Assembly (NCBI RefSeq): GCF_026625645.1
Contig: NZ_CP113056.1
Location: 248,001-312,000 of the forward strand
Direction: 5' to 3'
Source of the DNA: Ancylobacter sp. SL191
Lineage (GTDB): Bacteria; Pseudomonadota; Alphaproteobacteria; Rhizobiales; Xanthobacteraceae
DNA: 64,000 nt
Part shown: piece by piece, positions 1 to 64,000 of the stretch
Layout of the letters: each line of letters begins with the position of its first letter
Numbering within the stretch: position 1 is the first letter of the stretch
Translations under genes and position numbers: made by a program
Notes under the pieces: model-generated
Seen by the model: only the letters and a program-made list of their open reading frames with translations
What the model was told of the DNA's origin: nothing
Database searches by the model: none

Positions 1-1331
1 ATCTCGGCGCGGATGCCGCTTTTACGCAACTGCGCCACGAGGCCCATATAATGGGCCGTCTGGTCGCGATCCATGACCACCACCACGACCGGGCCGAACT
101 CGGGTTTGGCCTCGGTTTTCAGATAGGAGAGCGCAGAAGCCAGGCGCGAGACGCCGATGGAGAAACCGGTCGCCGGCACCGCCTCGCCGCGGAAACGGCC
201 GACCAGCCCGTCATAACGCCCGCCGCCGCCGACCGAGCCGAAGCGCACCGGGCGGCCCTTCTCGTCCGAGACGGTGAAGGTCAGCTCGGCCTCGAAGACC
301 GGGCCGGTGTAGTATTCGAGGCCGCGCACGACGGAGGGGTCGATGCGGATGCGCTCGCGGCCATAGCCTGAAGCCTCCGCAAGAACGGCAATCTCGGCCA
401 GTTCCTCAATGCCCTTCCGCGATGTTTCGTAGTTTCCGAAGAGGGTCATTAGGCTATCGAGAACACCCTTGTTGCTCTCACGGAACGAGCCACCATAGCC
501 TTTGTGGTGTCCACCCTCGGCCGCACCAGTAACATCCTCAAGCGGCGTGACATCACCGGACTGGAGGGCCACGAAACTGACGACGGTATCAATAGCCTCG
601 TCATCCAGCCCGGCACCCTTGGTGAAGTCGCCGCTCTTGGCCTCGGGGTTCTCCCAGCGGCCTTCGCCGAGCAGGTCGCGCACGCCGTCAATGCCCACCT
701 TGTCGAACTTGTCGATGGCACGCAGCACGGTGAGCCGGCGGCCAGCATTCTCCTCGCCGCCGAGGCCGATGGCCTCCAGCACGCCGTCGAGCACCTTGCG
801 GTTGTTGACCTTGATGACGAACTTGCCGGCCAGCCCAAGCGCCTCCAGCGTGTCGGCCATCATCATGCAGATCTCGGCGTCCGCCGCGACGGTGGGGGCG
901 CCCACCGTGTCGGCGTCGAACTGCATGAACTGGCGGAAGCGGCCGGGGCCGGGCTTCTCGTTGCGGAACACCCAGCCCGCCCGGTAGGAGCGGAAGGGCT
1001 TGGGCAGCTTGTCGAAATTCTCCGCCACATGGCGGGCGAGCGGGGCGGTCAGGTCGTAGCGCAGCGAGAGCCACTGCTCGTCATCGTCCTGGAAGGAGAA
1101 CACGCCCTCATTCGGCCGGTCCTGATCGGGCAGGAATTTGCCGAGCGCGTCGGTGTATTCGATGAAGGGGGTTTCCAGCGCCTCGAAGCCGTAGAGCTCA
1201 TAGACCTTGCGGATGGTCTCCAGCATGGCGCGCGTGCCGCCGAGCTCGGCCGGCCCGCGATCGGCGAAACCGCGCGGCAGGCGGGCCTTGGGTTTGCTCG
1301 CCTTGAGTTTGCTGGGCTTGTCCGTGGCCAT
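1..1331 (-). CDS. hisS: Histidyl-tRNA synthetase, C-terminus cut by window start
   Basis: Charges tRNA-His with histidine in the cytoplasm. The reverse-strand reading frame opens at ATG 1331 and is still open at base 1, giving about 443 residues without a stop. Class II aminoacyl-tRNA synthetase motifs are visible: PRGFADRG near the N-terminus, motif 2 as [16 protein letters not shown], the HisRS signature [15 protein letters not shown], and motif 3-like [13 protein letters not shown]. The frame already exceeds the 424 residues of E. coli HisRS, so this is the longer alphaproteobacterial type. It is divergent from the acyltransferase fusion gene starting at 1480. The family call is firm; only the C-terminal anticodon-binding domain is missing from the window. 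Confidence 0.95.
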
Positions 1332-1417
1332 GGCACCGTCCTTCAAAAGTCTCGGCGCGGTTTAGAGGACGCAGGCGCGGGCGGCAAGACGGCGACTGGC
1401 GGCAGCGGAAGTCAGTC

Positions 1418-1460
1418 TTGACGGTATGTTCCGTTTTATGTAAGTGATCGTTCACTAACA
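1418..1460 (+). promoter_or_regulatory. Promoter with overlapping TetR-type palindromic operator
   Basis: A -35-like TTGACG lies at 1418-1423. A near-palindrome at 1439-1460 has inverted arms AGTGA and TCACT around TCGT and sits where a -10 would be, directly before the TTG start at 1480. TetR-family repressors typically bind such palindromes over their own operon promoter, and a TetR gene is the second gene of this operon. The operator role is inferred from position and symmetry. Confidence 0.6.
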
Positions 1461-1479
1461 AAATGCGGGAGGCTCCGCC

Positions 1480-4400
1480 TTGTTCACCCGGCTGATGACG
1501 TCACGGCGCTTCGCGCCGCTTTTCTGGTGCCAGTTCTTCTCCGCCTTCAACGACAATTTCGTGAAGAACGCCATGGCGCTCCTCATCCTCTACGGCCTCG
1601 CCTCCACGGCAGAGACCGGCGGGGCGCTGGTGACGCTGGCGGGCGGCGTGTTCATCCTGCCCTTCTTCCTGTTCTCCAGCCTCGGCGGGCAACTGGCCGA
1701 CCGCTACGACAAGGCACTGATCGCCCGCCGGCTGAAATTCGCCGAGATCTGGATCGTGCTCGTCGCCTCCTCCGGCTTCGTGCTCGGCTCGCTGCCGCTG
1801 CTGTTCCTCGGCCTGTTCCTGATGGGCACGCTGAGCGCGCTGTTCGGGCCGGTGAAATACGGCATCCTGCCCGACCATCTCGCCCGCGATGAGCTGGTCT
1901 CCGGCAATGCGCTGGTGGAGATGGCGACCTTCGCCGCCATTCTCGCCGGCACGGTGGGCGGCGCCATCGCCGTCACCCACACCCATGACTGGGCGGTGGC
2001 CGGCTTCACCTTCGTCTTCGCGGTGATCTGCTGGCTGAGCGCGCGGGCCATCCCGCACACGGTGGAAGGCGCGCCCGATCTCAAGATCGACCACAATATC
2101 TGGCGCAGCACGGTGGCGCTGATTTCCGAGCTGCGCGCCACCCCCGCCATCTGGCGCGGCACGCTGATCGTCTCGTGGTTCTGGCTGGTCGGCGCGGTGG
2201 TGCTGGCGCTGCTGCCGACGCTGGTGAAGGAAGATGTCGGCGGCACGGAAGGCGTCGTCACGCTGTTCCTGCTGCTGTTCACCGTCGGCGTCGCCATCGG
2301 CTCGACGCTGGCCGCCAAGCTGTCGGAAGGGCGCATCCTGCTGGCGCTGGTGCCGTTCGCCGGCTTCGTCATGGCGGGCTTCGCGCTGTTCCTCGGCGCG
2401 CATTTCGCCGCGCTGACGCCGGCCGCCGCGCCGATCGGCTGGTATGATTTCCTCACCTCGGATGTCGGCCTGCTGGCGGCGCTCGGCCTTGTCGGCCTCG
2501 CCGCGGCGGGCGGTGCCTTCGTCGTGCCGACCTTCGCCTTCGTGCAGGCGGAAGCGGGCGAGGATCGCCGCGCCCGCGTCATCGCCGGCAATAATGTGCT
2601 GAACGCCGCCTTCATGACGGTGGGCGCGGTGGTGGTCGCCGGTCTCCAGGCCGCCGGCGTCGGCCCGTCGGCGCTGCTGGCGCTGATCGGCGTGACGACG
2701 CTCATCGCCGCCCTCCTCACGGCGCGGGCCTTCCGCGGCCATGTGCTGCGCGACCTGATCCGCCTCGTCTTCCGTGTCGCCTTCCGCGTGGAGGTGAAGG
2801 GCGCCGAGCATCTGAAAGCCGCCGGGCCCGGCTCGGTCATCGCCATCAACCATGTGAGCTTCCTCGACGCGCCGCTCATTATGGCGCTGCTCGACCACGA
2901 CCCGATCTTCGCGGTCGATGCCGGCATCGCCGAGCGCTGGTGGATCAAGCCCTTCCTCAAGCTGGTCCGCGCCTTCCCGCTCGACCCCACCCGTCCGCTG
3001 GCGACGCGCGACCTCATCCGCCTCGTCCAGCAGGGCGAGCGGCTGGTGATCTTCCCGGAGGGGCGCATCACCGTCACCGGCTCGATCATGAAGATCTATG
3101 ACGGCTCGGCGCTGGTGGCCGACAAGGCGAAGGCCCCCGTGGTGCCGGTGCGCATCGAGGGGCTGGAGCAGACCTATTTCTCCCGCCTCACCCCGGACCA
3201 GACGCGCAAGCGCCTGTTCCCCAAGGTGCGCGTCACCATCCTGCCGCCGCAGCGTATCGAACTCGACCCGGAACTGTTCGGCCGCAAGCGTCGGCGCGCG
3301 GCGGGCGCGGCGCTCTACGACATCATGTCGGACCTCATCTTCGAGACCTCGCACACCGACCAGACCATCTATCAGGCGGTGAAGGAGGCAGGCGAGCGGC
3401 TCGGCATGGGCCGCCTCGTGGTGGAAGATCCGCTCGGCACCGCGCTCACCTACCGCAAGCTGGTGCTCGGCGCGCGCATCCTCGGCGACAAGCTGGCGGC
3501 GGTCACGGAACGCGGCGAGAAGGTGGGCGTGCTCTTGCCCAACGCGGCGGGCATCGCCGTCGTGCTGATGGGCCTGTCCCGCCATGGCCGCGTGCCGGTG
3601 ATGCTGAACTACACCGCCGGCGCCGTGAACCTCGTCGCGGCCTGCAAGGCGGCTCAGGTGAAGATCGTCGTCGCCTCCCAGGCCTTCATCGACAAGGCGC
3701 GGCTGGAGGCGGAGGTGGCCGAGCTGTCGAAGCATGTGCGCGTGCTGCTCACCGAGGATCTGCGCGCCCAGGTCACCGGTGCCGACAAGTTTAAGGCGCT
3801 GCTGCCGCTGCCCGACCCCAAGCCCGCCCATCCCGACGAGCCGGCCTTCATCCTGTTCACCTCGGGCTCGGAGGGCAGCCCCAAGGGCGTCGTGCTCTCC
3901 CACCGCAACATCCTGACCAATGTGGCGCAGGTGGCGGCGCGGATCGACTTCTCGCCGGCCGACATCATGTTCAACGTGCTGCCGGTGTTCCACTCCTTCG
4001 GCCTCACCGGCGGGCTGATCCTGCCGATGGTGTCGGGCCTGAAGACCTATCTCTATCCCTCGCCGCTGCACTACCGGATCATCCCGGAACTGGTCTACGC
4101 CACCAACGCCACGGCCATTGTCGGCACCGACACCTTCCTCATGGGCTATGCCCGCACGGCCAATCCCTATGATTTCCGCTCGCTGCGCTTCGTGGTGGCC
4201 GGCGCCGAGCCGGTGAAGACGGAAACGCGGCGGGTGTGGATGGAGAAGTTCGGCCACCGCATTCTGGAGGGCTATGGCGTCACCGAATGCGCGCCGGTGC
4301 TGGCGGTGAACACGCCGATGTTCAACCGCGCCGGCACGGTCGGCCGGATGCTGCCGGGCATTGAGCATGTGCTGGAGCCGATGACGGGCATCGAGGAGGG

Positions 4401-4905
4401 CGGGCGGCTGCGCGTGCGCGGGCCGAACATCATGCTCGGCTATATCCGCGCCGAGGCGCCGGGCGTGCTCGAACCGCCGGAGCAGGGCTGGTACGACACC
4501 GGCGACATCGTCGCGCTGGACGAGGAGGGCTTCGTCGCCATTCGCGGCCGCGTGAAGCGCTTCGCCAAGATCGCCGGCGAGATGATCTCGCTCGCCGCCA
4601 TCGACGCCATGGTGGCCGCGCTGCGCCCGGATGCGGAGCATGTCGCGGTGGCTATTCCCGACGCCAAGCGCGGCGAGCGTATCCTCTTGCTCACCACCGC
4701 CACCGATCTCACCCGCGCGGCCTTGCAGGCGCATGGGCGCGAGATCGGCGTGACCGAGCTGATGATCCCGGCCGAAATCCTGCCGATGGACAGCCTGCCG
4801 CTGCTCGGCACCGGCAAGGTGGACTTCACCAAGGCGCGCGTCATGGCGCTGGAGATGATCGCCGCCCGCAACGTCACGGCGGGTGGGGCTGGAGGCCCGG
4901 CATGA
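1480..4905 (+). CDS. aas: Fused LplT-type transporter / PlsC acyltransferase / acyl-ACP synthetase
   Basis: A 1141-residue, three-part protein predicted to salvage lysophospholipids at the inner membrane. Residues about 1-430 form an MFS transporter of the LplT type with many hydrophobic helices (FNDNFVKNAM near the start). Residues about 440-630 are a PlsC acyltransferase with the H-x4-D motif as NHVSFLD and the FPEGR motif. Residues about 650-1120 are an AMP-binding ligase with LFTSGSEGSPKG and YGVTE motifs and a YDTGD motif. In E. coli, LplT and Aas are separate proteins; here flippase, acyltransferase and acyl-ACP ligase share one chain. The TTG start at 1480 is chosen because GGGAGG lies 7 nt upstream; ATG 1492 is the alternative. 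Its stop overlaps the TetR gene by 4 nt, so they form an operon. Confidence 0.92.
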   Translation: MFTRLMTSRRFAPLFWCQFFSAFNDNFVKNAMALLILYGLASTAETGGALVTLAGGVFILPFFLFSSLGGQLADRYDKALIARRLKFAEIWIVLVASSGFVLGSLPLLFLGLFLMGTLSALFGPVKYGILPDHLARDELVSGNALVEMATFAAILAGTVGGAIAVTHTHDWAVAGFTFVFAVICWLSARAIPHTVEGAPDLKIDHNIWRSTVALISELRATPAIWRGTLIVSWFWLVGAVVLALLPTLVKEDVGGTEGVVTLFLLLFTVGVAIGSTLAAKLSEGRILLALVPFAGFVMAGFALFLGAHFAALTPAAAPIGWYDFLTSDVGLLAALGLVGLAAAGGAFVVPTFAFVQAEAGEDRRARVIAGNNVLNAAFMTVGAVVVAGLQAAGVGPSALLALIGVTTLIAALLTARAFRGHVLRDLIRLVFRVAFRVEVKGAEHLKAAGPGSVIAINHVSFLDAPLIMALLDHDPIFAVDAGIAERWWIKPFLKLVRAFPLDPTRPLATRDLIRLVQQGERLVIFPEGRITVTGSIMKIYDGSALVADKAKAPVVPVRIEGLEQTYFSRLTPDQTRKRLFPKVRVTILPPQRIELDPELFGRKRRRAAGAALYDIMSDLIFETSHTDQTIYQAVKEAGERLGMGRLVVEDPLGTALTYRKLVLGARILGDKLAAVTERGEKVGVLLPNAAGIAVVLMGLSRHGRVPVMLNYTAGAVNLVAACKAAQVKIVVASQAFIDKARLEAEVAELSKHVRVLLTEDLRAQVTGADKFKALLPLPDPKPAHPDEPAFILFTSGSEGSPKGVVLSHRNILTNVAQVAARIDFSPADIMFNVLPVFHSFGLTGGLILPMVSGLKTYLYPSPLHYRIIPELVYATNATAIVGTDTFLMGYARTANPYDFRSLRFVVAGAEPVKTETRRVWMEKFGHRILEGYGVTECAPVLAVNTPMFNRAGTVGRMLPGIEHVLEPMTGIEEGGRLRVRGPNIMLGYIRAEAPGVLEPPEQGWYDTGDIVALDEEGFVAIRGRVKRFAKIAGEMISLAAIDAMVAALRPDAEHVAVAIPDAKRGERILLLTTATDLTRAALQAHGREIGVTELMIPAEILPMDSLPLLGTGKVDFTKARVMALEMIAARNVTAGGAGGPA

Positions 4906-5528
4906 GCCTTCGCCCCGCGCGCCCCGTCGCCCGCCCCGCCTCCACCGCGCCCCGGCGCGGCCGGGATGGAACGGAGACGCGCGCGCGGATCGAGGCGGAG
5001 GCGCTCGCGCTGTTCGCGGCCAAGGGGGTGGACGGCACCTCGGTGCGCGACATCGCTCAGGCGGCCGGCCTGTCGGAAGGCGCGCTCTACCGCCACTTCC
5101 CCTCCAAGGAGGAGCTGGCGCGCGAGCTGTTCCTGTCCCGCTACGCCACGCTCGCCCGCGACATCAGCGCGGTCGATGCGGGCGGCGGCACGCTGGCGGA
5201 GAAGGTCGCGTCAGTGGTGGGGCTCGCCTGCCGGCTGTTCGATGCCGAGCCGGCGCTGTTCGCCTATCTGCTCATCCACCAGCACGACCATCTGCGCTAC
5301 GTGCCGGACACGCCGGAGGGCAATGTGGTGGAAGCGGTGGCGCGGCTGATGCGCGGGGGGGGATTGTCCGGCGAGGGCGCGACCCTCACCGCTGCCATGG
5401 CGCTGGGCTGCGTGGTGCAGCCGGCGGTTTTCGCGCTCTATGGCCGCCTCGACGGCCCGCTCGCACCGCGCGCAAACGAGATCGCGGGCGCGGTGATGGC
5501 GCTGGTGGAGCGGGCCAAGGCCGACTGA
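4902..5528 (+). CDS. TetR/AcrR family transcriptional regulator
   Basis: A 208-residue one-component repressor. A basic, proline-rich tail of about 25 residues precedes a TetR helix-turn-helix (ETRARIEAEALALFAAKG, then DIAQAAGLSEGALYRHFPSKEEL). The C-terminal ligand domain is helical and not informative about the ligand. The ATG overlaps the TGA of the acyltransferase fusion (ATGA), so the two are translationally coupled. The palindrome at 1439-1460 is the likely operator, and fatty acyl or lysolipid compounds are plausible but unproven effectors. The family assignment is clear. Confidence 0.9.
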   Translation: MSLRPARPVARPASTAPRRGRDGTETRARIEAEALALFAAKGVDGTSVRDIAQAAGLSEGALYRHFPSKEELARELFLSRYATLARDISAVDAGGGTLAEKVASVVGLACRLFDAEPALFAYLLIHQHDHLRYVPDTPEGNVVEAVARLMRGGGLSGEGATLTAAMALGCVVQPAVFALYGRLDGPLAPRANEIAGAVMALVERAKAD

Positions 5529-5566
5529 AGCGCCGGGTTGTCCGACGCTTCACATCATGATCGCGA

Positions 5567-5587
5567 GGCGCCGGCCTGGCCGGCGCC
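5567..5587. terminator. Bidirectional terminator-like hairpin
   Basis: A perfect 10-bp G/C inverted repeat (GGCGCCGGCC and GGCCGGCGCC, one base between) lies between the converging tetR and ybaB genes. It has no clear T-tract on either side, so it may be a weak or Rho-assisted terminator. Confidence 0.5.
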
Positions 5588-5593
5588 CGCGGC

Positions 5594-5914
5594 TCAGAAC
5601 AGCTTCATGCCGGGCGGGATCGGCAGGCCGGCGGTGAGCGCCTGCGTCTTCTCTTGGATCAGCCGCTCGCCCTTGGCACGGGCTTCCGTGTGGGCGGCGA
5701 CGATGAGGTCTTCGAGAATCTCGGCCTCGTCGGGGTTGAGCAGGCTCGGGTCGATGCGGATCGCCTTCAGCGCGCCCTTGGCGGTGAGGCGCACCGTGAC
5801 CATGCCGCCGCCGGAGGCGCCGTCCACTTCGATGCTCTCGAGCTCGGCCTGCATCTGTTCCATGCGGGCCTGCATCTCCTTCACCTTGGACATCATGCCG
5901 AGAAGGTCTTTCAT
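5594..5914 (-). CDS. ybaB: YbaB/EbfC family nucleoid-associated protein
   Basis: A 106-residue DNA-binding protein that compacts the nucleoid as a dimer. It shows the family pattern: an N-terminal charged helix ([21 protein letters not shown]), a short beta core with [13 protein letters not shown], and a C-terminal helix ending in [10 protein letters not shown]. It follows dnaX by 12 nt on the same strand, the usual dnaX-ybaB arrangement, so it is probably co-transcribed. recR, which commonly comes next in this operon, is absent; the neighbour is the convergent tetR gene. Confidence 0.95.
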
Positions 5915-5926
5915 GCGAGGCTCCCT

Positions 5927-7854
5927 TTAGAAATCGAGGTCATCGTCCGGCCCGGCATCGTCGCGCGCGGCCATCATTTCGTAATCGTCCAGCGAGCCCG
6001 GCGGCGGGCCCTCATCGGCGACCTGCGTGCGCACATCCACGACCGAGGCGCCGGGGAAGCGGGCGAGCACCGCCGCCACCAGCGGGTCGGCGCGCACATC
6101 GGTGAGCAGCGTTTCGCGGGCGGATTTGGCCTGCTCGGCCAGTGTCGCCTCACCCTCCTCGCGGGAGAGCGCGACCAGCCAGCGCTTGCCGGTCCAGTCG
6201 GAAATCTTGGTCTGAAGCTCCTGCACCAGCGCCATGGAGGCGCCCGGCGCGAGGGAGAATTCCAGCTTGCCGTCCTCGAAGGAGACCGGGCGGACCTGGT
6301 TCTCCAGCGCGAACTTGGCCTTGAGGTCGCGCTTCTGCGTCGCCAGCGCCACAAGATCGGCGAGGGTGTTGACCCCGACGCTCGGCTTCGCCTCCGCTCG
6401 TCCCACGGGCTGCGGCGTGCCGCGCGCGGCGACCGACAGGTGGCTCGCCGCCACAGGCGCCGAGGATGGCGCGGCGCTCGGGGCAAAGCGCGGGGCCGCC
6501 ATGGCGGTGGCCGCCGAGCCGCCGGAAGATCCACCATCCGACGATCCACCGCCCGACGATCCGCCGCCACCGGCGGGCGGGCGGGCGGGCGCATCGTCCG
6601 CGCTATCGCGCAGGCGGCGCAACGCCTCGTCGGGGGTCGGCAGGTCGCTGGCATAGGCGAGGCGCACCAGCACCATCTCCGCCGCCTGCATGGGCTTGGC
6701 CGCCTGCTGCACCTCGGCGAGACCGCGATTGAGCATCTGCCACGCCCGCGAGAGCACGCGCATGGACAGGCCATTGGCGAACTCGCCCCCCCGCATGCGC
6801 TCGGCCTCGATCAGCGAGGGATCGTCCGCCGTCTGCGGCAGGATTTTCAGCTTGGTGACGAGATGGGTGAACTCGGCGAGGTCAGTCAGCACCACCGCCG
6901 GGTCGGCGCCGCTGTCATATTGCTCGCGCAGCTCGGTCAGCGCCTGGCCGATATCGCCCTTCATCAGCGCCTCGAACAGGTCGATGACCCGCCCGCGATC
7001 GGCAAGGCCAAGCAGGGAGCGCACCTGCTCGCCATGCACCGTACCGCCGGCATGGGCGATCGCCTGATCGAGCAGCGAGAGCGCGTCGCGCACCGAGCCT
7101 TCCGCCGCGCGGGCGACGAGGCTCAGCGCCTCCACATCGATGCCGACGCCTTCCGCGTCGCAGATGCCGCGCAGGTGCCGCGCCATCGTCCCGGCATCGA
7201 CGCGGCGCAGGTCGAAGCGCTGCGTGCGCGAGAGCACGGTGACCGGCACCTTGCGGATTTCGGTGGTGGCGAAGATGAATTTCACATGCTCGGGCGGCTC
7301 CTCCAGCGTCTTCAACAGGCCGTTGAAGGCGGCGGTGGAGAGCATGTGCACTTCGTCGATGATGAAGACCTTGTAACGCGCCAGCACCGGCTTGTACCGG
7401 GCCGCCTCGATGATCTCGCGGATGTCGCCAATGCCGGTGTTGGACGCTGCGTCCATCTCCTGCACGTCGACATGCCGGCTTTCGATGATGTCGCGGCAAT
7501 GCCGGCCGAGCACGGGCATGTCGAGCGTCGGAGCGCCCCCCCGGCGGGACCGTCCGCCGGCTCATAGTTCAGCGCCCGGGCGAGGATGCGGGCGGTGGTG
7601 GTCTTGCCGACGCCGCGCACGCCGGTGAGGATATAGGCCTGCGCGATGCGGCCCGAGCTGAAGGCGTTCTTCAGCGTGCGGACCATCGCCTCCTGGCCGA
7701 TCAGGTCGGCGAAGGTCTGCGGCCGGTATTTGCGGGCGAGCACGCGATAGGGCGTCACCGCGCCACGCACGCTCTGCGGGGCCTCGCCGAGATCGAAGCC
7801 GGGGGAGGCGTCGATATCGTCGGTCGCCGGAAGATCAGGGCTGTCCGCGCTCAT
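5927..7854 (-). CDS. dnaX: DNA polymerase III subunit gamma/tau, with apparent frameshift
   Basis: The clamp-loader ATPase subunit of the replicative polymerase. The start ATG is at 7854. Walker [11 protein letters not shown] lies at about residues 77-86, the Walker B region IIDEVHML follows, and the C-terminal tau part ends in an acidic tail ([11 protein letters not shown]); the reconstructed protein is about 642 residues. The frame breaks in the C7 run at 7536-7542 (G7 in the coding strand), around residue 105. Read straight through, translation ends after 180 residues. A one-base backward slip, or one missing G, restores the conserved continuation [14 protein letters not shown]. The break is far upstream of the E. 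coli tau/gamma slip site, so a sequencing error or mutation is as likely as programmed slippage. Confidence 0.9.
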
Positions 7855-7959
7855 GGTCCCTCGCTGCTGGCCCCTTCATATCATCGCGGGGAGCCGATAG
7901 GGCAACCGCGCCGGGAGCCGGGTGGGGAAAAATCGGCGCGGGCCGGAGAGGGCCGGCGC

Positions 7960-8193
7960 TCAGCCACTGATGGACGCGCGGCGTGACAGCCGCCACAGCG
8001 CATAGGCGCCACCGAGCGACAGCGCGGCGATGGCGGTCACGATCGCGCCGTCGAGGAAGGTGTCATGCGGCAGCCGGGTCACGGCGGCGAGGCCGGTGAG
8101 CAGCACAACAGCGATGCCGCCGCGCGCCGCGCCGAGGTTGCCGCGGCGCTCGGAGATACGCTCGCCGCTCGCCATGGCCGCCTCGTCCGTCAT
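7960..8193 (-). CDS. Small two-helix membrane protein, unknown function
   Basis: A 77-residue protein starting at ATG 8193, just beyond the 3' end of the SRP RNA. It has a charged N-terminus (MTDEAAMASGERISERR) and two hydrophobic stretches, about residues 25-41 (GIAVVLLTGLAAV) and 48-67 (AIVTAIAALSLGGAYALW), then a short basic tail. No family was recognised. A longer reading from 8361 would overlap the SRP RNA and is not credible. Codon use resembles its neighbours and the helices are convincing, but expression is unproven. Confidence 0.55.
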   Translation of the reverse strand: MTDEAAMASGERISERRGNLGAARGGIAVVLLTGLAAVTRLPHDTFLDGAIVTAIAALSLGGAYALWRLSRRASISG

Positions 8194-8204
8194 GCGGGAA
8201 GGGT

Positions 8205-8300
8205 GGGAGGCTGGACAGAGACCCGAGACCGGGCTCGTTGGGGCTGCTTCCTTCCGGACCTGACCCGGTTGGCGAGTGGCTCGTCCACCGCCAACCTCCC
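8205..8300 (-). ncRNA. ffs: Signal recognition particle RNA (4.5S/SRP RNA)
   Basis: The RNA scaffold that binds Ffh and directs co-translational protein targeting. The reverse strand contains the invariant apical motif GGTCAGGTCCGGAAGGAAGC with its GGAA tetraloop. The ends pair: GGGAGG at 8300 with CCTCCC at 8205, extended by four more pairs. This gives a 96-nt RNA, the expected length in alphaproteobacteria. It lies upstream of dnaX on the same strand, a location common in this class. Confidence 0.93.
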
Positions 8301-8306
8301 GGCGCC

Positions 8307-8335
8307 TATATCGGGCAGATGCGCGGGCGATGCAA
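8307..8335 (-). promoter_or_regulatory. Promoter of the SRP RNA gene
   Basis: On the reverse strand TTGCAT (8335-8330) and GATATA (8312-8307) are separated by exactly 17 nt. Initiation 6-8 nt downstream would fall at about 8300, which is the 5' end predicted independently from base pairing of the RNA ends. Confidence 0.7.
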
Positions 8336-8376
8336 GACCCCACGCGCCGAACCGTCCCCACCCGCCGAACCGGGAT

Positions 8377-9363
<987 letters not shown>

Positions 9364-9533
9364 TCAGCCGGGGTTAGTGTAGCGACAGGTCGGCCGATGC
9401 GATAAATTACTATAATACCAACAAACTCATCCTTTCGCCGTGGCATCGCCCGGCTGGCGCGGCTATAGCTCCCCGGCCGGCTCGGGCGTGCGCCGGTGGG
9501 TCTCGCCAGAGCGAGCACGAGCGAGGGCATGGC

Positions 9534-9956
9534 ATGAGCGAGGCATCCGGGTTCCGGCTCGATCCACGGCTGGAGGCCGACACGTTCCCGGTCGGCGATC
9601 TCAGCCTTTGCACCGTGCGGCTGATGAACGATGCGCGCTTTCCCTGGCTGATCCTCGTGCCGCGCCAGCCGGACCTCGCCGAGCTGATCGACCTCGACGA
9701 CGCGGCGCGGGCCCGGCTCACCACCGAGATTGACGCGGCAAGCCGGGTGCTGAAGGCGGCGACCGGCTGCGACAAGCTGAATGTCGCGGCGCTCGGCAAT
9801 ATGGTGCGCCAGCTCCACATCCATGTGATCGCCCGCTTTACCACCGACGCGGCCTGGCCCGGCCCGGTATGGGGCGTGGGGCAGCGGAAGGACTATGCGG
9901 CGCCGCAGGCCATGGTGCTGGCCGGCCGGCTGCGCCGCGAATTGGGGTGTGCCTGA
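9534..9956 (+). CDS. HIT family nucleotide hydrolase-like protein
   Basis: A 140-residue histidine-triad protein, probably a nucleotide hydrolase. The triad region reads NMVRQLHIHVIAR: compared with canonical H-x-H-x-H, the first His is Gln while the central nucleophilic His and the third are kept. GAGGG lies 6 nt before the ATG. Its stop overlaps the ATG of nudC by one base (TGATG), so the two nucleotide-pyrophosphate-active proteins are translationally coupled. The substrate cannot be told from sequence. Confidence 0.88.
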   Translation: MSEASGFRLDPRLEADTFPVGDLSLCTVRLMNDARFPWLILVPRQPDLAELIDLDDAARARLTTEIDAASRVLKAATGCDKLNVAALGNMVRQLHIHVIARFTTDAAWPGPVWGVGQRKDYAAPQAMVLAGRLRRELGCA

Positions 9957-10918
9957 TGGCGACGAACAAGCTCGGCCTCTGGCCGCATCTCGGCTATGTC
10001 GGCAACCGGCTCAACCGCGCCAGCGAGCGGCGCAGCGAGGCACCGACGCTGCTGCGCGACGAGCGCAGCCGTGTGTGCCTGATCTCCGGCGAGAGCATCG
10101 TGCTGCAGCGCCGCCGCGAGGCGGGGGAAGGCGCAGGCGCCTATGACGCGCTGTTCGGCATCAGCCACGCCATTTCGCTCGGCGGCAGGCTCAGCGAGGC
10201 GTGCCTGCTGGGTCTTGCCGATGACGTGCCGCATTTCGTGCTTCCGCTGCACCCGGCGGCGCTCGACCAACTCACGACGCGCGACGATCTCCTGGTGACC
10301 GACCTGCGCAGCATCGCCGTGCAGGATCTGGTGTCGGCGGAGCAACTCGGCGAGCTCGCCTGCGCCAAGTCGATGCTGGCCTGGCACGCGCGGCGGACCT
10401 TCTGTTCCAATTGCGGCCATACGCTCGACGTGGTCGAGGGCGGCTGGCGGCGCGAATGCCCGCATTGCGGCGCGCAGCATTTCCCGCGCACCGACCCGGT
10501 GGTCATCATGCTGGTGGTCGATGGCGACGAGTGCCTGCTCGGCCGCTCTGCCCGCTTCGTACCGGGCATGTGGTCCTGCCTCGCCGGCTTCGTCGAGCCG
10601 GGCGAGACCTTCGAGCAGGCGGTGCAGCGCGAGACGCTGGAGGAGGCGGGCATCCACACCCGCGCGGTGCGCTATCTCGCCTCCCAGCCATGGCCTTTCC
10701 CGATGTCGGTGATGATCGGCATGCATGCGCAGGCCCTGTCGCGCGAGATCACCATCGACCCGAACGAGCTGGAAGCCGCGCGCTGGTTCCACCGCGACGA
10801 GGCCGCGCTGCTGCTGACCCGCACGCATCCGGACGGCCTCACCGCCCCGCCCGCCATGGCGATCGCCCACCACCTCATCCGCGCCTTCGTGGAAGGCCGC
10901 GACCCGCCGGTGGGGTGA
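9956..10918 (+). CDS. nudC: NAD(+)/NADH diphosphatase (RNA deNADding Nudix hydrolase)
   Basis: A 320-residue Nudix enzyme that cleaves NAD(H) and can remove NAD caps from RNA. A four-cysteine zinc ribbon (CSNCGHTLDVVEGG to CPHCG) at about residues 148-169 precedes the Nudix box G-x5-E-x7-REx2EE-x-G (GFVEPGETFEQAVQRETLEEAG). The NADH-specific motif SQPWPFPMS follows. The start is ATG 9956, overlapping the HIT stop; an upstream in-frame extension inside the HIT gene is rejected. This is a conserved family with all diagnostic motifs present. Confidence 0.95.
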   Translation: MATNKLGLWPHLGYVGNRLNRASERRSEAPTLLRDERSRVCLISGESIVLQRRREAGEGAGAYDALFGISHAISLGGRLSEACLLGLADDVPHFVLPLHPAALDQLTTRDDLLVTDLRSIAVQDLVSAEQLGELACAKSMLAWHARRTFCSNCGHTLDVVEGGWRRECPHCGAQHFPRTDPVVIMLVVDGDECLLGRSARFVPGMWSCLAGFVEPGETFEQAVQRETLEEAGIHTRAVRYLASQPWPFPMSVMIGMHAQALSREITIDPNELEAARWFHRDEAALLLTRTHPDGLTAPPAMAIAHHLIRAFVEGRDPPVG

Positions 10919-11056
10919 GGCGCAAGCTGACCGGCTCGCGCGTCATCCCCACCCCTCACACCGTCATCCTCGGGCAGGTCTCAAACGATTTCGACACACT
11001 CTGCTAAGCGAGATATGAGCAGCGTTTACTGGCAAGAAGCCGCGCAGCGATCCAAG

Positions 11057-11078
11057 TTCGAATCCGCTCCCTCCGCCA
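11057..11078 (+). other. tRNA-Ser 3'-end-like remnant (possible attachment-site scar)
   Basis: This short stretch reads like the T-loop, acceptor strand and CCA end of a tRNA-Ser (TTCGAATCC then CTCCCT-CCGCCA), with one inserted and two missing bases relative to the usual Rhizobiales sequence. Upstream bases do not form a T-stem or a full tRNA fold, so it is not a functional tRNA. Just after it comes an unusually AT-rich stretch (11080-11125). Such scars mark integration sites of islands; here that is inference. Confidence 0.35.
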
Positions 11079-11130
11079 TGTTTTCTGCATAAGCCTTTGT
11101 TATATAGAAATTTCATGAAGATATGCGGGT

Positions 11131-11808
11131 TCAGTTGGCGGGCAGGACCACGACCTTCGTTCCGTCAGGGATGCGCTGACTGAGATCGATCACGTCCTGG
11201 TTCATCATGCGGATGCAGCCGGATGAGACGGCCTCGCCGATCGACCACGGCTCGTTGGTGCCGTGGATCCGGTAGAGCGTATCCTTACCGTCCTTGAACA
11301 GGTAAAGGGCACGGGCACCGAGCGGGTTGCTCTCGCCGCCCGCCATGCCGCCCGCCCATTTCTCGTATTTCTCCGGCTCGCGGGTGATCATGCTGGGCGT
11401 CGGCGTCCATCGGGGCCAGGCGCGCTTGTGGGCCACCTCGGCAGTGCCGCTGAACTGCAACCCCTCGCGGCCGACGCCGACACCGTAGCGCAGCGCCTTG
11501 CCGTTCTCCTGCACGAGATAGAGGAAGCGGTTTTCCGGATCGACCACCAGCGTTCCCGCAGGCTGGCCAGTTGGATCGACGACCAAAGTGCGCCGGTTGC
11601 GGTCCTTCATCTCGCCGGCCGGCACGCCCGGCACATGGAAGCCTCCATCGTCCAGCGCTCCGTAGCGGGGGGAGAAGGGCGAGGCCGCGGGGAGCGGAGC
11701 GGGCTCGGGCCGGCGTGTGGCGCAGGCGGCGAGCGCGAGGGGAAGAAGCAGGATCACGCCGCGCCGAGATACGCTGCACAGCGTCTGACGGTCATTTCTG
11801 CGCTGCAT
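11131..11808 (-). CDS. L,D-transpeptidase (YkuD domain), lipoprotein-like
   Basis: A 225-residue envelope enzyme expected to make 3-3 peptidoglycan cross-links or attach proteins to peptidoglycan. A signal peptide ends in a lipobox (LALAAC), suggesting lipidation at about residue 28. The YkuD domain carries the catalytic signature HGTNEPWSIGEAVSSGCIRM with Cys nucleophile near residue 200. The start at ATG 11808 is 4 nt after the stop of the thiol oxidoreductase gene, so they share an operon. In E. coli the thiol reductase DsbG protects catalytic cysteines of L,D-transpeptidases, so the pairing with DsbA/G-like and DsbD genes looks functional (inference). The longer reading from 12000 overlaps the neighbour and is rejected. 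Confidence 0.92.
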   Translation of the reverse strand: MQRRNDRQTLCSVSRRGVILLLPLALAACATRRPEPAPLPAASPFSPRYGALDDGGFHVPGVPAGEMKDRNRRTLVVDPTGQPAGTLVVDPENRFLYLVQENGKALRYGVGVGREGLQFSGTAEVAHKRAWPRWTPTPSMITREPEKYEKWAGGMAGGESNPLGARALYLFKDGKDTLYRIHGTNEPWSIGEAVSSGCIRMMNQDVIDLSQRIPDGTKVVVLPAN

Positions 11809-11812
11809 CAAA

Positions 11813-12430
11813 TCACTCCGCCGCCTGGCGACGACGCGCTTCGGCGAAGGCTTCCTTGAAGCCGGCATAGTCCAGCGTCGAGGTGCGGAACGGGCCGATG
11901 AGATAGGTCGGCGTGCCCTGCAGGCCAATCGATTCCGCCTGGGCGAGGTTACGTTTGAGCAGGGTGGATATCTCGCCAGCATGGGCCTTGAGATCGGCAT
12001 TGAGCCGGTCGATATCGACGCCCGACGCGCGAACCGCTACCGCCATCTGCTCCTTGCTGACGCCGCGCCCGGGGATCGCCATCAGCGCGTGATGGACCTT
12101 GTCGTAGCCGCCCTGGTACTTGGCCGCGAGAGCCATCTGCGCGCCATAGACCGAGGCTTCGGTCAGGATCGGCCAGTCCTTGTAGACGAGGCGGATCCGT
12201 CCGTCCTCCTTTACCGCGCGCTCCAGGTCCGGCGCGGCCTTCTTGCAGAAGGGGCAGTTGTAATCGAGGAAGGCGACGACGGTGACGTCGCCCTTCGGGT
12301 TGCCGGCCATCGGCGCGGCGGGATCATGCAGGATCGCCTCGACATCGACGCCCTGCGCGAGGAGTCGAGATCCGCCGAAGGCGCCGATGGCGAGCAGGCT
12401 GGCGAGCGTGAGGAATTGACGGCGCTGCAT
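11813..12430 (-). CDS. DsbA/DsbG-like periplasmic thiol oxidoreductase
   Basis: A 205-residue thioredoxin-fold protein. The active site is CPFC (DYNCPFCKKA) and a cis-Pro loop GTPTYLIG is present late in the chain. The N-terminus MQRRQFLTLASLLAIGAFGG has a twin-arginine-like RRQFL motif before the hydrophobic core, so Tat export is possible. ATG 12430 is preferred over an upstream start because AGGAG lies 6 nt before it. It sits between dsbD (36 nt upstream) and the L,D-transpeptidase (4 nt downstream). Coupling to DsbD suggests it works as a reductase/isomerase (DsbG/ScsC role) rather than an oxidase; that is inference. Confidence 0.9.
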   Translation of the reverse strand: MQRRQFLTLASLLAIGAFGGSRLLAQGVDVEAILHDPAAPMAGNPKGDVTVVAFLDYNCPFCKKAAPDLERAVKEDGRIRLVYKDWPILTEASVYGAQMALAAKYQGGYDKVHHALMAIPGRGVSKEQMAVAVRASGVDIDRLNADLKAHAGEISTLLKRNLAQAESIGLQGTPTYLIGPFRTSTLDYAGFKEAFAEARRRQAAE

Positions 12431-12466
12431 GAGAGCTCCTGGTTTCGGGGATGGGGGCAAAGAGAG

Positions 12467-14317
12467 TCAGACGCCGGCAGCGTCGAGCCGCCGGAGCATG
12501 GCGTCGACGGTGACGGGGCCGACGATGCGGGAGCCGGGGATCTCAAGTCCCCGCGCATCGACGAAGAACAGGACGGGGGGCCCGACCACGCGGAACCGCG
12601 CCATCAGGGAGCGGGTCTCAGCGTTACTTTTGGTGACATCGACGGTGACCTTCGGCAGGTCACTGAGCCGCGCGCGTAGCTCGGGCGTCGCCATCACCCT
12701 CGCATTGGTCTTGCAGACGGTGCACCAGTCCGCGCTGAAGTCGACAAGAATGGGGCGTTCGGGCGTCGCACCGTCGGCCGCGGCGAGGAGCGCGCGGTCG
12801 AAACGGGTCGACGAGTCGACGGTGACGAAGGCCTCCGCCGCCGGGCGGCGGGCCTCCGCAACGTCTCCGAAGGCCAGCGGGCGAAGCGGATCCTGTGCCC
12901 CGCCGGCGGCGCCGATGATCAGCGTCGCGCCATAGAGCACGGCTATTATACTGCCGCCGCGGGCGAGCCGCGCGGCCGGGTTGCTCGATGTGGTTAGCCG
13001 GTCGAAACCGCCGAAGAACGCCGCTGCCCCTACCAGAAGCGCACCGAGCATCGCCAGCGTCGCCGGTGCCGGGAGCAGACGTCCGGCCAGCAGAATGGCG
13101 ACAGCGAGGAAAACCGTGCCGAATACCTGCTTGGCCCGCTCCAGCCAGATGCCGCCGCGCGGCAGCACGCTCGGGCCGAACAGGCCGACCAGCATGAGCG
13201 GCAGGCCCATGCCGAGGCCGAGCATGAACAGCGCGCCCGCACCGGTCAGGGCATCGCCGGTCGTCGCAGCATAGAGCATGGCGCCGGCCAGCGGCGGGGT
13301 CACGCAGGGCCCGACGATCAGCGCCGAGCCGAAGCCGAGTGCTGCAGCGCCCGCGACGGAGCCAGTGCCGCCGCGCCCGGCCAATCGGGCGGAAAGCCCG
13401 GTGGGCAAAGCGAGATCGAACAGGCCGAACATGGAAAGCGCCAGCGCCACGAAGAGCGCCGCCATAACGCCCAGTGCCAACGGAGTCTGCAGTGCTGCCT
13501 GCAGGTTCGCGCCCGACCAGCCGGCCACCGCGCCGACCAGCCCATAGGCGCCGGCCATGGCGAGTACATAGGCGCCGGTGAGCGCCAGGCTGCGCCGCCG
13601 TGTCAGGGCGCCGCCCGAGCGGGTGAGCATGCCGGCGAGAATGGGGATCATCGGGAAGACGCAAGGAGTCAGCGCCAGCAGCAGGCCAAAGCCGAGAAAG
13701 GTCAGCAGCGTCCAGGCGAGACTGCCGGAGAACAGCGCGGCGATGCCGTCATCGTCGCCCATGGCATTCGCGCCGGATGCCGATGCCGGCTCGATTGCCG
13801 CCGGAGCCGAGCCACTCCCAACCGATGCGTCCCGCATGGCAGTGATCAAACCGGGCGGCGCCTCCGTTATGTCGAGGCTCGCAAGATCGATCAGGCGCGA
13901 CTGCGGCCGAAAGCAGATGCCCGTCTCTGAACAGCCCTGATAGCTGACCCGAAGCTGGCCGGCACGGGCGAGAGCGCCGGCGCTGGCTTCGACATCGTGC
14001 CGGAAAATCTGCGCACTGCCGAAAGTGGGATCGTCCTTGGCTCCGCCCGCCGGACGATCGAGTCGTATCGGCACCCCGTCCAGCGTCGCCTCCAGGCTGT
14101 CGCGATAGAGGTAGTTCCCCGGCGCCACGTTCCAGCGCAGCAGCAGCGCGCCGGAGGGCGACCGTGCGGCCTTCATTGTGAAGGGTTCTGCGGTAGCCTG
14201 CGGGGCGAAAAGCGCGGTGACATTTGCCGTCTCGCCGGACGCGGCGGCGGGTAGCGACAGGCACGCCAAGCCGAAAACCGCCGCGCGGATTGCCCGCGCC
14301 AGTAATTGCCATGTCAT
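12467..14317 (-). CDS. dsbD: Thiol:disulfide interchange protein DsbD
   Basis: A 616-residue inner-membrane protein that carries electrons from cytoplasmic thioredoxin to periplasmic thiol proteins. In order: a signal peptide (about 1-27), an nDsbD domain with PGNYLYRDSL and the cysteine pair in CSETGICF, an eight-helix transmembrane core with the two redox cysteines in LTPCVFP and VGPCVTPP, and a C-terminal thioredoxin domain with FSADWCTVCK. All six redox cysteines are present. It is the first gene of the dsbD-dsbA/G-L,D-transpeptidase operon and is divergent from the response regulator across the CTTAAG repeat. Confidence 0.94.
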   Translation of the reverse strand: MTWQLLARAIRAAVFGLACLSLPAAASGETANVTALFAPQATAEPFTMKAARSPSGALLLRWNVAPGNYLYRDSLEATLDGVPIRLDRPAGGAKDDPTFGSAQIFRHDVEASAGALARAGQLRVSYQGCSETGICFRPQSRLIDLASLDITEAPPGLITAMRDASVGSGSAPAAIEPASASGANAMGDDDGIAALFSGSLAWTLLTFLGFGLLLALTPCVFPMIPILAGMLTRSGGALTRRRSLALTGAYVLAMAGAYGLVGAVAGWSGANLQAALQTPLALGVMAALFVALALSMFGLFDLALPTGLSARLAGRGGTGSVAGAAALGFGSALIVGPCVTPPLAGAMLYAATTGDALTGAGALFMLGLGMGLPLMLVGLFGPSVLPRGGIWLERAKQVFGTVFLAVAILLAGRLLPAPATLAMLGALLVGAAAFFGGFDRLTTSSNPAARLARGGSIIAVLYGATLIIGAAGGAQDPLRPLAFGDVAEARRPAAEAFVTVDSSTRFDRALLAAADGATPERPILVDFSADWCTVCKTNARVMATPELRARLSDLPKVTVDVTKSNAETRSLMARFRVVGPPVLFFVDARGLEIPGSRIVGPVTVDAMLRRLDAAGV

Positions 14318-14364
14318 CGCGTCACCGCTCCTTATTGGTCGCGGCGCAGCGCTCTTATCCTCAC

Positions 14365-14381
14365 CTTAAGCCAGCCTTAAG
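14365..14381. promoter_or_regulatory. PmrA/QseB-type direct-repeat box
   Basis: CTTAAG-N5-CTTAAG lies in the 115-bp gap between dsbD and the response regulator. It matches the known PmrA/BasR recognition pattern YTTAAK-N5-YTTAAK, used by OmpR-family regulators binding as tandem dimers. Each half is self-complementary, so orientation cannot be read, and it could serve both divergent promoters. Binding by the adjacent regulator is inference. Confidence 0.6.
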
Positions 14382-14432
14382 CTGACGGTGCAGGCTGGAA
14401 GTTCGGGGCGGAGTCGAGATGAACAGGGCGTG

Positions 14433-15095
14433 ATGCGCATACTTTTGGTGGAAGACGACGCCGTTCTGGCCGATGGCATCCGCGCCGGGCTGATGATGGC
14501 CGGGCTCACGGTAGATCACGTCGAAAGCTGTGCCGATGCGGCCGCAGCGCTCCGCGTCTCGCGTTTTGATGGCGTCGTGCTCGACCTTCAGCTTCCGGAC
14601 GGCTCGGGGCTTGATGTTCTGGCAAGCTTGCGCGGGCGGGAGGATCCGACCCCGGTCCTGCTTCTGACCGCTCTCGACGAGACGGCTGACCGGGTGCGCG
14701 GGCTTGACGGCGGCGCCGATGATTATCTCGGCAAGCCCTTCGATCTCGATGAACTTGCCGCCCGACTGCGCGCCCTGGCTCGGCGGGGCACCGGGCGCGC
14801 GAGCCCGCTGCTGACCCATGGCGCCCTTGCGCTCGATCCCGCCAGGCTCACAGTGAGCCTCAGCGATACGCCCGTTCCGGTGTCGCGGCGGGAATTCGCG
14901 GTTCTGTCCATGCTGATGGAGCGGCCCGGCGTAATCCGCTCCAGAAGCGAACTGGAGGAGCGCCTCTATGGCTGGCAGGAGGAGGTCGAAAGCAACACTG
15001 TGGAAGTCTATGTGCATAATCTGCGCATCAAGCTCGGTCGCGACGTGATCGAGACGGTGAGAGGCCTCGGCTATCGGCTTCGAGGAATGGCATGA
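14433..15095 (+). CDS. OmpR/PhoB-family response regulator (QseB/PmrA/TctD type)
   Basis: A 220-residue two-component regulator. The receiver domain begins MRILLVEDDAVLADGI (acidic pair), with the phosphoacceptor Asp in GVVLDLQLPDGSG and the conserved Lys in DDYLGKPFDLDEL. The C-terminal winged helix includes VSRREFAVLSMLMERPG and NTVEVYVHNLRIKLG. ATG 14433 is chosen because the receiver motif starts immediately. The stop overlaps the kinase ATG by 4 nt. It probably controls the divergent dsbD operon through the CTTAAG repeat between them. Confidence 0.93.
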   Translation: MRILLVEDDAVLADGIRAGLMMAGLTVDHVESCADAAAALRVSRFDGVVLDLQLPDGSGLDVLASLRGREDPTPVLLLTALDETADRVRGLDGGADDYLGKPFDLDELAARLRALARRGTGRASPLLTHGALALDPARLTVSLSDTPVPVSRREFAVLSMLMERPGVIRSRSELEERLYGWQEEVESNTVEVYVHNLRIKLGRDVIETVRGLGYRLRGMA

Positions 15096-16474
15096 AGTCG
15101 CTGCGAGGCCGGCTCTTTCTCATCCTTCTGGCAGCCACGGGGGTCATCTGGCTGTGCGCGATCGCCTGGATCAGCATTGGCAGTCGCAGCGAACTGGAAC
15201 ATGTACTCGACGCCCGCCTGCAGGAAGCGGCCCGCATGGTCCACTCGCTGGCCATGGCGACGGGTGCCGATGATGCGACGGCGAGCGAGCGGGCCCCGCC
15301 CGCGCCCGCGCTGCTCCCATCCGATGCCGGCTATGAGCGGCAGCTGTCCTGCCAGATCTGGGCGTTCGACGGACGCCTGATTGCCCGTTCCTCCGGCGCG
15401 CCGAATGAGGCATTGACCGGCGAGAGCGCCGGCTTTTCCAACCGGCAAATCAAGGGCGAGACCTGGCGCGTCTACACGATCGAGGATCCCGCGAAAGGGG
15501 TCAGGGTCGTCGTCGGCGACCGGATCGGGCTGCGCGACCGGTTGGTGCACGACCTTGTCGCCGGGCTCGCCGCGCCAGCCCTGCTGGCTTTCCCGCTGCT
15601 GGGGCTGCTGATCTGGCTCTGTCTCGGGCAAGGCCTTCGCCCCCTCAGCAAGGCCGCGGAAGACATAGCCTCGCGGGAGGGCGACGACATGCGCCCTGTT
15701 GCCCCCAAAGAGGCGCCCAGCGAGATTCAGCCGCTGATCGGCGCGCTGAACGGGCTGTTCGCCAAGGTGGAGGCTGCGCGCGCCCACGAGCGCGAGATAA
15801 CCGCCTTCGCCGCGCATGAACTGCGGACGCCGCTTGCGGGACTGAAGACGCAGGCCCAGGTCGCCCTTGCCGCCGGCGACGGCGATCTACGCGAGAAGGC
15901 GTTGCGGCAGATCATAGTCTCGGTCGACCGGACCAGTCGCCTTGTCCGGCAACTCCTCGCCCTCGCGCGTCTGGACGCAGGCGCGGCCGGCACGCCCGCC
16001 GAGACAGGGCTCGGTGCCCTCATCCGCGACCTCGTGGAGGCGGTGCCGCATCCGCCCGGCGTGGTCACCTTGATCGATCCCGACTTCGCTCGCAGCGAAC
16101 GGCAGGTGGACCGGGACACCCTATCACTCGTGCTGCGAAACCTGCAGGAGAACGCCGTCCAGAACATGACCGACGGCACCATCCACTGGCGCCTCAGAGG
16201 GGAGGACCAGCTCGTGATCGAGGATGAGGGCCCGGGCATTCCCGTCGAGGAACTCGGCCTCGTGCGGCAGCGCTTCTATCGCGGCCGCAAGGCGGCCGGC
16301 TCCGGCTCGGGACTCGGCCTTGCCATCGCGGATGCCGCCACTCGTCGTCTCGGCGCGACCCTGGCCATCGCCAACCGCACAGACCGTACCGGCGTGCGTG
16401 CCGTGATCGAACTTGGGCGCGAAACCAATCCAATATCCCGAAATGATGAGGGACCACTTCGGCCACGCAGATAG
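15092..16474 (+). CDS. Sensor histidine kinase (QseC/PmrB type)
   Basis: A 460-residue membrane kinase. TM1 lies at about residues 7-29. A periplasmic sensor of about 120 residues contains QIWAFDGRLIARSSGAP, typical of the QseC/TctE group. TM2 is at about 155-180, then a HAMP segment. The H-box FAAHELRTPLAGLKTQ carries the phosphorylated His, followed by the N-box region NLQENAVQN and G-boxes DEGPGIP and GSGLGLAI. The stimulus is unknown; envelope redox or cell-wall stress is suggested only by the neighbouring thiol genes. Beyond its stop the DNA becomes mobile-element debris. Confidence 0.93.
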   Translation: MKSLRGRLFLILLAATGVIWLCAIAWISIGSRSELEHVLDARLQEAARMVHSLAMATGADDATASERAPPAPALLPSDAGYERQLSCQIWAFDGRLIARSSGAPNEALTGESAGFSNRQIKGETWRVYTIEDPAKGVRVVVGDRIGLRDRLVHDLVAGLAAPALLAFPLLGLLIWLCLGQGLRPLSKAAEDIASREGDDMRPVAPKEAPSEIQPLIGALNGLFAKVEAARAHEREITAFAAHELRTPLAGLKTQAQVALAAGDGDLREKALRQIIVSVDRTSRLVRQLLALARLDAGAAGTPAETGLGALIRDLVEAVPHPPGVVTLIDPDFARSERQVDRDTLSLVLRNLQENAVQNMTDGTIHWRLRGEDQLVIEDEGPGIPVEELGLVRQRFYRGRKAAGSGSGLGLAIADAATRRLGATLAIANRTDRTGVRAVIELGRETNPISRNDEGPLRPRR

Positions 16475-16567
16475 CAAGGTACATCACGCTCAGCGGCGTC
16501 GAGGACGTAGATATTGGTGCAGTTGTGACGAATCGGGCCCCCGCTTTCGCGGAAGCTCAGGCCTAAG

Positions 16568-17020
16568 TGGCCTGCTGCCGGTTTCGTGGACACCGAGATA
16601 AGGTGTTCACCGGGAATGTAACGACGGAGGTTCAGCCGCGAGTTCAAGCTTGAGGCTGTAAGACTATGCGACGCTCTGGACGTCTCCCGGTCGGGCTTTC
16701 ATGCCTGGCTCAACCGCAGCCCCAGTGCGCATGCCCGGCGCGATGACGTGCTCGCGACGGCGATCGACCGGAGCTTCAAGAGCAGCGACCGAACCTATGG
16801 CGCGCGACGCGGCTGGCACGATGTGCTGGCGGAAGGGTTCTCCTGCGAACTGCATCGGGTCGAACGGATCATGCGGGAGCATGGGTTGCGGACCCGGCCG
16901 CGCCGTCGTGGGCTGCCGAAGGATGGCAGCGTGCGGGCCGCCGCGTCGCTCAGCCCCGTCGAGTTCGAGGAGCGAGCTAAATTAGCTTAACCTCATCTCC
17001 ACGAAACCGGCAGCAGGCCA
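16568..17020 (+). mobile_element. Internally deleted IS3-family element with intact ends
   Basis: A 453-bp element bounded by perfect 23-nt inverted repeats (16568-16590 and 16998-17020, each starting TGGCCTGCTGCCGG). Inside are joined fragments of IS3-family OrfA and OrfB. The flanking triplets (AAG and GAC) differ, so no target duplication is visible. Intact ends with no working transposase make it a possible non-autonomous, MITE-like derivative that a full-length relative could move in trans. Confidence 0.8.
16616..16990 (+). pseudogene. Fused and truncated IS3 transposase OrfA-OrfB remnant
   Basis: The frame reads ATG, then TAA as codon 2 (where the family has Lys), then RRRFSREFKLEAVRL, the OrfA N-terminus. 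It continues without a break into OrfB sequence (CDALDVSRSGFHAWLNRSPS, then SDRTYGARRGWHDVLAEG, HRVERIMREHGLRTRPRRRGLPKD). It then jumps to an OrfB C-terminus (SLSPVEFEERAKLA) with a stop at 16990. Two internal deletions removed the rest of OrfA and the catalytic DDE core, yet the frame is kept across both. The nonsense codon 2 and the lost core make it non-functional. Confidence 0.8.
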
Positions 17021-17356
17021 GACGTCCCGTACCTGCATCCCAACATCGCCGAGCTCTATCGCCGCAAGGTCGAGAGGCTATCCGAGGCCCTCGACCTTCC
17101 GCAGGACCGCTACGAGGCGATCGACGCCATCCGCCAACTCGTCACCCGTGCCGTGCTCACGCCCGGTGCGAGGCGTGGGGAAGTGCAGGCCGTGCTGCAT
17201 GGCGACGTCGTCGCTATTGCGGACTGGGTATCGCAGGAAGCAGACACACCTCGCAAAGCCGGTCACCGCACCCATCGCGCCCGCACTCTCGCGCGACTGT
17301 CGGAACCGGTGCCGGCACGGGCTTGGCCCGGGGATCCACGACTTGGGCCGGGATGA
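17021..17356 (+). pseudogene. C-terminal fragment of a large serine-type site-specific recombinase
   Basis: An open frame starting at the IS3 inverted repeat reads LHPNIAELYRRKVERLSEAL, then EAIDAIRQLVTRAVLTPG and EVQAVLHGDVVAIADW. This resembles the last 90-110 residues of the recombinases found in integrative elements. The catalytic resolvase domain and zinc domain are absent, and nothing like them lies on the other side of the IS element. I read it as the decayed end of an integrase gene truncated by the IS3 event. Confidence 0.6.
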
Positions 17357-17385
17357 CGAAAGGACGGGAGGGACGGAATGACGCC

Positions 17386-18504
17386 TCAGTCGCGCGTCCA
17401 AGGCAGGAAGTGCTTGGAGAGCTTCAGCCCCTGCGCCTGGTAGTTCGAACCGAGGCTTTCGCCATAGAGGGTGCGGGGGCGCTCGATCATGCGCTCATAG
17501 ACCAGACGCCCGACGATCTGGCCGTCCTCCAGGATGAACGGCACCTCGCGCGAGCGCACCTCAAGCACGGCGCGCGCGCCGGTTCCCCCGGCGGCGTCAT
17601 GGCCGAAGCCGGGATCGAAGAAGCCGGCGTAATGCACGCGGAACTCGCCGACCAGCGGGTCGAACGGCACCATTTCGGCGGCATGGCTCGGCGGCACATG
17701 CACGGCCTCCTTGGAGGCGAGGATGTAGAAGGCGTCGGGGTCGAGCACCAGTTCGCGCCGGCCGCGCGTCACCAGCGGCTCCCAGAAATCCTCGACCTCG
17801 CAGGCGGCGCGCTTGTCCATGTCGATCACCGCTGTGTGCCGCTTGGCACGGAAGCCGAGCAACCCGCCAAAGCCGGCGCCGGACAAATCCACGCTCACCG
17901 CGATGCCACCGCCCACCGTGTCCGGCGTCGCGCTGTCGACCAGCCGGTCGGCCGTGTTGAGGGCGGCAAGCGCGGCCTCGTCGAGGCGCGCATCGCCCCG
18001 CCGGAAGCGGATCTGCGACAGGCGCGAGCCGCGCCGTACCAGAATGGGGAAGGTGCGCGGGCTGATCTCCAGATAGAGCTTGCCCTCATAGCCCGCCGGC
18101 ACCACGTCGAAGGCGCGCGAGCGGTCGGCGATGACGCGGGTGAACACGTCGAGCCGGCCGGTGGAGCTTTTCGGATTGGCCGAGGCAGCGATGTCGGAAG
18201 GCAGCGCCAGCGCCTCTTCGAGCTCGACCAGATAGACGCAGCCGGTCTCCAGCACCTCGCCCCCGGTGAGGTCGAGCTTGTGCAAAGCGAGCCGCGCCAG
18301 TCGGTCCGCCACGGTCTCGCTCGGGCCGGGCAGGAAGCTCGCGCGGATGCGCCAGGCGGTCGGGCCGAGGCGCAGATCGAGGCTGGCGGGCTGGACCTGA
18401 TCGCCGTCGAACGGGCGCGCAAGGCGGATGGCGCCGCGCTCGGCCAAAGCCTCGATGGCATGGCCGGGCAGGATGCCCTCGCCGCTCAGACCGGAAATCC
18501 CCAC
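17386..18504 (-). CDS. dcd: 2'-deoxycytidine 5'-triphosphate deaminase (long form)
   Basis: Deaminates dCTP to dUTP for thymidylate synthesis. At about 372 residues it is the long form common in Rhizobiales, apparently two Dcd-like halves. The N-half contains GILPGHAIEALAERGAI, QPASLDLRLG and SSTGRLDVFTRVIAD (the Ser-Ser-x-Gly-Arg active-site region). The C-half contains FYILASKEAVHVPP and HYAGFFDPGFG. I prefer GTG 18504 because GGAG lies 8 nt before it and family members start shortly before GILPG; a TTG at 18549 is the upstream alternative. It is convergent with the mobile-element debris and divergent from metZ. Confidence 0.9.
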   Translation of the reverse strand: MGISGLSGEGILPGHAIEALAERGAIRLARPFDGDQVQPASLDLRLGPTAWRIRASFLPGPSETVADRLARLALHKLDLTGGEVLETGCVYLVELEEALALPSDIAASANPKSSTGRLDVFTRVIADRSRAFDVVPAGYEGKLYLEISPRTFPILVRRGSRLSQIRFRRGDARLDEAALAALNTADRLVDSATPDTVGGGIAVSVDLSGAGFGGLLGFRAKRHTAVIDMDKRAACEVEDFWEPLVTRGRRELVLDPDAFYILASKEAVHVPPSHAAEMVPFDPLVGEFRVHYAGFFDPGFGHDAAGGTGARAVLEVRSREVPFILEDGQIVGRLVYERMIERPRTLYGESLGSNYQAQGLKLSKHFLPWTRD

Positions 18505-18577
18505 GCCGTTCGCTCCGCTTCTCGCCACGCGCGGCCCAGCCTCGCGCAAGTCCCGTTCGGTTTAACGGACGCGCCCC

Positions 18578-18605
18578 TTGACGCCAAGCCGGGTGCGGGA
18601 GTAAT
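18578..18605 (+). promoter_or_regulatory. Promoter of the SAM-II-metZ transcript
   Basis: TTGACG (18578-18583) and AGTAAT (18600-18605) with a 16-nt spacer lie immediately before the SAM-II aptamer. A transcript from here would begin just upstream of 18617. Confidence 0.5.
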
Positions 18606-18616
18606 CCCGCCGGGAA

Positions 18617-18672
18617 CGTGGTCATTTGAGCCGGCCGGCTTGCCGCCACGCTAAATAAGGTTGCTAAAAAGG
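18617..18672 (+). ncRNA. SAM-II riboswitch aptamer (metA-type element)
   Basis: The segment matches the SAM-II pseudoknot consensus closely: CGTGGTCATTTGAGCCGG, a second strand CCGGCTTGC, the pairing strand GCCACG, then CTAAATAAGG and the terminal GCTAAA that completes the pseudoknot. It sits 65 nt before the metZ start. SAM binding is known to hide the ribosome binding site in this class, so metZ is expected to be shut down when S-adenosylmethionine is plentiful. Confidence 0.93.
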
Positions 18673-18736
18673 TCGGGGCCGCGCAGCGCATGCGCGTGGG
18701 CGTTCCCGGTCTGTCGAGAGATAGCGGAGCCGCCCG

Positions 18737-19945
18737 ATGAGCCAGACCGACAAGCTTTCCCCCGCCGAGATCGCCCAGCTTCGTCCCGATACCCGCCTCG
18801 TGCAGGGCGGCATCCTGCGCTCGCCCTTCGGCGAGACCGCCGAGGCGCTCTATCTGACGCAGGGCTATGTCTACGACACCGCCGAGCAGGCGGAGGCCCG
18901 CTTCAAGGGCGAGGATCCCGGCTTCATCTACACGCGCTATTCCAACCCGACGGCGGCGATGTTCGAGACCCGTCTCGCGCTGCTCGAAGGCGCCGAGGTG
19001 GCGCGCGCCACCGCGTCCGGCATGGCGGCGGTGACCGCCTCGCTGCTCTGCCAGCTGAAGAGCGGCGACCATGTGGTGGCGGCCCGCGCGCTGTTCGGCT
19101 CCTGCCGCTATGTGATCGAGGAATTGCTGCCGCGCTTCGGCGTCGCCACCACGCTGGTCGACGGCACGGACCTCTCCGCCTGGCAGGCGGCAGTGCGGCC
19201 GGAGACGAAGGTGTTCTTCCTGGAGAGCCCGACCAACCCGACGCTGGAACTGGTCGACATTGCCGGCGTCGCGGCGATCTCCAAGGCGGCGGGCGCCTGC
19301 CTCATCGTCGACAACGTGTTCGCGACCCCCATGCTGCAGAGCCCGCTGACGCTCGGCGCGGATGTGGTGGTCTATTCCGCGACCAAGCACATTGACGGGC
19401 AGGGCCGGTGCCTCGCCGGCGTCGTGCTGTGCTCGGAGAAGTTCCTAACCGACCATCTCCAGACCTTCCTGCGCCAGACCGGCCCGTCCGTCTCGCCCTT
19501 CAATGCCTGGGTAATGCTGAAGGGGCTGGAGACGCTGCCGCTGCGGGTCGAGCGGTCGCAAGCGACGGCGGGCGCGCTGGCCGACCGGCTGGCCGCGCAG
19601 GGCAAGGTCGGCAAGGTGATCTACCCCTACCGCGCCGATCACCCCCAGCATGAGCTGGCCAAGCGCCAGATGCGGGGCGGCGGCACGCTCGTCACCTTCG
19701 AGATCGAGGGTGGCAAGGCCGGCGCCTTCCGCTTCCTCAACGCGCTGAAGGTGGTGCGCATCTCCAACAATCTGGGCGATGCCAAGAGCCTCGTCACTCA
19801 TCCGGCGACCACGACGCACCAGCGCTTCAGCCCCGAGGCGCGGGCCGAGATGGGGATTTCCGACGGGATGGTGCGCCTCTCCGTCGGCCTGGAACATGTG
19901 GACGACCTCACAGACGACGTCACCCGCGCGCTCGCCGCCGTCTGA
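18737..19945 (+). CDS. metZ: O-succinylhomoserine sulfhydrylase
   Basis: A 402-residue PLP enzyme that makes homocysteine from an activated homoserine ester and sulfide in methionine synthesis. Cys/Met-metabolism family signatures include YTRYSNPT, LEGAEVARATASGMAAV, ESPTNPTLELVDI and the PLP lysine in YSATKHIDGQGR. The sequence resembles MetZ more than cystathionine gamma-synthase, though the substrate ester cannot be proven from sequence. GGAG lies 8 nt before the ATG. Control by the SAM-II riboswitch upstream supports the methionine role. A strong hairpin terminator follows. Confidence 0.94.
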   Translation: MSQTDKLSPAEIAQLRPDTRLVQGGILRSPFGETAEALYLTQGYVYDTAEQAEARFKGEDPGFIYTRYSNPTAAMFETRLALLEGAEVARATASGMAAVTASLLCQLKSGDHVVAARALFGSCRYVIEELLPRFGVATTLVDGTDLSAWQAAVRPETKVFFLESPTNPTLELVDIAGVAAISKAAGACLIVDNVFATPMLQSPLTLGADVVVYSATKHIDGQGRCLAGVVLCSEKFLTDHLQTFLRQTGPSVSPFNAWVMLKGLETLPLRVERSQATAGALADRLAAQGKVGKVIYPYRADHPQHELAKRQMRGGGTLVTFEIEGGKAGAFRFLNALKVVRISNNLGDAKSLVTHPATTTHQRFSPEARAEMGISDGMVRLSVGLEHVDDLTDDVTRALAAV

Positions 19946-19959
19946 TCCCCTGGCAAAAG

Positions 19960-19999
19960 GCCGCGGCCGACCATTTCGTGACCGGCCGCGGCTTGTCTT
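19960..19999 (+). terminator. Intrinsic terminator of metZ
   Basis: A perfect 10-bp stem (GCCGCGGCCG at 19960-19969, partner at 19983-19992) with a 13-nt loop is followed by TTGTCTT. It lies just after the metZ stop. Confidence 0.75.
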
Positions 20000-20047
20000 G
20001 CCCGGGCTCCGCCTTTCATAAAGACACGACAACAGCGGAGGATCGGC

Positions 20048-20440
20048 ATGTATCGGGCGACGACGAGAGGCGTTCAGGTGACGGTGACGCCGCGCTTCGC
20101 CCCGGAACGTTCCGATCCGGAGCGGGGCCAGTATTTCTGGGCCTACACGGTGGATATCCTTAATCTCGGCGTCGACACCGTTCAGCTGCGAGCCCGGCGC
20201 TGGATCATCACCGATGCGCTCGGCCGTGTGCAGGAAGTGCGCGGCGCGGGGGTCGTCGGCGAGCAGCCGGTGCTGCCGCCCGGCGGGCATTTCGAGTATA
20301 CGAGCGGCGTGCCGCTGCCGACAGCGACCGGCATCATGGAAGGCAGCTACGATATGGTGACGCAGGCCGGAGAGGCCTTCGACGCCGCCGTGCCGCCCTT
20401 CTCGCTCGACCTGCCCGGTCTCGCCCGCACGCTCAACTGA
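20048..20440 (+). CDS. apaG: Co2+/Mg2+ efflux-associated protein ApaG
   Basis: A 130-residue beta-sandwich protein (DUF525/ApaG). It shows the family core: VQVTVTPRF, YFWAYTVDILNLG, VQLRARRWIITDALG, VRGAGVVGEQPVLPPGGHFEYTSGVPL and GIMEGSYDMV. GCGGAGG precedes the ATG. ApaG was linked to cobalt resistance and Ap4A levels in enterobacteria; its exact role is unsettled. It stands alone between metZ and trkH, with its own leader after the metZ terminator. Confidence 0.93.
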   Translation: MYRATTRGVQVTVTPRFAPERSDPERGQYFWAYTVDILNLGVDTVQLRARRWIITDALGRVQEVRGAGVVGEQPVLPPGGHFEYTSGVPLPTATGIMEGSYDMVTQAGEAFDAAVPPFSLDLPGLARTLN

Positions 20441-20588
20441 GTGTCGGCACCGGCGCGGCGCTGCTTCCGGCAGGCCGGCGAAGCGGCTATGGTGCGGGCA
20501 GAGTGACGGCTTACCTGTCGCCGAACCGCCGCCCCGTCCCGCTTTCGCCGCCGAGCCCTCCCGCCTTGAGCAACGGTCTGCCCCACCC

Positions 20589-22040
20589 GTGATCGACCTG
20601 CGCCCGATCGCCGCCATTCTGGGCGTCCTGCTCGCCGTGCTGGGCACGACCATGATGATCCCCGCTCTGGTGGATCTGATCGCCGGGCAGCGGGATTTTC
20701 TCGTCTACGCCGCCACCGCCGTCATCACCGCCTTTGTCGGCCTCTCCCTCTGGCTCGCCGGCCGCTCCGGCGAGGTCGAGCGGCTCGGCATCCGCCAGGC
20801 CTTCGTGCTGACGGCGGCGAGCTGGGTCGTGCTCTCGGCCTTCGCCGCTGTCCCGTTCATGTGGGCGGAGACGGATCTGAGTTTCACCGACGCCTATTTC
20901 GAGGCGATGAGCGGGCTCACCACCACCGGCGCGACGGTGATCTCCGGTCTCGATGACCGCCCGCCCGGCGTGCTGATCTGGCGCGCCTTCCTGCACTGGT
21001 ATGGCGGCATCGGCATCATCGTCATGGCGATGGCGCTGCTGCCCATGCTGCGCATCGGCGGCATGCAGCTCTTTCGCGCCGAATCCTCCGACAAGTCCGA
21101 GAAGGTGCTGCCGCGCGCGGCGCAGATGGCCAAGGGCATTCTCGGCAGCTACCTGCTGCTCACCTTCGCCTGCGCGCTGACCTATGCCTTTCTCGGCATG
21201 AGCGTGTTCGACGCGGTGGCGCACGCCATGGCGACGATCTCGACCGGCGGGTTCTCCACCCACGACGCCTCCATCAGCTTCTTCAAGAGCCCGGCCATCG
21301 ACTATGCGGCGATCATCTTCATGATCTCCGGCTCGCTGCCCTTCGTGCTCTATGTGCGGGTGCTGGCCGGCGACTTCAGCCGCATCTTCGCCAATGCCGA
21401 AGTGCGGCTGTTCTTCGCTCTGGTAGCGATTTTCACGCTGATTTCGACGGTCCAGCAGGTGAATGGCGGCATCGCGGTGGGCGAGACGGCGCTGCGCCAG
21501 GCGCTGTTCACCGTGGTGTCGCTGATGTCGACCACCGGCTTCGTCGCGGTGGACTACACCCATTGGGGCCCGCCGAGCGACGCGCTGTTTTTTGTCGTGC
21601 TGTTCCTCGGCGCCTGCACCGGCTCGACCGCCGGCGGCATGAAGACCTTCCGCATCGCCATTCTCGGCTCGGCTCTGGTGCAGCATCTCAAGCGCATCAT
21701 CTACCCAAGCGGGGTGTTCCCGGCGCGCTATGGCGGCAAGCCGATCGGCGACGATGTGGTCGCCTCGGTTCTATCCTTCGCCTTCCTGTATCTGACGAGC
21801 TTCCTCGTCATCGGCATTGCCATCAACGCGCTGGGCTTCGATCTCATCACGTCCCTCTCCGCCAGCATCACCGCACTGGCCAATGCGGGGCCCGGACTCG
21901 GGCCTGTTGTCGGTCCGGCGATGAACTTCGCCGGTCTGCCGGACAGCGTGATCTGGCTGCTCTCCTTCGCCATGCTGCTCGGGCGGCTGGAATTGTTCAC
22001 CGTTCTCGTGCTGATCCTGCCGAGTTTCTGGCGGCGCTAG
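20589..22040 (+). CDS. trkH: Trk-type potassium uptake channel subunit TrkH
   Basis: A 483-residue integral membrane protein that imports K+ with the gating protein TrkA. The four pore-loop selectivity regions are visible: SGLTTTGATVISG, TISTGGFSTHD, SLMSTTGFVAVD and ANAGPGLG, between paired transmembrane helices. C-terminal sequence LGRLELFTVLVLILP matches the family. The start is GTG 20589. trkA is not in the window. The gene lies 59 nt before argE with no obvious promoter between them, so read-through is possible. Confidence 0.95.
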   Translation: MIDLRPIAAILGVLLAVLGTTMMIPALVDLIAGQRDFLVYAATAVITAFVGLSLWLAGRSGEVERLGIRQAFVLTAASWVVLSAFAAVPFMWAETDLSFTDAYFEAMSGLTTTGATVISGLDDRPPGVLIWRAFLHWYGGIGIIVMAMALLPMLRIGGMQLFRAESSDKSEKVLPRAAQMAKGILGSYLLLTFACALTYAFLGMSVFDAVAHAMATISTGGFSTHDASISFFKSPAIDYAAIIFMISGSLPFVLYVRVLAGDFSRIFANAEVRLFFALVAIFTLISTVQQVNGGIAVGETALRQALFTVVSLMSTTGFVAVDYTHWGPPSDALFFVVLFLGACTGSTAGGMKTFRIAILGSALVQHLKRIIYPSGVFPARYGGKPIGDDVVASVLSFAFLYLTSFLVIGIAINALGFDLITSLSASITALANAGPGLGPVVGPAMNFAGLPDSVIWLLSFAMLLGRLELFTVLVLILPSFWRR

Positions 22041-22099
22041 TTGGGCGGTGCAGCAAAGCCCTTTATGCTAGCGACCTGACCGCTACGGGGACCGCCTTT

Positions 22100-23263
22100 A
22101 TGCTTGCCGCACGAACGACGACCGAGGAACTGCTCGCCTACCTCGTCGCCTTCGACACCACGAGCCGCAACTCCAACCTCGCGCTGATCGATTTCGTGCG
22201 CGACTACCTCGCCGCCTATGGCGTGGAGAGCGTCATCATTCCCGAGGAGAGCGGGCAGAAGGCCAGCCTGTTCGCCACCATCGGCCCGAAGGGCGTGGGC
22301 GGCGTCTGCCTTTCCGGCCATTCCGACGTGGTGCCGGTGGACGGCCAGCCCTGGACCACCGACCCCTTCACGCTCACGCCGCTCGATGGGCGGGTCTATG
22401 GCCGCGGCTCCTGCGACATGAAGGGCTTCATCGCCACCTGCCTCGCCATGGTGCCGCAGATGACGGCCACAAAGCTCGCGACGCCGATCCATCTTCTGGT
22501 GTCCTATGACGAGGAGATCGGCTGCACCGGCGTGGTTCCGGCGGTGCGCCGGCTCGGCGTCGATCTGCCGCTGCCCCGCGCCTGCATCGTCGGCGAGCCG
22601 AGCTCGATGCGGGTGGTGGACGCACACAAGTCGGGCATCGCCTATAAGACGACGGTGACCGGGCGCGAGGCGCATTCCTCCATGCCGCAGCTCGGCGCCA
22701 ACGCGATCTTCGCCGCCGCAGAGCTGATCGGCGAGCTCGACCGCTACCGCGCTGAACTGATCGCGGCCGGCGACCCGAGCGGGCGCTTCGACCCGCCCAG
22801 CACCACGCTACAGGTCACGGTGATCGAGGGCGGCACCGCCGGCAACATCGTGCCGCGCCAATGCGCGATCCGCTGGAACGTGCGTGGCCTGCCCGATTTC
22901 GACGAGGAGACGCTGCTCGCCCGCTTCAAAGCCTTCGCGGAAGGCACGGTGCTGCCGAAGCTGCTGGCCTCGGCGCCCGAGGCCAGCATCACCACCGATT
23001 TCATCTACAAGGTGCCGCCGCTGGCGCCGCAGACAGGCTCGGAGGCCGAGCTTCTGGCGCTGCGCCTCGCCGGGCAGAACCGCACCTACACCGTCGCCTA
23101 TGGCACGGAGGGCGGGCATTTCCAGGCGCAGGGCATCCCCACCGTGATCTGCGGGCCAGGCTCCATCGACCAGGCGCACAAGCCCGACGAGTTCATCGAG
23201 GTCAGTCAGTTGCGCGCCTGCGAGCGGTTCCTCAGCGGGCTGATCGCCGAGTGCGTGGGGTAG
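22100..23263 (+). CDS. argE: Acetylornithine deacetylase
   Basis: A 387-residue M20 metallohydrolase that releases ornithine from N-acetylornithine in arginine synthesis. Metal-site motifs are in order: SGHSDVVPVDG, GRGSCDMKGF, SYDEEIGCTGV with the catalytic Glu, VGEPSS, and late TEGGHFQAQGIPTVICGPG. The dimerisation-domain motif GREAHSSMPQLGANAI is present. ATG 22100 gives the family's normal length; the frame is open far upstream through trkH but that part is out of frame with TrkH and not real. Related peptidases of the same family cannot be fully excluded. Confidence 0.92.
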   Translation: MLAARTTTEELLAYLVAFDTTSRNSNLALIDFVRDYLAAYGVESVIIPEESGQKASLFATIGPKGVGGVCLSGHSDVVPVDGQPWTTDPFTLTPLDGRVYGRGSCDMKGFIATCLAMVPQMTATKLATPIHLLVSYDEEIGCTGVVPAVRRLGVDLPLPRACIVGEPSSMRVVDAHKSGIAYKTTVTGREAHSSMPQLGANAIFAAAELIGELDRYRAELIAAGDPSGRFDPPSTTLQVTVIEGGTAGNIVPRQCAIRWNVRGLPDFDEETLLARFKAFAEGTVLPKLLASAPEASITTDFIYKVPPLAPQTGSEAELLALRLAGQNRTYTVAYGTEGGHFQAQGIPTVICGPGSIDQAHKPDEFIEVSQLRACERFLSGLIAECVG

Positions 23264-23280
23264 GGTCTTTCTAAAGCCGG

Positions 23281-23314
23281 GGATTCCGGACGGCCAAAGC
23301 CCGATCCGGGATCC
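23281..23314. repeat. REP-like intergenic palindrome (type 1)
   Basis: GGATTCCGGACGGCC, an AAA spacer, and the mirrored GCCCGATCCGGGATCC form a long imperfect hairpin after argE. The core (CCGGACGGCC... GATCCGGGA) recurs at 55248-55278, so it is a dispersed palindromic repeat of the kind common in Rhizobiales genomes. Confidence 0.6.
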
Positions 23315-23359
23315 CCCGGGGGCAAAGCTGCGCTGACAGAGGCTGCATCCGTCATCGCC

Positions 23360-23391
23360 GAGCAGGTCTCAACCGACTCCGACACCTGCTC
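23360..23391. repeat. Stem-loop repeat (type 2) after argE
   Basis: A perfect 8-bp inverted repeat (GAGCAGGT / ACCTGCTC) encloses 16 nt. The surrounding sequence (GTCATC-nn-CG-GCAGGTCTCAA-CGA...CGACAC) is also found, less perfectly paired, at about 10964-11005 after nudC. The rest of the 254-bp gap 23264-23517 holds nothing else I can support. Confidence 0.5.
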
Positions 23392-23517
23392 TTGAGCAAG
23401 GTGGGGGATGTCTCTGATCCCTTCATCGGAAGGCTGCTCCTAGTTAGATCAACGCCGAGCGCACCGGCGTTGGGCAAGCCGTAGCACCTTAGACATGATA
23501 GCGGCCAGCCGCAGCGT

Positions 23518-24516
23518 TCACCGACCCTGTAACGGCAGCAACAGGTCCAGTTGCTTGAGCCGCATCGTTTCTGCCGCACGCGCCTTGAGTGCGTCCTTCA
23601 GCGTCACGGCGGCGAAACGCACGGGCTGGTGCGGCTGTAATTGCCCGATCAGGTCCATGTCGGCCGAGATCACCGTGCCGATCATGAAATAGCCGCCCCC
23701 CGACACCGCGTCGCGGTGCAGCACGATCGGCTCGGTGCCACCCGGCACCTGTATCGAGCCATAGGGATAGCAGCTGTCGACAATGTTGGACGGGTCGGAA
23801 CCGGCACCGAAAGGCTGCTTGCGCGGGACGAAGTCGAGCTTTCGACCGCCGCGGAAGCGGTAGCCGATGCGATCCGCCTCGGGAGCCACCTTCCAGCTAT
23901 CCTCGAAGAAACCGGCCTGCGCCTCTTCGGTGATGCGGTGCCAGTAGAGGCCCGGCACCACCCGGATCTCCACGCCGCTTGCGTGAACCGGACGGCGGCC
24001 TGATGCCGGCAGCGTCGCGCCCTCATGCCCTGTCGCCGTCGGTGCTCCCAGCGGCACAACATCGCCCGCCTTGAGTGCGCGGCCCTCAAAGCCGCCCAAG
24101 GCGCCGAGCGCATAGGTCGAGCGCGAACCGAGCACCTCGGGCACGTCGATGCCGCCATTGATGGCGATATAGGCGCGCGCGCCGGCTTTGAGGAAGGCGA
24201 AGGACAGCACCTGCCCGGCCTTCACCGCGAAGGCGGTCCAGAGCGGCTGCTCGACGCCATCGAGGCGGGGCGGCAGCTCGGCGCCGGTGATGGCGACGAG
24301 CGCGTCGGCGGAGAAACGCAGTTCCGGGCCGAGGAACACCGCTTCCAGCCCCGCCGCGCCGTCGGGATTGCCGACCAGACGGTTCGCGGCGATCAGCGCG
24401 AAGCGGTCCATCGCACCGGAGAGCGGCAGACCGAGGTGATAGTAACCCGGACGGCCGAGATCCTGCACGGTTGTGGCAAGGCCGGCTTTGACGACCTCGA
24501 AGGAGCGTTCAACCAT
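23518..24516 (-). CDS. pxpC: PxpC/KipA family protein (carboxyltransferase-like subunit C)
   Basis: A 332-residue protein of the KipA / 5-oxoprolinase subunit C / allophanate hydrolase subunit 2 family. It begins SFEVVKAGLATTVQDLGRPG and LGLPLSGAMD, and later has YIAINGGIDVPEVLGSRSTY, GYRFRGGRKL and GSIQVPGGTEPIVLHRDAV. ATG 24516 is chosen; upstream reading lies inside pxpB. It overlaps pxpB by 8 nt. In urea carboxylase the homologous domain is half of the carboxyltransferase, and a biotin carboxylase and carrier are encoded upstream in this operon. So it may act in a biotin-dependent reaction on a lactam or amide rather than in plain PxpABC 5-oxoproline hydrolysis. Confidence 0.88.
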   Translation of the reverse strand: MVERSFEVVKAGLATTVQDLGRPGYYHLGLPLSGAMDRFALIAANRLVGNPDGAAGLEAVFLGPELRFSADALVAITGAELPPRLDGVEQPLWTAFAVKAGQVLSFAFLKAGARAYIAINGGIDVPEVLGSRSTYALGALGGFEGRALKAGDVVPLGAPTATGHEGATLPASGRRPVHASGVEIRVVPGLYWHRITEEAQAGFFEDSWKVAPEADRIGYRFRGGRKLDFVPRKQPFGAGSDPSNIVDSCYPYGSIQVPGGTEPIVLHRDAVSGGGYFMIGTVISADMDLIGQLQPHQPVRFAAVTLKDALKARAAETMRLKQLDLLLPLQGR

Positions 24517-25378
24517 GGAGGGCCTCCAGCAGCTTGGCGTTCGTGCCGTCGGAATCTGCGGTGAAGGCGTCCAGCGAGAACGGCACCGGGACGATCCTTG
24601 GCTCGAAACGCCCTTCGTCGATGGCCGCGACTGTGGCGTCGTACTCCGCGCGTTCAATGGCGCGAAACTTGATGATATCGCCCGGGCGAAAGATCATCAG
24701 ATGTTTGAGATAGCTGATCTTTCCGCTCGGGTCGTAGATCGGCATCGGGGTGACACCGAACATCTGGTAGCCGCCGGCGCCGCGCACCGAATAGATGCAG
24801 CCGAAGCAGCCGCCATGGCCGATGGTGAGGCGCGGCGTGTCGGTGCGCGGACGCAGATATTTGGGCACTTCGATCTGCTTGGCCCGTTCCACCAACTGGT
24901 ACGTGAAAGGCAGGCCGGCGACGAAGCCGACCATGGATACGAACCATGGCGCGGCCGCGTGGGCCGCGATGAAGCTCGCCACGCTCTCGTACTTGTTCAC
25001 CCGTGCCGCATATTGCAGGTCGGTGGAATTCGGATCCTGATGGCGTTCGCGGAAACGCATCAGGGTCTCGTTGGTCCACGGATCGTCATAAAGCACCGGA
25101 ATTTCGATGATCCGGGTGGCGATGGTCTTCTCCGCGCGCTCGGCCGCGGCCTCGAAGCTCTTCAGCTCGGCCATCAGGTCGTGCGGTGCAATGATGTCGG
25201 GGTCGAACTTGATCTGGAACGATGCGTTGGCCGGGCAGATCTCGGTGACGCCGGCGATGTTCGCCTCGCGCACCGCATTGGTCATGGACAGGCTCTTGAA
25301 GAAGGCCTCCAGGGACATTTCTTCGTCGACCTCGACGAAGATGTGCTCGTCGCCGCCGAATGAATAGCGCGTCTGCAT
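24509..25378 (-). CDS. pxpB: PxpB/KipI family protein (carboxyltransferase-like subunit B)
   Basis: A 289-residue KipI / 5-oxoprolinase subunit B / allophanate hydrolase subunit 1 homologue. It starts MQTRYSFGGDEHIFVEV, has IEIPVLYDDPWTNETLM in the middle and VSMVGFVAGLPFTYQL followed by GHGGCFGCIYSVRGAGGYQMFG. The last region differs from the usual KipI form (GGSQTGIYP...GGW), so this is a divergent branch. GAGGGAT precedes ATG 25378, and the start 30 nt further up is not preferred. It partners PxpC, with which it overlaps, and lies 13 nt after the biotin carboxylase stop. Confidence 0.88.
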   Translation of the reverse strand: MQTRYSFGGDEHIFVEVDEEMSLEAFFKSLSMTNAVREANIAGVTEICPANASFQIKFDPDIIAPHDLMAELKSFEAAAERAEKTIATRIIEIPVLYDDPWTNETLMRFRERHQDPNSTDLQYAARVNKYESVASFIAAHAAAPWFVSMVGFVAGLPFTYQLVERAKQIEVPKYLRPRTDTPRLTIGHGGCFGCIYSVRGAGGYQMFGVTPMPIYDPSGKISYLKHLMIFRPGDIIKFRAIERAEYDATVAAIDEGRFEPRIVPVPFSLDAFTADSDGTNAKLLEALHG

Positions 25379-25391
25379 CGCGGTCGATCCC

Positions 25392-26783
25392 TCAGGCTGG
25401 AGTGGCAATGATGGGTAAGGCAGGCACGGCCAATGGCGCGCTCGCCAGCCATTCTTCCAGCCAGCGTGTATGAACGGTGCCGGTCTTTACCGCTGGATGG
25501 GTGGCAAGCGCGCGGTGCAACGGCGCCGTGGTGGGTAGCCCTTCGATCGTCAACTCTCCGAGCGCCCGGTCGAGCCGAACGATGGCGGCAGTACGGTCCT
25601 CGTCATGGGCAATGAGCTTGCCGAGCAACGAGTCGTAAAAGGGCGGAATCGTGTAGCCGGCATAGAGCAGCGTATCGAAGCGCACGCCAAAGCCACCCGG
25701 CACGGTAAGCGCGCTGACCGTGCCGGGCGAGGGCCGGAAATCGGCGGCCGGATCCTCGGCGCAGATACGCGCCTCGATCGCATGGCCCTTGAGCACGATG
25801 TCTTCCTGGTTCAGCGCCAGGGGTTCGCCCATCGCGATGCGGATCATCGCCCGCACGAGGTCCACACCCGTCACCATCTCGGTCACGGGATGCTCGACCT
25901 GAATGCGCGTGTTCATCTCGATGAAGAAGAACTCGCCGGTGGTGTCGTCGAACAGATATTCCAGCGTCCCGGCGCCGCGATAGCCGACACGCTCGGCAAG
26001 GCGCACCGCCGATGAGCACAGGGCCCTACGCTGCTCGCGCGTCAGGCAGGCGGCGGGAGCCTCCTCCCATACCTTCTGCCGGCGCCGTTGCAGCGAGCAC
26101 TCGCGCTCGAACAGATGAATGGCGCGCTCCCCGTCCCCGAGCACCTGCACCTCGATATGGCGGGCGCGGCCGATGAAGCGTTCGAGATACAGTCCGCCAT
26201 CGCCGAAGGCGGCACGGGCCTCGCCGCTCGCCTGCGGGAACTGAACGGACAGCTCAGCCTCGTCGCAGGCGACGCGGATGCCACGTCCGCCACCGCCGGC
26301 GGCCGCCTTGATCATCACCGGATAGCCGATGCGCGCGGCTTCCGACGTCGCGGTCTCGAGATCGGCGACCACGCCTTCGGTGCCGGGCACAGTCGGCACG
26401 CCGGCGGCCTGCGCCTCCTGCCGGGCGCGGGCCTTGTCGCCCATCTGGCGGATCGTCTCGGGCTTCGGGCCGACGAAGACGAGACCCGCTTTCTCCACCA
26501 TCTGCGCGAAGTCAGCATTCTCGGACAGGAAGCCATAGCCGGGATGCACCGCGTCGCAGCCGCTCTCCAGCGCCGCCTGCACCACCGCCTCCTTGTTGAG
26601 ATAGGATTTGGTGGCGTGGGCCGGGCCGACCGGGGCAACGGCATCGGCGAGCCTGGCGGCAAGCATGTCGCCATCGGCCGCGCTGACCGCCTGCACCGTT
26701 CTCAGCCCCAGCTCACGCGCCGCACGGATGATGCGCACCGCGATCTCGCCGCGGTTGGCGATGAAGATCGTCGAGATGCCCAT
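25392..26783 (-). CDS. Biotin carboxylase subunit (AccC-like) of a lactam/urea-carboxylase-type enzyme
   Basis: A 463-residue ATP-grasp enzyme that carboxylates biotin using bicarbonate and ATP. Motifs include IFIANRGEIAVRIIRAARELG, HPGYGFLSENADFA, KAAAGGGGRGIRV, ERDCSxQRR-type ECSLQRRRQKVWEEAPA, and the catalytic FIEMNTRIQVEHPVTE. The start ATG 26783 lies 2 nt after the carrier gene stop. The length equals AccC, but the operon (carrier, carboxylase, PxpB, PxpC) contains no AccA/AccD, so it is unlikely to be the housekeeping acetyl-CoA carboxylase. The arrangement matches the domains of urea carboxylase split into four proteins. Confidence 0.92.
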   Translation of the reverse strand: MGISTIFIANRGEIAVRIIRAARELGLRTVQAVSAADGDMLAARLADAVAPVGPAHATKSYLNKEAVVQAALESGCDAVHPGYGFLSENADFAQMVEKAGLVFVGPKPETIRQMGDKARARQEAQAAGVPTVPGTEGVVADLETATSEAARIGYPVMIKAAAGGGGRGIRVACDEAELSVQFPQASGEARAAFGDGGLYLERFIGRARHIEVQVLGDGERAIHLFERECSLQRRRQKVWEEAPAACLTREQRRALCSSAVRLAERVGYRGAGTLEYLFDDTTGEFFFIEMNTRIQVEHPVTEMVTGVDLVRAMIRIAMGEPLALNQEDIVLKGHAIEARICAEDPAADFRPSPGTVSALTVPGGFGVRFDTLLYAGYTIPPFYDSLLGKLIAHDEDRTAAIVRLDRALGELTIEGLPTTAPLHRALATHPAVKTGTVHTRWLEEWLASAPLAVPALPIIATPA

Positions 26784-26785
26784 GG

Positions 26786-27025
26786 TCAGGCGTCGAGATC
26801 GTAGAGCGGCTGGCCCGCCATTACCGCGTCCTCGTTCTCCACATGGAAGGCGGTGAGCGTGCCCGCCTCTTCGGCGACGACCGGCGTGAAGGACTTCATC
26901 ACTTCGATGAGGCCGATCGTGTCGCCCACGGCGACCGCATCGCCCACGGACTTGAACGCCGGCTCGCCCGGCGCGGCCGACCGGTAGAAGGTACCCGGAA
27001 GCGGTGCCTGTATCGTCTTCGCCAT
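26786..27025 (-). CDS. Biotin carboxyl carrier protein
   Basis: A 79-residue lone biotinyl domain. The biotin-acceptor lysine is in IEVMKSFTPV (usual form EAMKM), preceded by VGDAVAVGDTIG and followed by AGTLTAFHVENEDAVMAGQPL. It lacks the N-terminal linker of AccB. I chose ATG 27025 (MAKTIQAPLPG); an in-frame ATG at 27055 would add ten residues and neither has a clear ribosome binding site. It is the first gene of the minus-strand operon and faces the LysR regulator across 150 bp. Confidence 0.88.
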   Translation of the reverse strand: MAKTIQAPLPGTFYRSAAPGEPAFKSVGDAVAVGDTIGLIEVMKSFTPVVAEEAGTLTAFHVENEDAVMAGQPLYDLDA

Positions 27026-27105
27026 CACGGTGCGTCCATTCAAACTGCGGATCATCGATGGCCGAAGAGTTGCAAAAGACGCTGCGAACGAGAAATAGCA
27101 TTAAG

Positions 27106-27127
27106 GAATTTGGGACATCAGAAATTC
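27106..27127. promoter_or_regulatory. Candidate LysR-type operator
   Basis: An interrupted inverted repeat, GAATTT-N10-AAATTC, lies in the divergent gap between the carboxylase operon and the LysR gene. Spacing and position suit a LysR-type regulator site; assignment to this regulator is inference. Confidence 0.4.
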
Positions 27128-27175
27128 AGATAGCATCGTGAAACCTAGCCTCGCCGGCTGGCTTCGAGGACCGCC

Positions 27176-28138
27176 ATGTCGATTTCGCTGAAGCAGATCC
27201 GCTACTTCGTCGCAGCCGCCGAAACCGGGCGGATCAGCCAGGCCGCCGTCGAACTGAATGTCTCGCAGTCTGCGGTCACCGCCGCGATCCAGCAGCTGGA
27301 GGGGATGCTGGGGGCGCGGCTGCTCGACCGGACTCCCACAGGGGTGAGCGTGACGCTTGAGGGCAGCCGTTTTCTGTCCCAGGGACGTCAGATCCTGACA
27401 GCGGTGGCCGAGGCGGTGCGCGACGCCCGCCATTCGACCGACGAGATTTCCGGCACGGTCCGCGTCGGCGTGACCTATACCGTCTCCGGCTATTTCCTCC
27501 CGCGCCATCAGATGCGCTTCCAGTCGAGCTTTCCCGGCATCTCCATCGAATTGTTCGAGGCGCCGCGCTCGGTGGTGGAGCAGGCTCTGGTCGACGGGGC
27601 TCTGGATGTCGCGGTTCTGCTGGTTTCCAATCTCAACAACCGCGAGGATCTCGCCAGCCAGCTGCTGCTGCGCTCGGCGCGCCGGCTGTGGCTGGCGCCG
27701 TCACATCCGCTGACCCGGCCGGAGCGGGTCTCCCTCGCCGATGTGGCGCGCTACCCTTATGTCATGCTGACCGTCGACGAGGCCAAGCACACGGCCCTGC
27801 GCTACTGGACCGCGCTGGGACTTGAGCCCCGCACGATCTTCCGCACCTCCTCGGTGGAGGCCGTGCGCTCCATGGTCGGCGGAGGCATGGGGATCACCGT
27901 GCTGTCCGACCTGATCTACCGGCCGTGGTCGCTGGAGGGGCAGCGTATCGAACTGCGCGATCTGGCCGACGAGGTGCCGAGCATGGATGTGGGCCTGGCA
28001 TGGCGGCGCGACGCCAGCTTTACCGCGGCGACGCGGGCGTTCTGCGATTTCCTGCGCTTTGCCGTGGCCGGCGACAGTGCCGGCCGTTCGGCGTCTTCGG
28101 ACGAGTCACGCGGTCGGACGGGTGCCATCGAAATTTAA
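27176..28138 (+). CDS. LysR family transcriptional regulator
   Basis: A 320-residue LysR regulator. The N-terminal winged helix-turn-helix reads SLKQIRYFVAAAETGRISQAAVELNVSQSAVTAAIQQLE; the effector domain contains GTVRVGVTYTVSGYFLP, VDGALDVAVLLVSN and MVGGGMGITVLSD. It is divergent from the biotin-dependent carboxylase operon and 87 nt before pxpA, so it probably controls both arms in response to the pathway substrate. The effector is unknown. Confidence 0.93.
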   Translation: MSISLKQIRYFVAAAETGRISQAAVELNVSQSAVTAAIQQLEGMLGARLLDRTPTGVSVTLEGSRFLSQGRQILTAVAEAVRDARHSTDEISGTVRVGVTYTVSGYFLPRHQMRFQSSFPGISIELFEAPRSVVEQALVDGALDVAVLLVSNLNNREDLASQLLLRSARRLWLAPSHPLTRPERVSLADVARYPYVMLTVDEAKHTALRYWTALGLEPRTIFRTSSVEAVRSMVGGGMGITVLSDLIYRPWSLEGQRIELRDLADEVPSMDVGLAWRRDASFTAATRAFCDFLRFAVAGDSAGRSASSDESRGRTGAIEI

Positions 28139-28225
28139 GATATCCGCTTCCGTTTAATACGATTTGACGCTTACCACCTGGCGTCGTCACGCTTCGCCGG
28201 TCATCAGGCAAGTGGAGCGCGGGGC

Positions 28226-28951
28226 ATGGGTGTCGTCATCAATTGCGACATGGGCGAGGGGTTCGGCCTGTATCGCTGCGGCGACGATGCCGGCATCATG
28301 CCGCATATCAATATCGGTAACGTCGCCTGCGGTTTCCATGCCTCCGACCCGATGGTGATGCGCGAGACGGTGCGTCTGGCTGTCGCGAATGGTGTGGCGG
28401 TGGGCGCGCACCCGTCCTTTCCGGACCTGCAGGGCTTTGGCCGTCGCGACATGGCGATGACGCGGGAGGAACTCGCTGCCTGCGTCCTCTACCAGATCGG
28501 CGCGCTGAAGGCGTTCCTGGACGATGCCGGCCTGAAGCTCAATCATGTGAAGCCGCACGGTGCGCTCTACGGCGCCGCGATGCGCCGCGAAGAGGTGGCG
28601 CAGGCCGTGGCCGACGCCGCCCTGGTTTATGGCGTCCCGGTGATCGGCATGGCCGGCACGCTGCACGAAGAAGTCTATCGCAGCCGAGGCCTCGCCTTCG
28701 TCTCGGAATACTATGCCGATCTCGACTACGATTCCGCGGGCGCGCTGCTGATCACCCGCGCGCATGCGGCGCGCGATCCCGTGGAGGCGGCGCGGCGGGC
28801 GGTGCGGATGCTGACGGACGGCAAAGCGACCACCATCGACGGCCGTGACTTCGACATGAAGGCCGATACGATTTGCATCCACTCCGACACGCCGAACGCG
28901 GTGGAGTTGGCGCGCGTCTTGAAAGAGTCGGTGCGGCCTTGGCTTGCCTGA
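28226..28951 (+). CDS. pxpA: PxpA / LamB-YcsF family protein (5-oxoprolinase subunit A)
   Basis: A 241-residue LamB/YcsF protein, the subunit that together with PxpB and PxpC forms bacterial 5-oxoprolinase. Family motifs are complete: INCDMGEGFGLYRCGDDAG, GNVACGFHASDP, GAHPSFPDLQGFGRRDM, LNHVKPHGALYG and ALLITRAHAA. A GGAG lies before the ATG. Unlike E. coli ybgJKL-ybgL clusters, it is split from pxpB/pxpC by the regulator and lies on the opposite strand. Its association with a biotin carboxylase and carrier suggests a lactam substrate activated by carboxylation; that is inference. Confidence 0.92.
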   Translation: MGVVINCDMGEGFGLYRCGDDAGIMPHINIGNVACGFHASDPMVMRETVRLAVANGVAVGAHPSFPDLQGFGRRDMAMTREELAACVLYQIGALKAFLDDAGLKLNHVKPHGALYGAAMRREEVAQAVADAALVYGVPVIGMAGTLHEEVYRSRGLAFVSEYYADLDYDSAGALLITRAHAARDPVEAARRAVRMLTDGKATTIDGRDFDMKADTICIHSDTPNAVELARVLKESVRPWLA

Positions 28952-29069
28952 CCCCATCCTCACCTGCGCGTCGCGCCCAGGGCGCGGCGGCGGCGTGCGG
29001 GAGCCGTGCCTGTTGAACCCACCGCGGCGCGTCCGGAAGACGTCCGCATTTGGATCGGAGGAGCGTGAC

Positions 29070-30029
29070 ATGCGTGCCAGCTACTCGACCAATCAGGCGG
29101 CGCCGATGCAGAGGCGCCAGTTCTGGCAGACGGCCGTCTCCAGCACATATTTTCCGCTCGATCTGCGGTTCGCCTCCGGAGACACTTTCACCGGCAGCCT
29201 CGGCGCCTGGTCGCTGGGACCGATCTCCGTCTCGCGCAACGTGTCCGACGGGCTGCTCTATCGCCGTCATGAGCGCCACCTGGTCGCCGAACGCGAGGAA
29301 AGCTATCTCATCACTGTCCCCGAACTGGCCGAGATCCGTTTCGAGCAGGACGGGCGGCAAGTGCAGTGCCGGCCGGGTGCCTTCCTGATCGAGCGCAGCC
29401 ATCTGCCCTATGAGTTCAGCCACAGCGATCCGGCCGCGCTCTGGGTGATGAAGGTGCCGAGCGCGGTGCTGCGGGCCCGCATTGCCCGGCCGGAGCGCCT
29501 TGCCACGCTTCAGTTCGACGCCAGCCGCGCCGTGGGCGCCATGTTCGTCGATATGCTGCGCCTGACCGGGGCGCGCATTGATGAGATGGACGAACCAGCC
29601 CGCGCGCTGCTTGGCAAGCAGCTCGTCGATCTGCTCGCCATGGCGATCGAGGCGGACGAACGGGTGCTCGCCGGGAACTCCTCGACGGTGCGCAACGCTC
29701 ATCTGCACCGCTGCGAGCATTTCATTCGCACGCGGCTCGGCGACATGCGGCTGTCGCCGCAACTGGTGGCCGAAGGTTGCGGCATCTCCGTGCGCTATTT
29801 GCACCAGATCTTCGAGGCCGAGGGCATTACCGTCGGCGCCTATATCCGCAACCAGCGGCTGCTCGCCAGCGACGCGATGCTGCGCGACCCGCATTGCCGC
29901 AAGTCGATTTCCGAAATTGCCTATGAATGGGGCTTCGGCGACCAGGCTCAGTTCAGTCGCAATTACCGCGCCCGCTTCGGCTGCACGCCGAGCGAGGCGC
30001 GTGCCGTTTCCCGTTCTCCCGCAAACTGA
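29070..30029 (+). CDS. AraC family transcriptional regulator
   Basis: A 319-residue regulator. The N-terminal half is a cupin-like sensing domain of the AraC_binding_2 type (GAWSLGPISVSRN, ESYLITVPELAE, RPGAFLIERSHLPYEF). The C-terminal half is the double helix-turn-helix: LVAEGCGISVRYLHQIFEAEG, then SISEIAYEWGFGDQAQFSRNYRARFGCTPSEAR. ATG 29070 has GGAGGAG upstream; an in-frame extension to 28944 lacks one. It lies between pxpA and the aminotransferase and probably activates the downstream catabolic genes. Confidence 0.92.
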   Translation: MRASYSTNQAAPMQRRQFWQTAVSSTYFPLDLRFASGDTFTGSLGAWSLGPISVSRNVSDGLLYRRHERHLVAEREESYLITVPELAEIRFEQDGRQVQCRPGAFLIERSHLPYEFSHSDPAALWVMKVPSAVLRARIARPERLATLQFDASRAVGAMFVDMLRLTGARIDEMDEPARALLGKQLVDLLAMAIEADERVLAGNSSTVRNAHLHRCEHFIRTRLGDMRLSPQLVAEGCGISVRYLHQIFEAEGITVGAYIRNQRLLASDAMLRDPHCRKSISEIAYEWGFGDQAQFSRNYRARFGCTPSEARAVSRSPAN

Positions 30030-30072
30030 TCGCGGGAGCCCATCGTCTCCGTCCTGCCCGAAGGTTCCGAGC

Positions 30073-31452
30073 ATGCTGTCGAACTCGCTGCACAGTCTGG
30101 ACGTCGCCCATCACATTCATCCGGTCACCAATCTGCGCCGGCATGAACGCCAGGGGCCGATCGTCATCGACCGCGGCGCGGGCATCTATGTCTATGACGA
30201 CGAGGGCCGCGAATATCTCGAGGCCATGGCGGGGTTGTGGAGCGTCGGTGTCGGCTTCGGCGAGCCTCGCCTTGTCGCCGCGGCGACAAGGCAGCTGGAG
30301 AAGCTGCCCTATTACCATGTGTTCTCGCAAAAAGCGCATGCGCCCTCGGCGCTGCTCGCCACCAAGCTGGCAGAGATCGGTCCCGCGGGGCTCGATCGCG
30401 TCTTCTTCACCAATTCCGGCGGCGAGGCCAACGACACCGTCATCAAGTTCGTCTGGTATTACAACAACGCGCTGGGCCGGCCGGAGAAGAAGAAGTTCAT
30501 CTCGCGCGAAGGCGCCTATCACGGCATCACCATTGCCGCCGCGAGCCTCACCGGGCTCGCTGGAAACCAGAAGGGCTTCGACCTGCCGCTGCCCTTCGCT
30601 CGGCACGTATCGCGCCCACACTATTACCGTAACGGTCTGCCGGGGGAGAGCGAGGCCGCCTTCGTGGAGCGGCTTGGCCAGGAACTCGAGGACATGATCC
30701 TCGCGGAGGGACCGGAGACGGTCGCCGCCTTCATCGGCGAGCCGCTGATGGGCGCGGGCGGGGTCATCGTACCGCCCGCGGGATATTGGCAGAAGGTACA
30801 GGAGATCTGCCGGAAGTATGATGTCCTGGTCATCGCCGATGAAGTGATCAACGGCTTCGGCCGGCTCGGCACGATGTTCGGCTGCGAAGCGCTTGGCATC
30901 GCGCCGGACATTCTTGTCTGCTCCAAGCAGATCACTTCCTCCTACCAGCCGCTCGCCGCCATCCTGATGAAGGACGACATCTTCCAGCCCATCGCGGATT
31001 ATTCCGAGAAGCTCGGCGTGTTCGGTCATGGCTACACGACGGGGGCTCATCCGGTCGCGACGGCCGTGGCGCTGGAGAACCTCGCCATCATCGAGGAGCG
31101 CGGCCTCGTCGCCCGCGCCGCCGCCATGGGCGAGTATATGCGCGCCGGCCTTGCCCGCTTCGCCGACCATCCGCTGGTGGGCGAGGTGCGCGGCATGGGC
31201 CTCATCGCCGCGGTGGAGCTGGTGGCGGACAAGGCGACCAAAGCGCGGTTCGACCCGGTCGGCAAGGTCGGGCTGCGGCTGTTCGACCGCGCGCACGATC
31301 ACGGCCTGATCATCCGCGCCATCGGCGACTCGATTGCCTTCTGCCCGCCGATGATCATCACCGAGGCGGAGATCGACGAGTTGTTGCGCCGGTTCACGCT
31401 CACGCTCGACGACATCACCAGCTGGGTCAACGCCGGCATGCCGGACGCCTGA
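30073..31452 (+). CDS. Class III (omega) aminotransferase
   Basis: A 459-residue PLP enzyme that moves the amino group from an omega-amino acid or diamine to a keto acid. It carries VFFTNSGGEANDTVIK, SREGAYHGITIAAASLTG, the cofactor Asp in LVIADEVINGFGRLG, and the PLP lysine in CSKQITSSYQPLAA. The closest familiar types are putrescine/beta-alanine/6-aminohexanoate:pyruvate aminotransferases. GAAGG lies 8 nt before ATG 30073. Its place before an ATP-dependent ring-opening enzyme pair suggests it deaminates the omega-amino acid released from a lactam; the exact substrate cannot be read. Confidence 0.92.
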   Translation: MLSNSLHSLDVAHHIHPVTNLRRHERQGPIVIDRGAGIYVYDDEGREYLEAMAGLWSVGVGFGEPRLVAAATRQLEKLPYYHVFSQKAHAPSALLATKLAEIGPAGLDRVFFTNSGGEANDTVIKFVWYYNNALGRPEKKKFISREGAYHGITIAAASLTGLAGNQKGFDLPLPFARHVSRPHYYRNGLPGESEAAFVERLGQELEDMILAEGPETVAAFIGEPLMGAGGVIVPPAGYWQKVQEICRKYDVLVIADEVINGFGRLGTMFGCEALGIAPDILVCSKQITSSYQPLAAILMKDDIFQPIADYSEKLGVFGHGYTTGAHPVATAVALENLAIIEERGLVARAAAMGEYMRAGLARFADHPLVGEVRGMGLIAAVELVADKATKARFDPVGKVGLRLFDRAHDHGLIIRAIGDSIAFCPPMIITEAEIDELLRRFTLTLDDITSWVNAGMPDA

Positions 31453-31840
31453 TCCCCGCACGCGTGCATCTGCCGCCATCTGCCACGAGCGTCCCCGGGG
31501 ATGCTTCCGCCTGCCATCCGACGGGGCGGCGGGGCCCTGCGCTCGTCCTGGATTCCCTCGCCACGGGTATGTCGCCATGCGCCTTGAACCATATGACAGC
31601 GCCCAATCAATAGGCAGGTCTGGCGGTCGCCTGGAAGATGGTCGTTCTGCGCTCTGTGGCGCAAATCTTTCTGCACTCAGCGTCAAGAACCCCAGCCGCA
31701 AAGCACGTCTAATCCCGTCGACTGCTCCGACATTCCGCCGCTGGCCGACTGGGGACGAGGGTTGGGATCACCGATCCAACCGCTCGCTCGCCGGGATGTG
31801 GCGCGCGGACAGGGGAGCGCGTGCGAAAGGAAGCGCTGCC
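31453..31840 (+). other. Intergenic leader before hyuA, nothing assigned
   Basis: 388 bp between the aminotransferase and hyuA. It includes a less GC-rich section (about 31590-31690) and a frame open into hyuA from 31577, but the upstream residues have no family similarity I recognise. I see no convincing sigma-70 or sigma-54 promoter, hairpin or RNA. A separate hyuA promoter could lie here. Confidence 0.3.
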
Positions 31841-33865
31841 GTGCAGAATCTCCGCGTGGCCGTCGACGTCGGCGGCACCTTCACCGACATCTGCATCATG
31901 GATGAGGCGACCGGCCTCATCCGTATCGAGAAGACGTCCTCCACCCGCGATCCCATCGACGGGATCATGAGCGGTGTCGAGAAAGCCGGTATCGACCTTT
32001 CGCAGGTCGCGCTGTTCTCGCATGGCACCACGGTGGCCACCAATGCGCTGATCACCCGCCGACTGCCCCGCGCCGCCGTGGTGTCGACCAAGGGCTTTCG
32101 CGACGTCATCGAGATCCGCCGCGCCAACAAGGAAGACCTCTGGGACGTCTACAAGGACGTGGTGCCACCCTATGTGCCGCGCCGCGACCGGCTCACCGTG
32201 CCCGAGCGTATCGACGCGGCCGGACGCATCGTCGAGCCGCTGGACGAGGACGCCGCCCGCGATGTCGCCCGCATCCTGAAGAAGCGCGGCGTCGCCACCA
32301 TCGCCGTGTGCTTCATGAACGCCTATCTCAACGGCGCCAACGAGCAGCGCATGCGCGAGATACTGAAGGAGGCGATGCCGGATATTCCGGTCTCCATCTC
32401 ATCGCAGGTGCTGCCCGAAATCTTCGAGCACGAGCGCTTTTCCACGACCGTGGCGAACGCCGTCGTCAGCCCCGTGGTGGTCGACTACACGACAAGGCTC
32501 GGCGAGCGTCTGGCCGATGGCGGCTACACCCGCGACCTCCTGCTGCTGCACACCGGCGGCGGCGTGATGACGCCAGCCAGCGTGAAGGATTTTGCCGCCC
32601 GCCTCGCCGGATCGGGCATCGCGGCGGGGGCCATCGCCAGCCGCTACATCGCCGGTCTGTGCGGTTTCCCCCACTCCATCGGCCTCGATATGGGGGGCAC
32701 CTCCACCGACGTGTCGCTCGCCTATAATGGCCAGTCGCGCGTCACCAAGGACTGGCATATCGAGTTCGGTTACCCGATCCGCTTTTCCTCCATCGAGGTG
32801 CTCACCATCGGCGCCGGTGGCGGCTCGCTGGCCTGGACCGATCCCGCCGGCGGCCTGCGCAATGGCCCCCAGTCGGCGGGCGCGTTTCCCGGTCCTGCCT
32901 GCTATGGCAACGGCAACACGCAGCCCACCAACACCGACGCCAATGTCACGCTCGGCCGCCTCGGCACCTCGCTGGCCGGCGGCAAGGTGCAGCTCGATCC
33001 GGAACTCGCCCGCCATTCGGTGGAGGAAGGCGTCGCCAAGCCGTTCGGCCTTGGCTTGCACGAGGCCGCGGACGCGATCGTCCGGGTCGCCAATGCCAAC
33101 ATGTCGGATGCGGTGCGGCTGATCTCGATCTCGCGCGGCTACGACCCGCGCGATTTTGCCCTCGTCGCCTTTGGCGGCGCCGGTGCGCTGCACGGGGTCG
33201 ATGTCGCCCGCGAACTCGCCATTCCCGTGGTGATCGTGCCGCCCAATCCCGGTGTCACCTCGGCCCTGGGTTGTCTGCTGGTCGACATGCAGCACGATTT
33301 CTCGCAAAGCTGCATGGTCGCCGCCGATGAGGCCGACCCGGCCGCCATCGAGGCCCAGTTCGCCGCGCTGGAGCGCGAAGCGATGGAGCGGCTGACGCAT
33401 GAGGGCGTCACTGAAGCCGACATCGTACTGCAGCGCTCCATCGACATGATGTATCGCGGCCAGTGGCGATCCCTTGCGGTCAATGCGCCGCGCCCGATCG
33501 GCGCCATTGCCGATCTGGTCGACCACTTCCACGCCGAACATAAGCGTGAATACAACTTCCGCCGTGACGACGCGCCGGTGAGCTTCTTCCGCCTCAATCT
33601 CAAGGCGATCGGCGTCGTGCCCAAGGCAGAGCTGGCCGTGCATACGCCCACCGGCGCCACACCCCTGCCCTCCTCCCACCGCCGCGTCTGGTTCGACGGC
33701 GAGGGTCTCGACACGCCGGTCTACGACCGCGACGAACTGCCCTGCGGTTTCGTCTTCGAGGGGCCGGCCATCGTCGAGCAGCTCGATTCCACCACCGTCG
33801 TCCCGCCGGGCGCGCGCGCCGAAGTCGACAAGTTCCTCAACATCATCATCCGTGTGAAGGGCTGA
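31841..33865 (+). CDS. hyuA: Hydantoinase/oxoprolinase subunit A (ATP-dependent amide/lactam hydrolase)
   Basis: A 674-residue ATP-binding subunit of the N-methylhydantoinase/5-oxoprolinase/acetone-carboxylase superfamily. The ASKHA-type phosphate loop VAVDVGGTFTDICIMD opens the protein; further motifs are FSHGTTVATNALITRR, GLDMGGTSTDVSL, TIGAGGGSLAW and FGGAGALHG. GTG 31841 is chosen because AAAGGAAG lies 8 nt upstream; ATG 31796 is the alternative. hyuB follows 4 nt later. Caprolactamase, 5-oxoprolinase and N-methylhydantoinase all have this design: ATP-driven opening of a cyclic amide. The neighbouring omega-aminotransferase favours a simple lactam. Confidence 0.92.
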   Translation: MQNLRVAVDVGGTFTDICIMDEATGLIRIEKTSSTRDPIDGIMSGVEKAGIDLSQVALFSHGTTVATNALITRRLPRAAVVSTKGFRDVIEIRRANKEDLWDVYKDVVPPYVPRRDRLTVPERIDAAGRIVEPLDEDAARDVARILKKRGVATIAVCFMNAYLNGANEQRMREILKEAMPDIPVSISSQVLPEIFEHERFSTTVANAVVSPVVVDYTTRLGERLADGGYTRDLLLLHTGGGVMTPASVKDFAARLAGSGIAAGAIASRYIAGLCGFPHSIGLDMGGTSTDVSLAYNGQSRVTKDWHIEFGYPIRFSSIEVLTIGAGGGSLAWTDPAGGLRNGPQSAGAFPGPACYGNGNTQPTNTDANVTLGRLGTSLAGGKVQLDPELARHSVEEGVAKPFGLGLHEAADAIVRVANANMSDAVRLISISRGYDPRDFALVAFGGAGALHGVDVARELAIPVVIVPPNPGVTSALGCLLVDMQHDFSQSCMVAADEADPAAIEAQFAALEREAMERLTHEGVTEADIVLQRSIDMMYRGQWRSLAVNAPRPIGAIADLVDHFHAEHKREYNFRRDDAPVSFFRLNLKAIGVVPKAELAVHTPTGATPLPSSHRRVWFDGEGLDTPVYDRDELPCGFVFEGPAIVEQLDSTTVVPPGARAEVDKFLNIIIRVKG

Positions 33866-33869
33866 GACG

Positions 33870-35819
33870 ATGGCCGAGCTCGACCCCGTGACCTTCGAGG
33901 TCCTCAAGAACTCCTTCATCACCAGCGTCGACCAGATGGGCGAGCAGATCCTGCGGACCTGCTACTCGTTCGTGATCTACAATCACGACTTTTCCAGCGC
34001 CCTGCACGACGCGAACGGCGAATGCGCCGCCCAAGGCAATGCGGACATCGCCGTGCATGTCGGCACGCTGCACTTCACCTGCAAGGAAGTGATGCGCCAC
34101 TTCGCAGGCGACATGCACGAGGGCGACGTCTACGCGATCAACGACCCCTATGCCGGCGGCACGCATTTCTCCGATGTGCGCCTCATTCGGCCGATATTCG
34201 CCGACGGCAAGATCATCGCCTTCTCGCAGTCCAACGGCCACTGGTCGGATGTTGGCGGCTCGGTGCCCGGCTCGTTCGACGTCTCCGCCAAGGAGATGTT
34301 CAAGGAAGGGCTGCGCATCACCCCGGTGCGGCTGTTCGACAAAGGCCGCTTCGTCAAGGACGTGGCGCACCTCATCGCCTCCAACACCCGCGATCCCGCC
34401 TCGATCATCGGCGACATCCAGGCGCAGGCCGAAGCGACCGCCGTGTGCCAGCGCGAGATCCTGCGCCTCGTCGGCAAGTACGGTCGCGAAACCGTCGAGA
34501 CCGGCTTGTCCGCTGTGCAGGACTATGTCGAGCGCTCGGCACGCGCGCGCATTGCCGCGCTGCCGGACGGCGAGTGGGAGACGGTCGACTTCATCGACCG
34601 TGATCCGGCGGGCGGTGAGGGGATGATCCCGATCCACATCAAGCTCACCATCAAGGGCGACAAGGCGATCTATGATTTCACCGGCAGCCACCCGGTGATC
34701 GGCTCCATCTACAATTCCGCCTTCGGCACCACCTTCTCGGCAGTGGCGGCGGGGATGAAGACCTTCTTCCCTGATCTGCCGCTCAATTCCGGCTTCTACC
34801 GCTGTTTCGAGATCATCGTTCCCGAGGGTTCGATCGTCGACGCGCAATGGCCGGTCGCGGTGACGGGCTTCCTGATGCCGTTCGAGAAGATCATGAACTC
34901 GATCTACGAGATGTGGTCGAAGCTCATGCCCGAGCGGGCGCTCGCCTGCGCGTTCAACCTCGAATATCTGCTCACCGGCGGGCGGGATGCGCGCACGCCC
35001 GACAAGCCGATCTTCATGTTCTACGACTGGCTGCCCGGCGGCTGGGGCGGGCGCAACGGTAAGGACGGCGCCAATGTCACGACCGCGTGCTTCGGCACCG
35101 GCATGATGGCCCAGCCGGTCGAGGGACAGGAACGGGCCAACCCGATCCTCACCACCGAATGCGAGATCCTCAAGGATTCGCCCGGCCCCGGCAAATGGCG
35201 CGGCGGCGCCGGCGTGGTGAAGACCTCGCTGATGCTGGCGGCCGAGAAGACGGTCATCTCCTACATCTGCGACCGCGAACGCGCGGTGGTCTGGGGCATC
35301 GAAGGCGGCCTGCCCTCCATGCCGCACGGGCTCACGCTGAAGCGCGCGGGTGCGGACACGGAGGAGCGGCTCGGCTCGATCTTCTCCGATGTGCCGATCG
35401 GCGAGGGCGACGTGTTCTCCCGTCCCACGGCCGGCGGCGGCGGCTTCGGCGATCCGCTCGATCGCGAACCGGCGCGGGTGCTGGAGGACGTGAAGGACGA
35501 CTACGTCTCGGTCGAACGGGCCGCCAAGGATTATGGCGTCGTCATCCGCACCATCGATGCCGAGCTGTGCGAGTACGAGGTGGACGCGCCGGCGACCGAG
35601 GGCTTGCGGGCCACGCAGCGGAGCATGCGCGTCGACGAAGCGCGCATTGACCCGGAAGCGGTGGCCGCGCGCTACCGGGCCGGCGAAATCGACGCGATGG
35701 ACGCCATCCGCCGCCACGCGGTGATCCTCGACTGGGGCACCGGTGCGCTGCTGCCGGAGTCCACGCGCCAGTTCCGCGAGGTCTTCGAACGCCGTTCGCT
35801 CGCCAATTGGAGACATTGA
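33870..35819 (+). CDS. hyuB: Hydantoinase/oxoprolinase subunit B
   Basis: A 649-residue partner of HyuA that holds the hydrolysis site. HyuB motifs are clear: LDPVTFEVLKNSFITSVDQMGEQILRT, AQGNADIAVHVGTLHF, YAINDPYAGGTHFSDVRLIRP, GHWSDVGGSVPGSF, DFTGSHPVIGSIYN and the late PGPGKWRGGAGVVK with AGGGGFGDPLDR. The C-terminal region after about 560 runs on to NWRH and includes an unusual DYVSVERAAKDYGVVI segment typical of the family's C-domain. It is translationally close to hyuA (4 nt gap), so the two form an obligate pair. Confidence 0.93.
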   Translation: MAELDPVTFEVLKNSFITSVDQMGEQILRTCYSFVIYNHDFSSALHDANGECAAQGNADIAVHVGTLHFTCKEVMRHFAGDMHEGDVYAINDPYAGGTHFSDVRLIRPIFADGKIIAFSQSNGHWSDVGGSVPGSFDVSAKEMFKEGLRITPVRLFDKGRFVKDVAHLIASNTRDPASIIGDIQAQAEATAVCQREILRLVGKYGRETVETGLSAVQDYVERSARARIAALPDGEWETVDFIDRDPAGGEGMIPIHIKLTIKGDKAIYDFTGSHPVIGSIYNSAFGTTFSAVAAGMKTFFPDLPLNSGFYRCFEIIVPEGSIVDAQWPVAVTGFLMPFEKIMNSIYEMWSKLMPERALACAFNLEYLLTGGRDARTPDKPIFMFYDWLPGGWGGRNGKDGANVTTACFGTGMMAQPVEGQERANPILTTECEILKDSPGPGKWRGGAGVVKTSLMLAAEKTVISYICDRERAVVWGIEGGLPSMPHGLTLKRAGADTEERLGSIFSDVPIGEGDVFSRPTAGGGGFGDPLDREPARVLEDVKDDYVSVERAAKDYGVVIRTIDAELCEYEVDAPATEGLRATQRSMRVDEARIDPEAVAARYRAGEIDAMDAIRRHAVILDWGTGALLPESTRQFREVFERRSLANWRH

Positions 35820-35947
35820 TCCTCGTCGCCGCCCTCGGGCGGTGGAGCGTCGCCTGCGCCGCTCTTGCGGCGCCAGACAGTGCTTTCGGAGGGGTGGGCG
35901 AGAGCGTCCACCATCCTCTGCCAAAACCAACCAGAGGAAAAAGAACC

Positions 35948-37051
35948 ATGTTCACCGCCACCACCCGCCATCCGGTCCTTTCGCGCCTGAGGCGCCGGAC
36001 CCTCGCCGGCGCCGCGCTTCTCGCTTTCGCCGCCACCTCGCTCTCCCCGGCAGCGGCGGAGACCAAGTGGTTCCCGATGAAGATCTATGACGCCTCGTCG
36101 GGGACGCCGAAGGCGGCGGAGTACACGCCGCTCGCAAAGGCCGCTAAGCCCTACAATATCTGTGTGCTGTTCCCGCACATGAAGGACAGCTTCTGGGTCG
36201 CGGTTGCCTATGGCATCGTCAAGCAGGCCGAGACCTCGAACGTGAACATGAATCTCTACGAGGCCGGCGGCTACGAGAACCTGCCCAAGCAACTCTCGCA
36301 GTTCGACGACTGCATGGCCGCGAAGGCCGATGCCATCATCGTCGGTGCCATCTCCGGCGCCGGGCTGATGAAGAAGTTCGAGGAGGCCAAGGCCAAGGGC
36401 ATACCGGTGGTCGGCGTCACCAACCCGCTGCCGCCCAACGCGCTGCCGGCCGCCAACTATGTCGACTTCGTCGCCATGGGCGAGGTCACCGGCGAGGGTC
36501 TGCTCGCGCAGACCAAGCCCGGCGAAAAGCTGAACATCGTCACCTTCCCTGGCCCGGCCGGCTCGGGCTGGGCCGAATCCTTCAACGAGGGCTTCAAGAA
36601 GGCCGTGGCGAAGAACCCCGACGCCAAGATTCTCGGTGAGAAGTTCGGCGATTCCGGCGTGGCCGTGCAGCTTCAGCTGATCCAGGACGCGCTTCAGGCC
36701 TATCCGAGCATCAACGTCATCTGGGGCACGGCGCCGACCGCCGAAGCCGCCATCGGCGCCGTTGCCGAGGCCGGTCGCGCCGACATCAAGATCGTCTCGT
36801 CTTACGAGAACCAGGCCATGCTCGACGCGCTGAACCGTGGCGACATCCTGGCCTTCGCCACGCAGTACCCGGTGGGTGAAGGGGCGATCGCGATCGACCA
36901 GGCGATCCGGTTGATCGAGAAGAAGCCGGTGATGTCGCTGGTGCAACCGGTCGCCGCGGTGATCGACAAGACGACCGTTCCGAACCTGCAGATGGATCTC
37001 GTGCTCGCACCGGCAAGCTGGAGCCCGGTCTATTCCGTCAAGGCGAAATGA
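35948..37051 (+). CDS. ABC importer periplasmic substrate-binding protein (TorT/ribose-binding type)
   Basis: A 367-residue periplasmic binding protein. The signal peptide includes RRRTLAGAALLAFAATSLSPAAA, cleaved near residue 36. The mature protein starts with WFPMKIYD and PYNICVLFPHMKDSFWVAVAYG, a layout like TorT, followed by the periplasmic-binding-protein fold (AKADAIIVGAISGAG, GIPVVGVTNPLP, FGDSGVAVQLQLIQDALQAYP). AGAGGAAAAAG precedes ATG 35948. It is the first gene of the importer, and a strong hairpin after it probably keeps its mRNA level above that of the membrane parts. The ligand is unknown; context suggests a cyclic nitrogen compound rather than a sugar. Confidence 0.9.
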   Translation: MFTATTRHPVLSRLRRRTLAGAALLAFAATSLSPAAAETKWFPMKIYDASSGTPKAAEYTPLAKAAKPYNICVLFPHMKDSFWVAVAYGIVKQAETSNVNMNLYEAGGYENLPKQLSQFDDCMAAKADAIIVGAISGAGLMKKFEEAKAKGIPVVGVTNPLPPNALPAANYVDFVAMGEVTGEGLLAQTKPGEKLNIVTFPGPAGSGWAESFNEGFKKAVAKNPDAKILGEKFGDSGVAVQLQLIQDALQAYPSINVIWGTAPTAEAAIGAVAEAGRADIKIVSSYENQAMLDALNRGDILAFATQYPVGEGAIAIDQAIRLIEKKPVMSLVQPVAAVIDKTTVPNLQMDLVLAPASWSPVYSVKAK

Positions 37052-37082
37052 GCGGAGCCGGCGTTGCCGAAGCGCGGCGATC

Positions 37083-37112
37083 CTCCCCCTCTCCGCGACG
37101 GGAGAGGGGGAG
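37083..37112 (+). other. mRNA-stabilising hairpin between binding protein and ATPase genes
   Basis: A 12-bp perfect stem (CTCCCCCTCTCC / GGAGAGGGGGAG) with a 6-nt loop follows the binding-protein stop by about 30 nt and has no T-tract. Such hairpins after binding-protein genes commonly block 3' decay or attenuate read-through, giving excess binding protein. Confidence 0.55.
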
Positions 37113-37195
37113 AGGCCGTGCCTCGCAGGAGCTGACGAACGCCGGAAAACGCGAATGGCACGGCCTCTGCAGCGCAGGCGGCCGAAGGAGAGCCG

Positions 37196-38746
37196 ATGGA
37201 CACCAGCGCAGAACTCCCGCGGGCGGCCGCTGCCGGTGCGTCACTGCTGGAGCTGAAGGGCATATCGAAGCGCTTCACCGGCGTGCGAGCCCTCGATCAT
37301 GTCAGCCTTGATGTGCGCGCGGGCGAATTGCAGGTGCTGTTCGGCGAGAACGGTGCCGGCAAATCGACACTGATCAACATCATCGCGGGAACCTTCCCGC
37401 CGGACGAGGGCAGCATCCACTTCGACGGCGCGGAGATCCGCCACCTCTCGCCGCAGCGGGCGCGCGCGATCGGCATCAGCCCGGTGTTCCAGGAGTTCTC
37501 ACTGGTGCCGAGCCTCACCGTCGAAGAGAACCTGTTCCTCGGCCGCGAGGCGTCGATCGGCGGCGTGCTGCGGGCTGGGGCAATGCGCAAGAAGGCCCGC
37601 GCGTTGATCGACGAACTGGGCTTCGACCTCCATCCGGGCCGGCGCGTTGACGACCTGTCGCGGGCGCATCAGCAGATGACGGAGATCGCCAAGGCCCTGC
37701 TCGGCAAGGTGCGCCTGCTCATCCTTGACGAGCCGACCGCCTCGCTGACCGATCGCGAGACCGGCCGCCTGTTCGAGCTGATCGCTCGGCTGAAGGCGCA
37801 GAATGTCGGCATCATCTACGTCTCCCACCGCATGCGGGAAATCCGGGCGCTGGCCGACCGGGTGACGGTGCTGCGCGACGGGCGGCACATCCGCACCCTC
37901 GACGCCGCGCGGGTGACCGATGGGGAGCTCGTCGAACTGATGACCGGCCGACGGATCGACGTGCTGTTCCCCTCCATTCCGCATGCGCCAGCCGAGGTGA
38001 AGGTCGATGTTGAGGGTCTTACCCTCGCCGACGGCTCGGTGCGCGACGTGAACTTCTATGCGCGCGCCGGCGAGATCACCGGCATCGCCGGCCTTGTCGG
38101 CTGCGGCAAGTCGGAACTGGTGCGGGCGATCTATGGTCTCGAGCCGGTGGTCGGCGGCATGGTGCGCATCGACGGCACGCCTTACGAGGCCGCGACGCCG
38201 CACGCGAGCCTCCAGCGCGGCGTGGCCTATTTCCCGGCCAACCGGGTCACGGAAGGTCTCGCCCTGTCGCGTCCCATCCGTGAGAACACCTCGATGACGG
38301 CGCTCGACCTGCCCCGGCTCGCCCGGTTCGGCATCATGCGCCGGGGCCAGGAGCGCAGTCTCGTGGCAGCCGCCATGGAGCGGCTGAAGCTGCGCCCGCC
38401 CAATATCGAGCGGTCCGCCGGCGCGCTGTCCGGCGGCAACCGCCAGAAGGTGATGCTGGGCCGGGCCCTGACCCGCGACCTCCAAGTCTTCCTGTTCGAC
38501 GAGCCGAGCGTCGGCATCGATGTCGGGGCCAAGCTCGAGGTCTATGAGTTCATGAAGCAACTGGTCGAGGCGGGGGCGGCGGTCATTGTGGTCTCGTCGG
38601 AGCTGCCGGAGGTGCTGGCACTCTCCAACCGCCTCTACGTCATGCATCACGGCCGGATCGCCGCCGAACTGGCGGGCGCGGAAAAGACCGAACAGAACGT
38701 GCTGGCCTCCTTCTTCAAGGACCATCTGGCGACGGAGGCGGCATGA
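37196..38746 (+). CDS. Ribose-type ABC transporter ATP-binding protein (two nucleotide-binding domains)
   Basis: A 516-residue fused double ATPase powering the importer. Domain 1 has Walker A GENGAGKST (residues 50-58), a degenerate signature SRAHQQMTEIAKAL, and Walker B LLILDEPTAS. Domain 2 has Walker A GLVGCGKSE, signature LSGGNRQKVMLGRAL, and Walker B VFLFDEPSVGID. Domain 2 thus keeps an intact signature and Walker B, while its P-loop ends in Ser-Glu. The stop overlaps the first permease start (ATGA). The architecture matches RbsA/MglA/XylG proteins. Confidence 0.93.
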   Translation: MDTSAELPRAAAAGASLLELKGISKRFTGVRALDHVSLDVRAGELQVLFGENGAGKSTLINIIAGTFPPDEGSIHFDGAEIRHLSPQRARAIGISPVFQEFSLVPSLTVEENLFLGREASIGGVLRAGAMRKKARALIDELGFDLHPGRRVDDLSRAHQQMTEIAKALLGKVRLLILDEPTASLTDRETGRLFELIARLKAQNVGIIYVSHRMREIRALADRVTVLRDGRHIRTLDAARVTDGELVELMTGRRIDVLFPSIPHAPAEVKVDVEGLTLADGSVRDVNFYARAGEITGIAGLVGCGKSELVRAIYGLEPVVGGMVRIDGTPYEAATPHASLQRGVAYFPANRVTEGLALSRPIRENTSMTALDLPRLARFGIMRRGQERSLVAAAMERLKLRPPNIERSAGALSGGNRQKVMLGRALTRDLQVFLFDEPSVGIDVGAKLEVYEFMKQLVEAGAAVIVVSSELPEVLALSNRLYVMHHGRIAAELAGAEKTEQNVLASFFKDHLATEAA

Positions 38747-39780
38747 GCGCGCAGGCCTTCTCCCACGCGCCCGGTGGAGACGCGCGGCCCGGCATCGCCG
38801 CTGCCTTTGGCCGCCGCGTTCTCGGCCGCATCGGCTTCCTGCCGGCACTGCTCGTGCTGGTCGTCGCCGGCATGTCGGCCCTCGACCCGCAATTCTACGG
38901 GCCGATCAATATCCTCAACATTCTCCGCAATGCCGCGCTGCTCACCATCATCGCCTGCGGACAGGCCATGGTGATTATCGTCGGCGGCTTCGACCTCTCG
39001 GTCGGCGCGGTGGTGGCGCTGGCAAGCGTGGTCACCGCCAAGGCCATGGCCATGGCAGCCCTCGCCTTCCCCGGCAACGACGCGCTGATCATCGCCTGCG
39101 GCGTCATCGCCGGGCTCGGCAGCGGCGCGGTTGTAGGCCTGATCAATGGCCTGTGCGTCGCGCGGCTGAAAGTGTCCGGCTTCGTGGTCACGCTCGGCAC
39201 CATGTCGGCCACCGCCGGTGTCGCCTTGATGATCACCTCCGGCATCCCGGTTTACGGCATGCCGCCGAGCTTCGTGAAGGAATTTGGTCGCGCCCAGTTT
39301 CTTGGCCTGCCGACAACGATCTACATCGCCCTGGCGGTGCTGCTGATCATGGTGCTGGTGCAGCGCCGCACACTGTTCGGCCGCTATGTCTATGCCATTG
39401 GCGGCAATGCCGATGCGGCGGTGGTGTCAGGCGTGCGCATCAAGCGCCATATCGTCGGGGCCTACATCCTGTCGGGGGTACTGGCGGCGCTTACCGGCCT
39501 CCTGCTCACGGCGCAGGTGGGCTCTGGTCAGGCGAGCTTCGGCGGCGATCGCATGATGCTGCAATCCATCGCCGCGGCGGTGATCGGCGGCGTCAGCCTG
39601 CGCGGCGGCATGGGACGGGTCGAGATCGTCGCGGTCAGCGCGCTGTTCCTCACCATCCTCGGCAATGCGCTGAACCTGCTCCACATCGATTCGCGTCTGC
39701 AGCCGGTGTTCCTCGGCGTCATCATGGTGGCGGCGGTGGCGCTGGACGAGCTCGGCCAGCGGAGGAAAGCCCTTGTCTGA
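38743..39780 (+). CDS. Ribose-type ABC transporter permease
   Basis: A 345-residue BPD_transp_2 (RbsC-like) inner-membrane permease with about nine hydrophobic helices. Family features include IIACGQAMVIIVGGFDLSVGAVVALASV, VSGFVVTLGTMSATAG, YAIGGNADAAVVSGVRI and the C-terminal QSIAAAVIGGVSLRGGMG. Its ATG overlaps the ATPase stop, and its end overlaps the second permease by 8 nt. It probably forms a heterodimeric channel with that second permease. Confidence 0.92.
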   Translation: MSAQAFSHAPGGDARPGIAAAFGRRVLGRIGFLPALLVLVVAGMSALDPQFYGPINILNILRNAALLTIIACGQAMVIIVGGFDLSVGAVVALASVVTAKAMAMAALAFPGNDALIIACGVIAGLGSGAVVGLINGLCVARLKVSGFVVTLGTMSATAGVALMITSGIPVYGMPPSFVKEFGRAQFLGLPTTIYIALAVLLIMVLVQRRTLFGRYVYAIGGNADAAVVSGVRIKRHIVGAYILSGVLAALTGLLLTAQVGSGQASFGGDRMMLQSIAAAVIGGVSLRGGMGRVEIVAVSALFLTILGNALNLLHIDSRLQPVFLGVIMVAAVALDELGQRRKALV

Positions 39781-40786
39781 TCTCGATCTGTCGGCCGCAC
39801 CGGCGACCGCCTCCGGGGCCCGGCGCCTCGCCGTCCAGGCCCTGTTGTGGCAGGCGGCAGTGCCTATCGCCCTCGTCCTGCTGCTGCTCGGCTTCGCAGC
39901 CGTGGAGCCGACAGTGCTGACCCCGGGCAATCTGGTGAACATTGTCCAGCAGGCGAGCTATCTCGCCTTGTTCGCCATGGCGCAGACGGTGGTGATCCTC
40001 ACCCGCGGCTTTGACCTCGCGCTCGGGCCCACCGTCTCCATGGTCAGCGTGGGCGCCGCGCTTGCCATGGCCGGCACGGTGGCCAGCGGCTATGATCCGG
40101 TAGCGGTGCTGCTCATCGGCCTCGCCGCCGGCTTCGCACTCGGCGCCGCCTGCGGCCTGTTCAACGGCCTTGTCGTCGCCTGTCTCCGTGTCAGCCCCTT
40201 TGTGGCGACGCTCGGCAGCTACAACATCGCCATCGGCATCGCCACCACGCTGTCGGCCGGGCGACCGGTGCAGGGCGTGCCCGACCTGTTCTCGCACCTG
40301 CTTTACGGCGCCAGCGTGTTCGGCGTGCCCGCGGCTGTGCTCATCACACTCATTGTCGGCGCCACCCTCCATCTCGTGTTGACCCGCACCGTCTACGGCC
40401 GCGAGCTCTACATCATCGGCACCAATCCACGCGCAGCGACGGTAGCTGGCCTGCCGGTCAAGCGGCTGCTGGTCGCCACCTATGTGCTGTGCTCGACTCT
40501 GGCGGCGCTGGGCGCGCTGATGATGACCGCACGCACCGGTTCGGGCGAACCCAATCTAGGCGGCTCGCTGTCGCTGCAGGCCATCGCCGCTGCCGTGGTG
40601 GGCGGCACCAGCCTTGCCGGCGGGCGTGGCGGCGTCGGCACGGCGGTAGTCGGCGCGCTGTTCGTGACCATCCTGTCCAACGGCATGAATCTCACGCGGA
40701 TCGACGGCTATGTGCAGATGGTCGTGCTCGGCGCCATCGTCATCATTGGCGTGGTCCTCGACCGGTTGCGGCTGGAGCGACGCTGA
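39773..40786 (+). CDS. Ribose-type ABC transporter permease
   Basis: A 337-residue RbsC-like permease, the second of the pair. It shows MAQTVVILTRGFDLALGPTVSMVSVG, VSPFVATLGSYNIAIGIA, YIIGTNPRAATVAGLPV and AIAAAVVGGTSLAGGRGGVG, with the expected helix pattern. It begins 8 nt inside the previous gene, and its TGA overlaps the ATG of the molybdenum hydroxylase FAD subunit by one base. This is direct evidence that transport and oxidation are encoded in one transcript. Confidence 0.92.
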   Translation: MSDLDLSAAPATASGARRLAVQALLWQAAVPIALVLLLLGFAAVEPTVLTPGNLVNIVQQASYLALFAMAQTVVILTRGFDLALGPTVSMVSVGAALAMAGTVASGYDPVAVLLIGLAAGFALGAACGLFNGLVVACLRVSPFVATLGSYNIAIGIATTLSAGRPVQGVPDLFSHLLYGASVFGVPAAVLITLIVGATLHLVLTRTVYGRELYIIGTNPRAATVAGLPVKRLLVATYVLCSTLAALGALMMTARTGSGEPNLGGSLSLQAIAAAVVGGTSLAGGRGGVGTAVVGALFVTILSNGMNLTRIDGYVQMVVLGAIVIIGVVLDRLRLERR

Positions 40787-41667
40787 TGCGCGAGAATGGT
40801 CGCGACATGGTGCCGAACAGGGCGGCGTTCTTTCCCTCGCTCTATGTGGCTTCCTCGCTCGATGACGCTCTCGCCGCCCTCGCCGAGCGCGGTGTGGAGG
40901 GTTCGCCCTTCGCGGGCGGCACCTGGATCATGCGGGCGCCGCTGCGCCACGAGCGGCCAGGGCGGGCCTATGTCGGCCTCGGCCGCGTCGCGGAACTGAG
41001 CCGGATCGAGAAGGAGGACGGCCATATCCGCCTCGGTACAGGTGTCACCCATGCCCACCTCGCGGAAAGCCTGCGTGACCTGCCGGATATGCAGGTGCTC
41101 GCAGAGGCGGCCGGCCGCTCCGCTAACCCGGCGGTGCGCCGGATGGCGACGCTGGGCGGCAATCTGTGCACAGCCAGCTTCTCGGCCGCCGACCTCGTCC
41201 CGGCACTGCTGTGTCTCGACGCCGAGGTCGACATCGCCTCGCCCGCAGGCGTGGAGCGCCTGCCGCTGGAGCGGTTCCTCGCCCGTCGCCCTTCGCTTGA
41301 AGCCGGGCGGTTGCTGACGAGTGTGCGAATCCCACGCTCGCTCGGCCGCAGCGCGCATGCCCGCCTGCCGCTTCGCAAGGCGGGCGACTACCCGACCGCC
41401 ATCGTCAGCCTGTCGGTGGAGCGTGAGGCGGCCGGGCGCGTCACCAAGGCGCGTGTCGCCGTCGGCGCCGTCGAGGCTGTTGCCCGGCGCTGGCCGCGCC
41501 TCGAAGCCGCGCTCATCGGCGCTCCGCTCGACGCCGCCTCGGCCCACCGCGCGGCGACGGAACTTGCCGGTGAATTCCACGGGCGCGACGGCATCGATGC
41601 GCCCGGCTGGTACCGCATCAGCGTGCTGCCGACCCTCGTCCGACGGGCGGTCGCGGCGCTTCACTGA
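40786..41667 (+). CDS. Molybdenum hydroxylase medium (FAD-binding) subunit
   Basis: A 293-residue CoxM/XdhB-type flavoprotein that passes electrons from the Fe-S subunit to an acceptor. FAD-site motifs are PFAGGTWIM (usual AGGTDLM) near residue 43 and MATLGGNLCTASFSAADLVPALL (family TIGGNI-type loop). The C-terminal CODH_FAD domain follows (RKAGDYPTAIVSLSVE, VAVGAVEAVARRWP). ATG 40786 overlaps the permease stop. With the next two genes it forms a complete three-subunit hydroxylase. Confidence 0.92.
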   Translation: MRENGRDMVPNRAAFFPSLYVASSLDDALAALAERGVEGSPFAGGTWIMRAPLRHERPGRAYVGLGRVAELSRIEKEDGHIRLGTGVTHAHLAESLRDLPDMQVLAEAAGRSANPAVRRMATLGGNLCTASFSAADLVPALLCLDAEVDIASPAGVERLPLERFLARRPSLEAGRLLTSVRIPRSLGRSAHARLPLRKAGDYPTAIVSLSVEREAAGRVTKARVAVGAVEAVARRWPRLEAALIGAPLDAASAHRAATELAGEFHGRDGIDAPGWYRISVLPTLVRRAVAALH

Positions 41668-41685
41668 TCAACACGGGAGGTCCTG

Positions 41686-42159
41686 ATGCCGATCGACATG
41701 ACAGTCAATGGTGAGGCGAGACGTACCGCCTGCGATCCGCTGACCCCGCTCATCGATGTGCTGCGGGACGAGTTCCACCTCACGGGCGCGAAGCCCGTGT
41801 GCCGCGAAGGCTTCTGCGGCGCCTGCACGGTGCTGGTGGATGGCACGCCGACGACGTCCTGCCTGACCCCGGCCGCTCTGCTCGAGGGGCGCGATGTCGT
41901 CACCATCGAAGGCATGTCGGCCGGCGACCGCCTCAACGCCGTCCAAGCGCAGCTGGACCTGAACGACGCCGTTCAGTGCGGCATGTGCTTTCCCGGCATG
42001 GTGGTGACCCTGACCCATTTTCTCGATCACAGCCCCCGGCCGAGCCGCGATGACGTTCGCGCCGCGCTCACCGGCAACATCTGCCGCTGTACCGGCTATG
42101 AGCGCATCGTCGAGGCGGCGCTGGCCGTCGCCGGCGCCCGCATGGAGATGCCCCGGTGA
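41686..42159 (+). CDS. Molybdenum hydroxylase small (2Fe-2S) subunit
   Basis: A 157-residue electron-transfer subunit with two [2Fe-2S] clusters. The plant-ferredoxin-type cluster is in CREGFCGACTVLVDG plus TTSC; the second uses QCGMCFPGM and NICRCTGYERIVEAA. The spacing is that of CoxS/XdhC-type subunits. GGGAGG lies before the ATG, and its end overlaps the large-subunit GTG by 4 nt. Confidence 0.95.
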   Translation: MPIDMTVNGEARRTACDPLTPLIDVLRDEFHLTGAKPVCREGFCGACTVLVDGTPTTSCLTPAALLEGRDVVTIEGMSAGDRLNAVQAQLDLNDAVQCGMCFPGMVVTLTHFLDHSPRPSRDDVRAALTGNICRCTGYERIVEAALAVAGARMEMPR

Positions 42160-44513
42160 CCGTCGATGCCGTGATGGAGTTTCGCCGCCGCGATGCCCGC
42201 GACAAGCTGACCGGGCGCACGCGCTACACCATTGATCGCGCGGCTCCGGGCATGCTGCACGCCGCCGTACTGCGCGCACCGGTCGCGTCGGGGCGGCTCG
42301 TGAGGCTCGACACCTCGAAGGCCGCCGCGCTGCCGGGCGTGCGTGCCCTGGCGACCGCCGCCGACGCGCCGGGTCGCGTGGGAATCGGCATCGCCGATCA
42401 TTCGCTCTTCGCCGAGGATCGCGTGCGCTATGTCGGCGAACCGCTTGCCGCCGTGGCCGCGGACACACCGGAGCAGGCACTGGCGGCGCTTGCGGCGATC
42501 GAGGTCGAGATCGAGCCGCTGCCGGCCGTCGTCACCATGGAGGAGGCGCTGGCACCCGATGCCCCGCTCGTCCACCCGCACTGGCAGGACTATGAGATTC
42601 TGTTTGAAGGCGGCGCCCGCGCCGGCAATGTCGCCTGGGAGGCGACGGTCGTGCGCGGTGATGTCGACGCCGCCTTCGCCCGGCCGGATGTGACGATCAT
42701 CGAGAGCACATTCCGCGTTGGCCGGCAGAACCACATGGCCTTCGAGCTGCGGGCAGCCGTGGCGCGCTATGAGGAAGGCCGCTTCCATATCGAGACATCC
42801 ACGCAGGTGCCGTGGACCGTGCGCATCGCGACCGCGCGATTTCTCGGCGTGCCCGCCTCGCATGTGCGGGTCACCGTACCGCCGGTGGGCGGAGCCTTCG
42901 GCCTCAAATTCGACATTGCCATCGAACCCTTCGCCGCGCTTCTGGCGAAGAAGAGCGGCCGGTCGGTGCGGCTGGCCAATTCGCGCGAAGAGGAAATGCT
43001 CACCTGCCTGTTCCGCGAGAATGCAGAGATCCGCATTCGTTCCGCGGTGACGCGGGAGGGCGAGATCGCCGGTCGCGAGGCGGTGGTGCTGATGGATTGC
43101 GGCGCCCATGGCGGCGAGCAGATCTTCCTGACCACCATGACCGCCCACACGCTGGGCGGCAATTACCGGCTGGGTGCGGTCCGCCTCGCCTCCCGTGCCG
43201 TCTACACCAACACTCCGCCCAACGGCGCCTTCCGGGCCTGCAACGGGGTCTACAACACCTTCGCGCTGGAACGGCACACCGACGAGATCGCCGCCGCCCT
43301 CGGCATGGACCCGCTCGAGTTCCGCCGGCGCAATGTGCTCGGCGACGGCGATCTCGGCGCCACCGGCCAGGTTTTCGAAGGTGAGGTGCTGCGCCCGATG
43401 CTGGCGCGCATGGACGCCCTGCGCGCGCGCCACGAGCCGGCTCGCGCCGAGGATGGGCGCCTTTACGGGCGGGCGACGACCGTCGGCACCTGGTTCGTGT
43501 TCACGGGGCCGTCGGCGGCAACGGTCAACATGAATGCCGATGGCAGCGCCACACTCGTCACCTCCGGTGTCGAGATCGGCTCCGGCTCGATGATGCAGAG
43601 CCTGCCGCAGATCGTCGCCGGAGCCCTCGGCATCCGCCCGGAGGATGTGGTGGTTCGTCAGGCCGACACCGATGCCTCGGGCTACGATGTCGGCGTCGGC
43701 GGCGGCAGGCAGACCGTGTCGCTCGGCGCCGCCAGTCTCGCGGCGGCGGAAGACGTCCGGGGAAAGCTGTTGGCCGTCGCGGCGCAGATGCTGGATGCCA
43801 CCCCGGACGACTTGGTGATGGGCAATGGACGGATCGAGATCGCCGGGCCCAATGGAACCGGCTTCAGCATTGCCGAGGTGACCGCACGGGCGCAGGCCCT
43901 GTCGGGCCCGGTCGGCGGTACCGGTAGTTCCACCCGCAAGGGTGTACCCGCCCTGCCGGGCTGCGTCGCCGGCCACTTCATCGACGCACTCGATATTCCG
44001 GTCTTCGCTGTCCATGACTGCGATGTCGCGGTGGATCCCGATACCGGCCATGTCGAGGTGTTGAGCTATCGCGTCGTGCAGGATGTGGGGCGGGCGCTCA
44101 ACCGCAGCGCCATTGGCGGCCAGATCCAGGGTGGCGTCGTGCAGGGGCTGGGCTATGCGCTGCACGAGGAGGTGTCGATCGACGCCTGCGGCCGTGTCCG
44201 CCAGGCGGGCTTCGAGACCTACCGCGTGCCGCTCGCCGGCGACGTGGTGCCGGTCGAGATCGACCTGTTCGAGGGCGCGCCATCGCTTGGACCGCTGGGC
44301 GTCAAGGGTGCAGGCGAGGTGCCGATCCTCAATGTAGGGGCGACGGTGGCCTGCGCGGTGGCAAACGCCACGGGCCTTCGGGTGCAGGAGCTCCCGCTGA
44401 CGCCGCCGCGCGTCCTCGCCCTGCTGCTCGGCCGCGAACCGGAACTCACCTTCCCCCATATCCTGCAAGCGTGGGTGGACAATCTGGTGCTGCCCCACAG
44501 CGGAAGGGAATGA
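42156..44513 (+). CDS. Molybdenum hydroxylase large (molybdopterin) subunit
   Basis: A 785-residue xanthine-dehydrogenase-family catalytic subunit that hydroxylates a carbon next to a ring nitrogen, or an aldehyde, using water oxygen. The N-terminal hammerhead domain (KLTGRTRYTID, GRLVRLDTSKAAALPGV, VRYVGEPLAAVAAD) precedes the Mo domain with PVGGAFGLKFD, PPNGAFRACNG and the catalytic Glu in GVKGAGEVPILN. The loop AFRACNG is not the AYxCSFR of true CO dehydrogenase, so CO oxidation is unlikely. It ends the plus-strand catabolic array. The substrate is unknown; an N-heterocycle or imine fits the neighbours. Confidence 0.93.
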   Translation: MTVDAVMEFRRRDARDKLTGRTRYTIDRAAPGMLHAAVLRAPVASGRLVRLDTSKAAALPGVRALATAADAPGRVGIGIADHSLFAEDRVRYVGEPLAAVAADTPEQALAALAAIEVEIEPLPAVVTMEEALAPDAPLVHPHWQDYEILFEGGARAGNVAWEATVVRGDVDAAFARPDVTIIESTFRVGRQNHMAFELRAAVARYEEGRFHIETSTQVPWTVRIATARFLGVPASHVRVTVPPVGGAFGLKFDIAIEPFAALLAKKSGRSVRLANSREEEMLTCLFRENAEIRIRSAVTREGEIAGREAVVLMDCGAHGGEQIFLTTMTAHTLGGNYRLGAVRLASRAVYTNTPPNGAFRACNGVYNTFALERHTDEIAAALGMDPLEFRRRNVLGDGDLGATGQVFEGEVLRPMLARMDALRARHEPARAEDGRLYGRATTVGTWFVFTGPSAATVNMNADGSATLVTSGVEIGSGSMMQSLPQIVAGALGIRPEDVVVRQADTDASGYDVGVGGGRQTVSLGAASLAAAEDVRGKLLAVAAQMLDATPDDLVMGNGRIEIAGPNGTGFSIAEVTARAQALSGPVGGTGSSTRKGVPALPGCVAGHFIDALDIPVFAVHDCDVAVDPDTGHVEVLSYRVVQDVGRALNRSAIGGQIQGGVVQGLGYALHEEVSIDACGRVRQAGFETYRVPLAGDVVPVEIDLFEGAPSLGPLGVKGAGEVPILNVGATVACAVANATGLRVQELPLTPPRVLALLLGREPELTFPHILQAWVDNLVLPHSGRE

Positions 44514-44708
44514 TCACGGCGCGATCCGCGATGGCGTTCCAGCCTGCGTCGCTCGCGGGCAAGCGCGCCTATCTCATATTGCTCGGCGGTGGAGGGCAAG
44601 AAGGGGGTGCCGCTGATGTCGACTCCGCTTACCGGCTCGAAGGAGGTGGCCTAGCTGACATAGGGCGCGAGGCCATTGGACCTGGGATAACGGCACCACT
44701 GCGCCCCC

Positions 44709-45626
44709 TCACCCCGGAAAGCGCGACCGGAACTCGGCTTCGGTGGCGTAGGAGCGCTGGGTGCCGCGCCGGGTGATGGAATCGGCGGCGTATTTGGCCG
44801 CCTCGCCCAACGCGGCGAAGACCGGCAGGCCCTGGGTGTGGAAATGCGCGAAGGCGCCGATGAAGGCGTCGCCCGCGCCCGTCGTGTCGACCGGCGCGAC
44901 CTTGACCGGGGCGACGCGCGTCACCTCATCGCCGGTCACCAGCAGCGCGCCGCGCCCGCCCATGGTGACGACCACCGTGCCGATGCCGCGCCCGGTGAGC
45001 GACTTCGCCGCCGCTTCCACCTGCGCCTCGGTATCGACCGGCAGGCCGGTCAGCGTGGCGAGTTCGGTCTCGTTCGGCGTGAGGAAGGCGAGATCGGCGA
45101 GGCGGGACACGTCGAGGTCCGGCAAGGCGGGCGCCGGCACCAGAAGCGTCGGCACGCCCCACTCCTTTGCCCGACGGACGGTGTGGTAGACCGTCTCGAC
45201 GGGGATTTCGAGCTGCATCAGGATCAGCGCGCAGCCCTTGAGCAGGGGGGCGGCGGCGTCGACATCGGCGGGCGAGAGCTGCGCATTGGCGCCCTTGACG
45301 ATGAGAATGGAGTTCTCGCCCGAGGGCTCGACAAAGATCGGCGCAACGCCGGACGGCGCGCCGGGCGTGCGGATGACATGGGTGGTGTCGATGCCGTTGC
45401 GCTGGAAATTGGCGAGGGTCGCGTCGGCGAACGTATCCTCGCCCACCCGCGTCACCATCACCACCTTGGAGCCGAGTCGCGCGGCGGCGATCGCCTGATT
45501 GGCGCCCTTGCCGCCATGGCCCATCTCGAAGCTCGGCGCCTCCACCGTCTCGCCGCGCAGCGGCATGTGGTCGACATAGGTGATGAGGTCCATCATGTTG
45601 GACCCGACGACGGCGATCTTCGACAT
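44709..45626 (-). CDS. rbsK: PfkB-family sugar kinase (ribokinase / probable deoxyribokinase)
   Basis: A 305-residue ribokinase-fold enzyme that phosphorylates a pentose. Signatures are GGKGANQAIAAARLG near the start, VEPSGENSILIVKGANAQLS, FLTPNETELATLTG, and the catalytic DTTGAGDAFIGAF. GGGGAG lies before ATG 45626. It is the last gene of an operon that starts with deoC, so the product is probably deoxyribose 5-phosphate rather than ribose 5-phosphate (DeoK role; inference). DeoK and RbsK cannot be separated with certainty by eye. Confidence 0.9.
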   Translation of the reverse strand: MSKIAVVGSNMMDLITYVDHMPLRGETVEAPSFEMGHGGKGANQAIAAARLGSKVVMVTRVGEDTFADATLANFQRNGIDTTHVIRTPGAPSGVAPIFVEPSGENSILIVKGANAQLSPADVDAAAPLLKGCALILMQLEIPVETVYHTVRRAKEWGVPTLLVPAPALPDLDVSRLADLAFLTPNETELATLTGLPVDTEAQVEAAAKSLTGRGIGTVVVTMGGRGALLVTGDEVTRVAPVKVAPVDTTGAGDAFIGAFAHFHTQGLPVFAALGEAAKYAADSITRRGTQRSYATEAEFRSRFPG

Positions 45627-45670
45627 CTCAACTCCCCTTCCCGCCCCTTGCCGGGACGGCCTTGTTGCAT

Positions 45671-46747
45671 TCAGCCGGCCAGCATCGCGGTGAGCGCCGC
45701 GCACTCGCCCGCATCGAGATGGCCGAGCTCGACGCTGTAGCGCACGGTCGCCCCGGCGGGCAGGCGGATGACGTTGCCCTTGGCCTTTTCAGCCGCATAG
45801 CCCTCCGGCTCGCAGGTCGAGGGCAGCGCGAAGGCACAGACCGACTGGTCATGCCCGGCAAGTATCCAGCGCACCGTCTTCGGGAAATCCGCCGGCTTGT
45901 AGCGCGTGAGGAAGGCGTCGCCCTCCGGCCGGCGCAGCAGCTGGGTGGTCGTGCCGGCGGCATCGGTGGCGAGATCGCGCAGATAGAACACCTGCTCGGG
46001 ATCGAAACCGTCGTCCCGGCGGATGACGCGGCTGGCGGAAGGGTCGGTGGCGAGCGCCTCGATGCGGGCGAGATAGGCCGGGTTCGCCGTGACATGAGCC
46101 GGCACGGCGCGGCGGACCGCGGTGTGCTCCGCGTCGAAGGGCGCCTGTTGCAGGATCTCGCCGCCCTCGACGAAGGCGTAGTTCACATGCGCCATGTACA
46201 TCAGGTCCATGGCGTCGCCGGCGGAGAGGTTGGTCACCTCCATCGCCATTTCGAAGCGGGCGTCACTGGCGTGCAGCGTCACGCTCGGGCGGGCCTCGTA
46301 ATGGGCGCCGAAGCCCATGGCGTAGTCGTACGCGCCGAACAGCCGCATCCACGGGCCCCGCGCATCGCTTCCCACCTCGATGCCGGCTGAGTCCATCGGC
46401 GCGCAGGGCATCTCGCCATGAGCGGGGTGGCTGTCGGTGGGGCCGGGCACGCCGTTGCGCAGCAGGCCGGAATGAAAGGCGAAGCAGCCATAGGTCTCGG
46501 CGATGGTGCGCACGGGGCGCGGCGCCTTGAAGATGCTCTGCATGGTCAGATCGACGCCGTCGAACGCGGCGGACCAGATCATCTGGCCGAGATAGGGCAG
46601 CACCACGAGGGAGCCGCGCGCATTGGCGAGCCGCACCGCCTCGACGCCGGTCTTGTAGCGGAACAGGCGGGCGGTCAGCCCTTCATGCTCGACGGCGAGG
46701 GTTTCCCCCTCGCCAAAAGCGCGGCGGTCGAGATGAAAGCGGGTCAT
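45671..46747 (-). CDS. Aldose-1-epimerase-like protein (DUF4432)
   Basis: A 358-residue galactose-mutarotase-fold protein of the DUF4432 type. Visible features are LVVLPYLGQMIWSAAFDG, AETYGCFAFHSGLLRNG, the His-rich DSHPAHGEMPCAP, and LDAGECAAL near the end. ATG 46747 overlaps the stop of the permease gene by 4 nt. The position between a pentose importer and a kinase suggests it interconverts sugar anomers before phosphorylation (DeoM-like role). No catalytic proof is available from sequence. Confidence 0.82.
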   Translation of the reverse strand: MTRFHLDRRAFGEGETLAVEHEGLTARLFRYKTGVEAVRLANARGSLVVLPYLGQMIWSAAFDGVDLTMQSIFKAPRPVRTIAETYGCFAFHSGLLRNGVPGPTDSHPAHGEMPCAPMDSAGIEVGSDARGPWMRLFGAYDYAMGFGAHYEARPSVTLHASDARFEMAMEVTNLSAGDAMDLMYMAHVNYAFVEGGEILQQAPFDAEHTAVRRAVPAHVTANPAYLARIEALATDPSASRVIRRDDGFDPEQVFYLRDLATDAAGTTTQLLRRPEGDAFLTRYKPADFPKTVRWILAGHDQSVCAFALPSTCEPEGYAAEKAKGNVIRLPAGATVRYSVELGHLDAGECAALTAMLAG

Positions 46748-47739
46748 GCGCGGTTCCTGAAGGCGTTCAGCACCATGACGAGCAGCAGGAAGCCGCCCCA
46801 GATGAAGTCGATCAGATGGTTGGAGAAGCGCATCATCTGGAAGCCCGAGGCCAGCAGCATGAGCGCGATCACCGCGATGGAGATGCCGAGCACCGTGCCC
46901 CGGCCACCGGCCGGGTTGGTGCCGCCGAGCACGCAGATCAGCACGGCCTGCAAGAGGTAGGAAGTGCCGTAATCCGACTTCGCCGCATTGGTGCGGCCGG
47001 ACAGCATGATGCCGGCGAGCGCGGCGAGCGTGCCGCTCAGCATGTAGGAGGCGAGCACCATGCGGTCGCTCTTCAGCCCGGCGAAGAGGGCGGCGCGCGG
47101 GTTGGTGCCGATGAGGAACAGGTTGAGGCCGAAGGAGGTGCGCGTGAGCAGCACCGCGATCACCATGGCCACCGCGACGAAGATCAGCAGCGGCACGGCG
47201 ATGCCGAACAGCTTGCCATTGCCGATCAGCCCCCAATAGGCAGGAAAGCCGACAATGGCCGGCCCGCCGGTCAGCACCATGCACAGGCCGGTGAACACCT
47301 GCCCCGTGCCGAGCGTGGCGAGGATCGGCGTGATCTTCGCCCGCGTGATCAGCAGCCCGTTGAGCGCCCCGGCGACCAGCCCGACGCCCAGCGCCAGCAT
47401 TACGCCGGCGGCGACGCGGGCGATCTCCCCGGCCATGCCGGCGGCGGGATCGCCGGGAAAGAGCTTGGTGAAGAACACGCCGGCGAGGATGCCGGCGAGA
47501 TTGGCGATGCCGATCACCGACAGGTCGATGCCGCCGGTGAGCATGGCCAGCATCATGGCGATGGCGACGATGCCGAGCTCCGGGAAGATGAAGCTGATCG
47601 ACTCGAAATTGTAGTAGCGCAGGAACTTGGTCGGTTCGAGCCAGCTCATCACCGCGAAGATCACCACGGTGATGAGGATGAGCTGGAGGATGTTGTTGTC
47701 GCGGTTGATGACGCGCGAGAGGTCGAACTGCTTGTTCAT
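46744..47739 (-). CDS. Ribose/deoxyribose-type ABC transporter permease
   Basis: A 331-residue RbsC-like permease. It has hydrophobic helices throughout, with LGIVAIAMMLAMLTGGIDLSVIGIANLAG, ITPILATLGTGQVFTG, FLIGTNPRAALFAGL and YLLQAVLICVLGGTNPAGGRG. I prefer ATG 47739 with GGGAG 9 nt upstream; a GTG at 47757 would add six residues. It lies 14 nt after the other permease and overlaps the DUF4432 gene. Confidence 0.92.
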   Translation of the reverse strand: MNKQFDLSRVINRDNNILQLILITVVIFAVMSWLEPTKFLRYYNFESISFIFPELGIVAIAMMLAMLTGGIDLSVIGIANLAGILAGVFFTKLFPGDPAAGMAGEIARVAAGVMLALGVGLVAGALNGLLITRAKITPILATLGTGQVFTGLCMVLTGGPAIVGFPAYWGLIGNGKLFGIAVPLLIFVAVAMVIAVLLTRTSFGLNLFLIGTNPRAALFAGLKSDRMVLASYMLSGTLAALAGIMLSGRTNAAKSDYGTSYLLQAVLICVLGGTNPAGGRGTVLGISIAVIALMLLASGFQMMRFSNHLIDFIWGGFLLLVMVLNAFRNRA

Positions 47740-47753
47740 CGGGCCGGTCTCCC

Positions 47754-48725
47754 TCACGCCAGCGTCTTGCGGTCGCGCCAGGCGGTGAGCGCCGTGGCGA
47801 CGACGATGACGCCGCCCACCACCACGCCCTGCCAGGTATTGTCGATGCGCATGATGATGAGGCTGTTCTTGATCAGCACCAGCAGGAACACGCCAAGCAG
47901 CGTGCCGAGCACCGAGCCGCGCCCGCCGAAGATCGAGGCGCCGCCCAGCACCACCGCGGCGATCACGTCGAGCTCATAGCCGACGAAGTCGCGGGGATTG
48001 GCGAGCCAGATCATCGAGGCGTGCAGCAGCCCGGCAAAACCCGCCAGCGCGCCGGCGAGGCCATAGGCGACATAGACCGTGCGCCGCGTGTTGAAACCCA
48101 CGCGCTTGGCCGATTCCGCGTCGTCGCCATAGGCGAAGATCGAGCGGCCGATCATGGTGCGGGTGAGGAACGCGAACACCAGCGCGGCGATGGCGAGATA
48201 GACGAACACCATCACCGAGAGCTTGGCCCCGCCGATCTCCACGCTGGAGCGGCCGAAGGCGATCAGCGCCGGCGGCATGCGGTCGATATTGACGATGGAG
48301 GTGCCGACGAGCCCCAGCAGCAGCCCGCGCACCACCGAGGCGGAGCCCAGCGTGACGATCAGCGGGATCATGCGGAAGGTGTGGATGAAGAAGGCGTTGG
48401 CGAGGCCGCAGACCAGTCCGATCAGCGTCGCCCCGATGAAGGGCAGCAGGACGCCCTCGTGACCATAGGCGTTCATCGCCAGCACGGTGAGGTACATCGC
48501 CGCCGCCGCGAAGGCGGGGAACGACACGTCGATGCCGCCGGAGACCATGACCACCAGCACGCTCAGCGCCATGATGCCGATGATGACATTGGCGCGCAGC
48601 AGGTTGAACAGATTGTCGGCCTGCCAGAAGGCGGGGTTGATCAGGCCGATCAGGATCATGATCGCGACAACGATCAGGAAGACCGCCGTCTCGGAGCGGC
48701 GCATCAGCTTGGCGAGGAGGTTCAT
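47754..48725 (-). CDS. Ribose/deoxyribose-type ABC transporter permease
   Basis: A 323-residue RbsC-like permease with about nine helices. Motifs include IIGIMALSVLVVMVSGGIDVSFPAFAAAAMY, FRMIPLIVTLGSASVVRG, FAYGDDAESAKRVGF and DVIAAVVLGGASIFGGRGS. Its ATG overlaps the ATPase stop by one base (TGATG). The two permeases are only distantly alike, so a heterodimeric channel is expected. Confidence 0.92.
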   Translation of the reverse strand: MNLLAKLMRRSETAVFLIVVAIMILIGLINPAFWQADNLFNLLRANVIIGIMALSVLVVMVSGGIDVSFPAFAAAAMYLTVLAMNAYGHEGVLLPFIGATLIGLVCGLANAFFIHTFRMIPLIVTLGSASVVRGLLLGLVGTSIVNIDRMPPALIAFGRSSVEIGGAKLSVMVFVYLAIAALVFAFLTRTMIGRSIFAYGDDAESAKRVGFNTRRTVYVAYGLAGALAGFAGLLHASMIWLANPRDFVGYELDVIAAVVLGGASIFGGRGSVLGTLLGVFLLVLIKNSLIIMRIDNTWQGVVVGGVIVVATALTAWRDRKTLA

Positions 48726-50221
48726 CAGCGCAGCGTCTTCAAGCGGGTGTGGATGTCGTCCTCCTCGAGGCCGCGCGGGTCGAGATCGTCGACGATCGCC
48801 CCGCGATGCATGAGGAGGATGCGGTTGCAGTTGTGCAGCAGCTCCGGCACGTCGTCGGAGATCATCAGCACCGCCAGACCATCGGTCACCGCGAGGTCGC
48901 GGATGCGCCGGTGGATCTCGGCCTTGGAGCCGACATCGACGCCGACGGTCGGTCCGTTGAGGATCAGCACGCGCGGGCCGGTGAGCAGCCAGCGACCGAT
49001 GATGACGCGCTGCTGGTTGCCGCCGGAGAGCTTGCCGACCTGCTTGTCGACATCGGTGGTGGCGATGCGCATGTCGTCCACCGTGCGCTCGGCCAGCGCG
49101 GTCATCGCGTCATCGGAGAGGAACGGCCCGCGCGTCGCCCGCTCGATGGCGCTCGCCACCACATTGCGGGCGATGGACTGGCTCATGAACAGCCCCTCGG
49201 ACAGCCGGTCCTCGGGCACATAGGCGATACCGGCCTCGACCGCCTCGGGCACGCTTGTGAGCGCGAGCGCCCGCCCGTCGAGGGTGATGGTCCCACGATG
49301 CTCCGGCTCCATGCCGAACAGAGCGAGCGCAAGCTCGGTGCGGCCGGAGCCGAGCAGGCCGGAGAGGCCGACGATCTCGCCGGCGCGCAGCTCGAGCGAA
49401 ACGTCGCGCACGGCCTCGCCGACGCTCAGCCCCTCGACGCGCAGACGCGGCGCGGCGGCGGCATCGCCCGCCCACACATAGCGTTCATGGCCGAGATCCT
49501 GCCCGGTCATGGCGCGGGTGATGCGGGCCTCGGTGAAATCGGTCGTCGGGCCTTCCTCGACCTTGCGGCCATTGCGGAACACGCAGATGCGGTCGGAAAT
49601 CTCCAGCATCTCGCGCATCTTGTGGCTGACGAAGAGCACGGCGATGCCCTTGGCGCGGATCTCGCGCACCAGCGTGAACAGCCGGTCGACCTCGCGCCCG
49701 GTGAGCGCCGTGGTCGGCTCGTCCATGATGAGCAGGCGGGTCTGGCTCATCAGCGCGCGGGCGATGGCGACGATCTGCCGGTCGGCGGTGGAGAGGTCGC
49801 CGACGCGCGCCTCGAGGTCCATGGCGACATCGAGCCGCGCCAGCGCCTCGGCGCCGAGCCGGCGGCATTCGGCCGGGGCGATGAAACGGCAGCCTTCGCT
49901 GAGCAGCCGGCCCATGGCGAGATTCTCGGCCACGGTAAGGCTCGGGAACAGCGAGAAGTCCTGATAGATCACCTGAATGCCGGCGGCGATGGCCGCGCGC
50001 GGCGAGAAGCCGGTGACCGGCGCGCCGTCGATCAGCAGCGCGCCCTCGTCGAAATCATAGACGCCGGAGACGATCTTGATCAGCGTCGACTTGCCCGAGC
50101 CATTCTCGCCGGCAAGGCAAAGGATCTCCGCCGGGTCGATGCGGAAGTCGATTCCGTCCAGCGCCTTCATGCCGGGAAAGCGCTTGGTGACGCCACGCAG
50201 TTCGATCAGGGGTTCGGCCAT
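48725..50221 (-). CDS. Ribose/deoxyribose-type ABC transporter ATP-binding protein
   Basis: A 498-residue double ATPase. Domain 1: Walker A GENGSGKST (residues 38-46), signature STADRQIVAIARAL, Walker B LLIMDEPTTAL. Domain 2: P-loop GLLGSGRTE, signature LSGGNQQRVIIGRWL, and a Walker B of LILNGPTVGVDVG, where the usual Asp-Glu is Asn-Gly. Domain 2 is therefore probably weak or inactive in hydrolysis. ATG 50221 (MAEPLIELRG) is preferred over an in-frame start at 50275. It follows the binding-protein gene after a hairpin-rich gap of 138 bp. Confidence 0.92.
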   Translation of the reverse strand: MAEPLIELRGVTKRFPGMKALDGIDFRIDPAEILCLAGENGSGKSTLIKIVSGVYDFDEGALLIDGAPVTGFSPRAAIAAGIQVIYQDFSLFPSLTVAENLAMGRLLSEGCRFIAPAECRRLGAEALARLDVAMDLEARVGDLSTADRQIVAIARALMSQTRLLIMDEPTTALTGREVDRLFTLVREIRAKGIAVLFVSHKMREMLEISDRICVFRNGRKVEEGPTTDFTEARITRAMTGQDLGHERYVWAGDAAAAPRLRVEGLSVGEAVRDVSLELRAGEIVGLSGLLGSGRTELALALFGMEPEHRGTITLDGRALALTSVPEAVEAGIAYVPEDRLSEGLFMSQSIARNVVASAIERATRGPFLSDDAMTALAERTVDDMRIATTDVDKQVGKLSGGNQQRVIIGRWLLTGPRVLILNGPTVGVDVGSKAEIHRRIRDLAVTDGLAVLMISDDVPELLHNCNRILLMHRGAIVDDLDPRGLEEDDIHTRLKTLR

Positions 50222-50318
50222 GAGACGTGCTCTGGGAAGGGACAGGGACGGCCGGGAAAGCTCCCGGCCGCTCACGGAGCCTGAGGCTCCGTGGATCGCT
50301 CAAGCTGGGCACCCTCTG

Positions 50319-50349
50319 CCGGGCGGCGCGGCCAAGGCCACCCGCCCGG
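50319..50349 (-). other. Hairpin between binding-protein and ATPase genes
   Basis: CCGGGCGG and CCGCCCGG pair over a 15-nt loop just after the binding-protein stop on the reverse strand. Two further hairpins follow at about 50251-50270 (CCGGGAAAGCTCCCGG core) and 50276-50292 (CGGAGCCTGAGGCTCCG). There is no T-tract. They probably stabilise the binding-protein mRNA, as in the first importer. Confidence 0.5.
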
Positions 50350-50359
50350 AAAAGGCGCG

Positions 50360-51406
50360 TCAGAACTTGTACTGGCCCATGTTTTCCTTGGTCACGCCGA
50401 CCCAGCCCTGACCATAGAGCAGGTTGGGCGCCGCGCCGGCCGGGGTGGTGAGCTTCTCATAGCCCTTGAGGCCGAGATTGAGGCCGGCCTTGATCTCATC
50501 CTTCTTGCCCGAGAGCGCCATCACGGCGAGCTCGTTCATGGCATAGCCGGCGACCGCCGGATCCCAGAACTGGATATACTGGATGTCGCCATCGGCGAGA
50601 TACTTGCCGGCGACGGACGGCAGGCCGGTGCCGGAGAAGAACACCTTGCCCTTGAGGCCGCGCTCGGCGATCAGCCGGCCGGCGCCCGCCGAGGTCGGCA
50701 TCGGGCCGCCAATGATGCCGTTCACGTCCGGGTAGGTGGTGAGGGCTTCCGACAGGCGGTTATAGTCGGTGTTGGCGTCGTCATAGGTTTCGAGGCGTTG
50801 GGTGGCGAGCGCCATGTCGGGGAAGTGCTTCTTCTGGTACTCGATGGCGCCGTCGATCCACTCGTTCTGCGACTGCGAGGTCAGGCTGCCGACCGTGGCG
50901 AGGTACTTGCCCTTGCCGCCGGTGTACTTGCCGAGCACTTCCATGAGCTGGGCGCCATAGGCCTTGTTGTCGAAGGCTTCGAGAACGTAGTCGGCGTTCT
51001 TCAGGTTCGAGGCTTCGTGCGCGATGACGACGATGCCGCGATCGCGGGCCTTCTTCAGAACGGGCTCCACCGCCTCGACCGAGAAGGGCACGATGCAGAT
51101 GGCGTCGACGCCCTGGGCGATCAGATTCTCGATCAGCTGCACCTGCGCGGCGGCGTCGGCCTGGCTGGGGCCGACCTGCCACACATCCATGCCGGTGTCG
51201 GTGCCGAACTGCTTCACCCCGTCACGCATCCGGTCGAACCAGGCGATGCCGTCGACCTTGACCACGGTGGCGATGGAGAACTTCTTGCCGGTGGCGGCGG
51301 CAGTGATGTCCTTGCGCACCTGGCTGGTGTCGACCACGCCATCGGCGAGGGCGGGCAGCGCGAGCAGCGACAGCCCGGCGGCGAGGGTGAGTAGGGTCTT
51401 TCTCAT
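50360..51406 (-). CDS. ABC importer periplasmic sugar-binding protein
   Basis: A 348-residue periplasmic binding protein of the ribose/autoinducer-2 type. A signal peptide (MRKTLLTLAAGLSLLALPALA) is followed by KFSIATVVKVDGIAWFDRMRDGVKQFG, LIENLIAQGVDAICIVPFS, GIVVIAHEASNL and a hinge region ending in GVTKENMGQYKF. GGGAGG precedes ATG 51406. Between deoC and the ATPase gene, it presumably binds deoxyribose or a deoxynucleoside; the ligand is inferred from the operon only. Confidence 0.9.
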   Translation of the reverse strand: MRKTLLTLAAGLSLLALPALADGVVDTSQVRKDITAAATGKKFSIATVVKVDGIAWFDRMRDGVKQFGTDTGMDVWQVGPSQADAAAQVQLIENLIAQGVDAICIVPFSVEAVEPVLKKARDRGIVVIAHEASNLKNADYVLEAFDNKAYGAQLMEVLGKYTGGKGKYLATVGSLTSQSQNEWIDGAIEYQKKHFPDMALATQRLETYDDANTDYNRLSEALTTYPDVNGIIGGPMPTSAGAGRLIAERGLKGKVFFSGTGLPSVAGKYLADGDIQYIQFWDPAVAGYAMNELAVMALSGKKDEIKAGLNLGLKGYEKLTTPAGAAPNLLYGQGWVGVTKENMGQYKF

Positions 51407-51484
51407 GGATGTCCTCCCAGACATGCGTTTGATCTTGAGATCGCTCGTGATCGTGTGGCGTTCGATCTTGTGGCGTTGAGTCGG

Positions 51485-52183
51485 TCAGTAGCCCGCCGTA
51501 GCCGGGGCGGCGCCTCCGACAATGGCGAGGCTGGCACTGGCGCCGATGCGGGTGGCGCCGGCATCGATCATCGCCCAGGCGGTGGCGGCATCGCGCACCC
51601 CGCCGGAGGCCTTCACGCCCATCGCCGGGCCGACCACCCGACGCATCAGCGCGATATCGGCGACAGTGGCGCCGCCGGTGGAGAAGCCGGTCGAGGTCTT
51701 CACGAAATCCGCGCCGATCTCGCGCGAGAGGCGGCAGGCCGCTTCCTTCTGCGCGTCGGTCAGCAAGCAGGTTTCGAGGATGACCTTGAGCACGGTCCCG
51801 GTCGTGGCGGCGCGCACGGCGGCGAGGTCGCTCCGGCAGCGCGCGAGGTCGCCCTCGATCAGCGCGCCAATGTCGAGGACCATGTCGATTTCCTGCGCCC
51901 CGGCGGCGATGGCGAGCGCGGCTTCCGCCGCCTTGGCGGCGGCACCGCCCGCGCCGAGCGGGAAGCCGATGACCACGCAGGTCTTCACCGGGCTGCCGGC
52001 GAGGCGGCCGGCGACGAAGGCGGCATGGACGGCGTTGACGCAGACAGAGGCGAAGCCATGGGCGAGCGCCTCGTCGCAATGACGCGCCACCTCGGCCCGC
52101 GAGGCCTCGGCCTTGAGGATCGTATGGTCGATGAAACCGGCCAGCGCGCGCGGATCCCGCGGCGCCTGTGCATTTTCTGCCAT
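51485..52183 (-). CDS. deoC: Deoxyribose-phosphate aldolase
   Basis: A 232-residue class I aldolase that splits 2-deoxyribose 5-phosphate into glyceraldehyde 3-phosphate and acetaldehyde. Landmarks are LAGFIDHTILKAEAS, SVCVNAVHAAFVAG, VIGFPLGAG, the Schiff-base lysine in DFVKTSTGFSTGGAT, and MGVKASGGVRD. ATG 52183 is chosen; upstream in-frame codons run through the operator. It is the first gene of the minus-strand operon and faces deoR, which places the whole importer under deoxyribose control. Confidence 0.95.
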   Translation of the reverse strand: MAENAQAPRDPRALAGFIDHTILKAEASRAEVARHCDEALAHGFASVCVNAVHAAFVAGRLAGSPVKTCVVIGFPLGAGGAAAKAAEAALAIAAGAQEIDMVLDIGALIEGDLARCRSDLAAVRAATTGTVLKVILETCLLTDAQKEAACRLSREIGADFVKTSTGFSTGGATVADIALMRRVVGPAMGVKASGGVRDAATAWAMIDAGATRIGASASLAIVGGAAPATAGY

Positions 52184-52203
52184 TGAATGTCTCGATCTGG
52201 CGT

Positions 52204-52227
52204 AATTTGTTATAATTATCACAAATT
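52204..52227. promoter_or_regulatory. DeoR-type operator, 24-bp near-perfect palindrome
   Basis: AATTTGTTATAATTATCACA and the following AATT form a 24-bp palindrome with one mismatched pair, very AT-rich in a GC-rich genome, in the 120-bp gap between deoC and deoR. It lies 21 nt upstream of deoC and so overlaps its promoter. The adjacent DeoR regulator is the natural binder. It differs from the E. coli DeoR site but shares the AT-rich palindromic form. Confidence 0.7.
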
Positions 52228-52303
52228 TTGTTGCGAACATTTCATGCGTCCCTTGACGAGTCAAGGCCGAGCGTCGATGGAAGTGAGGGCGACGGGGGAA
52301 GCT

Positions 52304-52999
52304 GTGAAAAAGTCCGAACGCATCCGGCAACTGGATGAGCGGCTGCGCGCCGCAGGCGTGCTGCATCTGCGCGACGCCGCCGAGCATCTCGGCGTCTCGG
52401 AGATGACGGTGCGCCGCGACCTCGCCGCCTCACCCGATCTGTTCAGCTATTTCGGCGGCTACATCCTGCCCGCCGGCGGCGAGCGCGCCTCGACCTACCG
52501 GCTCGATACCGAAGCCGATGCCCATGCCGAGGCGAAGGAACTGGCGGGCCGTGCGGCGGCGCGGCTGGTCGAGCCCGACGACACCATCTTCATCGACTGC
52601 GGCACCACCACGCCGCGCATGATCGACCACCTGCCCGTCACCGGGCGGCTCACCGTCATCACCTATGCGATGAACATCGCCGCGCGGGTGGCGGGGCGGC
52701 CCAATACCAGCCTGATCCTGCTCGGCGGGCTGTTCCACGCCTCATCGCAGACCTTCTCCGGCGAGGAGGCGCTGCGCACGCTGGAGCGGCTCGGCATCAG
52801 CAAGGCGTTCATCTCCGCCGGCGGCGTCCACGCCCAGCACGGCGTCACCTGCTCGAACTTCCACGAGGTGCCGATCAAGCAGGCGGTGCTGGCGCGGGCG
52901 GGCGCGGCCTATCTGGTGGTCGACACCAGCAAGCTGGACAAGATCAAGCCGGCCTATTTCGCCCGGCCGGAGCAGTTCGCGCGGGTCATCACGGATTAA
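52304..52999 (+). CDS. deoR: DeoR family transcriptional repressor of the deo operon
   Basis: A repressor of about 231 residues. The N-terminal helix-turn-helix contains LHLRDAAEHLGVSEMTVRRDLAAS, and the C-terminal sugar-phosphate sensing domain contains DDTIFIDCGTTTPRMI, LLGGLFHASSQTFSGEEA and YLVVDTSKLDKIKPAYF. It resembles E. coli DeoR, including FGGYILP after the DNA-binding part. I favour GTG 52304 with GGGGGAAG just upstream; ATG 52277 and ATG 52187 are in frame, but the latter would start next to the operator. Deoxyribose 5-phosphate is the likely inducer. Confidence 0.9.
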   Translation: MKKSERIRQLDERLRAAGVLHLRDAAEHLGVSEMTVRRDLAASPDLFSYFGGYILPAGGERASTYRLDTEADAHAEAKELAGRAAARLVEPDDTIFIDCGTTTPRMIDHLPVTGRLTVITYAMNIAARVAGRPNTSLILLGGLFHASSQTFSGEEALRTLERLGISKAFISAGGVHAQHGVTCSNFHEVPIKQAVLARAGAAYLVVDTSKLDKIKPAYFARPEQFARVITD

Positions 53000-53136
53000 C
53001 CCAGCCGGCGACGGCGCGCGTGGCGGGCTGGCAACCATGTCATGCGCCGTGCATGGACCGGGCCCGCCCCCTTTGCTAGAAGCGCGCGGCGCGCCCGCCG
53101 GGCGCTCCTCGACTGATCGCAGCGGACCAGAGCCCC

Positions 53137-54255
53137 ATGCCCGCCGAAATGAGCCACGCCGACGACTTGCTCGCGCTCTATGCGCGCGCCGGATTCGCGC
53201 GTGTCGAGCCGCCGGTGCTCCAGCCGGCCGACGCCTTTCTCGACCTCTCCGGCGAGGAAATGCGGCGGACCATGTTCATCACCACCGACCCGGAGGGGCG
53301 CGAGCTCTGCCTGCGGCCGGACCTCACTCTGCCAGTGTGCCGCCTCTACATCGCCGACGGTGCCGCCCAGCCGCGCGATTTCGCCTATCTCGGCCCGGTG
53401 TTCCGCTCGGATGTCGCGCAGGGCGAGCTGTTGCAGGCGGGCGTCGAGTCCTTCGGCCGCACGGATCGCGAGGCCGCCGATGCCGAGCTTCTGGCGCTGG
53501 GACTGGAGACGGCCGCGCTCTGGGGCGTGATCGACCCGACCATCCGCCTCGGCGATGCCGGTCTGTTCGCAGCGCTGCTCGACGCGCTCGACCTGCCGCC
53601 CGGCTGGCGGCGCCGGCTGATGAAGGATTTCGCCCGTTCCGGCGATCTGCGCGCCGATCTCGAGGCGCTGAAGCAGCGCCCGCAAGCCGGCGGCGTCTCC
53701 GCCCATGCCGGCGTGCTCTCGGCGCTGGCCGGCTCCGACCCCGCCGCCGCCCGCGCGCTGGTGGCGGACCTGCTGTCCATCGCCGGCATCACCACGGTGG
53801 CCGGCCGCACCGTCTCGGAAATCGCCGAGCGTTTCCTGGAGCAGGCCGCGCCGGGCGACGCGGAGGGGCTGGCGCCGGAGAAGGTCGCAGTATTGGAGCG
53901 CTATCTCGCCATTCAGGGCAATCCCGACGCCGCCGCCGGCGCGCTGCGGGCGCTGGCCGACGAGGCCGGGCTGGACCTTGCCGCCGCGCTCGACAGCTTC
54001 GAGAGCCGCACCAATTTCATCGCCGCGCAGGGCATCGAGCCCGAGCGCCTGTCCTTCGCCGCCGCCTTTGGCCGGCCGCTCGACTATTACAGCGGCATGG
54101 TGTTCGAGCTGCACGAGAATGGAAACGGCGCGCCGCTGGTCGCCGGCGGGCGCTATGACGGGCTGCTCGCCCGGCTCGGCGCGCCCGGTCCGGTGCCGGC
54201 GGTCGGCTTCGCCGTGTGGCTCGATCGCCTCGACGCCGTGGAGGCGCGCCAATGA
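53137..54255 (+). CDS. hisZ: ATP phosphoribosyltransferase regulatory subunit
   Basis: A 372-residue HisRS-like protein lacking aminoacylation activity that assembles with HisG and mediates histidine control of the first step of histidine synthesis. It shares the class II fold: [90 protein letters not shown] and [12 protein letters not shown]. It overlaps hisG by 4 nt. hisS, often next to hisZG in Rhizobiales, is at the other end of the window. Confidence 0.93.
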
Positions 54256-55226
54256 CTACCCCGCTGATCGTCGCCGTGCCCTCCAAGGGCCGGTTGCAGG
54301 AAAACGCCACCGGCTTCTTCGGTCGCGCCGGCATGACGCTGAACCAGTCGCGCGGGGCGCGCGACTATCGCGGCACACTGTCGGGCGTCGAGGGGGTGGA
54401 GGTCGCCTATCTCTCGGCTTCCGAGATCGCCAGCCAGCTCGCGGCGGGCGCCGTGCATCTCGGCGTCACCGGCGAGGATCTGGTGCGCGAGAGCATTCCC
54501 GACGCCGATTCAAAGGTTTTGCTGGTGGAAGGCCTCGGCTTTGGCCATGCCAATGTCGTGGTGGCGGTGCCGCAGGCCTGGATCGACGTGCGCACCATGC
54601 GCGACCTCGACGATGTGGCGACGCATTTCCATGCGAGCCGCGGCCGGCGCATGCGCGTGGCGACCAAATATCTCACCCTCACCCGCGCCTTCTTCGCCCG
54701 CCACGGCATCGTCGATTACCGCATCGTCGAAAGTCTGGGCGCCACCGAGGGCACGCCGGCGGCCGGCACGGCGGAGCTGATCGTCGACATCACCACCACC
54801 GGCTCGACGCTGGCGGCGAACGCGCTGAAGGTTGTGGATGACGGGGTGATCCTGCGCTCCGAGGCCAATCTCGTCGCCTCGCTCTCGGCCGACTGGAACA
54901 CGGGCGCGCGGGCGGCGGCGCGGGCGCTGCTCGACCGGGTGACCGCCGCCAAGCGCGCGGCCACCATGCGCGAGGTGAAGACGCGCTTCACCGCCTGCGA
55001 CAGCCTGGTGGTGAGCGAGGCGGTGCGCCGCTTCCGCTGCACCGCGCCCTTCGGCGCGCCGACCTCGTCCGGCATGGTGACGCTGCACTGTCCGCCTGAC
55101 ACGCTGCACGGCCTCGCCGTGTTCCTGCGCGAGAAGGGAGCGTCGACGGTGTCGGTTGGTCCGCTCGACTATGTGTTCGCGGCCGAGAACCCGCTCTACG
55201 CCAAGCTGGAAGCCAAGATCGGGTAG
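54252..55226 (+). CDS. hisG: ATP phosphoribosyltransferase
   Basis: Joins ATP and PRPP in the first step of histidine synthesis. At 324 residues it is long. The catalytic part shows [47 protein letters not shown], and the PRPP loop [19 protein letters not shown]. About 85 extra residues after 235 ([46 protein letters not shown]) look like the ACT-like regulatory domain of long HisG. Short HisG needs HisZ and long HisG usually does not, yet hisZ overlaps it here. ATG 54252 is fixed by the overlap. Confidence 0.93.
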
Positions 55227-55247
55227 CATTCCCTCAATTCAGCCGTC

Positions 55248-55278
55248 GTCCCGGACGGCCGGCAGGCCGATCCGGGAC
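55248..55278. repeat. REP-like intergenic palindrome (type 1)
   Basis: GTCCCGGACGGCC, a GGCA loop and GGCCGATCCGGGAC form a hairpin after hisG, convergent with cysG. The core matches the palindrome at 23281-23314, marking it as a dispersed repeat rather than a dedicated terminator. Confidence 0.6.
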
Positions 55279-55346
55279 CGTATGCCAATCCTGAGCACGA
55301 TCCTGGCTCTGCGCTACGCTTCGGCCGGGATTACAGCAAAGGGCGG

Positions 55347-56846
55347 TCAGCCCTGCGCCGCCTGCGCGTCGTCCACGCCGTCGAGGGCGGCGAAGGCGGG
55401 GGCTTCGCCCAGCGCGTGGCCGAACAGGACGAGGCAGGGGCCGGTGGCGCCGTCGGAAACCGCCTGCTCGAGCGCGGCGGCAAGCGTGCCCACCGTCGCA
55501 GGCACCTGCCGCTCCTGCGGGCGGGTGGCAGCGAAGATGGCGATGGCCGGCGTCGCCGGATCGAGCCCGGCTGCCATGGCCTTGGCCGCGAGTTCGGCCC
55601 AGGTGCGCTGGGGCATGTAGACCACCGTGGTCGCGGCGGGGTCGGCGAGCGCGCCCCAGTCGAGATCGCGCGGAAGCTTGCCGTCGCGCGCATGGGCGGT
55701 GACGAATTGCAGCCGGCGGGCATGGTCGCGATGGGTGAGCGAGGTGGCGAGCCGGCTCGCGGCGCCCTGCGCGGCGGTGATGCCGGGCACCACCTCGACC
55801 GGCAGGCCGGCCTTGCGGGCTTCCGCGATTTCCTCGCCGGCGCGGCCGAACACCATCGGGTCGCCGCCCTTGAGGCGGACCACGCGCTTGCCTTGCTTCG
55901 CCAGCGCCACCATCAGCGCGTTGATGTCGTCCTGCTTGCAGGAGGGCTTGTAGCCGGTCTTGCCGACCAGCATCTTGCGCGCCTCGCGCCGGGCGACATC
56001 GAGCACCGCCGGGGCGACGAGATCATCATAGAGCACGACATCGGCCGATTGCAGCACCCGCACGGCCTTCAGCGTCAGCAGTTCCGGGTCGCCCGGCCCG
56101 GCGCCGACCAGCGCGACCGAGCCGCGCGGGGAATCGCTGCGCCCGGTCTGTGCATCGGCGAGCAGATCGGCCTTCAGCGCCTCGGAGGGCTCCTCCTCGG
56201 GGGCTTCCAGCGCCGCGCCGGTGAAACGCTCCCAGAAGCGTCGGCGGCCCTGATAGGACAGCTCCAGCGCCTGCACCGCCGGGCGCCACTGGCGCGCCGC
56301 CTCGGCCCAGCGCTTGAAGCCCTGCGGGATCACCGCCTCGATCTTGGCCCGCACCGCCTGCCCGAACACCGGGGCAGCGCCGTCCGTGGAGATACCGACC
56401 ACCAGCGGCGAGCGGTTGACGATGGCGCCGAAGGCGAAGTCGCAATAGGCGGGCTTGTCGACGACATTCACCGGCACGCCGGCGGCCTGCGCGGCGGCGC
56501 GGAAGCGGGCGCAGTCGTCCTCTTCCTCCAGCGCGCCGATGGCGAGCGCCGCGCCGACCAGATCCTCCGGCGCCCAGTCCCGGGCGATCAGCGTGATCGC
56601 GCCGGCGGGCGGGGCGCTCGCGAGCGCCAGCAGATCCTCGCAGAACTCGGCGGCGTAGACGAGGAGCTCGGCGCCAGCCGCAGCAAGCAGTTCCGCCTTC
56701 CAGGCGGCGGCTTCCGAGCCGCCGGCCAGCACGACGCGCCGGCCTTCCAGCGTGAAGAACACCGGCAGGCGCGCCAGCGGCGCCATGCGCGCCCCATTCG
56801 GGGCGGCGCGGCGGGACGGGGCGGGCGGCGGCGTATCGGTGCTCAT
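55347..56846 (-). CDS. cysG: Siroheme synthase (uroporphyrinogen-III methyltransferase / precorrin-2 dehydrogenase-ferrochelatase)
   Basis: A 499-residue two-domain enzyme making siroheme, the cofactor of sulfite and nitrite reductases. The N-terminal CysG_B part (about 24-230) has LARLPVFFTLEGRRVVLAGGSEAAAWKA, NVVDKPAYCDFAFGAIVNR and GISTDGAAPVFGQAVRAKIE. The C-terminal methyltransferase (about 245-480) has VALVGAGPGDPELLTLKAVRVLQSADVVLYDDLV, VRLKGGDPMVFGRAGEE, VVPGITAAQGAASRL and TTVVYMP. It lies after the UPF0114 gene and has an AT-rich leader, so it probably has its own promoter. Confidence 0.95.
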   Translation of the reverse strand: MSTDTPPPAPSRRAAPNGARMAPLARLPVFFTLEGRRVVLAGGSEAAAWKAELLAAAGAELLVYAAEFCEDLLALASAPPAGAITLIARDWAPEDLVGAALAIGALEEEDDCARFRAAAQAAGVPVNVVDKPAYCDFAFGAIVNRSPLVVGISTDGAAPVFGQAVRAKIEAVIPQGFKRWAEAARQWRPAVQALELSYQGRRRFWERFTGAALEAPEEEPSEALKADLLADAQTGRSDSPRGSVALVGAGPGDPELLTLKAVRVLQSADVVLYDDLVAPAVLDVARREARKMLVGKTGYKPSCKQDDINALMVALAKQGKRVVRLKGGDPMVFGRAGEEIAEARKAGLPVEVVPGITAAQGAASRLATSLTHRDHARRLQFVTAHARDGKLPRDLDWGALADPAATTVVYMPQRTWAELAAKAMAAGLDPATPAIAIFAATRPQERQVPATVGTLAAALEQAVSDGATGPCLVLFGHALGEAPAFAALDGVDDAQAAQG

Positions 56847-56902
56847 GGCGGGTCGGTCGGGCTCGCGAAGGGAATGGCGCTTATTACACAGACTTTACGT
56901 CC

Positions 56903-56914
56903 ATTGAAATCAAT
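56903..56914. promoter_or_regulatory. AT-rich palindrome before cysG
   Basis: ATTGAAATCAAT, with 5-bp arms, sits in an AT-rich stretch (56880-56935) upstream of cysG. The short gap between arms differs from the FNR/FixK pattern. It may be part of the cysG promoter or an operator; function is unproven. Confidence 0.3.
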
Positions 56915-56936
56915 AAACGTGTATCGTCCGGTAAAT

Positions 56937-57434
56937 TCAGTGACCCTTTTCCGACAGCCGGTCGGTCCAGGCCAGCACCACGCCGGAGACGACGAACACC
57001 ATGTGGATGATGACCAGCCACATGAGCTGCTTCTCGTCCACGCCCTTGTCGAGATTCATGAAGGCCTTGAGCAGGGCGATGGCGGAGATGGCGACGATGG
57101 AGGCGAGCAGCTTCTGCTTCAGCCCGGCGAAATCGACCTTGGTCATCCATTCCGGCCAGTTTTCATGGCCCTCGGCGTCGATGCGCGAGACGAAATTCTC
57201 ATAGCCTGAAAAGATCACGATGATGACCAGGCTACCGGTGAAGGTCAGGTCGATCAGCGCGAGCAGGCCGAGGATGATGTCGCTCTCGTCCGAGGCATAG
57301 GCATGGGTGACGAAGTGGAACAACTCATGGCCGAACTTGAACAGCAGCACCAGCAGGGCAATGACGAGGCCGATATAGAACGGCGCCATGATCCAGCGGC
57401 TGATGAAGATGAAGCGTTCGATGAGCTTCTGCAT
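56937..57434 (-). CDS. UPF0114 (YqhA) family inner-membrane protein
   Basis: A 165-residue protein with four hydrophobic helices. It shows the UPF0114 pattern: MQKLIERFIFISRWIMAPFYIGLVIAL, LGLLALIDLTFTGSLVIIVIFSGYENFVS, KVDFAGLKQKLLASIVAISAIALLKAFM and a last helix LVIIHMVFVVSGVVLAWTD. Length agrees with the family (about 164). ATG 57434 begins at the conserved QKLIERF; the longer frame to 57524 has no family similarity. Its biochemical role is not established. Confidence 0.92.
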   Translation of the reverse strand: MQKLIERFIFISRWIMAPFYIGLVIALLVLLFKFGHELFHFVTHAYASDESDIILGLLALIDLTFTGSLVIIVIFSGYENFVSRIDAEGHENWPEWMTKVDFAGLKQKLLASIVAISAIALLKAFMNLDKGVDEKQLMWLVIIHMVFVVSGVVLAWTDRLSEKGH

Positions 57435-57510
57435 GGGGCGGGTCCATTCCCTTTCGCGACTGCGAGAGGGGTGACACGACGCCCGCCCGGCGGCAAGGCC
57501 CATGGGCGAA

Positions 57511-57534
57511 CGCCGGCCTTCCATCGGGCCGGCG
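57511..57534. terminator. Terminator-like hairpin before the UPF0114 gene
   Basis: An 8-bp G/C stem (CGCCGGCC / GGCCGGCG) with an 8-nt loop lies between the exported-protein gene and the UPF0114 gene on the minus strand. It lacks a T-tract, so termination would be weak. Confidence 0.4.
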
Positions 57535-57554
57535 CCGCGTCTCAGAGCCCCCCC

Positions 57555-58286
57555 TCAGCGCGGCGGCATCTTCTGGTAGGTGTTCTTGAGGTCGTCCTGA
57601 ATGACCGTTGCCGTGCCGTTGGCGGTGAGCAGCAGGTCGGCGTCGGGCGTGCGCGTCCCATAGCTCCAGCCGGCGGGCAGTTTCAGCTTGGCACCGAGTC
57701 CGGGAAGTTCGGCATAGGTGAGCGTCGGGTCAACGATCTGCGCGTAGGACTGCATGACATAGACCGCCCCGTCCGGCGCGGTGAGGGTGAAGACCGGCTT
57801 GCCGGCCTCGAAGCGGTAGGTGGTGTCGCGCTCGATGGTCTGCTCGCTATAGGCCGGCCCCATGGCCTGATGCAGAGACAGCCCCACCTCGGCGCGCTTG
57901 GCCAGCGTGATGCCGCCGATAGTGATGACCTCGCCGGTCTTGGTGGCACCGGTGGCGATGATGTCGTCCATGATGAAATGGCGCGGGCCGTTCATTACCA
58001 CGGCGAGCGTCTCGAACTGTCGGAAGAGCTGGAGACGGGTGAGCGCCTCCCATTTATCGGCCGGGCAGGCGTCGAAACCGAGCGTGTTGTAAACCGAGGC
58101 GCGCAGCCCCTCGCGCGTCACATGGATGGGCACAATCTCGCAATAGCGCGCATCGCGCAGCGTCGCGGGCAGCTGCGGCACAGGTGGCGCGGGCGACTGG
58201 GCATGCGCGGACGGGGCGGCGAACGGGAGAGCCGCCACGAGGGCGGCGAGGAAAAAGCGGGGTGTCAGGCGGCAGCGGTCGGTCAC
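57555..58286 (-). CDS. Exported protein of unknown function
   Basis: A protein of about 243 residues. The signal peptide (RFFLAALVAALPFAAPSAHA) is cleaved near residue 30. The mature part begins with a proline-rich linker and contains RYCEIVPIHVTREGLRASVYNTLG, GFDACPADKWEAL, GPRHFIMDDII and VYVMQSYAQIVDPTLTYAELPGLGAKLKLPAGW. Two cysteines could form a disulfide. GTG 58286 has GAGGGA upstream; a GTG at 58319 is also possible. I do not recognise a named family. It lies before the UPF0114 gene on the same strand. Confidence 0.75.
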   Translation of the reverse strand: MTDRCRLTPRFFLAALVAALPFAAPSAHAQSPAPPVPQLPATLRDARYCEIVPIHVTREGLRASVYNTLGFDACPADKWEALTRLQLFRQFETLAVVMNGPRHFIMDDIIATGATKTGEVITIGGITLAKRAEVGLSLHQAMGPAYSEQTIERDTTYRFEAGKPVFTLTAPDGAVYVMQSYAQIVDPTLTYAELPGLGAKLKLPAGWSYGTRTPDADLLLTANGTATVIQDDLKNTYQKMPPR

Positions 58287-58427
58287 GGCGGTCCCTCGCG
58301 GGTGGGTCTCAATGACCACAGATTACGTCCCCCGCCCCGCTCGGCGGAAGATGCCGCAGGCGATGCGATCAACAATCGACACCCCCTCGGGAAGGCCGGG
58401 CGGCGGGTGCGCCGCCGCCCGTTCGCG

Positions 58428-59081
58428 TCAGGCAGTGACGCCGGTGCCGATCGGGCAGGAGACGCCGGTGCCGCTGAGCGCGCAATAGCCGTTCGGGTTC
58501 TTGGCAAGGTATTGCTGGTGGTAGTCCTCGGCGAAATAGAACTCCGGCGCCTCGACGATCTCTGTGGTGATCGGCGGGTAGCCCTTGGCCTTCAGCGCCA
58601 CGTCATAGGCGGCGCGGCTCGCCTCAGCGGCGGCCTTCTGTTCGGGCGAGGTGGTGTAGATGCCCGAGCGATAGGTGGTGCCGACATCATTGCCCTGGCG
58701 CATGCCCTGCGTCGGGTCGTGGATCTCCCAGAACAGCTTGAGAAGCTGCTCATAGCTCACCTGATCGGGATCGAAGACCACCAGCACCGCCTCGGCATGG
58801 CCGGTGAGGCCGGTGCAGGTCTCCTCATAGGTCGGGTTCGGGGTGATGCCGTTGATGTAGCCGACGGCGGTAACCCACACGCCGGGCGTCTGCCAGAACT
58901 TGCGTTCCGCGCCCCAGAAGCAGCCGAGGCCGAAGATCGCCGTCTCCAGGCCCTCGGGATAGGGGCCCTTGAGCGGGCGCTTGGTGACGAAATGATGGGT
59001 GGCGGTGGGAAGCGGGCGCGACCGGCCGGGCAGCGCCTCGGCGGGGGTCGGCATTTCGGGACTCTTCTTGAAGAAGAACAT
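58428..59081 (-). CDS. msrA: Peptide-methionine (S)-S-oxide reductase
   Basis: A 217-residue enzyme repairing oxidised methionine. The catalytic motif is [13 protein letters not shown] with the sulfenic-acid-forming Cys, then [54 protein letters not shown] and [11 protein letters not shown] late Cys in [12 protein letters not shown] provides candidate recycling thiols. ATG 59081 gives a short lead ([20 protein letters not shown]), usual for this subgroup; the longer frame to 59303 overlaps the next gene. Confidence 0.95.
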
Positions 59082-59170
59082 GGCGCGTCCTCGCGGTGGA
59101 TGACGCCAATGTAAGTAGCGCGAGCGATTTTTGCGAGGGTCGGGGCCGCGCGGCCGATTCGCGAAAGGCG

Positions 59171-59479
59171 TCAGCCGGCGCGCGGGCGGCCCAGCAGCAT
59201 GAGCATCAGGCCGATCACCGCCAGCACGAGAAAGAGCGGCGCCTGAAGGATCGGCGCGATCACCAGATCCCATGTACCGACCGGCAGCCTGTCGCCGATC
59301 CATTGCTGGAAGGCGGCGAGGCTCTCCTCATGGGTGGCGAGCCAGGTGACGCCGAGCGGGGTGGCGACGAGCTCGGCCGAGGCGATGGAGCGCACCCCGT
59401 CCAGCACCAGCGCGACGAAGCCGCCGGCCATCAGCCAGATGCCGAGAAAGCGCAGCAGGAAGCGGATCATGCGCAGCAC
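59171..59479 (-). CDS. Small membrane protein, unknown function
   Basis: About 102 residues with two hydrophobic helices: [20 protein letters not shown] near the start and [20 protein letters not shown] at the end. Between them is a short amphipathic region ([22 protein letters not shown]). GTG 59479 has GAGG 6 nt upstream; ATG 59470 is nearly as good. It looks like the PetM-like helix-hairpin proteins often annotated as hypothetical in Rhizobiales, but I cannot name it. It is divergent from ccoN. Confidence 0.7.
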
Positions 59480-59641
59480 GTCGACCTCATCGCCCCAGAG
59501 CTCCGCGCGCCCACACGCGCGCTGTCCCCTCTTAGACGCCCGCGCCGGGCGCGGGCAACCCCATGGCGCGCCCGCATCGAAAACCCCTGCTGCGGCGCGG
59601 CATTGCGCCGCCGCCTCGCGCGTCCGTGAAGACACCTAGCC

Positions 59642-59655
59642 TTGACCTGCATCAA
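59642..59655. promoter_or_regulatory. FNR/FixK-type anaerobox upstream of ccoN
   Basis: TTGACCTGCATCAA matches the TTGAT-N4-ATCAA consensus in nine of ten positions. It lies 101 nt before the ccoN start, where an activator site would be expected. In Rhizobiales the cbb3 operon is classically activated by FixK or FnrN under low oxygen. Confidence 0.85.
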
Positions 59656-59755
59656 GGCCGCGACCTTTCCGCAGCGCGAAAGCTCCAGCCGGAAAAATGG
59701 AGTCGTTCCAGGTCTGATGTGGGCACGCCACCAGGATCCGGGCGAGGAGGGTCTG

Positions 59756-61432
59756 ATGTCGCAGCAAAGCAGCGTCGCCGGGGGCGCAAAGAAGAGTCTG
59801 ACATTCGGCGAGGGTGGCCTTGCCGTCGTCTTCGCCCTTCTCGCCCTATCGAGCATCACCGTGGCGGCCAAGGCGCAGGACAGCGCCTATGCCTTCCACG
59901 CCTATCTCTCCGCCTTTGCGAGCCTGGCGACAGTGTTCGTCATCCTCAACCGCTACATGGACCGCCCGGCCGCGCTGCCGGCGCTGACCATTGACGGCAA
60001 GCCAAACTACAATTTCGGCCCGGTGAAGTTCGCGACCATCGCGGCTGTGTTCTGGGGCATTGCCGGCTTCCTGGTCGGCGTCGTCATCGCCTTCCAGCTC
60101 GCCTTTCCGGTGCTGAATTTCGACCTGCCCTGGACCGCCTTCGGCCGGCTTCGCCCGCTGCACACCTCGGCGGTGATCTTCGCCTTTGGCGGCAATGTGC
60201 TGCTGGCGACCTCCTTCTATGTGGTGCAGCGCACCTCGCGCGCCCGGCTCGCCGGCTATCTGGCGCCGTGGTTCGTCGTGCTCGGCTATAACTTCTTCAT
60301 CGTCATCGCCGGCACGGGCTATCTGCTCGGCATCACCCAAGGCAAGGAATACGCCGAGCCGGAATGGTACGCCGATCTGTGGCTGACCATCGTGTGGGTG
60401 ACCTATCTGCTGGTCTTCCTCGCCACGCTGTGGCGCCGGCAGGAGCCGCACATCTATGTGGCGAACTGGTTCTACCTCGCCTTCATCGTCACCATCGCCG
60501 TGCTGCATCTCGGCAATAATGCCAGCATCCCGATCTCGGTGTTCTCGCCCAAATCCTACATCGTCTGGGCCGGCGTGCAGGATGCGATGGTGCAGTGGTG
60601 GTACGGCCATAACGCGGTCGGCTTCTTCCTGACCGCCGGCTTCCTCGCCATCATGTACTACTTCATCCCCAAGCGCGCCGAGCGGCCGGTCTACTCCTAC
60701 CGGCTGTCGATCGTGCATTTCTGGGCGATCATCTTCCTCTACATCTGGGCCGGCCCGCATCACCTGCACTACACCGCCCTGCCGGACTGGGCGCAGACGC
60801 TGGGCATGACCTTCTCGATCATGCTGTGGATGCCCTCCTGGGGCGGCATGATCAACGGCCTGATGACGCTCTCCGGCGCCTGGGACAAGCTGCGCACCGA
60901 CCCGGTGCTGCGCCTGATGGTGGTCTCGGTCGCCTTCTACGGCATGTCGACCTTCGAGGGTCCGCTGATGTCGGTGAAGGCGGTGAACTCGCTGAGCCAC
61001 TACACCGACTGGACCATCGGCCACGTCCATTCCGGCGCGCTGGGCTGGGTCGCCTACATCTCCTTCGGCGCGATCTACTGCCTGGTGCCGTGGCTCTGGC
61101 AGAAGCGCGAGCTCTACTCGCTGCGCCTCGTCAACTGGCACTTCTGGATCTCCACCATCGGCATCGTCTTCTACATCTCGTCGATGTGGGTGGCGGGCAT
61201 CCTGCAGGGCCTGATGTGGCGCGCCTACACCTCGCTCGGCTTCCTCGAATACTCCTTCATCGAGACCGTCGAGGCGATGCACCCCTTCTACATCATCCGG
61301 GCGCTGGGCGGCGTGCTGTTCCTGATCGGCGCCCTGCTGATGGCCTTCAACATCTTCATGACCATCCGCCAGCCGGGAACCGTCGAAGCCGACACCGGCG
61401 TGCGGACCCCGTCCCTCGTGCCGGCTGAGTGA
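59756..61432 (+). CDS. ccoN: Cytochrome c oxidase, cbb3-type, subunit I
   Basis: The 558-residue catalytic subunit of the high-affinity cbb3 oxidase, which reduces oxygen and pumps protons. It has about 12 helices and the heme/copper histidines in [46 protein letters not shown] and [17 protein letters not shown] 59756 follows GAGGAGGG at a good distance; an upstream in-frame start at 59642 would begin inside the FixK box and is rejected. It is the first gene of ccoNOQP. Confidence 0.96.
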
Positions 61433-61442
61433 GGACAGACAC

Positions 61443-62201
61443 ATGGCTGAACTGGCCGCATCCCCCAAAAAGTCCCTCTGGGCCAAGCACGCCTTCTTCG
61501 AGAAGAACTCGATCTGGCTGATCATCGGCATCCTGCTGGTGATCTCGGTCGGCGGGCTCGTCGAGATCGTGCCGCTCTTCTACCTCAAGAGCACGATCGA
61601 GACCGTCTCCGGCGTGCGCCCCTACACGCCGCTCGAGCTCGCCGGGCGCAACATCTATGTCCGCGAGGGCTGCTACAACTGCCACTCGCAGATGATCCGC
61701 CCGCTGCGCGACGAGGTGGAGCGCTACGGCCATTACTCGCTTGCGGCCGAGAGCATGTATGACCACCCGTTCCAGTGGGGCTCCAAGCGCACCGGGCCGG
61801 ACCTTGCCCGCGTCGGCGAGAAATATTCCGACGAGTGGCAGCGCCAGCACCTCGCCGATCCGCGCTCGGTGGTGCCGGGCTCGATCATGCCGGGCTACCC
61901 GTTCCTGGAAAAGACGCCGCTGAAGTACGAGAACATCGGCGAGGACGTCGCGGTCAACGCCATCCTCGGCGTGCCCTACACGGACGAGATGAAGGAAAAG
62001 GCGATCGCCGACCTTCGCCTCCAGGCGACCCCGGATGGCGACGTGGCGGAGCTGCAGAAGCGCTACCCCGGCGCCCATGTCCGCGACTTCGACGGCAACC
62101 CGAAGGAACTCACCGAAGCCGACGCGCTGATCGCCTATCTCCAGGCGCTCGGCACCATGGTCGACTTCAAGCTCTATGACGACAAGGCGAATATTCGCTG
62201 A
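61443..62201 (+). CDS. ccoO: Cytochrome c oxidase, cbb3-type, subunit II (monoheme cytochrome c)
   Basis: A 252-residue membrane-anchored cytochrome c. One N-terminal helix ([23 protein letters not shown]) is followed by the heme motif [17 protein letters not shown], and the methionine ligand is probably in SIMPGYPFL. It lies 10 nt after ccoN. Length and motif order match CcoO. Confidence 0.96.
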
Positions 62202-62212
62202 GGGAGATGGAC

Positions 62213-62368
62213 ATGAACGAGACCTATCGCGCCCTCGCCGAATTCGCCCAGACCTGGGGGCTTCTCTACTTCGTGGGCCTCTTCCTCTGCGTGCTGGTCT
62301 ATGCGCTCTCGCCCTCGCGCAAGGCGCAGTTCGACCACGCCGCCCGCCTGCCTCTGAGCGAGGACTGA
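62213..62368 (+). CDS. ccoQ: Cytochrome c oxidase, cbb3-type, small subunit CcoQ
   Basis: A 51-residue single-helix subunit that stabilises the cbb3 complex. It reads MNETYRALAEFAQTWGLLYF, then a helix through VGLFLCVLVYALSP, and a basic tail with FDHAARLPLSED. ATG 62213 is preferred over ATG 62207, because GAGGGAG is properly spaced only from the former. It fits the 12-nt-spaced operon between ccoO and ccoP. Confidence 0.92.
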   Translation: MNETYRALAEFAQTWGLLYFVGLFLCVLVYALSPSRKAQFDHAARLPLSED

Positions 62369-62372
62369 CATC

Positions 62373-63257
62373 ATGGCCGATATTCACAAACCCGATGTGG
62401 ACGCCATCAGCGGCGTCGCGACGACCGGCCATGAGTGGGACGGCATCCGCGAGCTGAACACCCCCCTGCCGCGCTGGTGGCTGTGGGTGTTCTACATCAC
62501 CATCGTCTGGTCCGTGGCCTATTGGGTGGTGTACCCGGCCTGGCCGATGGTCAGCTCCTACACCAGCGGCGTGCTCGGCTGGAAGTCGCGCGATGCGGTG
62601 CAGGTGCAGCTCGCCGACCTCGCCGCGCAGCGCGCCGTCTTCGCCGACAAGCTTCAGGCCGCCTCGCTGGAGCAGATCGAAAGCACACCGGAGCTCCTGG
62701 CCTTCGCCCGGGCCCAGGGCCGCGCGGCCTTCGGCGACAATTGCGCTCCCTGCCACGGGGCGGGCGGCGGCGGGGCCAAGGGCTACCCGAACCTGAATGA
62801 CGACGACTGGATGTGGGGCGGCTCGCTGGAACAGATCCAGCAGACATTGATCCACGGCATCCGCTCGGCGGACCCGGACGCGCATATCGGCGACATGCCC
62901 GCCTTCGGCCGTGACGGTATCCTGCAGCGCCCGGAGATCGTCGCGGTGGCGGACTATGTCCGCTCGCTCAGCAACCTGCCGGTGCCGGTCGGCGTCACAC
63001 CGGACCTCGCCAAGGGCAAGGAGCTGTTCGAGGCGAACTGCGCCGCCTGCCACGGCGCCGACGGCAAGGGCAATATCGAGCTCGGCGCGCCGAACCTCAC
63101 CGACGGCATCTGGCTCTATGGCTCCGACCGCAACAGCGTGATCGCCACGCTGACCAATGGCCGCGGCGGCATCATGCCGGCCTGGGGCACGCGCCTCGAT
63201 CCGACCACCATCAAAGCGCTGACCGTCTATGTCCATGCGCTGGGCGGCGGCCAGTAG
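62373..63257 (+). CDS. ccoP: Cytochrome c oxidase, cbb3-type, subunit III (diheme cytochrome c)
   Basis: A 294-residue diheme cytochrome. The N-terminal segment has HEWDGIRELNTPLPRWWLWVFYITIVW running into a transmembrane helix. The two heme c sites are CAPCHGAG and CAACHGAD, with methionine ligands probably in GDMPAFG and GIMPAWG. It starts 4 nt after ccoQ and ends the oxidase operon. Confidence 0.96.
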   Translation: MADIHKPDVDAISGVATTGHEWDGIRELNTPLPRWWLWVFYITIVWSVAYWVVYPAWPMVSSYTSGVLGWKSRDAVQVQLADLAAQRAVFADKLQAASLEQIESTPELLAFARAQGRAAFGDNCAPCHGAGGGGAKGYPNLNDDDWMWGGSLEQIQQTLIHGIRSADPDAHIGDMPAFGRDGILQRPEIVAVADYVRSLSNLPVPVGVTPDLAKGKELFEANCAACHGADGKGNIELGAPNLTDGIWLYGSDRNSVIATLTNGRGGIMPAWGTRLDPTTIKALTVYVHALGGGQ

Positions 63258-63301
63258 AGACCTTTCCGATCCGGTGGCGACACCTGATCGGAGACCGGCA
63301 T

Positions 63302-63370
63302 GCCGGCGCGCGCAGAAGGGCGCGCGCGGCCTGACAAACTCCCGGATCGGTCCAGCGGACCGTCCGGGAG
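63302..63370 (+). terminator. Two GC-rich hairpins between ccoP and ccoG
   Basis: A first hairpin (GCGCGCG / CGCGCGC, 63302-63330) and a second long one (CTCCCGGATCGGTCC / GGACCGTCCGGGAG at 63339-63370, AGC loop, one bulge) follow ccoP. No T-tract follows. They could attenuate read-through from ccoNOQP into ccoG or stabilise the upstream mRNA. The 63371-63498 remainder holds nothing else I recognise. Confidence 0.45.
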
Positions 63371-63498
63371 GACGGCGTCGAGGAGCTTGGCACACCGTGG
63401 CGTGCCGCCGCATAAGCATTTTCCCGCCCGTCATCGACCGGATCGAAGGCGTAGCTTCGAAGCCCTAAAAGAAGCTGTCGCCGTGCCCGGGGAAGACG

Positions 63499-64000
63499 AT
63501 GAACGTGGCAACCAAACCGCAAACCGTGGACACCGAGATCGACGGACCGCTCTATGAGGCGCGCCGCAAGATCTACCCGATCGCCGTCCACGGCACCTTC
63601 CGCCGCATCAAGTGGACGCTGCTAGTCATCACTCTCGGCATCTACTATCTGCTGCCCTTCCTGCGCTGGGACCGCGGCCCGAACGCGCCCTCGCAGGCGG
63701 TGCTGGTCGATCTGGTCAATGGCCGCTTCTACTTCTTCTTCATCGAGATCTGGCCGCAGGAAATCTATTACGTCACGGGTCTGTTGATCCTGGCCGCGCT
63801 GGTGCTGTTCCTGATGAACGCCGTCGCTGGCCGGCTCTGGTGCGGCTATCTCTGCCCGCAGACCGTGTGGACCGACCTGTTCCAGGCGATCGAGCGCATG
63901 GTCGAGGGCGATCCGCGCCAGCGCCGCGAGAAGCTCAAGCACGCCTCGCGCACGCAGCGCGCCTTCGAGGCCGCCTCCAAGCACTTCCTCTGGCTGATGG
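63499..64000 (+). CDS. ccoG: Cytochrome c oxidase accessory protein CcoG (FixG/RdxA), C-terminus cut by window end
   Basis: A ferredoxin-like membrane protein needed to deliver or reduce copper for cbb3 assembly. The first 167 residues are visible: IDGPLYEARRKIYPIAVHGTFRR, a helix around WTLLVITLGIYYLLPFLRWDRGPNAPSQAV, FYFFFIEIWPQEIYYVTG and the conserved AGRLWCGYLCPQTVWTDLF with the first Cys pair. The 4Fe-4S ferredoxin motifs lie beyond the window. ccoNOQP-ccoGHIS is the standard order. Confidence 0.95.
   Translation, partial: MNVATKPQTVDTEIDGPLYEARRKIYPIAVHGTFRRIKWTLLVITLGIYYLLPFLRWDRGPNAPSQAVLVDLVNGRFYFFFIEIWPQEIYYVTGLLILAALVLFLMNAVAGRLWCGYLCPQTVWTDLFQAIERMVEGDPRQRREKLKHASRTQRAFEAASKHFLWLM

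Follow-up and report, generated by a model that had tools for sequence, protein, structure and literature searches.

A recurrent gene cluster in Ancylobacter that links a molybdenum hydroxylase to probable ATP-dependent cyclic-amide-opening enzymes

We analysed a window of 64,000 nucleotides from the genome of Ancylobacter sp. SL191, for which a preliminary description had listed, in order and on a single strand, PxpA, an AraC-type regulator, an omega-aminotransferase, HyuA and HyuB, a complete ABC importer and a three-subunit molybdenum (Mo) hydroxylase. Profile searches bear out this gene list, its order and its strand from PxpA to the Mo hydroxylase (28226–44513, plus strand; Table 1). The overlaps of stops and starts described from the ATPase through to the hydroxylase hold at four junctions and fail at one, which has an 18-bp gap (spacings of −4, −8, −1, +18 and −4 bp from the ATPase to the Mo subunit). 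The biotin system is complete, consisting of two carboxyltransferase (CT) subunits, biotin carboxylase and a biotin carboxyl carrier protein (BCCP) of 79 amino acids, all on the minus strand. An Rfam scan found no match above gathering scores within the cluster and two matches elsewhere in the window.

Table 1. Features of the locus. Gene starts within 28226–44513 were picked by eye.
Feature	Position	Strand	Evidence
Carboxyltransferase subunit CT_A_B	23518..24657 (ORF; start by eye ~24516)	-	PF02626, 303.7 bits
Carboxyltransferase subunit CT_C_D	24509..25408	-	PF02682, 126.5 bits
Biotin carboxylase	25392..26783	-	PRK12833, 772.4 > 686
BCCP	26786..27025	-	PRK07051, 110.9 > 87; EVMKSF
LysR regulator	27176..28138	+	profile match
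PxpA (LamB/YcsF) lactam hydrolase, probably working with the biotin set	28226..28951	+	LamB_YcsF, 297.7 bits
AraC-type regulator	29070..30029	+	AraC_binding_2, HTH_18
Class III omega-aminotransferase, PRK06105 subfamily	30073..31452	+	PRK06105, 754 bits
HyuA, ATP-binding subunit of ATP-dependent lactamase/hydantoinase	31841..33865	+	profile match
HyuB, hydrolytic subunit	33870..35819	+	profile match; CapB residues kept
TorT-like CUT2 substrate-binding protein	35948..37051	+	profile match
CUT2-type double ATPase	37196..38746	+	profile match
Permease 1	38743..39780	+	PF02653
Permease 2	39773..40786	+	PF02653
Mo hydroxylase, FAD subunit	40786..41667	+	PF00941, PF03450
Mo hydroxylase, 2Fe-2S subunit	41686..42159	+	profile match
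Mo hydroxylase, Mo-binding subunit	42156..44513	+	profile match, motifs

The order AraC–HyuAB–importer–Mo hydroxylase is also found in other loci of Ancylobacter, Aureimonas and Jiella and in many loci of Bradyrhizobium, with 47–94% identity per protein, and this recurrence is above chance. The importer is missing from six Bradyrhizobium loci (L027, L028, L030, L032, L035 and L068), and both the importer and the Mo subunit are missing from three others (L014, L015 and L033).

The assignment of HyuAB rests on Hydantoinase_A (N-terminal, core and C-terminal) and Hydantoinase_B domains encoded by two adjacent genes. HyuB residues D40, H99 and H124 correspond to D41, H99 and H124 of CapB, metal-site residues shown to be essential in that protein; for the fourth CapB residue, D101, positions 101 and 102 of the aligned chain are Leu and Asp, and HyuB has Asp at 102. 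The pair is not the caprolactamase CapAB itself, scoring 491 and 307.4 bits against an NCBIfam cut-off of 1000. The best solved relative of HyuA is N-methylhydantoinase (458 bits), and at two of the three archaeal HyuAB loci annotated a creatininase or a Zn-dependent hydrolase lies close by, which resembles hydantoin chemistry more. According to the available portion of one source (PMC11033972), the related OplAB opens delta-valerolactam and hardly opens gamma-butyrolactam, so that, as far as this portion goes, homology to HyuAB is no proof of a gamma-lactam substrate.

The biotin carboxylase and BCCP identify a biotin-dependent carboxylase, with both proteins above their cut-offs and the biotinyl lysine present in the BCCP motif, and PxpA exceeds its subfamily model (273.8 > 226). 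CT_A_B passes TIGR00724 (275 > 230.2) and falls below the PxpC model (227.5 < 500), its best PDB chains being YbgK and urea amidolyase. CT_C_D falls below the PxpB model (61.5 < 145.55) and scores higher with the urea carboxylase model (103.7); in the PDB it matches urea carboxylase/amidolyase best (53 bits), with YbgJ-type chains at 37–52. The urea carboxylase equivalog, which describes one long chain, requires 1303.85, compared to 246.4 and 103.7 for the CT subunits and 516.6 for the biotin carboxylase. PxpA probably goes with the biotin set. The host genome has a further PxpB-like gene above the cut-off (180.1 > 145.55), and the biotin/PxpA set of the window may therefore be dispensable for housekeeping.

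For the substrate-binding protein, one TorT model is passed (NF008185, 289 > 200) and another is not (TIGR02955, 212.6 < 310). The motif FPHMKDx[YF]W is kept in all 46 relatives, the TorT counterpart being YPHLKDSYW. The protein of PDB 4yhs is closely related to the substrate-binding protein of a biotin-type operon, scoring 638 bits against that of L119.

The Mo hydroxylase has the three-subunit 2Fe-2S, FAD and Mo architecture common to the 4-hydroxybenzoyl-CoA reductase/xanthine dehydrogenase (XDH) family, but its Mo subunit lies below the cut-off of every one of the 13 NCBIfam models listed for it and carries three motifs, GGxFG[LQ]KF, FR[AC]CNG and GAGEVPI, of which FR[AC]CNG was not found in the four solved Mo-subunit chains aligned. 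The best solved match is 1rm6 (313 bits). Three identities could be rejected on cut-offs and differing motifs, namely xanthine dehydrogenase (384.5 < 780, equivalog), 4-hydroxybenzoyl-CoA reductase (439.9 < 994.55, alpha-subunit model) and CO dehydrogenase. The Glu position of GGxFGxKE is occupied by Phe in 57 of 58 aligned Mo-subunit rows, the remaining row (L042) being in the wrong frame. We take this position to be that of the XDH active-site Glu (E802), where aldehyde oxidoreductases also have Phe.

Linkage was assessed in 14 genomes carrying this Mo-hydroxylase family, collected in three overlapping draws (397, 385 and 398 genomes), the last of which added none; G800, at 40% identity, was excluded. 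A HyuB or CT gene lies within 15 kb of 12 of the 14 family Mo hydroxylases; of the 126 Mo hydroxylases outside the family that these genomes also encode, 8 have such a neighbour (Fisher p = 1.4e-10, uncorrected for kinship). This supports the earlier proposal that the hydroxylase and an ATP-dependent cyclic-amide opener belong together as one unit. Within the same distance CT is found in 10 of the 14, any HyuB in 7, and a HyuB of the window family in 5; G155 and G626 have neither opener, and the nearby HyuB of G768 and G770 comes from another family (at best 31% identity to the window HyuB and 33% to a second HyuB of Methylobacterium).

The gene neighbourhoods show each opener with the hydroxylase. 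Seven stretches (L118–L122, together with Diaphorobacter and Sulfitobacter alexandrii plasmids) have the biotin set only, in the run PxpA–BCCP–biotin carboxylase–CT–CT–TorT–ABC–permease–Mo hydroxylase, with no match to HyuAB within the stretches read, while the L118–L122 genomes each have 1 to 13 other Hydantoinase_B proteins outside the locus that could act. Diaphorobacter is a betaproteobacterium and shares the run with plasmids of Alphaproteobacteria. Conversely, HyuAB accompanies the Mo hydroxylase on plasmids of R. tumorigenes and Rhizobium TH2, where the 48 kb read gave no match to PxpA, biotin carboxylase, BCCP or CT, and in G120, whose sole CT gene is 288 kb away. These three are the well-supported HyuAB-only cases; the flanks of other loci initially given this label were short, in Aureimonas AU20 and G244 a biotin set lies 8–9 kb farther along, so that both openers are present, and the smaller number of such cases left standing lowered our confidence in the preferred explanation slightly. 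Of HyuAB and the biotin system, described earlier as alternatives, both are real and either pairs with the hydroxylase, the biotin set being the commoner partner.

A Mo-subunit tree of 55 rows, with partner labels from the wider reading (Aureimonas AU20 and G244 as both, G768 as biotin), requires 7 label changes, as did the first tree. It includes Diaphorobacter and S. alexandrii and leaves out rows with short flanks (L022, L024, L044, L045, L046 and L067), near-copies (L126, L127 and L131) and short or off-frame rows (L124 and L042). Co-occurrence was tabulated for 96 stretches (112 loci with matches, minus 13 under 18 kb and L131–L133); the table covers only the stretch read, so absences may be false, and most loci were retrieved via HyuB and are related by descent.

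The aminotransferase behaves differently from the role of fixed pathway member that it had been given. It passes the PRK06105 model NF004767 (cut-off 517), and its top solved chains are 6tb1 (650.6 bits) and 6g4b (647.9), which we take to be the 6-aminohexanoate transaminase of P. jessenii. Aminotransferases above the same cut-off lie near HyuAB, in varied placement, in Ensifer (746), Aureimonas AU20 (743), Sulfitobacter (772) and Halomonas (696), and Rhodococcus has a GABA transaminase (582.6 > 506.65) 6 kb from HyuA, with an aldehyde dehydrogenase below the succinate-semialdehyde model cut-off (322 < 646). Relatives with at least 50% identity are present at 13 of the 55 loci that have the Mo hydroxylase and at 12 of the 41 that lack it (class III aminotransferases at 29–31% identity in L034, L038, L059 and L124 excluded), and the aminotransferases tested have no match in the seven biotin-only stretches. 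The aminotransferase is associated with HyuAB, not with the Mo hydroxylase.

From these genes we infer the reactions, their order, the N-carboxylation and the substrate of a catabolic pathway. The TorT-like ABC importer would take up a small nitrogen-containing ring, and the Mo hydroxylase would place oxygen on the C=N carbon adjoining the ring nitrogen, yielding a lactam. HyuAB could convert the lactam to an amino acid with ATP and bicarbonate, as in caprolactamase; in the other route, biotin carboxylase, BCCP and carboxyltransferase would N-carboxylate the lactam at the expense of ATP and PxpA would then hydrolyse it. The aminotransferase, if present, would take off the terminal amine. The occurrence of one hydroxylase family with either opener is expected if the hydroxylase makes a lactam that both can open, and an importer and oxidase combined with either of two unrelated openers point to a real pathway. 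We therefore favour, with some reserve, a catabolic unit for ring import, oxidation to a lactam and ATP-dependent opening by either machine, and we lean to the same modest extent towards the order hydroxylase, lactam, opener. Tentatively, and with less confidence, this may be an undescribed pathway for small cyclic imines on chromosomes and plasmids in which a dedicated Mo hydroxylase forms a gamma-lactam and a biotin/PxpA lactam hydrolase substitutes for HyuAB. The five-membered, 1-pyrroline-type ring, which would give a gamma-lactam and then a GABA-type amino acid, is a more doubtful suggestion again. By eye, no imine-forming gene was recognised among ORF clusters common to at least four loci, and the imine deaminase RidA was rejected as a recurrent partner, with matches at only 6 of 110 loci (L045, L095, L096, L099, L101 and L105).

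The Mo hydroxylase might instead act last, as an aldehyde oxidase: an imported lactam would be opened by HyuAB or PxpA, transaminated to a semialdehyde and oxidised to a dicarboxylate. The Phe at the presumed XDH Glu position, as in aldehyde oxidoreductases, would suit this order, as would the aldehyde dehydrogenase in two HyuAB loci (Halomonas and Rhodococcus) that have no Mo enzyme in the stretch; the absence of linkage between Mo enzyme and aminotransferases, and the seven biotin-only stretches that have the former with no match to the latter, make it unlikely, though a transaminase encoded elsewhere in the genome may serve these. About equally improbable is an arrangement of two neighbouring modules, one for 5-oxoproline or lactam salvage (PxpA/biotin, HyuAB and aminotransferase) and the other, unrelated, comprising the Mo hydroxylase and a sugar-type importer. 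It would account for the 41 of 96 stretches read in which the Mo subunit is missing, mostly with HyuAB or the biotin set present, but the contrast with the 126 other Mo hydroxylases, the identical gene run on plasmids of Alpha- and Betaproteobacteria, and the second PxpB-like gene of the host speak against it. Breakdown of a hydantoin or imidazole compound, in which an imidazole-type ring would be oxidised by the Mo enzyme to a hydantoin, the cyclic ureide that HyuAB and PxpA would open, is the least probable, since the affinity of HyuA to N-methylhydantoinase, the hydrolases near two archaeal relatives and a cytosine permease adjoining the Paracoccus and Halomonas relatives are offset by the finding of no carbamoyl hydrolase among the ORFs scanned in part of the window and by an aminotransferase subfamily that, with the Rhodococcus GABA transaminase, indicates omega-amino acids.

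The favoured lactam pathway can be compared with several known systems. In indoleacetate metabolism a Mo enzyme acts before a gamma-lactamase. The pathway of Aromatoleum, which the available part of its description credits with a Hyd-type gamma-lactamase (PMC5214803), is alike, by description rather than by sequence, in ring oxidation followed by ATP-dependent opening, but the named genes of the window cluster include no aromatic or CoA genes. A caprolactamase with an omega-transaminase is a precedent as far as the accessible text goes (PMC6061476): the P. jessenii pathway (CapAB and 6-aminohexanoate transaminase) similarly combines an ATP-dependent HyuA/HyuB-type lactamase with an omega-aminotransferase, whereas the window HyuAB is far below the CapA and CapB models and is accompanied by a Mo hydroxylase, a TorT-type importer and the biotin/PxpA set. 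PxpABC 5-oxoprolinase likewise has a PxpA, and its PxpB and PxpC have CT-type relatives in the window, but the window adds biotin carboxylase and BCCP, and its CT subunits are below the PxpB and PxpC cut-offs. Urea carboxylase, which performs biotin-dependent N-carboxylation, shares biotin carboxylase, BCCP and both CT domains, but the window set consists of separate proteins, below its cut-off and adjoining PxpA. No published description of this pathway was found in the open-licence papers searched.

If the interpretation is correct, proteins annotated as hydantoinase, 5-oxoprolinase, acetyl-CoA carboxylase, TorT and xanthine dehydrogenase would belong to a single pathway with two candidate gamma-lactam-opening enzymes; mild enzymatic cleavage of gamma-lactams was, in the available portion of a 2023 paper, not known to its authors (PMC11033972). 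The predicted mechanism, dependent on biotin and bicarbonate, would bear on amide activation by PxpA-type enzymes, and the biotin-dependent hydrolase would offer a second chemical route, besides HyuAB, to opening the five-membered lactam, which is very stable.

Profile searches of ORFs in the window, part of the single-contig, 4.65 Mb genome of Ancylobacter sp. SL191, bore out the genes named in the preliminary description, and their order. The distal genes overlap or almost do so (spacings of -4, -8, -1, +18 and -4 bp). Larger spacings occur upstream (388 bp 5' of HyuA; 128 and 144 bp flanking the gene of the substrate-binding protein, SBP), so a single transcript across the whole stretch is not assured. 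Two carboxyltransferase (CT) subunits, a biotin carboxylase (BC) and a 79-aa BCCP lie upstream, divergent from LysR and PxpA.

Features in the window and in the rest of the genome
Feature	Location	Strand	Remark
Small SRP RNA, bacterial	8202-8300	-	ordinary
SAM-alpha riboswitch	18608-18688	+	ordinary
Biotin set (CT_A_B, CT_C_D, BC, BCCP)	23518-27025	-	
Cluster, PxpA to Mo hydroxylase	28226-44513	+	
Closely spaced genes	37196-44513	+	
PfkB kinase, DUF4432 protein, second CUT2 ATPase, two permeases	44709-50275	-	directly past Mo subunit; probably an unrelated sugar cluster
Second HyuAB pair	L136:8311-12165 (about 240-244 kb)		a short way 5' of the window
PxpB-like gene, CT_A_B, two Mo subunits	L135:6624-16395 (about 3.98 Mb)		

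The HyuB scan of named genomes yielded 112 relatives, the best 80 of which were kept; the best-matching named loci belong to Ancylobacter and a Xanthobacteraceae MAG. Loci of Ancylobacter, Aureimonas, Jiella and, in many cases, Bradyrhizobium share the order AraC-HyuA-HyuB-importer-Mo hydroxylase; six Bradyrhizobium loci have the Mo genes and no importer, and three have neither importer nor Mo subunit. Across the 40 plasmid records listed, of 925 with a match, HyuB identity drops from 54.7% to 35.5% with nothing between, and among those listed for the Mo subunit, under a strict E-value limit in each search, identity is at least 67% or at most 40%; judged by sequence identity, HyuAB and the Mo subunit are each a discrete family. 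Loci L093, L043, L047-L049, L051, L052, L056, L058 and L069 (Methylobacterium, Chelatococcus and a Pseudoxanthobacter MAG) have the same HyuAB ahead of genes for a GntR regulator, an ABC importer of the branched-chain type, a class IV aminotransferase and a second HyuA (with HyuB where the stretch extends to it), perhaps a different pathway sharing the opener. Haloarchaeal plasmid loci L100, L103 and L104 carry the family at 51-56%, two of the three flanked by a Zn-dependent hydrolase and Xaa-Pro peptidases and one of these two by a creatininase. The second HyuAB pair of the SL191 genome (HyuA 33% identical) follows a 613-aa ORF matching both an amino-acid-type ABC permease and ATPase.

With the Mo subunit as query instead of HyuB, the hydroxylase family was found in 11 genomes, this one included, among 397 drawn from the order, with three more members in 385 genomes of the class (14 genomes in all, from overlapping draws); 398 genomes of the phylum gave no new member. 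All MoCoBD_1, Hydantoinase_B and CT_A_B matches (140, 61 and 22) over set limits were mapped in the 14 genomes. Within 15 kb of the 14 family hydroxylases we counted HyuB in 7, CT in 10, either in 12 and both in 5, compared with 5, 3, 8 and 0 for the 126 other Mo hydroxylases of the same genomes. The window is scored here as HyuB-only, its CT being 18.2 kb off. The nearby HyuB of genomes G768 and G770 is from another family, which leaves this HyuB in 5 of 14; both have CT, so the 12 of 14 is unchanged. Genomes G155 and G626 have neither partner within 15 kb. The L135 site is a second place in the SL191 genome where CT and Mo genes meet; its PxpB-like gene is over the cut-off, and the two Mo subunits next to its CT_A_B gene score best, below the cut-offs, with models of aerobic CO dehydrogenase.

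The hydroxylase family occurs with either opener. Five loci (L118-L122) have PxpA, BCCP, BC, CT_C_D, CT_A_B, TorT, ATPase, one permease and three Mo subunits in a single run, with LysR in three of the five; the 18-19 kb read per locus contained no match to HyuAB or the tested aminotransferases, and their genomes each encode 1 to 13 other Hydantoinase_B proteins elsewhere. Plasmids of the betaproteobacterium Diaphorobacter sp. HDW4B and of Sulfitobacter alexandrii have the run too. HyuAB and the Mo genes are present, with no match to PxpA, BC, BCCP or CT in 48 kb, in R. tumorigenes and Rhizobium sp. TH2, and the sole CT of genome G120 sits 288 kb from its Mo gene. Both openers are present in many Bradyrhizobium, Ancylobacter and Aurantimonadaceae loci; Aureimonas AU20 and G244, where the biotin set lies 8-9 kb further out, belong here and not with the HyuAB-only loci. 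On the Mo-subunit tree, whose rows are related and flanks limited, partner labels need 7 changes versus the least possible 3. Because the same hydroxylase family occurs with either opener, the simplest account is that its product would be a lactam serving both openers as substrate.

PxpA and HyuAB types are known cyclic-amide openers (PMC8453981, PMC13274462), and CapAB and OplAB require bicarbonate (PMC8453981, PMC11033972). The window CT_C_D scores 103.7 with the urea carboxylase model versus 61.5 with the PxpB model (cut-off 145.55), which another PxpB-like gene in this genome passes at 180.1. Urea carboxylase N-carboxylates urea, and by analogy the biotin set could provide a similar activation through N-carboxylation of the lactam.

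The window aminotransferase exceeds the cut-off of the PRK06105 subfamily model, as do enzymes variously placed in the vicinity of HyuAB in Ensifer, Aureimonas AU20, Sulfitobacter and Halomonas; Rhodococcus has instead a GABA transaminase 6 kb from HyuA, and a Natrialba locus another class III type 5 kb off. Such aminotransferases across genera suggest that the HyuAB product is probably an omega-amino acid. The Mo enzyme might alternatively act as an aldehyde oxidase after transamination; this is disfavoured because the aminotransferase does not track it: of 96 stretches, each at least 18 kb, 55 contain the Mo enzyme and 41 do not, and aminotransferase relatives of at least 50% identity occur in 13 and 12 of these, respectively.

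The window SBP passes TorT model NF008185 (289 > 200) and misses TIGR02955 (212.6 < 310); that of the biotin-type locus L119 is close to PDB 4yhs (638 bits), which we take to be a Bradyrhizobium protein. The motif FPHMKDx[YF]W, kept in 46 of 46 relatives, corresponds to TorT YPHLKDSYW, presumably part of the TMAO site, and would fit a small amine-like ligand. CUT2 SBPs at L092, L095, L137 and L138 are annotated 'TMAO reductase system periplasmic protein TorT' despite adjoining their own ABC ATPase and permeases, likely a misannotation. The solved chains nearest to the Mo subunit are 4-hydroxybenzoyl-CoA reductase, 6-hydroxypseudooxynicotine dehydrogenase, a CoxL and quinoline 2-oxidoreductase. 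GGxFG[LQ]KF (FGLKF/FGQKF after two Gly-rich positions), FR[AC]CNG and GAGEVPI, whose Glu we assume to be the catalytic base of the Mo-hydroxylase family, occur in 57 of 58 aligned rows, some near-copies and one with the variant GAGFGLKF; row 58 (L042) was aligned off frame and shows the three motifs once its frame is corrected. FR[AC]CNG is missing in the four solved chains aligned.

A gamma-lactam is favoured because of the Rhodococcus GABA transaminase, a Halomonas dehydrogenase annotated as succinate-semialdehyde dehydrogenase, and 5-oxoproline, the known PxpA substrate; Mo hydroxylases require an sp2 carbon, which points to a 1-pyrroline-type imine as substrate, a guess that we regard as rather doubtful. 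Delta-lactams, hydantoins or aromatic N-rings may be involved instead. The gene observation behind the originally proposed catabolic pathway for a cyclic nitrogen compound is confirmed, and its interpretation is partly supported and sharpened. The open-licence literature searched yielded no description of a Mo hydroxylase accompanied by a biotin-dependent opener of lactams; this pairing would be the new part of what appears to be known chemistry in a new variant form.
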